DNA from: Fomitopsis serialis
Taxonomy: Eukaryota; Basidiomycota; Agaricomycetes; Polyporales; Fomitopsidaceae
Direction of reading: 5' to 3'
Assembly (NCBI RefSeq): GCF_022376445.1
Contig: NW_025955250.1
Coordinates: 1-49,840 of the forward strand
Length of the DNA stretch: 49,840 nucleotides
Of the stretch, positions 1-49,840 are shown piece by piece (within the stretch, counting starts at the first letter, position 1; every line of letters begins with the position of its first letter). Below the pieces are notes generated by a model. It made no database searches. It was not told the origin of the DNA and was given only the letters and a program-made list of their open reading frames with translations. The position numbers and the translations under genes are program-made.

Positions 1-3000
1 CCCGATATCACCACAGTGTACCCCTCATGAACATCCATCTTGCTCCCCGTGTAATGAGGAATTCAAGGATAATGCTGCGCTAAACGAGGTGCGGTGCATC
101 AATCACCTTGCGTTGGGTGACTCAACAGTGATTGTTCCGTGGTTGTAGCACATGAAGGAAGCTCACAGCTGGACAATCTGCTCGTGCAGTTTGATGGTCA
201 TTCGCAGCTCTTTAAAGGAGCATTTCAGTCGTTCCGATTTTCACCCGTCATGTGCAATTTGTTTTGAATCGTTCGAGCACCGTGACGAACTCTCAGAGGT
301 TGGACATCAGGTTTTGACGTCGATGCACAGAACACTCATCTCCGACTCCTCGTCCAGCACGCCCACTCTTCAGGCCATGTACAGCCTCCACGTCCGCGAG
401 GTGCAGTCACAGCCAAGGAGGGACGGCACTGCAATCAATGCGGCTGTCAATTCGGGTCTAAGGCCGACCTCACCAAGCATCTCAGGGACCCTACCGCTCA
501 CCCACGATGCTGGCAATGTGGTATGGTATACTCGGATAGGACGACACTCCGTAAGGTATGCATTCGGGCGATGCGTTGAACCCGGGCGGTGACCGATACC
601 GTCTCTTTTCTCGGCTGTGCCAGCATACAGAGCGGTTTCCACGAACTCAGTCTTTTGCAAATGTCACTTCCGAGAACTCAAATGTTAATTATTGCGGTCT
701 GGACAATACACTGGAGTCGAGTGTTCAAGTTGCTTCGGCATCCGACGTGACTGTAGAGACGTCCACTCCTTCTGTAAGCCAATCAAAATACTGTCTTGCT
801 ATGACTTGACGCTGATAGAGTGCTACAGCTCATAGCTACCCCGGAACCAGCGCCCGCCACTTCAGGTTCTCAGTCAAACGATGGTAAGCACATAATTAGA
901 CGTTGTACAATGAACAAACAATCTCAAGTCGCGGCAACGACAGTCACTGAGTCATCTGTAAACCCCACGGTGACCCCTAGTGACCAGTCCGTTGTTACTG
1001 AGACGACACCAATGCCTTCCCAGGCAGCCACGGCTTCAAACGTATCTTGGCTCACAAGGGGCGCTGCAAAGGAGTGGTGCGACAGTGTTGAATGCGAACT
1101 TTGTAGAGTGTGGTATGTTGGCGATGGCGAGCTAGTTCGCCATTACCTCCGTTCCGTGTACCATCCCAGATGTCAGCCTTGCAGTGTCACGTTCGAGGGC
1201 CCCTCTGAACACAATAAGGTGAGTTTCGCAGTTCTTCATGGGATGACTTCTCAATTCGAATGTCGATTCGGATAGCACATGGTATTGGTCCATGGCGCCA
1301 ACGGGTGCAAGGGATGCTATCGCATATTCCCAACGGAAGCCGCCCTGCAGAAGCATTACAAGGACATACCTGATCATCGGAAGGGTCCTGATTCTGTGCC
1401 CGAGCACAGCATATTACCTGTACCAGAGGTGAGATCTTCGTGAATGACGATTTGATGTGCATTGACGATGATATTGTGCTAACCGAATGTTGTGGCTCCG
1501 CTGCCTCATCAGGTGAGCGAGCCCTCACTACCTCTGAAGTCTTCAGCTCATCTCATGTCGAGCGGAGGTAAGTTCCGTTTCGAAGTTCTTCGCTAACCCG
1601 TGGAACTGACTAATTCATACGGCGTTAAACTAGCAACCACGGAGTCATTTGCGAACAAAACGCTCAGTAGCAGTGATACACGCGCTACTGTTGACTTGAA
1701 CTCATCGTCTACTACCCAGCCGTGCATGGCATCCAACAGCATCGCTTCCGCTAGTACCGGAGGCTCCAGAAGCGAGCAGGATATGAGTGTGCGATGCGAA
1801 TTCTGCAAGACCCAGTTTGGCTGCGAAAGCGACTTACTCGACCATTATTTGCATTCTGTGTTCCATCCCACGTGTCAACATTGCAAAGTCGGATTCAAGG
1901 ATCGATCGTCGCTCCGAGAGGCGAGTTCATTGCTCTCAAAGAACGTCCAGTATTGACTCGGGATATTGCATTTAGCACGTATTTTCTGTCCATGATACTA
2001 CGGGATGCAAACATTGCTACGTAGTGTTCAATACGACGCAAGAGCTGCAACAGCATTATCAAAGTGTTCCTTTGCATTCGCCTGGAGAGGCGGCAGCCAG
2101 CAAGTCTGAGAGTGTTGCATCGTCAGAGGTGCTATTTGGTTTCTTTTCGATAGTCCCAGCTATGTCTCATCACAAGAGAACGACAGATCAAAGCGGCTTT
2201 GCAGTCGCCCAAGGGAATTAAATTCCGACGAAGGAGAGGTAAATGGCACTGCGACCTATGCGATACGAACTTCATAAAGAAGAGATCGCTTGCGCGCCAT
2301 AACCTCATGCATCCGTGTTGCACCATTTGCCAGATAGGCATTGCTGACGACGAGCTTTCCAAGGAGGTGCGACACTACTCTAGCAGCCAGTTGTCACTCT
2401 AATGCGCCATAAGCACATGGCGAAGGTTCATCCATCGTTGATAAATCAGTCGCTAGCTCAGCCCGCATCGGCTCTACCTCGTCCAACCGTGAGCAAGCAG
2501 CTATTACTGGCAAATCGATTATTAATTTGACTTACTGTTCACCTTAACCTCTAGGACGTTTCTGACCCATTAATCATCACCAAACCGCTGAAGCCCTTGG
2601 ACGAAACTTGCGAACCCATGGAGGACCCAGTCCACGAGATTGAGGAACTGCCATTGGCAGCGTCGGATTCGGGCAAAAAGGCAGTGGAAGCGCACGCACC
2701 TCGGTCCGAGTCGCCCATCTCTGCGACAGGCATATCGGAGAATGAAGACGGGAGAGACCCTCCCAGCGAACGTGAGTGCCCCCTCGAAACGACACTACTT
2801 GCTCGAGTTGTTCATGCAGGTCGACTCACAGAAATAATTGGAATCCAGTTTCCTGTCGACGTCCCCCATACCGGAGATGTCAGATCCAGAGCCGTCCAAC
2901 AACTACAACAGCATGTAGTTGTTACGGTCCAGCCAACAGATGCCGTGGAAACAGTCGCCTCAGATGAGGCAGAGCCTATGTCTGTCGATCAGCATGTCGG

Positions 3001-3473
3001 CCGGGAGGAAGGAGAGGCCCTCGAAGGGGGAAAATGGGTACTTCCCGTTGATGGTACAGACAGTGAACGCGAGAACTTCAACTCAGGCGATGTGCATGCG
3101 ACACAGACTCAAGGTAAGCGGCGAGCAGTGATGTTTCAAGCTGTATCATCACTCACGAGTTCTGAGCATCCGATGCATCGTCGACACCACTATCAACGAC
3201 CCCTGTGCATACACCAGAGTCAGCGCCGCCGCAGAGTGTGTCGTGGCACTGCAGGAGCTGCCTAAAGAACCCGTGCGACGAGCCTACCGCGACGATGTGC
3301 GGGCATATATTCTGCTATAGGTGCGTCTGTCGTACACGCCATTGAAAATGGTGCATACAATGTTGATGGTGCGACGAAATCTGTATAGGTGCATCGTCCG
3401 TGAGATATCGGACAAGATGCAGTGCCCTGTATGTAACAGACTCTTCTTGCTGAGGCTGCACGCGACAGCATGA
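1..3473 (+). CDS. ZFR-A: multi-C2H2 zinc finger / RING protein, 5' truncated by window edge
   Basis: Last part of a many-exon gene; the first exon is cut. Exons read: 2-88, 149-298, 358-555, 624-773, about 830-881, about 942-1218, 1276-1428, 1513-1567, 1634-1920, 1976-2128, 2205-2366, 2414-2488, 2555 to about 3113 (possible 48 nt intron 2772-2819), about 3168-3320, 3389-3473. It encodes C2H2 fingers such as CNQCGCQF..HPRCWQC, VECELCRVWY..HYLRS..HPRC and RCEFCKTQF..HPTCQHC. Most finger exons open with a His codon that supplies the His pair of the previous finger (HMKEAH, HMVLVH, HVFSVH, HMAKVH). An acidic/Ser-rich linker leads to a C-terminal RING: CRSC, PCDEPTATMCGHIFC, then CPVC, split by an intron, ending LFLLRLHATA. 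Likely a nuclear E3 ubiquitin ligase (inference). One intron has a GC donor at 1921. Two exons (1276-1428 and 1976-2128) have equal length and the same layout, so an internal duplication is likely. Confidence 0.8.
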
Positions 3474-3828
3474 GCAGAAATCGTTGACGTTCGGCCATAA
3501 GTAGAGGATGAATTGGTACATACGTTATTTGTCGCGGCGACACATTCAAATGCCAATCAACAATGTTTTCAATATTCCTGCGACTGGCAGTGGATGCGGG
3601 CGTACCGTCACAGACGTGATTCGAGTCGCTAGCGCCCATGTAGCAGAATGCTTCTACTACTTAGTAGGACCTCGGGCGTCTACACATGTTTCCTTGCTAC
3701 TTGTACTTCGGTGCTCTCTACGTCTCCATTGGACCCGCTGCTCTGTGTGTCGACACCATCTGATGACTGAATGCTTCGCCCTGCGTCTCAGGACAATATT
3801 TATCTACAGGGAATGGTTCTCGTTGGCG
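3474..3828. other. Intergenic spacer between ZFR-A and ZFR-B
   Basis: Short overlapping ORFs occur on both strands, but none resembles a known family or carries the zinc-finger motifs seen next door. It probably contains the 3' UTR of ZFR-A and distal promoter of ZFR-B. Confidence 0.5.
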
Positions 3829-4019
3829 AGATGCCCATATCGACTCGACGACGCTCGTTAACGTCACGCGCTGTCGGCTTTGGCTCAGGCTGCGAAGTCG
3901 AAGCGACGATGTCCCAGCCGCTCGCATGCCGTACGCGTGGGGATACTTAGGCCACATAGGACCGGACAAGCAAGCGACCTGTTTCCCAGCACTGCTGTCC
4001 ATTACCTCAATCAGCGACC
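3829..4019 (+). promoter_or_regulatory. Conserved upstream block of ZFR-B (copy 1 of 3)
   Basis: The 190 bases before the ZFR-B start closely match the DNA just before ZFR-C (10893-11095) and, less closely, before ZFR-E (19338-19516). Shared landmarks in order are gagatgcccat-tcgactcgacg, cgttaacgtcacgcgctgtcgg, ggctgcgaagtcgaa-cgacgatgtc, gcaagcgacct, and ctgtccatta-ctc ending at the start codon. No other ZFR copy has it. It is most simply a duplicated promoter plus 5' UTR. The AACGTCAC core resembles a CRE-like bZIP site, but that is only a suggestion. Confidence 0.7.
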
Positions 4020-7000
4020 ATGTCTGGGACGTTCACCTGTCTCGACTGTGGTGAAGGCTTCCGCGATGTCTCTGCCTTGTGGAGCCACAGCAAGGCAAGG
4101 CAACACGGCCTTTATCAAGGTCGGAAACCTTTCAGCTTCCCCCATGACAACAAGAGCTACGATCCGGGTGATCTCAGCTACACACTAGCTCAAAAGCATG
4201 ACTCGTACCAAGTCGACATGCCGTACGGTCGGACTACGGTGTTTCTTCCTGCCTCAAGGACTGCCGTGGCGTCAGTGTCGGCATTAAATGATGCAGCTGC
4301 TGCAGGCGCAGCGAGGGCAACGTTTGACACAGCTCCCGCGACCACATACCCGCCTGGCGACCCAGCCATGGAGTGCAGATGTGAAATCTGTGATCTGTCC
4401 TTCCGTTCGGATAATGAGCTCAACACTCATTACAAGTGGTCTCCCGTACACCCATCCTGCGGGAAGTGTGCGAAATGTTTTCGAGATAAGAGTCAACTTT
4501 CCCGGGTGAGTCGCAACATGAGCTTCCCTAGTCGTGTTGACTCAGTGACCTCGTTCGTCGGCGCTAGCATCTGCAAACTGCGCATGCGTGTGACATCTGC
4601 GTCTGCGGAGTAATCTTCGAAATCAACCATGCGTCCGTGCACTACAAGGCATCTTCGTGTCATCCCAAGTGCATCAATTGTGGGGCAGCGTTCAAGGACG
4701 CTCCCGCGTTGAATGTGGTGAGCTTGATATTTACCGTTCCGGTCGTCTACCCTGATCGTCTCGTAGCACTACAGATCCTCCCATTATGATCATCATTGTC
4801 TTCGCTGCGACCTCTGGTACCCTACGAAGCCAGATCTACAGCGGCATTTCTTCGAGTGCATTGCACATCCTCGCTGCTTTCAGTGCAAGGAAGGTTTCGT
4901 CGGACATGTAGAGTACTTTCAGGTCTGTGGCGACCTCAGAGACTCAAATTCCCCAATCACGGACTGATACATGCTGATTTAGCATGTGGCTGCGGTACAT
5001 AACTCGAAGGTAACGACGACCATAGCACCCACGAAGGTAGATCCATTACCCGAAGCAAACCTGCGAGCATATGCATTGATGAGACTGTCTTTACAGGTCG
5101 TTGCGATTTCCAAACCTCCTCAGAAGAACAAACAGGAGAAGCCCCCACCGTATCGCTGCGACCACTGTAATCTAGGCTTCAAGAAGTCGAAGCAGCTCAA
5201 GAAACATAACCGCCAGACCCCTCTGCACCCGTGCTGTACCCAATGCAATAAAGCTTACGCAATGTACGGGCCTTATGAGCGTGTAAGTCAGTGTCGCCAC
5301 TATCGCGATCCGTTCGCTCACATTGCATTCCGTCACACAGCATATGATTAACAAACATCCACGGGCCGAGATACTGCCCAAGCTTCCTCCACGACCGTCA
5401 CCGCAGGTGCGCGACAATCGTATATGTCCAACTGTTTGTCGTTGGTACTGATCAAGTTCTTCGTTCGGAACTCTAGGCCGTACAGGCTGGTCCATCGACC
5501 AACGTCCAACAATCAGAGCCGCTAGGCGAGTCTCCGAAACTCCCGGAGAGGGATGATTATTCTAACATTGGCTGCTAGCCCCTGGTGCCGGCTCACAGAC
5601 AGCGGGAACGGGCGCGTCTGCATCGAACTGCGAGATAGCTACGGCGGTGCCCGAAGTAGTCGACGGAGGTGACCCTCCGGTGGAGTGTGAGTGTCGCTCA
5701 GCACTATTTGTTTGTATCCCTTACGTGGGTCATCTTCTCAGCATCGGTGGAACCTCAGGTGCTAGTCGATGCTCCGATTAGAGACGCCGAGGCCACCGCG
5801 AGTGCGGTCTATCATCTTCCGGCAGCGGACAATGCGCGGCCGTCTGGCGAGCCCGGTCAGGATGCTGGCACGTTGACTCAAACAATGTTCGAACAAGAGC
5901 ATCCCGTCAAGACGCCTGAGGTTAATGTCAGTGCTGTCTTGTAGCGTTGGGCGAATTGCCTACTGACGGGCAGTATATATACAGCTTGGGAGCGATACGG
6001 GATCAGTCATATCATTCGACTACCTCTCCTCCACCAGTTCGGAATCGGACGCCTTATTTGCACAAGCTCGGGCTTTACCACACCCTTCGAACACAGCCGT
6101 GCAATGCGAAAATGCTGACGAGCGCGAAGATGAGGCTTCCTCCGACTTGTACGATTACATCCAGTGAGCTTTTACGCGAACTACTACCTATCCTCGCGAT
6201 AACTGACCCCTCTTGCAGTGCCCACGAGCGATCAACTGATGCCGACGCGCGGACGATTTACGAGCGACCTGACAGCGTAATCAGCTACGTTACAGAGACA
6301 GACGTAGATCTGAGTGTCCTGTCCGCCAGTTCCTCAGGGCAACCATCGGACTCCATTGCCACGCAGGCCTCTTCTTCGTCGAACAATGCAGCAAGGGACA
6401 TGAACGCGGAACAGCTTGACTATCCCAAGGAGACGCTGTCCGAGTCCTACGTCAGCGCACCGCTCTCTGATGCGTGCACCCGTGGCCTATCTACTCGTCT
6501 TGAAAGCATTGACATCAGCATGGAATCTGCCTCTCGTCCCGCAGCATCTCCATCGCTGATCGCATCTGACACGTCGGCGGATGCGCCGCCTGTCAGCACA
6601 GGACGAACCCGAGGCTCGACTTCATCGCGTTCTACAGTGTCGGAGGAAAGTAAGAGCCATCGTCCGCGTGAGCTGCTTCGTGCTACATACTAACTATTCC
6701 TGCGCCGTTCCATTTCAGTCTCCAGCGTCACGGAGTCCATAGCAACGAGCACAAGGAGATCAATACCTACTCCTTCGGACCCAGCCGCGAGCGCTCTCCC
6801 TAAAGGAAGGTCCACAGCCCCTGGCCCGTCCTGGCACTGTCGGAGTTGCGCAAAGGACCCGTGCGAGGATCCGACGGCAACACAGTGTGGGCACATCTTC
6901 TGCTACAAGTTCGTCGCGCCCTTGATCTCAGTATTTTTGCTGATACTGATGTACGAATGTGTAGGTGCATCGTCAAGGAGATCGCCGAGAGTATGAAGTG

Positions 7001-7046
7001 TCCGGTTTGCGACAAGCTGTTCCTCTTGCGGCTTCAAGCGTCTTGA
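4020..7046 (+). CDS. ZFR-B: multi-C2H2 zinc finger / RING protein
   Basis: Complete copy. The start at 4020 puts a typical finger at the N-terminus (MSGTFTCLDCGEGF, His pair H-x5-H); ZFR-E and ZFR-C start in the same way. Exons: 4020-4505, 4568-4717, 4767-4922, 4983-5282 (optional in-frame intron 5010-5096), 5341-5406, linker exons around 5579-5690, 5742-5925 and 5985-6163, then 6219-6649, 6719-6908, 6965-7046. Finger pairs have the layout C-x2-C-x12-H-x6-H-P-x-C-x2-C-x12, then an intron, then H-x4-H (HLQTAH, HYRSSH, HVAAVH, HMINKH). The linker carries an acidic EREDEASSD motif, ERPDSVISYVTETD at 6262-6303 and VSTGRTRGS. The RING (CRSC, PCEDPTATQCGHIFC, KC, CPVC) ends LFLLRLQAS. A K-rich stretch before the fourth finger may be a nuclear localisation signal. 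Splicing between 5407 and 5578 is unresolved: an exon opened at 5477 would meet an in-frame TAG at 5576-5578, so one intron 5407-5578 is preferred. Confidence 0.82.
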
Positions 7047-7130
7047 TCGGACGATTGCTGTGTGCATGACGTGGATCATGTGTACTATCCTACTCACTAC
7101 GTTCGCCCCTCTGACCCTGCGTCCGCAGCA
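6470..7130 (+). repeat. Left arm of inverted duplication (ZFR-B 3' end)
   Basis: This stretch, from the last linker exon through the RING exons, stop codon and about 80 bases of 3' UTR, is nearly repeated in inverted orientation in ZFR-D at about 12950-13600. The encoded linker runs (for example SIDISMESASRPAAS and DTSADAPPVSTGRTRGS) are identical. The similarity covers the introns and continues past the stop to ccctctgaccctgcgtccg, where it ends abruptly. Recent duplication or gene conversion is likely. Confidence 0.75.
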
Positions 7131-7726
7131 GCTGCAAGAGATTTAACGTGTGCCTCTCTCCCGAAGATGGTCCTCGGGGATACCCCGTCTCCCTTGGACC
7201 ATGCTTAGTAACCGTTGGATATATGTATATGTCCATCAGCCCTGCCGCTTACAGCTGTTTCCAAGTCGATGCCCCACCGCATGTCCAGACTCACACAGAA
7301 GCGAAGTCCCTGTGTCCCCCATCCAAACGAGCAGTGTTAAGGGCCAGCCAGATCGTGAGGTCGACCGGCAGAGGGTGCGGATCAACTGAAGTCAAGACCC
7401 GATGTCCTCCGCTTGTGCGCATCTTACGGGCAGAAGCCTATTGTTTTGGACATAGGTGTAATCCAAGAGGTATGTAATGCAGTGTTTCACCAGTCCTCTC
7501 TGCAACAGCGCGCGTACACCTGCCACGGGCTTGGAACAGAATTGAACTGCACTACGTACCACAATATTCTACGTATACCCCTTCACAAGCACAATAGCAC
7601 AGCAACTACTAATCGTTGGTTTGAGCAGCTCTGGTATGGATAGTGCATGCGTTATACGAGAGGTAGAGTTGAGTTCTTGAATTCTCGGCTTCGTCGAGTT
7701 AGCTCACCTGCGGTCCATATTTCCAG
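7131..7726. other. Intergenic spacer
   Basis: Contains only short ORFs without recognisable domains. It ends where the decayed DUF4336 gene begins; the first exon of that gene, if it ever lay here, is no longer recognisable. Confidence 0.4.
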
Positions 7727-8782
7727 GTCGCTCAAGACGTCTGGACGTTTTCGCGGTAGGTATTTCCTTACAGGTGGGACAAGCTCAATTGCGGGGCATC
7801 CTGCTAGTGCCTTCACCCGGCTTGCAATCGTGCCAGTGGGAGGGCGATCGACTGCAGTCAAGTTATCCAATGGCGATGTGTGGGTAATGGCCTCGACACC
7901 TCTGACGACTGAGACCAAAGCCAAAGCCAACGGAATTGGCCTGGTCAGATTCGTGGGTATTCAGGAATCGTCCAATACTCGGACTGATTCTCTGCCGAAT
8001 GCAGGTGGATCGTTGGAGCTGACGCGGTGCACCACATGTTCCTCGGTTAGTGACTACTGAGGACATCCGGGCCGCGAGCTGATCTTGACGGAAACAGGAG
8101 AATTCAAATAGGAATACTCCGAAGCCAAGCTGGTCGCAGTTGACGAGGCGGTGAAACAGAAGGCTAAGCAAAACCTTGAGTTCCGCGGAGTCTGGGGCTC
8201 GGACCCTCGAGAAGCTCAATATGGCTTTGAAAGCGATGTAGGTTGTCGCCGCAGCGCTTTCTACAGACATTCCGACTGACGTGCTGGACCGTAGATCAAG
8301 CATTGGTGACAGAGTTATTCTCGCGATGATGCCTACATAATGACCATACACAGCTTTTTCTCTGGATTCGCTAACCGCGACACAGCCTTCCTCCATCCCG
8401 CCTCGAAGACGCTGATAGTGGCTTCAACTTGCCCGCCGGGGAACAGGTACATGAATCACGCGTTCGAGTGTATCACACTCACGGGACGCGCTCATAGTAT
8501 TCGAAGACATCGTCATCGGGCAAGGTCCCCATCCTCGGGACTCTTGACCCCTACATGGACATCCACAAGCGTTATGCCTGGTATATGAGCGTGGACAAAA
8601 AGGACGTCTGACAATACATCCATGAAACACAAACACAACGTGAAGACTGTTGCGAGCTCGGACTTCGGCCGTATCATACCTCGCCATGACGTATGTGCCA
8701 ACGCCAGTCTCGGCAAGTGGTTAAGCTGCTGATGCCACTTGACAAAAAAGATATTATCGAGAAGGATGGCCACAAAACCTAG
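7727..8782 (+). pseudogene. DUF4336 domain protein (metallo-beta-lactamase-like fold), decayed
   Basis: Blocks typical of fungal DUF4336 proteins follow in the correct order: QDVWTFSR (7727-7755), AFTRLAIVPVGGRSTAVKL and GDVWVMASTPLTTETKAKA (7808-7950), WIVGADAVHHMFL (8006-8044), GEFK, stop, EYSEAKLVAVDEAVKQKAK (8098 onward), FFSGFANRDTAFLHPASKT (about 8350-8415), SGKVPILGTLDPYMDIHKR (about 8500-8575), VKTVASSDFGRIIPRHD (8641-8691) and IIEKDGHKT before TAG 8780-8782. An in-frame TAG at 8109-8111 replaces the Lys codon expected after GEFK. Several candidate splice junctions do not keep frame (near 7950-8006 and 8692-8752), and the GADAVHH block is reachable only in a shifted frame. It therefore looks like a pseudogene. 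The family is predicted to be MBL-fold hydrolase-like; the substrate is unknown. Confidence 0.75.
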
Positions 8783-9257
8783 TGCGGAGCGAGTGGTATT
8801 GCTCGTGCGTGTTGTCGGTGCCTAAATGGACCCCCTCTCCTCCTCGTCGATGCGGACAAGAAGGCTTGAGGAGTAGGGTATTTCATTTAGCCACAACATC
8901 GAGACGCATCCACGTTTTAAGTCTCGTCATCCAGGCTCCCTGGTGTTTCGTCTTTAGGGGCACTCCCTATGTCGTCACTTGTATGTTGTATGTTTGCCTC
9001 CCCGCTTTGTTCGGTTTCTAATGGCTATTGTTATTTCATCCGAAACGTTCGCTGACTCTTACAATCAGCATTTCAGCCTAGGGCATGATGTTACGGCTAA
9101 TTGATTTGGATCTCAGCTGTGCGGCAGATCTGGCCTATAACTAGGGTGAACGCTCGCCGCCCAATTTCTTACGACTTACTCGAACGTATACAGCTGACGT
9201 AGGAGCAAGTACACTGCGCAAGCTGGGCTCATCCGAGTCCCTCCCACTCATCGAATT
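8783..9257. other. Intergenic spacer upstream of F-box gene
   Basis: No coding feature recognised. Presumed promoter of the downstream F-box gene; no clear TATA box could be assigned. Confidence 0.4.
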
Positions 9258-10751
9258 ATGTCGTGGCCGTGGCTTCACATGTGGGCAGGTATGGCCGCAT
9301 ATGCTTCGGTTAACAGTCTTCGGTCTCTGACATATACGATACATTCAGCGGAGGGCACAGTCAGTGGCCCGCAAAGCAACTTCATCCTGCCGGTGAAAAT
9401 CTGGGAAGAGATTGTTCTGCATCTCCAAGACAATTCTGCTGCTATCGTGGCGTGCAAGCAGACATGTCGATCACTTTACCCGTTGGCGCACTATCTCGGA
9501 ATTTCCGCCATGTCCATCTCCTCTGCGCGCGAGTTCGTCTGCTTCACCAAGGCAGTGACCGAGCACCCCCGTATCGCGACTGTCGTCCGCACGCTCTCGC
9601 TCTACTTGTCCGACTCAGAAGAATCCTTCAGCCGAGGCCAGGGCCGGTCATGCATGTGCGAGCTATTCGCGGCTATGGTGCATATGAATCACTTGGAGGA
9701 GCTCTCCTTCATCGGCCCGTTCGTTCTCCCGGCGAGGTTTCCCGAACCGCTGCAACGCGAGCTGTGCAAAGGCCGTGTCAAGCTCCCGGTCAAGATATTG
9801 CGCCTTTCACTCACTAGCGGGCGCATCATTGTAGTCGACTCAACTCTGCGCTTGATCCTGCTGGCGTGTCCCCTGCTCGAGACGCTGCTATTTGACGAGT
9901 CGTATAATATGTTGACCATGGGATGCCGGCCGTCGTACAGCCGGCGGACGTCGTGGCAGCGATGTGTGCGGCGGTTGTTGCCGCCTGCGTATGCGACAGT
10001 CGACGTCAGCACAGCAAGGGCGCTTCACAACATCAGTACGCTGATACTTGACATGGCGGATCCTATAGACGGGCCCGGCAGTGAGTACGTGGGACACTGG
10101 TTGGCGACGGCGACAGACTCGCCCTTCACGCGGATCGCTGCCCTGCTTCCGACCGATGAACTCGGGGCCCTTATACATGGATGCACACAGGACTTGTTGC
10201 AAACTGCAGGTCCTCGGCTGGAGAGCCTCCGTGTCACCTTGGCCTACAATCACCATCGCAAAATTTGGAAAGAGCAATTGCCACACGAGCTACTCTCCTC
10301 CAACGTCAACCTCAAATATATCTTCATCCATGTCACCTTTCCGGGTCATGGTGGTTCTTTCGAGTTGTCCGTCGGCCTGCCTCAGGTCCTATCGGCGATC
10401 GGGCCTGTACATACCTCCGTCAAGTGTGTCTGCGTCTGCCTCACATTCACTGACCTGTCGCTGTTGTTGGTAAACGCTTTGCCTGAGTATCCGTCATGGC
10501 AGGACAAACTCGACATCCAACTGGCCCGACTTCTCGAGGAGCACCCAGAGCTCGTCATCACGCTCGCCTTGCGCTTTTCCTGCGAAGAGGCCGTGACTGT
10601 TCAAAACCGGCCGCGGCAGTGGTCTGCGCAGGATCTTGTGCACTTACTCACGGCGGGCCTGCCAAGGACGGCCCCGGGGGTACCCATGAGCGTCTCGAAG
10701 TCATATGTGCGGAACAGCATGACGTTGTGGAACTGGAAAACCTCCGTCTAG
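9258..10751 (+). CDS. F-box domain protein
   Basis: An open frame of 497 codons, unlike its intron-rich neighbours. An F-box-like segment starts near residue 43 (LPVKIWEEIVLHLQDNSAA, then ACKQTCRSLYPLAH), the usual Skp1-binding helix pattern in Agaricomycete F-box proteins. The rest is Leu-rich with LRR-like stretches (ILRLSLTSGRIIVVDSTLRL, HLEELSFIGPF, LESLRVTLAY). F-box proteins act as substrate receptors of SCF ubiquitin ligases; that role is assumed here from the family. A 60 nt in-frame GT-AG segment (9289-9348) just after the start could be an intron, which would shorten the N-terminus by 20 residues without affecting the F-box. The substrate is unknown. Such genes are highly expanded in mushroom-forming fungi. 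Confidence 0.75.
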   Translation: MSWPWLHMWAGMAAYASVNSLRSLTYTIHSAEGTVSGPQSNFILPVKIWEEIVLHLQDNSAAIVACKQTCRSLYPLAHYLGISAMSISSAREFVCFTKAVTEHPRIATVVRTLSLYLSDSEESFSRGQGRSCMCELFAAMVHMNHLEELSFIGPFVLPARFPEPLQRELCKGRVKLPVKILRLSLTSGRIIVVDSTLRLILLACPLLETLLFDESYNMLTMGCRPSYSRRTSWQRCVRRLLPPAYATVDVSTARALHNISTLILDMADPIDGPGSEYVGHWLATATDSPFTRIAALLPTDELGALIHGCTQDLLQTAGPRLESLRVTLAYNHHRKIWKEQLPHELLSSNVNLKYIFIHVTFPGHGGSFELSVGLPQVLSAIGPVHTSVKCVCVCLTFTDLSLLLVNALPEYPSWQDKLDIQLARLLEEHPELVITLALRFSCEEAVTVQNRPRQWSAQDLVHLLTAGLPRTAPGVPMSVSKSYVRNSMTLWNWKTSV

Positions 10752-10892
10752 TCGCAGAGCCTCCGTGGTATCTAGCACATTATCCCCTCCAGGCTGTGAA
10801 TGGTCCATTAGTAATTCATAGTTGAAAGGTGAAGAGCTGACAAGACCACTGGCTTCGTAGAACGTACATAAATAGATCTAGCTATTATCAGC

Positions 10893-11095
10893 GAGATGCC
10901 CATGTCGACTCGACGACCCTCGTTAACGTCACGCGCTGTCGGTTTCGGCTGCGAAGTCGAAAAGTCGAAACGACGATGTCGCATCCACTTGCACGCCGTG
11001 ACGGCGTGGGGTTTTAAAGGCTGGGCAAGCAAGCGCGACCTGCAGGCCAGATCGATGATCACCAGCACTCCTGTCCATTACTCTGACCAGCGACC
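10893..11095 (+). promoter_or_regulatory. Conserved upstream block of ZFR-C (copy 2 of 3)
   Basis: Matches the block before ZFR-B along its length, including the gagatgcccat and cgttaacgtcacgcgctgtcgg segments and the final bases before the ATG (tctgaccagcgaccatg here, tcaatcagcgaccatg in B). It contains ggttttaaaggc, a possible TATA-like element. It has survived although the gene behind it is broken. Confidence 0.7.
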
Positions 11096-12441
11096 ATGTC
11101 TGGTACGTTCACTTGTCTAGAGTGTGGTAAAGGCTTCCGTAGTGCCTCTGCCTAATTGAAGAGCCACAGCAAGTTAAAGAAACACGGCCGCGTTCGGAAA
11201 CCTTCCAGCTGCCCCGATGGCAACAACTTGAACGGCTGCGACTCGGCCAATCTCAGCCACACACTAGCCCATGGCTTACACATAGCCAACACACCGCACG
11301 GTCGGTGCTTCGTTTACGTTCCTGCGTCAATGGCTGCCGTCGGGTCGGCGACGGCCTCCTATGATGCACCAGCTGCAGGCACAGCGGGGGCAACGTTTGA
11401 TACAGTTTCTGTGACCACACCCCTAGTATGTAACTCCGATCAGGGGGCTTTGGTATTGACAGGCAGTATATACAGCTTGAGAGCGATGCGGAGTCAGTCA
11501 TATTACTCGACTCTGTCTCGTTCACCAGTTCGGAGCCGTGCAATGTGAAGATGCTGACGAGCGCGAAGAGGAGGCTTCCTCCGATGCGTACGATGTCATC
11601 CAGTGAGCTTTTATGCGAAATACTACCTGTCCTTCCGATAGTTGACCGCTCTTGCAGTGCTGACGAGCGATCGACCGACTCGGATGTCAACACGCGGGTG
11701 ATCGACTGTCCTGCCCGCCAGCTCTTCACGCGACCATCGGACTCCACTGCCACTCAAGCCTCTTCTTCGTCGAACAATGCAACGCAGGTCATGGATACAA
11801 GGCAAGTCGACTACCCCAGGGACACGGTATCTCAGTCCTGTGTCAGCGCACCTCTCTCGGATGCGAGCACCCATGGCCATCTATTCGCTCTGAAAGCATT
11901 GATATCACCATGGATTTTGCCTCCCGCCCTGTAGCCTCACCATCGCTGATCGTTTCCGAGACGTCGCCGGATGCGCCGTCTGTCAGCACAGGACGAAATA
12001 GTGGCTTGATCCCGTCACGATCGACAATGTCGAGGGAAGGTCAGAACAATTCTCTTCATTAACTGCTTGACACTACGTACTGAATTACTTCCATGTCACC
12101 CTGTCTCAGTCTCTCACGCGACGGTATTCACTGCAGGGCCATCATGCCGTAGCCATGCTCCCTCAAATCTAGCCACGAGCACTCCTCCCCAACTCCAATC
12201 CGCACGCCGATCGTGGTGCTGTCGAAGCTGCGGAAAAGACCCATGCGAAGACCCGACGGCGACGCGATGCGGGCACATATTCTGCCACAAGTATGTCAGA
12301 AGCCCACTGTGGCTGGTATCGGCGCGCTCATTACGTCGTATGCTTGCCTGCATCGTGAAAGAGATCACAGAGAAGATGCAATGTCCTGTATGCCATGAGT
12401 TATTCCTTCTGAGGCTTCACATTCGATGGGTTCCTTGTTGA
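11096..12441 (+). pseudogene. ZFR-C: internally deleted zinc finger / RING pseudogene
   Basis: Starts like ZFR-B (MSGTFTCLECGKGFRSASA), but codon 20 is TAA (11153-11155). The first exon then follows B and E until about 11425. The sequence next resumes in the Ser-rich linker (cagtatatacagcttgagagcgatgcgg), so every other zinc-finger exon, over 1.4 kb in B, is missing. A second small deletion near 11535 shifts frame before the EREEEASSDAYD motif. The last part still encodes a RING (CRSCGKDPCEDPTATRCGH, then CIVKEITEKMQCPVC), but the acceptor of the RING intron reads ttgc instead of tag, so the intron is now an open reading-through segment. The tail ends LRLHIRWVPC. The 3' UTR matches ZFR-E (gtcgatctctgtctg-cttgtat), so C is a decayed E-like copy. 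Confidence 0.82.
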
Positions 12442-12949
12442 TCGGCGATTGCTACGTGCATTGTACACTTTTTCTTGAACTGTGTCGATCTCTGTCTGCC
12501 TTGTATCTGAATACCCTTGAAGAGTGTCTCGTGAGCTACACCACCAGACAGTCACTAGGAAAAGTATCCGTAGAGCAGCCTGTTGCACAAACAAAACGAA
12601 AGCTACCTAGTGAACACCATCCGCGGTGACGTGGTTCTATATAGTTGCGCAGAGTGCATCAAGTTATGGCGGAGCGCATGTTGTAAGTACATCCTTTGGA
12701 ATAGCCTAGGTCAACGGCGGGATTCGTCAAGACTCAAGGCTGTTGAGCAGTGTTTACAACCTAGGCGGAGATACGTCGTTGTCGTTTTCTCTGGTTATGT
12801 ATTGCTCGGCGCCGAGACTGCCAGTGAGTGAAGGAGGCCCCCACATTGTACAACTTTGTCGAGCTCGATCGCGAACCGACTTTCCATGCTCCATGCCGAC
12901 AGATCTTAAGGCTCCGCTCGTATCTCGCACCTAAGGCTGTCTAAAACTC
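12442..12949. other. Spacer between convergent ZFR-C and ZFR-D
   Basis: Only short ORFs. The first 100 bases are homologous to the 3' UTR of ZFR-E, and the last bases adjoin the inverted duplication end. No separate gene recognised. Confidence 0.45.
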
Positions 12950-13600
12950 GGACGCAGGGTCAGAGGGACGAACACAGTGAGTAGGATAGTACACAAGATC
13001 CACGTCATATACACAGCATTCGTCCGATCAAGACGCCTGAAGTCGCAAGAGGAACAGCTTGTTGCAAACCGGACACTTCATACTCTTGGCGATCTCCTTT
13101 ACGATGCACCTACACATTCGTACATAAGTGTCAGCAAAACCACTGGGAGATCAAGGGCGCGACGAACTTGTAGCAGAAGATGTGCCCACACTGTGTTGCC
13201 GTAGGGTCCTCGCAAGGGTCCTTCCCGCAGCCCCGACAGTGCCAGGACAAACCAGGGTCTGCGGACCTGCCTTGATGGAGAGCGCCCGCAGTTGACTTCG
13301 AAGGAGAAGGGGTTGGTCTCTTCGTGCTCGAGGCTGAGACGAAGCGGCACAGAAACAGTTAGTATGTTGCACGAAGCAGCTCGTGAGGACCATGGTTCTT
13401 ACCGTCCTCCGACATTCTAGAACGCGATGAAGTCGAGCCTCGGGTTCGTCCTGTGCTGACAGGCGGCGCATCCGCCGACGTGTCAGACGCGATCAGCGAT
13501 GGAGATGCTGCGGGACGAGAGGCAGATTCCATGCTGATGTCAATGCTTTCAAGACGAGTAGATAGGCCACGGGTGCACGCATCAGAGGGCGGTGCGCTGA
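12950..13600 (-). repeat. Right arm of inverted duplication (ZFR-D 3' end)
   Basis: Reverse complement of the ZFR-B 3' part (6470-7130): linker exon, both RING exons with the intron between them, and about 80 bases of 3' UTR. The boundary on the UTR side is the same gacgcagggtcagaggg motif in both copies. The arms flank the DUF4336 pseudogene, the F-box gene and ZFR-C. Confidence 0.75.
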
Positions 13601-16600
13601 CACAGGACTGAGACACCGTGTCCTTGGGGTAGTCGACTTGTCTTGTGTCCATGACCTGCGTTGTATTGTTCGACGAAGAGACTTGAGTGACAGTGGAGTC
13701 CGATGGTCGCGCTGAGGAGCTGGCGGGCAGGACAGCCGAGTCTGCATCTGTCTCTGAGTAGTAGCTGATGACGCTATCAGGTCGCTCCTGAATCACACGC
13801 GCGTTGGCATCGGTCGATCGCTCGTCAGCACTACAAGAGCGGTCAACTATCGCGATGATAGGTAGTATCTCGCGTCAAAGCTCACTGGATGTCATCGCAC
13901 GCGTCGGAGGAAGCCTCCTCTTCGCGCTCGTCAGCATCTTCACACTGCACGGCTGTGTTCGAAGGGTGCGGTCGAGCCTGTTGTGCAACCAAGACGCCCG
14001 CCTCCGAACTGGCCCGGGTGGACGAGGAGTCGAGTTGTATGACCGATCCCGTATCGGTCTCAAGCTGTGAATACTGACCATCAATATATGATATATGACG
14101 ACAGGACTGCACTGACGTTAAACTTAGCCGGATGCCCTCGTTCGAGCATTGCCTGAGTCAGATTACCAGAATTGCGACCGGTCTCGCTAGACAGCCCCGC
14201 GTTGTCCGCTGCCTGAAGATCATGTATGACAGTCGCCGGGATCGCAGTGCGCATAGCCGGAGCATTAGCAGGGAGTTGAGATTCGGCCGTTGCTAAGGAA
14301 ACGATCTGCATGAGTAACACGAACACGTAGCAGCTCAGAGAGACTTGAATGTCCTCACATCCCTGCAAACAGTCTCCTCCAAGGACAACCTTCGGCTGCG
14401 ATGCAGCATGCGTTGTCTGAAGTCCAAATGCAGCGACACACTCGATCAGCAGTCGATGTCACATGGTCGAAACCTGTTATTACTCACCGGGGATGGGGAA
14501 AGCGGGAGGAGTGGGGGCCGCAACTTGGAGGACGGATGTATGGCCACCATATGCTGTAGGACAGAATGTCAATGAAAGCCTGCTACGGTAGTTCAGTCAT
14601 CGTACGCTAACGTAGCCCTCATATACCAGGAAGCCCTTTTGACAGAGGATGCAACGCGGGTGCAAAGGCGTCTCAAGATTGTGCTCCTTGAGCGCTAGCT
14701 CGGTTGCGAAACCTAAGTTGCAGTGGTCGCAACGATGCAATTCCACTTTCTTCTGTTGGTCTTCTCTTGGAGAGCGCGAATCCACATCGTTCTGCAGGCA
14801 GCCAAAATTTCAGGCCTTGTTAGCACAGTAGATATCCGACAAATATGGTATTGACGCCCCTACCTTTATGGCTGGTTCTGCCGGCATCTCCGGAGAGTCA
14901 TGCACTGCGACCAGATGCTACATAGATGAGCACGAATAAGTGTTCATGGACATTACAAGGCTTCAAGGTTGCCACATACCTCAAGGTAGTCCGCGTTCCG
15001 TGGAAATGCTTGCTTGCACTTCATGCACCGAGGAGGTGCCGCGGGAAAGCACTCGAAGAGATGTCGATGCAGATCTGGTTTTGTCGGATACCAGCGGTCG
15101 CATCGCAGACAACATTGGTCAGAGTGGGCGGATATTTGGTGCTACGCGGCAGTCAGCTGGGGTCACTGGAACGATATATAACCAGCTCACTTCAAGCAGT
15201 GCAGGAGCATCCTTGAATGCGGCTCCACAATCGGAGCACTCTGGGTGACATGAAGATGCCTTGTAGTGTGCGGCTGCCCTATCGAGTTCGACGATTACTC
15301 CGCAACTACAGAAGATGCAACCATGTACGGCTTGAAGATGCTGTCAACGAGGTGAGCTCGACAGTCCGAACGATGATTGCGCTGTGACTCACCCGGGAAA
15401 GTTCGCCCTTATCATGAAAGGAATCTTCGCACCTAGCACATGAGGGATGCACCGGAGACGTCTTGTAGTGTGTGCTGGCCTCGTCTTCCGAGCTGAATGT
15501 GAGATTGCATATCAAACATCTGTGCTGAATAGCTGGGCCACCGTGCGCGGGAGTGGTCGTAGGAGAGGTCACAGACGCTGATACGGTGGCACTCGCTGAC
15601 GACGGTGAGCATTGGATGCCCTCTGCAACCTGGACGGGGTCGACGAGAAGTCCCATGGACATTTGAATGCGACTACTAGCGAGTGGCTGGTCCGGGACAT
15701 CCTAGAGTTGAAACCCAGTGAACAGTCCCATGAGAATTGAGACAATACTGTTATTGGTATTGCTCGCATTCACCGGTATACTATGTGGCAGCGACCCCAA
15801 GGAGAGCTGCGGTTTTGACTGGGACGTTGAATGAACCTTCGCCGTGTGCTGACAAGGAGGCCATAACGCATAAGAGTCCAACTATCAGTATCACAAAGCA
15901 TAGTGACATACCTTCTTGTAGTGCGTGGCACTAGGAAACCCCATGTTACAGATAGTGCAACACGGGTGCGAGGGTGTTACGAGGCTATGTTGACGCAGTG
16001 CCTTCAACTTGCTGAATCCTATATTACAGAGTTCGCAGCGCCATCCCGGCTGTTTCTTCTCCTTCTTCTCCTTCTTCTCCTTCTTCCCCTTCGGAGCTTG
16101 GATACGCGGGATATCCTGTGATGTCCTCGTGAGCAATTGTGTCCCACAAACACAGGAAGATATCAGATATACCTTCGGTGGTTGAAAATGCTCTTCAAGT
16201 ACAGGCTGACCCGTTCTGGTCATGCCAGGGGAGGTCAAAGGACAATTTTCATAATGCTGCTGCCCCTGCGCCCGACTGAACAGTCGGTAGCATTGCTTGC
16301 AACCGTTGAACCAATGAACCAAGATCATGTGCTGGCCGAATCTACCGTCTCAGAATAGCCATTTAACGACAGGGATCACATAACTCACCTTGTCCTGCGC
16401 TAACTGGTCCTTAAATCCGACATTGCATAGCCCACATTTGGGGTGAACCATGAAACTTGAACGCAAGTAGTGCACGCGTAGATCCCTCTCATATGTGAAC
16501 CACACCTCACACAACTCGCACTCCACGCCATTCCCCTTCATTTGCTGGATCCCCAAGCCCCCGATCTCGGACGGGCAGGAGGATGGTATGTCTTGATATG

Positions 16601-16807
16601 ATGACGAGGGACGCAGCGGGCCGATCGCTGTCGGTGAGCGCAGCGGTCACCGTTACCGATGATTTAGGGAACACTGAGCCGTCGCGACAATTGCAGTCAT
16701 GCACCCGATATGCGACGGGGACAATCGTGCTTACCTTCGCTTGATGTGGACACGGATGCGACAGAGCCAGCCTTCAGTTGAGCAGGAGCGTTGGAGATGA
16801 CAGTAGA
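13028..16807 (-). CDS. ZFR-D: long chimeric multi-C2H2 zinc finger / RING protein
   Basis: Read on the minus strand, it has two concatenated halves. The upstream half (16807 to about 15780) repeats the exon order of ZFR-A: VECELCEVWFTYERDL with HPKCGLC, HMILVHWFNGCKQCYRLF, a Lys-rich tract before WRCELCNIGF with HPCCTIC, then HTAKVHSTSQ. The next exon begins DVPDQP (A: DVSDPL) and runs straight into a ZFR-B/E-type first-exon finger (RCLICNLTF, HYKTSPVHPSCARC), without that exon's own N-terminal finger. All B-type exons follow: HLQAVH, HQISAH, HLVAVH, HRCDHCNLGF with HPRCILC, HMVAIH. The linker has EREEEASSDACDD and ERPDSVISYYSETD, then the RING (PCEDPTATQCGHIFC, RING intron 13110-13167, LFLLRLQAS), stop at 13028-13030. 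One finger reads CFPAAPPRC and has lost a zinc ligand. The start codon is unresolved; further 5' exons may lie at 16810-17110. Confidence 0.75.
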
Positions 16808-17417
16808 CTGTAAAGTAGAAGTCGTGTAAGTAGTACTTGAGTACCGGGCAGCGTCTGATAAGGCGTCGCAAGCCTACATCCCACGTGTATCGAATTCGGG
16901 CATGCGGCTCGACACGACGACAGCCATGAGCGATACACAGGCTTCTGTACGTACAGATATGTAGGCTTCCCCAGCCTGTACTCGTGGGATAGGCGCCATG
17001 AACAGTGAACAATGCGAAGGTATACCACCAAGCACTGCAGACGCACCTTCATATTTGTCATTCTCCGCAGCTGTGATCAAGACCGTGAAGAGGATATTAG
17101 AAGTCATCATAGTTTAGACATTGATTCAACCTGAACAACAGAAACAAATGCAGCTCCATCGGATGACGTCGGGATACTTGCATGAACACTAACTTACAGT
17201 GTGAGTGACGTCTCGCTGTTCGGCAACTTACCTTGCTTCCATGTACGCGGATATACGCGACTGCTCTGCGGGACAACTCGAGGAAATAGAGTTCCCAATA
17301 AATGCGCAACTTCCTCACTTGTCCAAGTATTCGACCTCGTCGTATGTAGACATACTTGAACACCGTGTTACTTGCTGTTGTTTCGCGTGGCTCGCTTCGT
17401 ATGTTGCTGCATCACAA
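16808..17417. other. Spacer between ZFR-D 5' region and the methyltransferase 3' end
   Basis: May hold the first small exon(s) and promoter of ZFR-D on the minus strand, for instance an open segment around 17100-17050 followed by a GTGCGT donor. No zinc-finger motif was found here, so the assignment is tentative. Confidence 0.35.
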
Positions 17418-19050
17418 TCACCATAACACGCGCATTACGATCCTTTTGACACCTTCCGTACGCTCCCAGACCGTCTCGACCTTCGCCCTCGCCGAAGCCT
17501 CCTGGCGTTGCGACGACACGACGCCTGTGGCTAGGCTGTACTGCTCGACCGCCTTGACAAACTCCGCTACGCCGCCGCCGACACCGAAGTACACGCGCTT
17601 CGCCGCGACCAGACACAAATACGGCACGTCTGCGCCCTCATCCACATCCGGTCCGTCGCGTATCGCCATCCGTGCCGTCTCTTCCTCCAGGCCTCCCGTT
17701 CGCTCCCGGACACACGCCTTGCGCATCACGCGGACGAGCGCAGGCAGGCTCTCTGGGCGGTAGATCGTCTCGGAGGTGAGCACGACGTCGAAGGGGCCGC
17801 CTGCGCGCTCGATGTCGAAGGCCTCCCAGGAGCCGGAGAAGAAGCGGATGGTGATGTGGTGCTCCTTGAGGGATGCGAGAAATGCGGCGATGAGCTGCGG
17901 GGAGAAGGGGAGCGTGCCGGGCTGGGTGGGGTCCGCGCGCGGGAGAGGCTCCTCTTCTACCTCTGGGTCGGTGGTGGATGGTTGGAACGAGGTGCGGAAG
18001 GGGACGGATGCGGGGGACATGTCTGGAGAAAGAATGAGTGCCGTGTTCATTGCGTGAGATGAGATCGACCGTGGCACGCTGCATTAACTGGCAGGCGAGT
18101 CGCGTCGCACGCAAACATCTTACATTCGACGTGTTTCTCTTCTGGAAACATGTCATTGCACGATTCCTCGCAGATGAAGGCGCATATATCCCACTGTAGG
18201 CCCCATACGAGCACACTGGGGTCTCGGGTACGGAATGAACACTCACACCACGTAAGGATGACATTAGGCAGGGTCACCAATCGGAGTACGAGTTCATTGT
18301 AATCTTGCAGAACGACTGCAGTTTCTTGAGCGTCATCCGCTGGAGGCGGGGCCGAAAGGAGTTGATGCAGGACATAAAGCGAGGGGACAGCCGTTCCACA
18401 ACCAAGCTGAACGAAAGATCTGGGTTAGCGACGAATGTCGAACGCAGATTGTCAAGGCACGGGGGAAGGGCACGACCATGACAATTGCCATCGAGTTTCA
18501 GTGCGCGAGAGACACACCTCTAGTATCTTCTTTTCTCTCAGTCTGACGCTAGGTTCGTCGCCGAGCATCTCGTGCAAGCATTCCGCCAAATCGATCGAGC
18601 ATTCCCAGGTTTTCAGCCCACCCTCGTAGATCCCAGGTACGAAGTCGGAGGGTGCGTCGAGGAACCCCAAAGCGTGCTCGCTCGAGCTCTCCGCGCCTGC
18701 TTGTGCGGCATCATCGGACTCCGACGATATGAGTTGAAAGCGAGCATCGAAGAGGTCTCGCCGCGCGAGAGTGAGACTGTCACGCGCGGACGTGCGGATG
18801 CTCAACGGAGAAAAGCTGATGGATGGTGGATGGTTTGAGAGCTAGTGCTTGTGTGGTTCAGATACGCTGCATACGGACCGTCGGACTGTGTTTTACTCAC
18901 GAGATCTTCAATGGAGTGTTCTGCGCTCCCCTTCACCGCTGCCTGCGACACAGAACCGGATTCTACTACGTCCTGCGAGGTTCCGAGAGTGTCGTGTTGC
19001 AGGTCTCCTTGTTCTTCCGCATCGTCGATGTCGAATTCGAATTTGAACAT
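17418..19050 (-). CDS. HPM1: Protein-histidine N-methyltransferase, METTL18/HPM1 family
   Basis: Exon 1 is 19050-18901, starting MFKFEFDIDD as in this family. Exon 2 (18841-18518) has HPPSISFSPLS, LARRDLFDARFQLIS and the signature FVPGIYEGGLKTWECSIDLA. Exon 3 (18406-18249) has the SAM-binding glycine motif LGCGTAVPS and LQDYNELVLRLVTLPNVIL. The last exon (from about 18030) holds ITIRFFSGSWEAFD, FDVVLTSETIYRPESLP and YLCLVAAKRVYFGVGGGVAEF, ending RIVMRVLW. Order and motifs fit the whole class I methyltransferase domain. In yeast and human the family methylates a histidine of ribosomal protein uL3 (Rpl3); that substrate is carried over by homology. The exon 3/4 junction is not fully resolved and may include a tiny exon. 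The gene sits between ZFR-D and ZFR-E but is unrelated to them. Confidence 0.88.
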
Positions 19051-19337
19051 GGAGAGACTGGAACTAATGTCAGTATGATGTCGGTGGTACAGTCTTACAC
19101 ACTCACTGAGTGTTCGTCCAACCCGAGTACCAAGTCTGAGCGCTTATCCTTACTCGGCATCTGCCGCAGCCACACCGCTCAAGCGCTCACTGAGCGCTAC
19201 TTGCAGCGGTACTTGCTCTCTGGTGCCTTGCTCTCGTTGCCATCATATTCGCCGCACTGTGCGGCGGCGTCGACATCCTTGGATTGTCATATACTTTTCA
19301 TTGCGTGTCAGCACGACTTTATCTGCGGGGACACGAC

Positions 19338-19516
19338 ACTCCAAGTCGACTCGTCAGCGTCACACGTTGTGGTCAGTACCTGGTTTGGCTGCGAAGTCGA
19401 AGCGACGATGTCACGCCCAGCCGCTCGCACGACGCACGCCGTGGGGATAATATCAGGACCGAGCAAACAAGCGACCTCTTCAACAAAACTCCTGTCCATT
19501 GCTCTGATCAGCGGCC
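19338..19516 (+). promoter_or_regulatory. Conserved upstream block of ZFR-E (copy 3 of 3)
   Basis: Shares ggctgcgaagtcgaagcgacgatgtc, ccagccgctcgca, gcaaacaagcgacct and cctgtccattgctctgatcagcg with the blocks before ZFR-B and ZFR-C, ending at the ATG. It is more diverged at the distal end (gtcagcgtcacacgttgtgg). Probable common promoter/5' UTR. Confidence 0.65.
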
Positions 19517-22349
19517 ATGCCTGCGACGTTCACTTGTGTCGACTGTGGCAAAGACTTCCGCGATGCCTCTGCATTGGAGAGCCACAGCAAGTCAAGGAAA
19601 TACGGCCTCGATCGTCAACCTTCCAGCTGTCCCCATGGCATTGGCAACAAGGGCTACGATTCGGCTGATCTCAGTCACATACTAGCCCAAAAGAACGACC
19701 GGTACAAAGTCGATATGCCGTATGATTGGAGTATCGTGTTTGTTCCTGCCTCGAAGGCTGCCGTCCCGTCGCCGACGGCCTCAAATGATGCTGCAGTTGC
19801 AGGCGCAGCGGGGGCAACGTTTGGCACAGCACCCGCGACCACGTCCCCGTCTAGCGACCCACCCATGGAGTGCAGATGCGCAATCTGCGATCTGTCCTTC
19901 TGTTCGGACGATGAACTCAACGCTCATTACAAGTGGTCTCCCATACACCCATTGTGTGGGAAGTGCGGGGATTACATTCAAGATAAGACTGAACTTTCCC
20001 GGGTGAGTTGCAACATGAGCATCCCTAGTCAGGTCGACTCAATGATCTCGTTGGTCGTCGCTAGCATATGCAAGTTACGCATGCGTGTGATGTATGTGTC
20101 TGCGGCGCGACTGTAAAAATCGACGACTTGTTCGTGCATTACAAGAGTTCTTCTTGTCACCCTAAGTGCTCCAGATGTGGCATCGCGTTCAGAGATGGTA
20201 CTGCGTTGCTCGAGGTAAGTCGAACACATGCACTATATATGCTGCTCTAAACTTCAACTCGGCAGCACGAGAAAACTCGCCACGTTCCTCAACATTGCGC
20301 GCTCTGTGATCTCTGGTTCGCGACGATGTCAGATCTTCAACGGCATCTCCACACATGCTTCTTACATCCGAACTGCCTTGAATGCCGGATGGGCTTTGTT
20401 GGGATCGTGGAATATCTTGAGGTTTGTGGTGACCTGAAATCATAGCATGGCGAGACACGAGCTCATTCATACTGAACTAGCATCTGGAAGCAGTGCACGA
20501 GCGTGCAGAAATGGGTGAAAAGGCAGAGAGTAAAAAGGCAGGTCATGGACTGAACTTCCGACGATGAAAAAAGACAGACTAACGAGACCCCTTTAGAAGC
20601 AGAAGAAGAAGAAGAAGAAACACTGTGACTACTGTAATATAACCTTCGCTGGGAAATCGGGCTTGAAAAAACACAACTATGAAACCCCTAAGCACCCGCG
20701 CTGCATCCCCTGCGAGAAGCGCTTCCTCAGATACGACGACTACAAGAACGTTAGCCCTGCTTTTGCAGTATCGCAATGCGTTCTCTGACACTGGCGTTCG
20801 ATACATAGCATATGGCGAGCAAACATCCTTCCGCTGCGTTACTACCAAGACTTCTCCCTCGTCCGTCGATGGTGAGGAACAGTTGTATCTGGCTGGTTGC
20901 ATATCGTCGGTACTGATCAATCATGTGATTGTGATGGGGCTAGGGGTTGTCTATGCCATCTTCCAGCGCGAAAGCATACGAGTCTCCGAAAGGGGGCGGC
21001 TATCCTGATACGGAGCTACTAGTACCCGGTCGAGGAACAGTGCATGTCGACGCGCCTACAACAGTCCCTTGTGCGACTACACCGGAACTCGAGGCTCGCG
21101 AGGAAGGAATTCTGCATACTGAACGTGAGCATTCTTCTCAGCTTCAACACTTTTTTGTCGCCGATCAGTGGCGTTTTCTCAGCGTCCGCAGAACGTCAAG
21201 ATCTCCTTACTAGCGAGGCCAAGGACGTCCAGTCCATTGCTGTGGCCCGTGATCTCCCAGAAATGGTCGGTGCGCCACCGTCGTCTCACAATGCCAATTT
21301 GGGCTGTAACACGTCGAACAAGACAATGTCAACATCAAGTGTTTTGACGGATAGTCATCGTCCTGATGTCAGTAGAGGTTTACAACCATCTGAAATCCGT
21401 CTGCTAATCTCCTTATAGGTCGAAGATGACACGGAGTCACTCATGTCACCTAACACCCTCTCGTCCACCAGTACGGAGGCGGATTTCATTGGCCAATTTC
21501 ATGCTCGACCACACCTTACGAAGTCTACGATGCAGCGTGAGGCGTCTGAGGAACGTGAAGAGGAGGCTGCCGCCGACGCCTACATTCATGTCGAGTGAGC
21601 TTTCATGATGCGGATTGCTGTCAATCTAGAAATAACCTTCCGTCTCGTAGCGCTGACGAGCAATCGACTGATGTCTACGCGCGGGCGATTTACGAGCGCC
21701 CCGACAGCGTCATCAGCTATGTCACCGAAACTGACATAGATGTAGAAGATCTGTCTGTCAGCTCTTCAATGCGACCACCAGACTCCGTTGTCACTCACGC
21801 CTCTTCTGTGTCGAATGCAAGCGAAGATCTTGATTCGACTTTCAGCGCAGCACGGATCGCGGCCGAAAAGCTTGACCCTCCCGAGAATACGGGTGTGCCG
21901 TCTGTCAGCACAGGGCGCACTCGCGGCTCGATCTCGTCAGAGTCGAGAGTGTCCGAAGAAGGTCAGAACAATTGTCTCCATTGACCGCCTGACGCTACAT
22001 ACTGATCTACTCCTGTATAACTGTCTCAGTCTCGAGCGTCACGGCGTCCATAGCCACCACAGGGCAGTCAGTCCCTACCCCTTCCAATCCTGCCATGAGT
22101 GTTCCTCTCCGAGGCAGCCACGTAGGCCCGTCCTGGCGCTGTCGAAGCTGCGGAAAGGATCCATGCGAGGACCCTACGGCCACCCAATGCGGGCACATCT
22201 TCTGCCATAGGTACGTCGCGGCTCCAATACAACTGTGATTGATGCGCTCATTCGCTTGTATGCGTAGCTGCATCGTGAAGGAGATCGCAGAGAACCTGCA
22301 ATGCCCCGTCTGCCACAAGCTCTTCCTTTTGAGGCTTCATGCGGGATGA
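19517..22349 (+). CDS. ZFR-E: multi-C2H2 zinc finger / RING protein
   Basis: Closest full paralogue of ZFR-B, with equal exon sizes: 19517-20002 (486 nt), 20065-20214 (150), 20266-20421 (156), 20481 onward (HLEAVH), an exon from 20597, 20809-20871 (HMASKHPSA), several Ser-rich exons, a RING exon ending at 22210, and 22268-22349. N-terminal finger MPATFTCVDCGKDF; later fingers CAICDLSF, CALCDLWF and HCDYCNITF with HPRCIPC. A run of AAG codons (KQKKKKKK) precedes the fourth finger and could be a nuclear signal. Linker motifs: EEREEEAAADAY, YERPDSVISYVTETD and PSVSTGRTRGS. RING: WRCRSCG, PCEDPTATQCGHIFC, CPVC, ending FLLRLHAG. The first exon's second finger reads CGDYIQDKTELSR, so its hydrophobic core residue is altered. 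Putative nuclear E3 ligase. Confidence 0.82.
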
Positions 22350-22824
22350 GTTTCTTGCTGGAAGGCCGCATACATCGTACGCTTGGTCTTGTCGATCTCT
22401 GTCTGTCTTGTATCAGGATACTCTGCAAGAGTATCCTGGTATTTGTCAGTGTACGAATGTCCTGCTCAATATCACGCTACATCGGACCTTGTAAATCTGA
22501 AGTGCTTGTGCTTGCTGTTACTTGTATTTTGCTCCCGTAAAGCGATCTGTTGTGTTGTCCGTTCCCTTCGATCTGTCGCCCTCACAGTGGGCAATTATGG
22601 TGACCTGAAGTTCAGATCGAGACTTGATGGATTCACTGATACCAGTCCATTCACAGTGTTCGAGCCAGACGCCCATAATCTCAAGTTCCGGTTCAACGCG
22701 AATCGTAGCAACTGCCCCAAAATTGTCACTATCCTCGAGGACGCCACGTACAACGTGTGCGTTTTTCCGCCATCCCGTGGAGACAACCCGCTCGTTCACA
22801 TCGACGATCATTGCTCTGCTTACT
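22350..22824. other. ZFR-E 3' UTR and ZFR-F promoter
   Basis: The first part aligns with the 3' UTR of ZFR-C. Open frames here extend into the ZFR-F first exon, but the upstream extension lacks zinc-finger motifs and the ATG at 22825 matches the start layout of the other copies, so the extension is read as non-coding. Confidence 0.5.
22414..22438. repeat. Perfect 25-nt stem-loop in ZFR-E 3' UTR
   Basis: Two 11-base arms (caggatactct and agagtatcctg) separated by gca, about 65 bases after the stop codon. The corresponding bases in the ZFR-C 3' region (gaatacccttgaagagtgtc) do not form it. It may affect transcript stability or 3' end formation, or be chance. Confidence 0.45.
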
Positions 22825-25459
22825 ATGCCTGGTCCAGGACGAGTCGGCTGTTCTGACTGTACTAAAAGCTTTGCAAGCGTGTCTGCTCTGCGAAGTCATT
22901 GCTTGTCGAAAGGCCATCGTGACCATCAGCTGCAGTATCCTTGTAGTTTCTGCGGCAACAGCTATGCAACTCGTGAAGCCTTGGAAAAACATTCGTCGAA
23001 AGCCATTGGGCATGCCAGTGGCCAGTTCGCCTCGAAACTAAACCCAAAGTGGGCTCGCAGGACCATCGTATCCGTTCCTGCTCCAGGAATTGCCATCGTG
23101 ATGGCACCCTCGAGCGGAATTGAGACCGTCATGCCAGACGCTGCAGATATGACACCTCGCAAGTGTGTAGTGTGCGACTTGACCTTCTTGTCGGACGACA
23201 AAATCAATGCGCACTACAAGGCATCCCCCGTACACCCGTCATGTGGAAGGTGCGGGAAGTACTTGCAGGATAGAGCAGAACTCTCCCGAGTGCGTAAGAT
23301 TCGATGATCTTTCCCAATACAGGCGGCTGACGTCCTCCTCAGCATCTCCAAGCTGTCCACAACGCTGGAATCTGCGTATGTGGACTAGTCATCAACCTTG
23401 ACGACTTGTCAACGCACTACAAGTCATCGGCGAGCCACCCGAGGTGCTCTTACTGTGGTCAGGCATTCAAGAACGGTGCCGTGCTACTCGAGGTGAGCTT
23501 CAAGGTGTTACATGCCGTTGCTCTGATCTAAACTGAAGTACTGACACCTCGGTCGTTCGATAGCACAAAAGATCCGTCTACGCTAACCGATTTTGCCCTC
23601 AATGTGACCACGTGTTCTCGACAAGTACCATTCTACAGCAACATTACTTCGAAAACCCTACACATGCTCGCTGCCTTGTATGCAAGAAAGGCTTCGCCGG
23701 GAGCGAGGAGTATCTCGAGGTCTGTGATCATCTGAATTGCCATAGCCACTGACTAATCCCCGCAAATTCAGCATTTGACTGCGGTACATGACCAGCCGAC
23801 GACAACGGATGAAGACGCCACGAAGGCAAGCCCACCAACTGAAGCGGGACTTGTGTATGTGTACTGATGAGACAAATATGATGATTGCAGAGTGCGGCCG
23901 CCTCGCAGCCTGTCGTGAGTATCGACCGCGAAAAGGAGCCGAAGGTTCCGCGCTGTCATTTTTGCGACATCACCTTCACGACGAGGTCAGAACTCAGGAG
24001 CCACAACCTCGAAACACCGTCGCATCCGCGTTGCACCGTTTGCGAAATGGGTTTGTCTCAGCGCGGGCTTACAAGATGGTCCGTTGAATTCACCACATCA
24101 TGAAATAATTTCTGACATGTTCATTCACTGAATTAGCATATGAAACGCAGACATTCACCTATTGGGTTTTCGCCCCAGCTCTCTCCGTATCTTCCACCGA
24201 TTACTGTAAGTCTTCATCATCAGTACTAATCAAGGGGTTTATCATGACGAAGAAATATGTAGAATGCGTCGTCGGTATCGCCCAGAATGGCAAAGACTGG
24301 TTCGCTGGACAAATCCCCAGAATCCCCGGGATGCAGTGGCCATAGAGATGATATGACACTGGCAGAGACCACGGACGTCGACCCATCCGGGACTGACATC
24401 AACACGGCAGGAATTCCGAAGCCTGAAGGCGTTGACAACAATGACATCGTCGCTACATGTGATTATCCCTATCATCTGTACTCCTCACGAATCTTCATTA
24501 ATAACGTGCGCCATTTCCTTAGCACCGACCGACGATCAAGCTGTCATTCAGGCTCCTTGGCTCGGAAACGTCAAGCCAGAGGTTACCGAGTGAGCTTTAC
24601 CCTGAATGGCTTACCAATATGCAGTGAACTGACGAACCGTTGTCGCAGCACTATGGAGCAATTGTCTTGTATGGATGAACGACCCGAGAGTGTGAATAGT
24701 TACATCACAGCACCTGACTCATTCCCGCCGGTTGCACGTCCTCAGGCTGTCAATCCTTCGTCCCCTCCACCGGATACCGTTGGCGTGCGACTGTCTTCAA
24801 CTGCTTCCAGCGAGGATTCCACTGCAGCACCGAATACAGCAAGCACCGCTGAACAAGACGAACAAGATCTTCTCGACGACACTGGGCACATGTCGCCTGA
24901 ATGCTATCCGGGCGCACAGGCCTCGAACACTTGCACGCTCACTCGATCCGCCCCAAGCACCGTCATCGCTGCGGTCACTGGTCCTCAACGTGCTACTTCG
25001 CCGACATTCGTTCTCTCTAGTAGATCGGACGAATCCTCGGCCAGCGCAAAATGTAACTCGGCCTCGACTCTAGCGAGAACGTCAGAGGAAGGTATAGATT
25101 ATGTCTCTATCATGACTCCTATTTGTGCAGTACCGACCGTCACGACACCCACAGCTACTGCCACTGGCAAGACAGTCCCTACTCCTTCCGTAGCAATCAC
25201 GAGCACTGTGACTCAAAGGAGGCCTCGAATTTCAGGTCTGTGGTGGCGATGTCGCAGCTGCGGCAAGGATCCATGTGAAGGACCAACGGCGACGCAATGT
25301 GGGCATATCTTTTGCCATAGGTGCATGAAGAACTTCAGGATGGCCCTCACCACACTGATGCACTTATGATGTAGCTGCATCATGAAGGAGATCGTGGAGA
25401 AGATGCAATGTCCCGTCTGCAGCCATGTCTTCCTGCTGAAATTGCACGCGAGGAGATGA
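22825..25459 (+). CDS. ZFR-F: multi-C2H2 zinc finger / RING protein with a likely frameshift
   Basis: Exons 22825-23289, 23343-23492 (150 nt), 23564-23719 (156 nt), about 23771-23857, about 23891-24095, about 24136-24206 and linker exons follow, then a RING exon ending at 25320, and 25375-25459. Two fingers open the protein: GCSDCTKSFASVSALRSHC and PCSFCGNSYATREALEKHS. Next come the usual modules HLQAVH, HLTAVH and HMKRRH. The exon-3 start reads HKRSVY, so that finger lost its last His. In the fourth-finger exon, CTVCEMG is followed by the expected GFVSARAYKM only in another frame, so a one-base loss near 24050 is likely unless an unusual donor is used. The linker has DERPESVNSYITAPD. RING: WRCRSCG, PCEGPTATQCGHIFC, CPVC, ending VFLLKLHARR. 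Function may be reduced or truncated if the shift is real. Confidence 0.72.
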
Positions 25460-26466
25460 GGAACAGCCGCCTGACGTCAAGCTGTATGAGTCGGGATCGA
25501 AGGTCGGCGACTTTGACTCATCTCGCGATAGGGATACTGATATGTGACGCAGCGGGCCAATATGCCGGTGTTGTAGGTCTGTGAGTGGGACGTACGAGTA
25601 GCTTGCACGGGAAAGAGTGCTTGTTATGACGGGGGTCATGATAAATTACTCATAGGTTACACTACTTGCCAGGGCTGCGTCCGCCAGCGTGATGATATGA
25701 GAGGTAGTGGGCAATGGACACGGCGGGAGCGAGCGACGGCGTACGAGGTAACTTAGGTTCTGGGGACCGGACACTGGTGCCAGTTCGAATTCATACAGAA
25801 TACGAACTTTGTGGCGCCACTGGCAGCACTCTATATGTGCATGTACTATCCGATGTACACACCACTTTCCGAAGATGCCGCAAGTCCGAGCCCTTGTACT
25901 TGTGTAAGTATGTGTTTCAGGCGAGGCAGCGCGCCGGACGCGTCGAGCATAAGGCGCGTGAGCTTGACCAACGGATTTCACGACGTGCGTGACGCCGCGG
26001 AGGAGCCACATCATCTCGATCCTCCGCCACTCGCCGCTCAGATTCGCTGCACTGGCATGCAACTGGCATGTTCCATGATTGGCGATCTGTGGCTGTTTTC
26101 GTCTCTGAGTCACTGTAATAAGTACTCCTTTGTACCACGAACTGCCAAGTCACAGTCGATCTGCCGTGGTATGCATTGATGTGAATTCTTACAAGCCATT
26201 CGAGTCGGACTGAGTCTTGTGAGGTACTACTCTGTTCAAGTTGGCAAGTCCGAGCGAGACGCCAATGCTAGTATACGCGTCCGAACTCTACTTCAGCGTC
26301 ACTGTACTGCGCATGCCAGATTGAGTGAGAAGTCCGAGCGACCACCGACGGTTCTTGAGCTTGAGGATGCCACGCACCTCTTTCGCGAAGCCATATCGAT
26401 TCAACCTCCCACCGTCTCTTCTCCAGCCGCATGATATCGCTACTAGCGATTTTCAGCGGGTCAGTC
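25460..26466. other. Intergenic spacer between ZFR-F and ZFR-G
   Basis: About 1 kb with scattered ORFs on both strands, none with a recognised domain. It should hold the ZFR-G promoter. Nothing of the B/C/E upstream block was seen. Confidence 0.45.
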
Positions 26467-28871
26467 ATGCCCAAACTCAAGCCACACGTTTGTCCTGTTT
26501 GTACTCAGGCTTTCAGATCTCTGGATGGGCTACTACAACATGGGAACTCGATGAGACATGGTCTGATTGGTATTTACCATGCTTGCCCTGATTGCCAAAA
26601 GAACTTTCGGACGGCTGCAGCTCTGCAGAACCATTCGTCGGTCAAGAGACACGGCCCTTACGGGCCTGTGTTGCCCACAGTCGCCGCTTCTAGTACCCTT
26701 AGCGCGACGTCGGTCCCCGCGCAGGCCACGCCAGTAACAACATCTACAACTCTGCCGCCTTCCCCAGCTGCACAGTATAGATGCCAAGTCTGTACTCTAT
26801 CTTTCAACTCAGGGGCTGAGGTCAACGCCCACTATAAGGCCTCCTTCGTACATCCGTCCTGTAGCAAATGCGGCGAAGGTTTCAGGGACAACCAACGCCT
26901 TTCTCAGGTGGGTCATATCACGGTGATTGGAGGTCAATCGGGTTATCGACGTCGCTACATAGCATCTACAGGCCACCCATGTTACCGACACTATTGCTAA
27001 TCGGTCTGTAGCAACCGCCAAACCAGATGACCCTTCGACATCGTCGAGCCGTCGCATATGTTCAATGTGCTGGCTCACTTTCAAGGATGCCGCCAAGCTG
27101 TTTGAGGTACTAAGCGTTGCACGTACTATGGTTCCGCTGATGATCTGAACGCATGCTCTGCAGCACGAGAACACTGACCATCTCTGTGCCCGCTGCGATC
27201 AGTGGTTCTCAGGGCGGAGAGCTCTGCGGCAACACTTCAACGAGTCCTCGATGCATCCGAGCTGCTTCCATTGCCAGAACGGTTTCGCGGGGGATGTGGA
27301 GTTCTTCACGGTGTGTGGCGATCGTAACGACGACTGTCTCGACATAGGCGACTGATCCACGTCGATCTAGCATCTCGCCGAGGAACACGACATTCCGATA
27401 GCAGCTGAATTGGTCTCCACGGCGGGGTCATCGACTGAAGCTAATGGGGCTCCTAGCAGCCCGCCTCCTCCAGTTTATGAACAGCTGGAAAATGTCGAAG
27501 TACCTCAGATCGAGGTATGATATGTTATAACAATCTGGAGAGCTAGCGCACTGATCGTAATGTCTGTAGACCGCGATTTCCGAGGAACGTGAAGAGGACA
27601 CTGTCTCTGACAGTGACTACGAACACATTGGGTGAGTCTTGAAGCGGTATGTCGCCTATGCATGAACTGACCAACAGTCCTAATAGCCCTGACGAACGAT
27701 CGCCCGATGCCAACGTGTGGGAGATCCGGGAGAGACCAAGCAGCGTGCTCAGCTACGTCACAGCGATGGGATCAATCCCGGACGTCCAGTCTGACAGTGC
27801 CTCTGTTCAACCAAACGATGCTCCCGCGGCTCAAGCAGCCTCGACTCCCAGTATTGACTCGATCCCGGACTCTGAGGCAATGAGGGCCATTGAAACAGAG
27901 CGTGAATGGCTCCATAGCGCCAGAGACGCATCGTCCGAGGTACGTGTGCTATGCTGAGTCAACCAATCATACAGTTCACTAACAATTCCAAACGGATTCA
28001 AGCTCAGCCTCGACGACGACGACGACGACGACGATGCTGCTGCCGTGTTCCGTGCTCGACGTGCAGACTACATTGCCACTCTTGAGCAGACATGCGAGTC
28101 AACCGCGAAGGTTCCTCCCTCAGCACTCACCGTCCCTCCCTCTTATCCAGTCTTCGACCTTGAGAATGTTGTGCTTGGGCTGCAGTCCAAATGCGAGGAG
28201 GCAACGTCCCTGAATGAGGCCCTCCAGCGAGAGGCAGAGCAGAGGAACCAGGTCGCTGCACGGCCTGAGGCTGAGCTGCATGTGAACGCGCCGCGTTCGG
28301 ATGCCTGCACCCTTGGTCCGTCCACTCGACCTTCAAGTCCTGCTGCCACCGTGGACGTCGAGTCTCTCCGTGCTGGCTCGTTGTCGCCGATTGTGTCGGT
28401 TACATCAGAGGCGCCATCTGTGAGCACAGGGGGAACTCAGAGCTCGACTCCGGGGCATCCGAGAAGGTCGGAAGAAGGTAAGAGGATTGTCGTTGCGACA
28501 CTGCTGAGAGCTCCATGCTGATCCTCTTTCGCGTTACTCAATCTCATTACTCAACATGACGGTGTCCTTTGCCGCTACCACAGTGCTACCAGACCCCGCG
28601 CGTTCCGAGACCGCCGCCAGCGCCCCACCCGAAGCCAGGTCCAGTGCAGACCTATCCTGGCACTGTCGAAGTTGCGGTAAGGATCCGTGCGAGGATCCGA
28701 CAGCGACACAGTGCGGACATATCTTCTGCTACAAGTTCGTCGCACCCGTGATCTTTCATCAATTCTCGCTGATACTTACGAATGCGCAGGTGTATCGTGA
28801 AGGAGATCACCGAGAATATGCAGTGTCCGGTTTGCAACAAGCTATTCCTCTTGCGACTCCAGGCGTTTTGA
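26467..28871 (+). CDS. ZFR-G: shorter zinc finger / RING protein with Asp tract and predicted coiled coil
   Basis: Exons 26467-26907, 26963-27106, 27164-27310, about 27370-27512 (HLAEEH), acidic and Ser-rich exons, a coiled-coil exon from about 28003, a RING exon ending at 28734, and 28790-28871. Fingers: HVCPVCTQAFRSLDGLLQH, HACPDCQKNFRTAAALQNH, RCQVCTLSF with HPSCSKC, ICSMCWLTF, LCARCDQWF with HPSCFHC. The Lys-rich fourth-finger exon of B/E/F is absent, and the second module lacks its first finger. The linker has EEREEDTVSDSD and RERPSSVLSYVTA. An Asp run (DDDDDDDD) is followed by ENVVLGLQSKCEEATSLNEA, a heptad-like helix unique to this copy. RING: WHCRSCG, PCEDPTATQCGHIFC, CPVC, ending LFLLRLQAF. 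A RING with a coiled coil could form dimers, as in TRIM-type ligases (inference). Confidence 0.8.
28010..28034 (+). repeat. (GAC)n microsatellite coding an Asp tract in ZFR-G
   Basis: Eight consecutive GAC/GAT codons directly after the start of the coiled-coil exon. Not present in the other copies; a likely length-variable site. Confidence 0.85.
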
Positions 28872-29341
28872 TCGGACGGATGTAGCGTGCATAACCTGTA
28901 TCTTGTGTATGTTCTTACTTGTACGTGTAGTATGTTCCAAGCTGCTTTCACGTTGACCTTTGTGTACGGATTCCCTGTTAGGATCCCGCTAGAAAGGACA
29001 CAACTATGAGTGATATTGCTCCTGAGTCCTCGGTGACCCGCACGACTACCTTGTACGATGGCTTGTCCGTCACAGCGGCTCGTTCCTGACAGTCGCTGAT
29101 ATGACATGTATGGACTTCCTCGCGCGCCGCAGACTCTAGTAAAGAGCGGCGACTCGCGAGCCCGCGGCCGCATTAGTAACTGTCTCGGCCGTTGCCGGTG
29201 CACTGGTCTACATCCCGATATGGTATATATTGTTGCCGAACTCCGAGTCATGCGCTACTTGCATACGTACTACGAAGTACAAGCACTGACCTAGTCGCCT
29301 CATCTCGTGGAAAGGCCGGCAGTGAGTACTTGAGTCGCGAT
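28872..29341. other. Intergenic spacer between ZFR-G and the adenosine deaminase
   Basis: The first part resembles the 3' UTRs of ZFR-B and ZFR-D (ttgatcggacg, tcttgtgta). The rest is the presumed promoter of the deaminase. No gene seen. Confidence 0.45.
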
Positions 29342-31655
29342 ATGGACACGGAGAAATACTACTTGCAACGCAAGCATTTGATCAACGAAGACAGGGCTCT
29401 CCGGGTCGATGCTGCCAGACTTGATATCCTCAAGCTCACGGCCACTGAAGCAAAAGCAGAAGCTGTCGTGCGCGCGATACGAACTGCGGAAGCCGCTTCA
29501 ATATGGGATGGGGACGGGTCTATTCTGAATTACGATCCCTTGGACAGCACGCCGAACGTCTTTCCTGGCATGGCGTTTCTGACGGGTGAGCGCATTGAAT
29601 GTCATGCAGTTGTAATCAATCTCAGCAGTCACACTCGCCTCTATTTCAAGCTCGTGAGACCGTAACGAAGACACAGCTGTTCAGAATTCTGAAAAAGGTG
29701 AGAAAGTAGAGTCCCAGAGACTCACAGCCAGCCGGATTGACACATCATGGCGCCTTCATGCAGATGCCCAAAGGTGCTCTGCTTCATGCGCACTTGGATG
29801 CGATGGTGAACATCGATGTGCTCATCAGGCTGGCTCTCGCCCAACCTGCCATGCACGTCCGAGTACCTACTCGCCTGACGGCAAGTAACATCAAGGCCAC
29901 GTTGCCCCAATTCAAGGCTCTCCCGCCAGCTTCATCATCAACGCTGTCCTCCTTGACGAGCCCGACTTACGGAGGGGGTGAATGGGTACCGCTGCATCTC
30001 GCTAGGGAGACATTTGATGAGAGTCTTGGCGGTCCTGGTGGATTTGACAGTTGGGTAAAGAGGGCATTGACGATCAACCCGTCCGAGGCGTATGGCACCC
30101 ATAATACGCCCACGAAGGTAATGGTAGTTGCCCAGTGTAGCCTGGGTTCTAATTCATCAATTCCGCACAGATCTGGGCAAAATTTACCAGCACGTTTCTT
30201 ATCAGCCATGTAAGTGTTGCCAACGTTCTCGGAATCTATCGGGTTAACGCGTAGGTTGATGTGCAGCACCTCGTATACTATATTCCTATATGGGAGCAAT
30301 ACATCAGAGAGTTCATCCTCTCGTCAGTTGAGGACGGGATCTCGTATGTAGAGGCTCGTATAAACTTTCTTGCCAAGTGAGCAACATACCGTCGGATAGG
30401 ATTGACGCATTCCCCGTTCACATTGTGATTGCTTCAGATACATGACGGGTCGGGATGGACTAGAAAACGTGCCGCATAGGGAGTGGCTCCTTAGTATTGA
30501 CCGGGTGATCAACGAGGTCAAGGCCGAACTGGCAAAGCAAGGTCGGCAGGATGAATTCGTTGGCCTAAAGGTAATTCACATAGTGTATGGTCCTACCTCG
30601 GTGCCTCACGCCCAGTATTAGATCATCTATACGACAATCCGGTTCATCTCCCCGGAAGAGTTGGAATGGTACACAGAAGACGCACTGGCGCTGAAACAAG
30701 AGTTCCCACACTTGATCGCAGGTACGTGCTGTTGGAATCGCTTGATCGAACTCACCACTCACACGGGACTCACTATTGCAGGTTTCGATCTTGTCGGACA
30801 CGAGGACACGCTAAAGCCCCTCATTGACTACATCGAACCTCTGACGAAGCTCATGCGCCGTCGGGAAGAGCTAGGCGTCGATTTGCCCTTCATCTTTCAT
30901 GCCGGCGAGACCCTTGGAGACGGGAATGCACCAGACATGAATCTGTATGATGCAATCCTGCTTGGAACGAAGCGCATTGGACATGGGTAGGTCTCGTCTT
31001 CTCCTCATCTGAATGGAACAATCATGGGAATCCGCGATCTACTACAGGTATTCTCTTGTCAAGCACCCCAAACTCATGGAGATATGCCGCGAGAAAGGCA
31101 TCGCCGTTGAAGTCTGTCCTATCTCGTATGTGGTTCGGTGACCCTTACTACTTGCCTTCCTAACCTGATGCATCTCGGCTGTTAGAAACGAGATTCTGGT
31201 ACGAGCCTGCATTCGAGCATAGAAGGCCTCATCGTGAGATGTCCGTAACAGCGCCTGACATCGTCGATGCCAGCACACCCGCTCCCAATCCTGGTGAACC
31301 ATGGAATTCACGTCTCGCTCTGTTCGGACGATCCCGCCGTATTCGGAAACATGGGCTTGACCTTCGACTTCTATCAAGTGCGCTGCGTCGACGTAGTATT
31401 TCGAATGCAGTTCGCTAATCGAAGCCACTTAGGTCCTCATGGCTAGCGAGGTGACTGGGCTGCTGACACTCGGCGAGTTTGCACGAGACAGTATCAAGGT
31501 AATATTTGCGGGTCCCTCGTTGTCTGGAATCTAACTCGCCTCGTGCATTCCAGTATTCTACGTTGGAAGACGACGAGAAGGCACGTGCGCTCGGTCTCTG
31601 GGAAAAGCGGTGGCTCGACTTCCTCGAGTGGGTCGGGCACACAGGTGGCAATTGA
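29342..31655 (+). CDS. Adenosine deaminase family protein, ADGF/CECR1 type
   Basis: About nine to eleven exons. From MDTEKYYLQRKHLINEDRAL it continues to FPGMAFLT, the metal-binding HAHLDAMV motif (HxHxD, near 29787), FISPEELEWYTEDAL, FDLVGHED, the catalytic FIFHAGET (30893-30916), KRIGHGYSLVKHPKL, EVCPISNEIL and the second metal-site segment LVNHGIHVSLCSDDPAVFGN. It ends EWVGHTGGN with TGA 31653-31655. The hydrolytic deamination of adenosine to inosine and the zinc site are family knowledge; all expected ligands are visible. No signal peptide is evident, so a cytosolic or vacuolar location is more likely than secretion. The first intron (29586-29647) joins LT to ARETVTKTQLF in phase 1. It lies between two ZFR genes without sharing any motif with them. 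Confidence 0.9.
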
Positions 31656-32140
31656 GTCGTGTTCGTCTTCAATCAGAGAACAGTACGACATCATTACATG
31701 TGTCGATCTGATGCGGATTCAACAGCCGCCCACTCTGCATTTGGTGGCCAGTGACCTAGCCTATTTTCCACTACTACTTTACACTGAAAGCGCGAGATTC
31801 AATCGCGACGACGAGAGCGGGGAGTACAAGGTGACTGTACGAGACAAGGTCTACTGGGTAAGGCAACTCTTACTGCCAACAAAAAATGAACAATATATAA
31901 TAGAAGAGGTGCGTCACGACATAAGGAGGTCGGGGTGTTGATTAACTCTGTCAGGTTGGCACCGCAGCGTCTGAGTGTCGTACCACTGCCGTCAGACTTC
32001 TCCATGAGGTCCTTGAATCGTCATTCCTGACTCTGCCAAGACTAAGTTGCTATCCGTGATAGTAGCGACCAAACTCATTCAAAAGCACGATGCTATGATA
32101 TCGGTGCTATAGCTTGCTCATCTTACGGTTGACCTCTAGC
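31656..32140. other. Intergenic spacer between the deaminase and ZFR-H
   Basis: No domain-bearing ORF. An open frame continues beyond the deaminase stop in another frame, but has no recognisable content. Confidence 0.45.
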
Positions 32141-34370
32141 ATGTCCGCCACTACTACCTGCGCCAGCGGTGACTCCGGTGTCCGTGAAGCGCAAGTGACT
32201 TTCGGAAGAGGAGATGATCACACGTGTAAGGTACGTGCAGACCACTGGTCTTGATTGTATGCTGTATACTGAGTTACTTCCTTCTGTCTAGGATAAACAC
32301 AAGGTCGACTCATTATCTGAATATGTCTGCTCCATGTGCGGCTTTTACATTGACATGTATCAACATCAAGCTCATAGTCATGTTACAGGTGTGCCGAACG
32401 TTTCAGTGATGCGCGCATCTTTGCGTCCGTACGTTGCCCGAAAGCCATTCTTCTGTTAATCGGTCCCAACCTGAGCGCCATAGCATGTCATCGCCGCGCA
32501 CTCCAAGCAAACCTGCGTATTCTGTAGTGAAGGATATTTCCAGCACGAATACCAGCAACATTTAATGGATTCCACGCTGCACCCAAAGTGTTCTCAGTGT
32601 AGGGTCGGATTTGAGGATCCTGTCCGATTTGACCAGGTCAGTGGAATTTTTCTTCCGTGAACTCTCGAATCATATCTCCGTCGCCAGCACCTTTGGTCAT
32701 GCCATCCGGAGGGAGGTTGCAAGACATGCAAGGTACATTGTCGTACTGCCACCAGCCTCCAGCAACACTATGGCGACTCGCCTTTCCATCCCGTTTGCAA
32801 CCATTGTGGGTCTGGCTTCGTTGACAGCCAGGTATTATCTCAGGTTCGTGGGCCTATTGCACTCACAAATTGAAGAACGAGGCTCTGAGGCAAACCTTGC
32901 AGCACGTAGATCACGTCCATCTCTACGATCAGGCGTCGTATTTCCAGCGGGGCCGGCCTGTCCTCCTCAAGGCCAGTGGTATGCGACCAGCCTGTATTAA
33001 TCTAGCCTGACGTATCAATCTGCAGGACGACGGTCTTCGCAGTGGTCATGTTGACACTCCGTCGGTAGTTGGCTCACTTTCACCTCAGACAGCCCACTCG
33101 GCGCACTCCTGGGTGCTGGCAGAGTCGCGATCTGAGTATCTGAATACGAGTGTCTCACCGGCGTTGATGATCCCGCCCAGCGGACGTGAACTAGACTCAC
33201 CGGAACAGCTACCCGCATTTACATCCTATCCCGTCAGATCTGCTCCGTCCCCACCTCCGCGGAACAGCACGCTGACCCCAATAACGGAGGCATCTTCAAT
33301 CGCTTCGAGGGCGTGCACTCCATTTTCGTACGAGCTGTCTAACCACGCTCCATGGCCGGCAGCTCCGACGGTCGCTCAATCAGGACAACCGTCGATGCCA
33401 ACAAGCTCTCTGCGATGTTCTGAATCCCCTTTTCCAATGTCACCTATTCTCAGGGCGACATCTCCGTCAGGGCCCCTGCAGTGCGGAGCACTTGCAGCAG
33501 CTCCTGCACTGCTTCCATCTAATTCGGGCGCATCGCCACTGTCTTCGTCTTCTATGAAGTCCGCAGATTCATTGACGAGCGGACCTCCGCCTCGGACCCC
33601 CGTACGTACATCTGTGTATTTTAAAGACGATGCTGAGCATCGCTCGCAGACCAGTTGGATAATGCCTGCATCTATGCCGGTAGATGAACAAGAGAAGCCC
33701 GATATACATAGCAGGTCCGGGAGAACGACGTCGTCAATGTATTCCCAGCAAGAAGGTGTGCGTAACGTTAGGTAAGTGCTTCACATATCTGTCGTGTGAT
33801 GTGTGTCGCTCATGAGTGATGTAAATTCTTGAGGTCTCCGAGAATAGGTACAGACACGGAGACGGTCAGTAGCATCTCGGAATCGCTTCTATCGTCAGCA
33901 AGCGTCCATTCTCTTGCTCCTTCGTACATTCTTGAAGGTGGAAACGAAGCGCCCCTCGCCGGCGTGGCACGACCCACTCTCGCACCCAGTGACATAACGC
34001 AGCGCATATACGATCAACCCACCGAACCGCCCTCGCATGTCCGACACTCGGGTCCTTCGCAGCACCTCGAGTCGCCCTTCTCGAGCCGGCCCGGGGGACA
34101 TGACCGAGAGGTTCCTACCTCCTCCTTGCCACCGATCGCTCCACAGAAACTAGGGTCACTGCATTGCAGATTATGCATGCAGGATCCTTGTGACAAGCCG
34201 ACTGCGACGTTGTGCGGACACATCTTCTGTATGAAGTGCGTTCCTTGTACCAGATCGTGTCAGGCGTTCTCTGACGTTGACACACGTCCAGGTGCATCAG
34301 TCAAACAATCGTGCAAGATTCTCAATGCCCTGTTTGCAAGAGGGCGATATTGATTCCTCTCGACGTTTAG
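32141..34370 (+). CDS. ZFR-H: divergent zinc finger / RING protein
   Basis: Most diverged member. Start MSATTTCASGDSG at 32141; exon 2 carries CSMCGFYIDMYQHQAHS. Half-finger exons follow: HVIAAHSKQTCVFC with HPKCSQCRVGF, HLWSCHPEGGCKTCKVH with HPVCNHCGSGF, HVDHVHLYDQ. A long Ser/Pro-rich linker (about 33030-33770 and 33834 on) lacks a clear ERPxSVxSYVT motif. The RING is LHCRLCM, PCDKPTATLCGHIFC, MK, intron 34236-34291, CISQTIVQDSQCPVC, ending AILIPLDV instead of FLLRL. Between exon 2 and the next half-finger (CAERFSDARIFAS) the frame does not join with any obvious splice site (about 32375-32430), so there is a frameshift, a hidden small intron, or a missed exon. Probably the same protein class; activity uncertain. 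Confidence 0.7.
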
Positions 34371-36838
34371 CCCGCCCTGCCGAGCGTGTGGGAAGTACCA
34401 GCCGGTACCAAACCAACAAGCTCGGATTGGCAACAGAACTTCTTGTCCCGTCCCTGTCACTCGGGCTCTGTTCAGATGTGTAAACACCGAAGCTAATTTG
34501 TATGATGTGTCTGTCTCGTCGCCGTTGAATCCGCTAGATGGTTCCGCAGGAGTCCCACAGTCTGCGATTGCCTCCCTTTGCCTCCCGGTTTGCCCCATCC
34601 CGCTATCTTATCTTATCTGATACTGCCCTGACAAAGATCGTTCAGGCCGAAGGGTTTCAATTTCAAGCGTCCGCTTTACTTAGCTTCGGTTGCCTGGTCA
34701 TGCACATGAGTGTCGTTCTTGGTGAATGACGATCCGACGTCTGGATTGTCCCGGGCCAACCAAAGGGGGTGCGTTTCTGGCACAGCTGCTAACCTGTGAT
34801 GCGGCTCTTTCCGAATATCACATTAATCGTCGACGGGGCGCGCCGCAGTAGCCAGGTACGTGGTTTGGGTAAAGTGGAAACGAGGCGATGCTACTCGATG
34901 CGATAAACACATGTGAGTTGCAATGCATCACCCAGCTCGTGTAGTCCAATCCTTACCTCTGTGGGCAGATCTCTATTGACGAATGAAAATGTTCGACAAG
35001 CTTCATGCAGAGCTGCAGAACTATTTGACTTGCGCACTCTGCGAACTCTGTGCTGCGCCACTAACCCCGATTTTGTAGCGTCACAATCTTCATTGGTCTG
35101 GCCATTTCGCAGGAGGAGACGTTCTCACTTGACAGCGCTCCTCCGGCTACAGAGCAGCATACTGTAAGCAGGCAGCAATTCAAGCGGCATTCGGCATCTC
35201 GAATCCTGCATGCCCGAACTTCTATGTATGAAACAGACGGACTTGGGATCCGGACTTCAGTGTAGCGTTCAGGAAGGCACGTGTGTTCCCTTCTGATATC
35301 ATCGGTACTGACGGTCTGTCCATTAGGCCTATGCGCACACCAGCAATCGACATTCCGTATGCCGCGCGGCCAGGCCAGACGCCGAGAGGCTCGCCACATG
35401 TTCTGTGATCATGAGATGTCGAGCGCTCGGCACCAGCGTGCATTCAGTTGAAGGTAGCATATCAATGGTAGCGACCGACCACCAGACGGGACGAAGGCAA
35501 GCGAGCTTATCCTCAATCACGGACATGCATTCACACGTCTGCGCTGGATCACTGTGCGTTCTCGATTCTGTCCGTCTCCCTTACGACGACATGTGGGCCA
35601 AGCCCATGTTTTCGAGCTCAGCCTCCCGGGGCTGATTGCAATGTACGTTAGGATGCTCCTAGAGCCAACGTTCTGGGCTGACGATTCACGGACGGCATGG
35701 ACGTCGTGGGACACGGCGACATCGAGGTTCGCCGAAGGATGCAGTACACAGTGCAAATTCAAGTGCGAACTTTCATCCCGAAAGCGCATACTGGACGGCT
35801 TCAGAATTGATTGGTCTCGTCATTTGAGGCGCGTGATGGAGATAGCAGGGACGTTACGGCACTGGCACAGCGCTGTCTACTAGTAGCACTCCAACGTCAG
35901 TGTGAGATGGACTGGACACATCGCGGTATGTCCACTCACAATCATTCAATTTGCCAGTCAATTTGGGGTCCCTAACGGTACTGTATACTGAGGTACGATC
36001 ATGCTTGCTTGTATTTAGTCACGATTGTCTGACACTCTGATGTTGACTAGCAATCTCCGGCGAGAATTGCGCAGACAAGGGTTGACGACCTACCTTCGCG
36101 TGACGTTGGGTTCAATGACCACCTGCTCAGCACGGTGCTCTCTTGGCCGTTGTCGCTGTCACTCTCAGAAGGAGGGTTCATTCAACGTCGTTCGACTGCG
36201 CACGGCAGCGAACATGATGTATCTCAATGTCCCGACAGCATAGATGTTGCCTGGATCCCGAAGCTCCAATGAGAGCTGACTTTGGGACATACTAGGCTCA
36301 GTATTATTGAACCCTACCGCAGCGTATGCCGACATGACCGTGCTGCTGAACCTGATATTCTGGGGTGAGAGACACAACATAATACGTGACAAGGTCGACC
36401 GGCGCATTAATATTGGCTCGTACGAGCAGCTTGCCTGAGGGATATTCGGGGAATATAAATAGGTCGTCATCGAAGCGCGTCTTCCCACGGCACGACGCAC
36501 GACACCTGCCTGTTCAGGCAGAGCACCTCCCGAATCCGTCCAGGTCGCTGCGCGATCGCAGCTGTCTTTCGTGCGTCATCCAATCTCGTTCGTCACGATC
36601 CCAATCTACTTTTCATGATGAGCTGGTACTTACATAAGCTGAGAGGTGAGTTTCATCCATGTACATCCCGCTTCATGGTGCGTACGACACGCTGTTACCG
36701 CCGCAGTCTTGTTATCGTACAGACATCAACAAGCCAGAGTGCAAGAGTAGTAGCTACAGGATCGACACAATAAGACGATAGACGCATCGTGATGAGTTTT
36801 CGTACGAATGCGTTCTAAGTCGCAAGTCACAACGCAGT
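34371..36838. other. 2.5-kb region without a recognised gene
   Basis: Many short ORFs on both strands, the longest about 110 codons (for example 35554-35883, +), none with a recognised domain or convincing splice chain. No transposon ends or long repeats were noticed. This is the boundary between the ZFR array and the iron-uptake genes. It may hold a small unrecognised or non-coding gene. Confidence 0.4.
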
Positions 36839-38308
36839 CTACTGGACAAGCTCTTCTGCGACTGGCGCGTCCACGCGTCCGCCTTCTTTCTCGGTGATCT
36901 GCGCCTGCTCCTGTGCGTCGAGCATCTCCTGGCGCTCCCTCCTCCTTACTCCAGCCTGGCTCTCCTTCCCAAGCAGCTTTGTGCGGCCCTCCTTGAACTT
37001 CAGGTACACAAGCACCACCACGACCGCCACCCAGTAGAACACGTAGCTCAGCACGCTTCCGAGCGTAGCCGAGTTCGTCCAGCCGAAGATGGCGGCGAAG
37101 ATCGACCACCCGCTGTTGTCGAAGTTGTTCTCGGGGTTGCAGCAGTCCAGGTGCCAGACGGAGCCGCGCACGTCGTACGAGCCCGGCCCGTCGCCCCCCG
37201 TGTCGTCGACGTCGGCGCCGACGATGACCGCGAAGGCGTGCGCTTGGAAGTACCAGATGGCCTTGGAGAGCAGGCCGGCACCGATGAGCAGGATGAAGTT
37301 GGTCATCACAACCATGAAGATCGTAAGTGCTGCGCAGATGTTAGGATACAAAGACATTGACGAAGACTAGGAAGTGCACACTTGTTCGAGAGGCAAAGGC
37401 ATAGATCAGGTAACCAACGACGAAACCGCAGATCAAGCCAACGATGGCAGCGATCGGGATGGAGGTGGCTTGCTGCCCGAGAGAGACGCCGCCGACGAAG
37501 ATAACCGCTTCCATACCTGGTGCGGTATGCCGAATCCATCGTCAGCTGTGCCTTCACCAGGTAGCACTGCTGACTTACCCTCTCGGAGGACGGTAATCAG
37601 CGGGAGGAAAAAGAGCACCCATTTTCCGGCCCTGGTGTTGCGGTCAACCTCTGCAAATATCCCATCAGCATGCGTTTGAGGAAGGTGTGGAGAAGGTAAG
37701 AGGACATACCCTCTCCGGAGAAAGCGCGCTGAAGCTTGATGCGCCATTTCGCCTTGGCACGGTCCATTTTGAGCATCGTGACACCCATGACGAAGATGAT
37801 AAGCGACGCAATGAGGGAGAAGATGCCTGTATGCACGCGATGAATGGGGCGACTCTTGGCAGATAACAAGTGAGCAGCGCGAATGCATACCTTCCCAAAG
37901 GTTCTCGGTGTTCGCCCACAGGTCCGCTGCCTGCGTGAACCATACGGCAATGAAAGCCGCACCGACACCGGCTGCAATGAGGAGACCAAGGCCAGCACCG
38001 AGGAAGATCTGGAAGCGCATCTTGCGCAGGAGACGCTTCGTGACGACGTCATCCTGCACGTCGCTGGTCAATTCGGGAGTCGAAGACGCGTCTGAGGACG
38101 CGGAGGGGTCCTTGTCCAGCGGCTTCTCTGTGGCGGGGGTCTCGGGGTCTCCCCTCTCTTGGGCGTCCTTCAGCCGTGCAAGGCGCTCTGGGTCCTCGTA
38201 GATGATCTGCTCGACGAGACCGAGGAGGACTGAGACGATGATGGCGGCCTCCAGGGTCTCTCGGAAGACGATGAAGAAGATCGTGACGGAGAAGAGGTCG
38301 CGGGCCAT
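36839..38308 (-). CDS. FTR1: High-affinity iron permease
   Basis: Start MARDLFSVTIFFIVFRETLEAA gives the first iron-binding motif RETLE in TM1, and LREGMEA in a later membrane segment gives the second (REGLE-type). Five exons: to about 37892 (NLWEG), IFSLIASLIIFVMGVTMLKM, EVDRNTRAGKWVLFFLPLI ending LREG, MEAVIFVGGVSLGQQ ending FASRTS, and the last exon from about 37325 (TIFMVVMTNFILLIGAG, QAHAFAVIVGAD, SYVFYWVAVVVVLVYLKF). Several hydrophobic segments agree with a seven-TM plasma-membrane permease. The cytosolic C-terminus is charged (RRRERQEMLDAQEQ). Ftr1 transports Fe(III) produced by the Fet3 ferroxidase, which is encoded divergently next door. Residues 45-90 form a Pro/Ser/Asp-rich loop, usual in basidiomycete homologues. 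Confidence 0.95.
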
Positions 38309-38546
38309 GGTTGCTACACTTCGACTTGCGGATGCTGGACGGGCAAGCGGAGGGTGCAGACGCGACGGGGACGCGCACAGACCGGGTCACTGAAGGAGTG
38401 CGAGACATTTCGGCGGGCAATATATGTAGGAGCGAGATCGGAGGACGGACTGGTGCTGGTCTCTGATCATTCTTCCGTTATTATTAGGCGCTTGCCCTGA
38501 TCAGGTCTGACACAGATTGGCTCGCGAGCTGTGGCGCCATGATCTT

Positions 38547-38555
38547 ATCAGATAA
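38547..38555. promoter_or_regulatory. Iron-responsive GATA factor site 1 (ATCAGATAA)
   Basis: Exact match to ATCWGATAA, bound by fungal iron-dependent GATA repressors (Urbs1/SRE/SreA), inside ttatcagataa. It lies 239 bases from the FTR1 start and 685 from FET3. Confidence 0.75.
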
Positions 38556-38964
38556 CGCGCCGCTACCCTCACAGTCTTCTTGGCCGGTTTTATATTTACC
38601 AGCCCGCGTCGCGAGTGCGTCGCCGTCGGGGCAATCGGGCGAAGCTCTGGAGTCCGTGGCCCTCCCAACGAAACGAAGATGGGGGGATTCATGGGCTGCG
38701 ATGAAGCCGTGACGTCCAAGGTGTGTCGTCTCCGCCACCGTCTCCTCCTGATGCAATTGAGTTTGGGGATCCACCGTAGGCGAGCCTATGTGCAGCCGTC
38801 AATTACCAGCGCATTCAAATGAAACTGTTCAAGAATCGTCTCGAGCGCAAGACCTCGCCGACGCTAGAACTCAGGGAGCCTCAGGGCAGCTCGGGTTCGA
38901 TCCGACTACGCCGGAAGCGGCAGCGCGGACACGATGATCTGGATGGGGATTTGGGGGTGTGATT

Positions 38965-38973
38965 ATCTGATAA
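38965..38973. promoter_or_regulatory. Iron-responsive GATA factor site 2 (ATCTGATAA)
   Basis: Second exact match, inside the palindrome ttatctgataa, followed by a C-run. Central in the divergent promoter, 267 bases before the FET3 start. Confidence 0.75.
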
Positions 38974-39059
38974 CCCCCCTCCGGATGAAGCCTTGGCGCG
39001 GCACCAGGCTCACGGGCGCCAAGATGAGGGCTGCCGATGATGCCAGGGCATCGCGTCTT

Positions 39060-39068
39060 ATCAGATAA
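39060..39068. promoter_or_regulatory. Iron-responsive GATA factor site 3 (ATCAGATAA)
   Basis: Third exact match (cttatcagataaaattta), 172 bases before the FET3 start codon. Confidence 0.75.
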
Positions 39069-39239
39069 AATTTATGTACGTCGTTAGCTCACTGCACCGT
39101 GACAGGAACTTGGTGCTCCCGCTCACGATCGCAGAAGCCGCCAGGTCAGATCATCCGAGCGGTTCGACGCGCGCACGTAAAAGGCGTGAGCCACTTCCGC
39201 GAAGTTGTCCCGGTCCCCCCATCCGTACGACCGTCCACG

Positions 39240-41630
39240 ATGCGGTCCGTTGCGTGCACCCTCCTGGCCTTGCTCTCCGCCGCGTCCCCGGCCCTCGCGG
39301 GTGTCAAGGAACTCTGGTGGAACGTTACCTTTGTCGAAGACGTCAACCCCGACGGCCTCTTCCCGAGAAAGGCCGTCGGTGTCAACGGTACATGGCCGTG
39401 AGTTGCGTGGCTTGCGCTTTCAGGTAGTCGAAGGAAAGGCACTCACATTGTTCTGTCAGACCGCCGCCGATTGTGATCAATTCGACCGACTCGCTCGTGC
39501 TGCACGCGACCAATTCGCTCCATGAAGCGCTGACCATTCACCACCATGGCATGTTCTTCAACTCCACGTCCTGGATGGACGGCGCCATGGGTGTCTCCTC
39601 CTGGTAAGTACAATTCCCTACGTACTACGTACCTCACAATTCATTGCTGATATGCATGCCTTGCAGTGGTATCCCACCCGGCGAGAGCTTCACCTATGTC
39701 GTACCGATCAATTCCTCCGGTCAGTATGGTACCTTCTGGGCGCATGCGCACTCCAATGTACGTCCACCCGCGTCAATCACCATTCGCATGCACTCATGAT
39801 CCTCGTAGGGACAATACGTCGACGGTCTGCGCACACCGCTCATTATTCAGCCGGAGAAGCAGACATACACGTATGATGAGGAGTACACTATCAGTCTCGG
39901 CGATTGGTACCACGACTCGCACGCGGTGTTGATCGAGCAGTTCATCAACATTGCGAACCCGGGTGGTGCTGAGCCCGTCCCTAGTGAGTGTATGTCCTTT
40001 CCGCGGTCAGAACGCCCCAAGCTGATGCCTCGTGTGCAGAGGCTCCGTTGATGTACTTCTCGCAAGGGGAGCAGTACCTCCCTCCAAAGGAAGGTTCGAG
40101 CCCGAGTGGGTCTACTTCGGGGACAGGCTTCAACGAGAACGCCACTATGACGTTCGAGCCCGGCAAGACCTACCGCCTCCGGATCGCAAATACTGGTGCT
40201 TTCGGCGGCTTCTACTTCTGGATTGACGGCCACGATATGCAGATCATCGAGGCCGACGGTGTCGAGACTGAGCCATACTCGATCTCGCAGCTTAACATCG
40301 GTGTTGCCCAACGGTACTCCGTGCTCATCACCGCGAAGAACGATACGTCTGCGAACTATGCGATACATGCTGCCTTCGACACATCCATGTTTGACACCGT
40401 CCCGGATGACCTCAACCCGAGTATGTGACTTATCTTACAAGCGCACTCGTAGCTTACTGTGATCGCAGACGCGACTTCTTACATCATCTACGACACCTCT
40501 GCACCAACGACGGACCTCACTGTCGACGATTTTCTGTCGACGCCCGACATTGACCTCGTTCCGCTCCAGGTGGTACGTAACACGGCATAGGCTCCCTAGG
40601 GCCGTCCCCTGACGTTGCGTTCCATTAGGTGGCCATGCAACCGGCGACGTCCACACTCGAGGTGACCTTCGAGTTCGACACGATGAACGACGGCACAAAT
40701 CACGCTGTATTCTCGGGCGCGTTCAACGACGCATCCTTCGACCCCGTGACATACAACTCTCCGCTGACGCCGGCGGTCATGTCCGCGCTCACGCTCGGCG
40801 ACAACGCGACCACCAGTGCTGCGTACGGCCCGCTCAGCTTTGTTCTTGGCCATCTAGAGGTTCTCGACATCGTTCTCCGCAACGCCGACACGGGCAAGCA
40901 CCCCTTGTGAGGAATACTTTGTGGCTCTTGACAATCGCGGTGTCTGACTAGCGCTCGTAGCCACTTGCATGGACACCAAGTGCAAATCATCAACTTTGCT
41001 GAGGACTACACGAGCGACGACCCGTCACTCAATCCTCCAATTAACGAGAGCCAGCCAAACCCGATGCGCCGCGACACCATCCTCGCCCCACCCGGGGGAG
41101 CTTACACGTTCCGCGTCGTGATGAACAACCCTGGCGTCTGGTTTTTCCACTGTGCGTCCTCACTGTGCTGTCTCGCCGTCTATGGATCGCTGATGCGCGC
41201 TCCTCACAGGTCACATCGAGTGGCACCTGGAGAGCGGCCTGGCGATTCAGCTCATCGAGGCGCCGCTGCAGATGCAGGAGCGCAACACGATGCCGTCCGT
41301 GTTGAACGACCAGTGCGCGGCACTCGGGCTGCCCTACACCGGGAACGCCGCCGGATTCGCGTCGACGACGGACCTGGACGGCCTGCCCGCGGGTCCGTGG
41401 GTGCAGAACAACGGCTGGCACGCGAAGGGCATCGGCGCGATGGCGGGCTGCGTGCTCTCGGCGGTGCTGGGCATGGCGACGGTGGTGTGGTACGCGCTTG
41501 GGGGCACATCTCGGAGGCGGAGATCGAGTACGAGGAGCGGCTCAGGCTCGAGGCGAAGGCGGAGCGCGGGCGGTTCTTTGGCCTAGCGAAGAAGGTCAAG
41601 GGCCTGCGCGCGCGGCCGCGGTCGGATTGA
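39240..41630 (+). CDS. FET3: Multicopper ferroxidase
   Basis: Signal peptide MRSVACTLLALLSAASPALA, then VNPDGLFPRKAVGVNGTWPP as in Fet3 proteins. Copper ligands are present in order: TIHHHG, FWAHAHSNGQYVDGL, HLHGHQVQI and FHCHIEWH (the type-1 site spans the last two). About nine exons: 39240-39398, 39459-39603, 39667-39758, 39809 on, about 40041-40421, 40469-40573, 40629-40908, 40961-41151, 41210 on. After the cupredoxin domains a membrane anchor (AMAGCVLSAVLGMATVVWYA) is followed by a tail rich in Glu and Lys. That tail (SEAEIEYEERLRLEAKAERG) is in a different frame from the anchor: the G5 run at 41500-41504 would need one more base. As written the frame ends at 41586 with an Arg/Ser tail. 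It oxidises Fe(II) to Fe(III) outside the plasma membrane for Ftr1. Gene model supported apart from the last 45 codons. Confidence 0.93.
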
Positions 41631-42952
41631 GGCCGGTCGCAAAATGTAACTATTTAGCTGCTGTAGAGTAGTTCGGCGTTGTTCTGCATGCCCTGTACGA
41701 GATGGATTCTGGTTCTTTCATCCTGTCCTCAGCGAGCAACACATCATAACCACGAATGGCTGTTCCTGTTCGTCGTCCCGCGATGGCCGCAGATATGTTG
41801 TCGAATTGATGGACAATGCTCGGTCACCTGAATGTCGGGAAGACAGATCTGCACAGTGCATGGCGCCGAGTCGAGAATGACTGGAATTGCAATATGAATC
41901 CAGCCGCTCAACGATCGCTAGGACCTGTATCTTGATTGTGACTGTCCAGGCACAAAGCGGGACGCTAGAACCTGCGGCATGTCATCCGCGGTGAGCGGGG
42001 AGAAGGCGGCGCTGCGGAGCCTTCGCAACGATGCGCAGCACCAGGCCACGAAAGACGAAGGCTACACTGACGCCGGGTAGAGTTGTTTCCGAGGTCCAGG
42101 TGCGCATGCAGAGCCCAGCCTGAGAGGCGACCTTGAAGACACAAGCCCTGAGATCTGGCGGCACGGCCGTGTGTGTTTCTCCGGCGGCAGGCCCGACGAT
42201 GTAGAGACTTCGGTGAACATGGAATCTAGAGACTGGCGTATCCTCTAGGTGCCCAGAATATAAGGCTTTAATGGGCCTTACGAGTTGCGAGTCTCGAAAT
42301 TCGGTGTCGATGCAGCTCTCAATAAGCAGCGATTGAACCGGGGCTAGTGGAAAAGACGTGCGAGGCAAGGGTGAATAGCATACACCCGAAAGACATTTTG
42401 TACGAACCTTGTAGATCCACTAAAGGTGTGCGTATAGAATTCAGCGAGGCGTGCGGCGCTGTATGGGCTAAGAAATATCTTGTGATCGAGATGACAAACT
42501 CGCTCGTTCAAGTTCCTACAATTGTTTATGGGGAAGCGGACGTACCTCAGTCAGACTAAGTGGATCATGCTATGCATGAACATCGTTCCGATTACACACG
42601 ACCTGTCCCTGTCGGCCGAAGTACTGTCTGAGCCAAAAGGCCTATTGTCTTGGTAGCTGTGGTGTTTCCGGAATTCCTAAGGTACCACATATTCAAATCG
42701 ATCGATTGAAGCCTCCGTCATATGATGCCCGCGCCTCAGGCCTCAGGCCTCAGGAGTCAGAACGACAAGAGGCTTTTGAGAGGCTTTGTCCTCATACAGT
42801 CTCAGGTGCTCTGGCCGAGCGGTGAGACACAGACGAGGCCTACCTACCTGTCCTTACTGAACGCGCAGATCACCGCAGGCGAAACATAGGTCAGGGCGTG
42901 CGCCGCTCTAATCACCATCCACCCTGGTCCCTATGTACATCGCTCTATGGGT
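41631..42952. other. Spacer between FET3 and the RUS-family gene
   Basis: A 129-codon minus-strand ORF (41982-42368) and smaller ones have no recognised domain and no convincing neighbouring exons. A short tandem of cctcagg units lies at 42735-42763. The region covers the 3' UTRs of two convergent genes. Confidence 0.45.
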
Positions 42953-44690
42953 CTATACGTTCTTGCGGTCTTCATCTATCTCATCTCCTAGACCTGTCTC
43001 GCCGTTGCCCACGGAAAGTACGCGCGGCGAGCCCGCGACCATGCCTCCTTCGTCGACCTTCCAGCCCGCTGCGAGGACGCCCTCGAGAAAGGCGGAGAAG
43101 GACTCCTCCACCAGTCTGAAGGCGATCTCCACGGCTGACATCGCCACGTCGAAGCTGCCCGGTGCCCGGCCGTCTAGGATCCGCCCGACCTCTTGCGCGT
43201 GCGCCCAGGCCTTGAGGTGGTCCGCAGGCTTGTGGCCTTCCTTGAGGCATACGTGCATACGGCAGGCGCCGCGGGCATGTGGGTCGAACCAGAGGATGTA
43301 CTTCTCGTCCTGGAAGAATTCAAGGATCGCTTCGATCTGCGAGGCGTCAGGGGCACGTAGACCGTTGTGGCCCGGCCTCAATGTGTCCGCAGCAAGAATG
43401 GCTGATGCGCTGGAGGTGATCGCCGAAAAGGAGGACCCGATGTCGCAATGGCCTAGTAACGGTGTCGAACGTGCGGACAGATCATGCAGGGCGGCCGGGT
43501 TGACGAAGATGTACTCGAGGGCAGACACAGCCCCCGGCGTGAGGATCCTCGGCTTGCCACTTTGATCAGCGATGTTCCCTGTGTATGATGAGCTGCACAC
43601 CTATGTTTAAAGATGCTGGCATACGCACCAGAGGTCTTCGGCCGGTATGCTGTCCACATGATGTTGGCCCTCTGTCGATTGAGAGTGCGGAGAGTCACGA
43701 CTCTGACCGCACGATAATTCGCCCAGATGTGAAGAAAGAGAAGCGTGAACAACACGATGTACGTGGACGCCGTGTCGTGGACGTAGTGCATTACGAGCGT
43801 GCCTCCCTGTCGCCAACCACAGTGAGTGATAGGAAGCAAGATAGCGGTGCGACCTACCAGCATTCCTAACAGCGCAAGGACGGTCTCCTTGCTTCCGTCC
43901 TTTGCGTTCAGATCACCCACGTCTCCAGAAATCCGACCGGACGTCGCGAAGTGCACGGTCAGCGCGGTCTTCGAGCCACCAGCGACGACTCCGCACATCG
44001 CACGAAACGCGCCGCTCATACAAAGCGATGCGATTCGCAGAGACGATCCTGTACCGTATCGCACGAATGGATAGGTGAATGTCAATTCCAGGAAGCCGAG
44101 ATGTGGTGATATAGTGTCAAAGATGATGGATGCATCGTTGAATATGTCCGCCGCAAGACGGTAGGTCTTCGCTTCGGGGAAAAGGGAGGTACCAAGGTGA
44201 TACCCGGCGACAATCGCTGCAAACGTTGAGTTGGCTTATGGACAGCGGGAGGATGATGAGATACAACTAACTTGTCAGACGGCTGAACACGTCTTGGATT
44301 ACTGTGAGCAGGATGGCATGAGTTGCAGAAGCGTCTGCTTTGCCGACCCCATGTCCTGAATCAAGCTTTGTCAGACCTCACGGTATGGACAAGCACAAGA
44401 ATGGTTGACCTTGTAGAACGGCACGGGATGCAATCAGACCGGCGAGAGAACTACAGAAGGCTTGTAAGGCGTTGTATATTGAATACCTGGCGTGGATTCA
44501 AATCAGTTGACGCGACTTTGGCCGAGGCGACATCGGTACCATACCATAGATAGTCTGAGAAGAGCATGTAGCACAGTAAGCTTTGTCCTTTATCATAGGA
44601 ATTGAGACTGTTTACCAGGTGATACGGTAGCAGGATAGCCTGCAGGAAGGAAGACGGTACTGAGGACATGTCTCCAGCTTCTTCGCCTAA
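42953..44690 (-). CDS. RUS family (DUF647, root UVB sensitive-like) membrane protein
   Basis: Minus-strand exons give VLSTVFLPAGYPATVSP, YSIYNALQAFCSSLAGLIAS with RAVLQG, HGVGKADASATHAILLTVIQ, VAGYHLGTSLFPEAKTYRLA, ADIFNDASIIFDTISPHLG and the family's most typical block VVAGGSKTALTVHFATSG..DVGDLNAKDGSKETVLALLG. Next come LFLHIWANYRAVRVVTLRTL with LNRQRA and a C-terminal domain (YILWFDPHARGACRMHVCLK, VEIAFRLVEESFSAFLEGVL) ending DEDRKNV. Many hydrophobic helices suggest a membrane protein. Plant RUS1/RUS2 affect auxin transport and UV-B responses; the role in fungi is not known. The 5' exon and start codon, beyond about 44690, could not be fixed. Confidence 0.88.
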
Positions 44691-44757
44691 GTCGTACGCC
44701 AACGGTTTCGGAAGACGATGACTATCTCAGGCTGAACTTGAGCATGGCAATTGATAC

Positions 44758-45502
44758 AGAATGACACAACATACTTCTTTCTTTGCCAGGGAGCCGGCAA
44801 TAGTGTATGAAGCCACCAAGCGACCGGAGTCATCACGCTCGCCCACAGTCAACTGTGGCATGAATAGAGGGTCTCTGGTTCAAAGGTGCGCAAGCCTTCG
44901 GGTTATGTTTGTTATGTTGAGACCTGATGCGGCAATACAGCTGTGGTAGAGTCAACGTTAGTATGGCGTGAGTTCTGTGGCCAGTGTCACTGTCAAGGCG
45001 CGTCACGGTCGTCGCGTGAACTACAACTGTTGCCGCAATTTCCATATGTAGACATCTTCGATAGACGCCCATCAGACGCAGCCACTGCAACCTTCAGAAT
45101 ACATGTTGGGTCCTGTTGGGTCCAGGACTAGGTAAGTACGCCGGCTTCCTGTCAGTAACTCTCAGTTATCTGCACCACGCATTGACAAATTCCAGAGGTT
45201 TCTTAATGGCAAAAGAAGGCCATGCCGTACGATCCAAATACTGCCAGCATGCAGTTGAAGTTCTTCGACCTCTCAGATCTCAGCCATTAATGCGGCGTTA
45301 CGACGCTACTTGGAACCGATCTGCTCATTTACAAGCCCGCTTAGTGGATCATCGGATTCAAATTTCATTGGATCGAGACGGAGGAGCTGGCCGTGATAGT
45401 GATTGGAAGTAAGTAATAACACTCATGCGTACAAGACGGTGCCTACGATCGAACTAAATAATGTAATGCGTGGTAACCAGAAAACAATGAACAGAACAAC
45501 CC
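44758..45502. other. Spacer between the RUS-family gene and ZFR-I
   Basis: Only short ORFs (up to about 98 codons, 45116-45412, +) with no recognised content. It should contain the RUS gene promoter and the ZFR-I 3' UTR. Confidence 0.4.
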
Positions 45503-47766
45503 CTACGTCGACTCAACGTACAACCTCAGCAAGAACATCTTCTTGCAAACAGGGCACGTCATGCCTGTCGAGAGCTCCTTAACAATACACCTGCCAGAGC
45601 CTGATGAGCCAACGACACGATCACCCGCAACAGCGAGAACGTACTGATGACAAAATATGTGCCCACACATAGTCGCCGTAGGCTCGTCGCACGGGTCCTT
45701 CAAGCATGACCTGCAGTGCCAAGAAACAGCGGTCGGAATCGCAGGCTTCACCGGGGACGCGACTTGGGTTGGAGTCACAGTTGTGGCCGGGGAAGTTACA
45801 GACGCCTCCTGTGACACTGCAATACATGTGTTAGACGGCTCGTGTCACTGTTTCGGTGCTTGTGCTGAGATCCTACCTTCCGAAGGGGCCTTGGACGACG
45901 GAGCAGTGGTGTCACGCCGTCGACCGACGCCGGAGGCAATGGAGGGTGACCGCGACCTCATGTCTCTCACAACCTGCTGCACGATCCTGGGCGATACCGA
46001 TGTGACTTCGTCAGCGTCGACTCGGCTCTCGGCGGCGGATGCATACTGGGGCGGAGCTTGCTTGATAGACGCATGTTCGCTGACGTACGACAACGCTGAC
46101 GGCGCGCGTTCGAGTTGAGGGCGGCCAAGTGGTACCTGAATGGTGCGTATCTGCGGCGTTTCCATCGGAGTGATCGTATTCGCTGAGCTTGACACTGGCG
46201 TATACTGGTCGGCCAAGCTCGAAGCGTCCGTCAGCTCGAGGACCGCCGATGGTATGGTCGCTGCGCTCTGTGGAGGATCATGCGTCTCGCCGGCCTCGCT
46301 GCGCCTCGTAAATATAAGTGTGGGTGTTTAGCAACTGCTGCGTACCTCATGTAGTCGTAGTGGGTGTGAACGGGTGACTGAGGCGTGTCGATTGGATAGT
46401 CAGACCACGGCGCTGAGGCGCCATCGCCAGCTGGAGAGAAGAATCTATTGAGTACTGGCCATGACGCAGTCCATAGTGCGCGTACCCATAAACGCGGACG
46501 GAAGGCTGGGCTCTGAGGCGCGCCTAAAGGAGTATGATGATGAAGTGGCATCGCTTTGGGTCTGGTTGCTGTTATTAGCTGAATTTAGGGTAAAGTAATC
46601 TTTGTCACAAACCTTCAGCGAGAGCGCGCTACTCCGCGCCGAGGAAACCGAACCCGGCGTCGGACAGACGAGCGGGGTCGCTGGGAGCGACCGTGTCTCG
46701 AGGAAATCTTGCGGGGGTGTCTTGTGTCGTTCCTTCACAGCGTAACATAGAATGGCGACGGTGACGTGAGCGATGGCGCAATTTGGGTACATCTCCACTC
46801 ACCACTTCGACGTAGGATTCTTCACTGGACACCGGAGAAGCGACCTGCGCGGGCGCCGGGTGGACATCTGCCATGTGCTGGTCATACGAGACAAGGTTCA
46901 TTAGAAACATATAGAAACATCCTGCCACGTACTTACACGCTGGAAGGTCGTGTCGTCTGGGAACCCAATATTGCACGAACTGCAGTTCGGGTGGTTAGGA
47001 GAGTCCCTATAGTGGTCCTTCATGTGCTCAGTGGCCAAGAACGACTTCTTGCATGGTATACATTGGATAGCAGGCGCTTGCTCAGGGGTGTGCACAGCCG
47101 CATTGTGCTGCTCGCAGCTCAGCAGAGTCATGCATGGTAGCGATGCGATTAGCTCACCAACTGCAGGCCCGAGGCGGTTGCGAATCCTTTCTGGCACGCA
47201 TCGCACTTTGGATGCTGATCAGAATAATCATAATGCGCTTGAAGGTCCCAAGTGGCCTTCTTGCAGAGCACGCATTCGGCGGCTTGAACTGCTTTCTGCT
47301 TCTGTACGAAGGTCGATGTCGACGCTTCCGGCGCAGAGCCGGATGCAGTTGCCTGAGGCGGTGTGGCCTTGACTGACTGAGTAGCGACGGGTGTCACTAC
47401 TCGAGTTGGAGCCGGAGCCGGAGCCTGAACTGCTGTCTTTGTCCTGCCGCATTCTTTTTTAGCAGATGAGCCGAAGCTATGTGCTAGAGCGAGTACGTCA
47501 GGTTATTACATCGTCTAGGAATGAAGGCAACGCACTTGACTCAATGCAGTCAGGTCAATGAATGACTGTCCGCACCGACTGCAAGACGGATGCCTTGTCG
47601 ACTCCTGATAGTGAGCACTCAATAGAGGGGCAGAAGCGAATTTCAAGTTGCAGAGGACACATCTATGTACGCCAGGAGCAGAGTAAGAATGTCCTTTGTC
47701 CTTGCAGTGTTGTTGAAGTGCATTTTCTTTCGCGAATGCGCGACCGCACGATGAACAGTTTGGCAT
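45503..47766 (-). CDS. ZFR-I: zinc finger / RING protein
   Basis: Minus-strand copy, start MPNCSSCGRAFAKENALQQH at 47766 (an upstream in-frame ATG nine codons earlier is less typical of the family). Exon 1 has RCVLCNLKF with HPSCSRCGQSF and ends at LSQ before GTGCGT. Half-finger exons follow: HIASAH, an exon with CVLCKKATWDLQAHYDYSDQ and HPKCDACQKGF, HNAAVHTPEQ with CIPCKKSF and HPNCSSCNIGF, and HMADVHPAPAQV. The linker holds LERAPSALSYVSEH, a diverged form of the ERPxSVxSYVT motif. RING: WHCRSCLKDPCDEPTATMCGH, IFC, HQ, intron, CIVKELSTGMTCPVC, ending MFLLRLYVEST. The RING is nearest to that of ZFR-A at the other end of the window (both CLK-x-PCDEPTATMCGH). Putative nuclear E3 ligase. Confidence 0.8.
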
Positions 47767-49510
47767 AGCGCAGAGCTGTTCAGTGGACAACAAGGGAAGA
47801 GGAGAGCCTGTTACCTGCGCACGTCTGTCGCGCGCTATAACCTAGAATGCCCCGTGTATACCTTGCGGAAAGCGCGATGAAGGGCGATCCCAAAGCTCTC
47901 GGTTCAAGGTGGATTCACAGGCAGGTACGGACGAGTCGCGGCCTCGAGGCTCAGATGCCCCTCGGGGCGTTTGAATACAGATCATGGAGATAGCGCAACG
48001 GAGCTTACGACGCGCATCAATCTGACACCTTCGAGCTTGTTACATTCAGGGGACGTGAACTTCAAACTGGCACGATACTCCGAGAGAAGCACACCGGCGC
48101 GTGGAGAAGAGCGAGTCCATCCTTGCCTTGTGACGATGGTATGGGAGCGGAACCTACCAACGACTAACTCACCTGGTAGAGTTGCCCTGGATTGCGGCAT
48201 GACAGAGCGTTCATTTAATGTGACGATGGATGGGGTGTCCTAAGAACGCTTGCACTGCACTTCCCTGGCACCGCGTTTCGATCGCGCGGCTTCAACGCGA
48301 CGATTAGCCGCGGAGAGCTCGACGCATTGAGATCACACCTGTTTCCATAAGTGGATTGGCAAGGCGTACCATAGATTGCTGTCCAGGAGTTGCCTCATCA
48401 TCGCGAATGTCGCAGTTACTGCTCCGACTTGCAAGCATGCCTTTTAGCCAGGAATGAACATTAGAGTCCTCGCTTTCGAGCTTGCATCGCTTCGAGCAGG
48501 TGAGTCCGTTAACGCTTTGCAGGTAACGCATGGGGCGGCAAGGTAGTCTGCAGGTGTAGATGGCGGCCTACCTGTGTGAACCTGTGAACGACCATCAAGC
48601 TAAGGCTCGCGTCACGGTCGCGGGCCTCGCGGCAGCAGCAGTGCACCACACGATCACATGCTCATATACCTCTTTCGGAGACACGCATCGGGTCACCGCG
48701 GCAAGCGCATCCGTGTAAGTACAAGTTGTCGAAAATGGGATACGTGCGTACATGGTGTAACAAAGAGCTCGACGAGGGAGGAGGAGGAGGAGGAGGAGGA
48801 GGAGGAGGGAGCCTGTCGACTGGACGCGGACTTAGCGGATGGCTGAACCCTCCCGCGAGCGACTTTATATTGCCGAGTCCCGAGCTGCTGAAATGCTTTA
48901 TGCTATCACGTGTCCGTGTATTTCGCGCCGCGTCCGAATTCTGAGTCGCGTCTGATCCCGTTCACCCAGCGAACGCCGAACTCGTTCATCCCAGGTTGCT
49001 CTTCCTCGCTCAGTGCTCAGTAGCGGAGGCCGGCTGGTAAGTCTTATTTGGCTGTACTTCTCTACCTGTTATGCTCAGCGACAGAGCTCTGGATGCCCAC
49101 CGACGTGTGCCTCTCTTCGGTGGTGGTGGATGGTCGCACAGCCGGCCATCACTACTCTCAAAGCGGCTCCCACCGCTAAGCACCGTACCTGATTAGCTTG
49201 TCATATGGGCTGCCGGCCATACCATACATGTTCGACGCCATCGTCCGTGTGCGCGGCATCTCATAAACCTCGCCCACACGCCGAGCGTCCGGATTCCCCG
49301 GCCTGCCTGGACGCTCTCACATTCGTTCACTCAACATTGCTGCGACAGGTCTGTTCGGTCCCTCTTGGGTCTTTCTCTGATTTGGGGCTTAAGCCGGGGT
49401 CAACCTCCAGCTCCCCGAGTGCACAGACGTGACCTTCGCTCTCTATTAGGACGTCTCGTCAGTTCCCAATAACCCCGACCGACCTCTCTGCGTGGCTTAT
49501 CTTGCTCGTC
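47767..49510. other. Spacer between ZFR-I and the FAD oxidoreductase
   Basis: 1.7 kb with divergent promoters expected at both ends. Short ORFs without domains. The only structure noticed is the GGA microsatellite at about 48775-48811. Confidence 0.4.
48775..48811. repeat. (GGA)n microsatellite
   Basis: About ten to eleven GGA/GAG units in a row. Intergenic, in the upstream region between two divergently oriented genes; likely polymorphic in length. Confidence 0.9.
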
Positions 49511-49840
49511 ATGGTTCACCTGTCTGGCTCTCTACTGGGTTGTGCGCTCCTCTTGGTCAGTGATAATGCGCTTCAAGCACTGGGTGTGGTTCTCAGCCGT
49601 GCAGAGATTCGGTCACAACTCGCTCTATTGAATACCACGGTTGACGGACGTTTGCATGAAGCCGTTCCTTGGGAGCTTCCATGTTTCTCCGAGTACAATG
49701 GCGAGTCGGCGATACCAGACGAAGCAGCATGTGCAGCTATCCAGGCCAACTACACGTCTCCCTTTGAGCGCGTGCAGCATTTCGGCACATACATGATGGT
49801 ACGTGCGGGTTCTACACTGAGATGTACTGCGAGATGAACC
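49511..49840 (+). CDS. FAD-binding oxidoreductase, berberine-bridge-enzyme-like, N-terminal exon only
   Basis: Starts MVHLSGSLLGCALLLVS, a probable secretion signal, followed by LHEAVPWELPCFSEYNG and CAAIQANYTSPFERVQHFGT with YMM. The spacing of PCF, a Cys and NYT before a Phe-Gly-x-Tyr-Met is the usual beginning of secreted fungal BBE-like FAD oxidases. The exon most likely ends at 49798 before GTACGT. The FAD-linking domain lies beyond the window. The substrate (often a carbohydrate or alcohol) cannot be told from this part. Confidence 0.75.

What the first reader, a model, noticed from the sequence alone, without database searches (positions are those of the whole stretch)
1..47766. Phase-0 introns cut C2H2 fingers just before the His pair, making interchangeable half-finger exons
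In eight ZFR copies about 30 internal exons begin with CAT/CAC directly after the acceptor, and in nearly all the first six residues read H-x4-H (HLQTAH, HYRSSH, HVAAVH, HMINKH, HMQVTH, HENTDH, HIASAH, HNAAVH, HLWSCH and others). The preceding exon ends C-x2-C-x3-F-x5-L-x2. Together they form a canonical C-x2-C-x12-H-x4-H finger split exactly before its first zinc-binding His. Exons are symmetric (0-0), and in B, E and F they have identical lengths (150 and 156 nt). Any exon can be skipped, duplicated or swapped and still make a complete finger with a hybrid partner. This would permit combinatorial finger arrays by splicing or recombination.
Basis: partly seen in the sequence, partly recalled or inferred. 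Interest (0 to 1): 0.9.

Follow-up and report, generated by a model that had tools for sequence, protein, structure and literature searches.

The report
Zinc-finger genes split at same seam
In a wood-rotting fungus, a cluster of ten copies of a zinc-finger/RING gene holds 30 fingers that are each cut at the same point by a short predicted intron, just before the first zinc-binding histidine; the layout likely lets finger arrays be joined or part-swapped by recombination without breaking a finger, yet the finger units have mostly kept their order across related fungi.

Summary
The window (the whole contig C213 of Fomitopsis serialis) carries 30 C2H2 fingers cut by a 47-63 nt phase-0 intron between the C-x2-C-x12 half and the H-x4-H half; shuffled windows give 0.07 on average. 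Deposited models place four such junctions each in copies F and F*; two relatives on short contigs, likely cDNA, read across them uninterrupted. A structure model runs one continuous helix across each of four seams. In 26 of 30 units an unsplit finger precedes the split one, and 9 of 10 copies have a RING.

"Freely interchangeable" does not hold. Thirty-four units from nine arrays (three named genera and one unnamed sequence) sort by array position (3 label changes, the minimum; 12 or more in 2000 shuffles). In copy F only two of six array exons can be skipped alone without breaking a finger. Nothing here shows combinatorial splicing.

Recombination is supported. Copy DE reads as two arrays joined in frame, an order shared with Daedalea quercina. 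Copies C and F share a 5' part whose boundary is best placed 9 bases past a split-finger intron. Copy K lacks its array. I read it as a phase-0 two-finger exon, tandemly duplicated, in a fast-evolving C2H2-RING family: a new variant of a known kind.

The parts
1..760 (+). copy A, piece of a C2H2 array gene: 5' part cut by the contig end, no RING found behind it in the window; 2 split fingers
   Evidence: 99% identical to C13:212602-213356
89..148 (+). split-finger intron A1 (CSPC..NE | HMKEAH)
299..357 (+). split-finger intron A2 (CAIC..SE | HAHSSGH, H-x5-H)
1090..3473 (+). copy B, C2H2 array (3 split fingers) with RING tail at 3241-3464; 5' end not set
1219..1275 (+). split-finger intron B1
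1921..1975 (+). split-finger intron B2 (GC donor)
2367..2413 (+). split-finger intron B3 (position-4-type unit)
4020..7047 (+). copy C, C2H2 array (4 split fingers) + RING; allele of deposited B0H18DRAFT_952390
4506..4567 (+). split-finger intron C1; best C/F mosaic breakpoint lies at 4576, 9 nt past its acceptor
4718..4766 (+). split-finger intron C2
4923..4982 (+). split-finger intron C3
5283..5340 (+). split-finger intron C4
10891..12498 (+). copy K: 5' part and RING tail only, array region missing (counterpart of C 4347-5960)
13031..16436 (-). copy DE: fused array with 6 split fingers (B-type, position-4-type, then positions 1-4) + RING; read as one gene; 5' end not set
   Evidence: colinear with Daedalea quercina P0011
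16332..16388 (-). split-finger intron DE1
15849..15911 (-). split-finger intron DE2 (position-4-type unit)
15341..15392 (-). split-finger intron DE3 (position 1)
15142..15190 (-). split-finger intron DE4 (position 2)
14918..14979 (-). split-finger intron DE5 (position 3)
14554..14605 (-). split-finger intron DE6 (position 4)
19517..22349 (+). copy F = deposited B0H18DRAFT_1058858 (P0005), 12 exons, 4 split fingers + RING; no close allele on the fetched C13 stretch
20003..20064 (+). split-finger intron F1
20215..20265 (+). split-finger intron F2
20422..20480 (+). split-finger intron F3
20750..20808 (+). split-finger intron F4
22825..25459 (+). copy G, array + RING; one junction with Tyr for the second His, one C-half frameshifted in this haplotype
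23290..23342 (+). split-finger intron G1
23720..23771 (+). split-finger intron G3
26467..28865 (+). copy H, 3 split fingers + RING; unsplit finger of unit 2 lost
26908..26962 (+). split-finger intron H1
27107..27163 (+). split-finger intron H2
27311..27370 (+). split-finger intron H3
32381..34331 (+). copy I, 3 split fingers + RING; 5' end not set
32429..32483 (+). split-finger intron I1
32637..32687 (+). split-finger intron I2
32844..32902 (+). split-finger intron I3
45518..47766 (-). copy J, 3 split fingers + RING; frame broken in its second exon in this haplotype relative to C13
47484..47535 (-). split-finger intron J1
47108..47157 (-). split-finger intron J2
46878..46936 (-). split-finger intron J3

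Best explanation
The window holds a tandem cluster of C2H2-array/RING genes of the brown-rot fungus Fomitopsis serialis in which 30 zinc fingers are each cut by a short predicted phase-0 intron just before the first zinc-binding histidine, a layout that likely arose by tandem duplication of one two-finger exon. Shown by sequence and models: the module is an unsplit C-x2-C-x12-H-x6-H-type finger (26 of 30 units), P-x, then a C-half; after the intron the H-x4-H half opens the next exon, and splicing gives a finger with one continuous predicted helix. Shown: in the two deposited models that could be mapped, array introns are phase 0 while tail introns have mixed phases. Inferred: because the repeated unit starts and ends at the same phase and the same point of the fold, recombination inside these introns or at matching exon ends joins or part-swaps arrays without breaking a finger; the DE fusion, the C/F mosaic and the array-less copy K are read as products of recombination at this locus. 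Shown: units nevertheless keep their order (positions 1-4) across paralogues and genera, so the array is position-locked rather than a free deck of exons. Inferred: the proteins work as RING-type ubiquitin ligases whose finger arrays choose the target (nucleic acid or protein). No role for alternative splicing is seen.
For: 30 split fingers against 0.07 in shuffles and 0 in 20 other stretches of this genome; with a wider gap rule those 20 stretches give 48 regex-intact fingers and 1 split candidate without the finger's hydrophobic residues. None of the 6 intact finger patterns of the window is the second finger of a module. Deposited models P0005 and P0003 thread onto the DNA with all four split junctions phase 0-0. 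P0002 (760 aa, 3,633-base contig) and P0012 (570 aa, 2,129-base contig) read uninterrupted across 4 and 3 such junctions. AlphaFold model on 11 of the 14 proteins in hand: blocks 121-270 at pLDDT 82-94, helices 157-168, 207-217, 259-270 and (pLDDT 76-86) 329-339 each run across a seam; Foldseek hits with E<=0.001 include ZFP568, CTCF and PRDM9 arrays. RING above cut-off. Position lock: 34 units of 9 arrays, 3 changes, 12 or more in 2000 shuffles; clades 97/97, 99/97 and 98/96 for positions 2, 3 and 4. DE: nine exons, all multiples of 3, one open frame, colinear with Daedalea P0011 across the joint, 37.6% over 343 columns. C/F mosaic: exon 1 (from 4300) 52:13 and intron 1 16:2 F-like, exon 3 after its H-half 9:37, best breakpoint 4576, 0 of 20000 permutations. 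Tail patchwork.
Against: No RNA reads were seen; P0002 and P0012 are called cDNA by inference. Splice sites of the other window copies rest on my scan (for C also on the protein sequence P0001 of its allele). Intron sites could not be checked in any other species' DNA. Exon 2 of copy C is equidistant between the two parents (21:24), so the breakpoint could lie anywhere up to exon 3, and the direction of transfer is open. Only one exchange has a breakpoint near a seam; other significant ones (30 triples tested) and the tail patches lie elsewhere. Unsplit two-finger units of similar form exist in this genome (L008, L009), so it is open whether the intron was gained here or lost there. 4 of 30 units lack a clear unsplit finger. 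Ubiquitin-ligase activity and targets are untested.
Confidence: 0.72

Rival explanations
1. The half-finger exons serve combinatorial splicing: exons are skipped, or joined between copies, to make many finger arrays from one locus.
For: Module exons are 0-0 and a multiple of 3, and exons 2 and 3 can be removed leaving a complete hybrid finger. Tandem copies lie close together. Drosophila lola trans-splices zinc-finger exons (recalled; one search gave only a search listing).
Against: In copy F only two of six array exons are neutral to skip alone. Units keep their position across genera, as if each had its own job. Introns of 47-63 nt point to intron-defined splicing (recalled); exon skipping is 1% of coding-region alternative events in S. 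commune (PMC5034255 passages). No isoform was found, but no RNA was searched; Rhodofomes models P0006/P0007 lack unit 3 but leave a C-half without its His pair.
Confidence: 0.05
2. The introns were inserted many times independently at the same finger point because the sequence there is a favoured insertion site.
For: 22 of 30 upstream exons end in G (9 GAG, 4 CAG, 3 AAG), close to a proto-splice site on the 5' side (recalled).
Against: Downstream exons start with C (His codon), a poor match to the usual G after the site (recalled). In 26 of 30 units the preceding unsplit finger is read in one exon, while no module's second finger is among the window's 6 intact patterns. 20 other stretches show no split under the same rule. 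Duplication of one module explains all positions with one intron.
Confidence: 0.15
3. The cluster is an ordinary birth-and-death family in decay, and the exon layout has no consequence; mosaics are plain gene conversion between tandem repeats.
For: K lacks its array; G and J carry frame breaks here and A does on C13; tails show patchy non-allelic identity; F and F* stand in the same place but are as different as paralogues.
Against: dN/dS of array units is 0.12-0.51 in 9 pairs, so these copies look constrained (the 0.51 rests on 3 changes, and several dS are saturated). The array order is conserved across genera, and the DE joint is in frame and conserved in Daedalea.
Confidence: 0.2

Closest known systems
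Fungal C2H2 proteins with zf-C2H2, zf-C2H2_4 and zf-C2H2_jaz domains (Pfam PF00096, PF13894, PF12171)
   Same: C2H2 arrays, also in a Basidiomycota survey (PMC12295980, passages)
   Different: The survey passages seen speak of intron numbers and duplication modes, not of introns cutting each second finger at one point, nor of a RING tail
KRAB zinc-finger gene clusters of mammals
   Same: Tandem clusters with turnover (PMC2443715, abstract and passages), C2H2 arrays; ZFP568, CTCF and PRDM9 structures are among the best fold matches
   Different: Finger modules lie all in one exon in the 8q24.3 cluster (PMC2865497 passage); here every second finger is split; a RING is present and no KRAB match was found in the parts scanned
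Plant IDD (INDETERMINATE domain) genes
   Same: An intron splits a C2H2 finger: ZF4 in nearly all IDD genes, ZF2 also in maize ID1 and sorghum SbID (PMC1586020 passages)
   Different: One or two fixed introns per gene, not one repeated in every module
Drosophila lola
   Same: Zinc-finger exons behind exon joints (recalled; search listing only)
   Different: Alternative 3' exons with their own fingers and trans-splicing (recalled); no sign of either here
RING-type ubiquitin ligases (RNF4, TRIM21, BRE1)
   Same: C3HC4 RING profile match
   Different: Here C-terminal behind a C2H2 array and a long low-confidence linker

Membership tests
C2H2 zinc finger | C-x2-4-C-x12-H-x3-5-H with beta-beta-alpha fold | tested here: met
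   Pfam PF13894, PF00096 and PF12171 above cut-off on spliced copy C; beta-beta-alpha pattern in the model of copy F
C2H2 zinc finger | zinc binding by the two halves joined by splicing | not testable with these tools
   needs protein; the model only shows continuous helices
zf-C2H2_jaz (dsRNA-binding type) | match above curated cut-off | tested here: met
   PF12171 25.3 bits against 22.6, best stretch in unit 4
zf-C2H2_jaz (dsRNA-binding type) | binding of double-stranded RNA | not testable with these tools
   no assay
RING ubiquitin ligase | C3HC4 RING domain | tested here: met
   PF13923 32.0 bits, PF14634 31.6 bits, both above cut-off
RING ubiquitin ligase | E2-dependent ubiquitin transfer | not testable with these tools
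   no assay
KRAB-type clustered zinc-finger genes | finger array in one exon | tested here: not met
   array spread over six exons in P0005 and P0003
KRAB-type clustered zinc-finger genes | KRAB domain | tested here: not met
   no KRAB match in the spliced array or RING tail of copy C; the linker was not scanned
Exon-shuffled module family | symmetric-phase exon unit repeated in tandem | tested here: met
   array junctions phase 0; repeated module
Exon-shuffled module family | units exchanged between positions or genes | tested here: inconclusive
   not between positions in 34 units; DE concatenation and C/F mosaic show joining and in-register exchange

The most novel reading that the evidence does not exclude
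The seam is a built-in recombination joint: each split-finger intron sits exactly after the last DNA-contact residue of the helix, so the half that reads the target and the half that closes the zinc site travel on different exons, and this fungal family builds new target-reading arrays by joining and swapping arrays at these seams (DE, C/F) while position-specific units keep the result foldable.
Probability: 0.2. Interest if true: 0.75.

Novelty: new variant of a known kind. Interest (0 to 1): 0.5.

Why it matters
It suggests a route by which a multi-finger protein can grow that differs from the one-exon arrays of animal KRAB genes: an intron repeated at one point of the fold makes the repeat unit frame-neutral. 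It offers a natural test of whether exon boundaries inside a domain guide recombination, in a family with two haplotypes in one assembly and with relatives in several polypore genera. It also defines a C2H2-array/RING family, clustered at one locus of this genome, that looks like a fast-evolving set of ubiquitin ligases.

Tried and rejected
Single-sequence fold of P0005: useless, mean pLDDT 36. First homologue search with the copy C array alone found only its own allele; the profile of five paralogue sequences added P0002, P0003 and P0004, of which P0004, a C2H2 protein at 27% identity over 32%, was dropped; the RING region reached other genera. The structure alignment A4 used 11 of the 14 proteins in hand (P0004, P0006 and P0009 left out). 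My own gene finder over-split the tails and ran past some genes, so only array exons supported by motif or deposited models are used. P0001 could not be threaded onto the DNA with introns of 40-129 nt; its array junctions are read from the protein sequence only. Unit trees leave out rows without a clear unsplit finger: 26 of 30 window units entered. One search has 57 rows: 26 window units, 5 from C13, 25 found by regex in nine other proteins, and one typed unit of G. The label test used the 34 units of nine arrays with clear order; the other 23 rows (A, B, DE's first two units, H, I, J, P7, P9, P11, P12, P13) were not labelled, and P11 and DE, whose order differs, are told separately. Free shuffling between positions was considered and rejected. 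A claim of breakpoints clustering at seams was considered and dropped: one case near a seam is not a pattern. Literature: the searches listed no paper whose title or shown abstract describes this layout; one search found no paper holding both 'Fomitopsis serialis' and 'genome'; the library holds open-licence PMC papers only.
Full report
WHAT WAS CHECKED. The window is the whole contig C213 (49,840 bases) of a 66.2-Mb assembly. A deposited protein of Fomitopsis serialis (P0005) lies on a contig of exactly this length, and two others (P0001, P0003) on one of 609,855 bases, the length of C13, so the source is this polypore (taxonomy; brown rot is recalled). C13:212602-267526 carries the same cluster, which I take for the second haplotype.

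THE OBSERVATION. A scan for a C-half followed by a donor and an H-half behind an acceptor 44-70 nt on finds 30 split fingers in the window. The same rule gives 0.07 on average and at most 1 in 200 first-order Markov shuffles, and 0 in 20 other 10-kb stretches of the genome, 18 of them chosen for a zf-C2H2 hit and two for a weak module hit. With gaps up to 110 nt those 20 stretches give one split candidate, which lacks the finger's hydrophobic residues, and 48 regex-intact fingers, some of them chance matches. 29 of 30 H-halves are H-x4-H. Introns are 47-63 nt, 29 GT and 1 GC. The rule finds 31 on the 70-kb C13 stretch. The family looks confined to the locus: all 19 hits of the copy C exon query and all 30 of the copy I query lie on C13 or C213; the RING query and the made-up module query add only weaker hits elsewhere, to other RING genes and to two unsplit relatives on C79 and C10/C332. 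Those searches score only the best candidates.

GENE MODELS. Deposited models thread onto the DNA for copy F (P0005, 12 exons) and F* on C13 (P0003, 13 exons): every split junction is phase 0 on both sides, and the array introns are phase 0, while the tail introns have mixed phases. P0002 (jgi, contig of 3,633 bases, 74% to P0001) and P0012 (lgn, contig of 2,129 bases) read without a break across four and three such junctions. I take them for cDNA because short contigs of this kind are usually called without introns (recalled); this is inference.

ANATOMY. One module is an unsplit finger, mostly C-x2-C-x12-H-x6-H, then P-x, then the C-half; the H-x4-H half and a linker open the next exon. 26 of 30 window units show the unsplit finger clearly. 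Unit 2 has a C-x-C knuckle in its unsplit finger in most copies. One unsplit canonical finger precedes the array in C, G and J and two in H; in F the last His of that finger is Tyr. 9 of 10 copies have a RING; A, cut at the contig end, has none in the window. The linker inside a module is P-x, not the TGEKP type. In the 11-sequence AlphaFold model of copy F (mean pLDDT 53 over 726 residues, blocks 121-270 at 82-94, 321-340 at 76-86) the helices 157-168, 207-217, 259-270 and 329-339 run across the seams before H163, H213, H265 and H335. In the usual numbering the intron sits after helix position 6 (established knowledge of C2H2 fingers, recalled). Foldseek's top hits are ZFP568 and CTCF arrays, with PRDM9 at rank 13 (whole-chain TM-scores are low, 0.06-0.09 by query).

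ARE THE EXONS INTERCHANGEABLE? In a tree of 57 units, positions 2, 3 and 4 form clades with support 97/97, 99/97 and 98/96 that include units of Rhodofomes, Daedalea (position 4 only through the out-of-order unit of P0011), F. betulina (positions 2 and 3) and the unnamed P0002 (48 columns, many forks open, bootstrap not settled). With labels taken only from order within nine arrays (34 units; F. serialis, F. betulina, Rhodofomes, Daedalea, P0002), the tree needs 3 changes, the minimum for four states; shuffling order within arrays never gave fewer than 12 in 2000 tries. So these units likely stayed in register since before the genera split. In copy F only exons 2 and 3 can be skipped alone: the H-half of unit 3 sits in its own short exon (20481-20537), the next exon (20597-20749) holds only a C-half, the sixth (20809-20871) only an H-half, and the first has the start. 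The Rhodofomes models P0006 and P0007 lack unit 3 and leave a C-half without partner.

RECOMBINATION. (1) D' and E, at 16.4-13.0 kb, read as one gene: nine array exons, each a multiple of three, one open frame, colinear with Daedalea P0011 across the joint (37.6% over 343 columns). Its order is B-type, position-4-type, then positions 1-4; Daedalea P0011 has position-4-type, 1, 2, 3. Two arrays were likely joined in frame before the two lineages parted. (2) Copy C is F-like in exon 1 from 4300 on (52:13 informative sites) and intron 1 (16:2), mixed in exon 2 (21:24), and F*-like in intron 2 (3:18) and in exon 3 after its H-half (9:37); intron 3 is 10:16. The best breakpoint is 4576, 9 bases past the acceptor of the first split-finger intron; near-best points are 4570-4590; 0 of 20,000 permutations reach it. 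The direction is open. In a wider scan of coding sites in 30 triples, six had p of 0.0015 or less, with breakpoints also away from introns. (3) K (10,891-12,498) matches the 5' part and tail of C but lacks C 4347-5960, the array. (4) Between haplotypes the array of C is 99.6-100% identical per 500-base tile while its tail drops to 75-97% per 75-base step and matches F* (99-100% at 5875-6100) or DE (99-100% at 6475-6550) better than its allele. F and F* stand in the same place on the two haplotypes but are as different as paralogues (array dN 0.39, dS saturated), so they are paralogues or very old alleles.

SELECTION. Nei-Gojobori dN/dS over the array units is 0.12-0.51 in nine pairs (several dS values are saturated and the 0.51 rests on three changes). 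Nothing points to diversifying selection on the array as a whole; contact positions were not tested apart.

ORIGIN. One phase-0 exon with a half-finger at each end, duplicated in tandem, explains why the second finger of each module is split and the first is not. Repeated insertion is less likely: exons after the seam begin with a His codon, and none of the 20 other stretches sampled shows the split. Polarity is open, since unsplit units of similar form exist on C79 and C10 (L008, L009).

FUNCTION. RING plus finger array suggests a ubiquitin ligase that reads a target with its fingers; this is inferred. Combinatorial splicing is unlikely: in the mushroom S. commune exon skipping is 1% of coding-region alternative events (PMC5034255, passages).

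KNOWN OR NEW. Introns inside C2H2 fingers are known singly, as in plant IDD genes (PMC1586020, passages); a KRAB cluster keeps its fingers in one exon (PMC2865497, passage); a survey of basidiomycete C2H2 genes reports intron counts and tandem duplicates (PMC12295980, passages). The listings showed no description of a C2H2-RING family with every second finger split at one seam. I call it a new variant of a known kind.

Noticed in passing
window 36839-41630: Ferric iron permease (FTR1, -) and multicopper oxidase (+) lie near each other inside the cluster, between copies I and J; Pfam PF03239 and PF07731, resembling the fungal high-affinity iron-uptake pair (recalled).
   Followed up: partly
window 42953-43600: Root UVB sensitive family protein, C-terminal domain (PF24160).
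   Followed up: no
window 5501-29500 and 32001-33500 versus C13: Many 500-base tiles here match C13 at only 73-95% or only through a paralogue, or not at all, while 33.5-49.5 kb is 95-100% identical: a local divergence peak over the array genes.
   Followed up: partly
window 4568-4717 and counterparts: The unsplit finger of unit 2 has a C-x-C knuckle instead of C-x2-C in most copies, also in Rhodofomes, Daedalea and F. betulina proteins; its zinc site may be unusual.
   Followed up: no
window 7501-10000: Five 500-base tiles without a match on the fetched C13 stretch; a 517-codon open frame (9198-10751) begins here and has no Pfam hit at 0.001.
   Followed up: no
L008 4548-5369 and L009 4898-5530: Open frames elsewhere in the genome with a similar two-finger spacing but unsplit fingers.
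   Followed up: partly
C13:213357-216567: About 3.2 kb present between the matches to copies A and B on C13 and absent at window position 754-756; a second stretch of about 3.2 kb (C13:217290-220454) lies opposite window 1475-1660.
   Followed up: no
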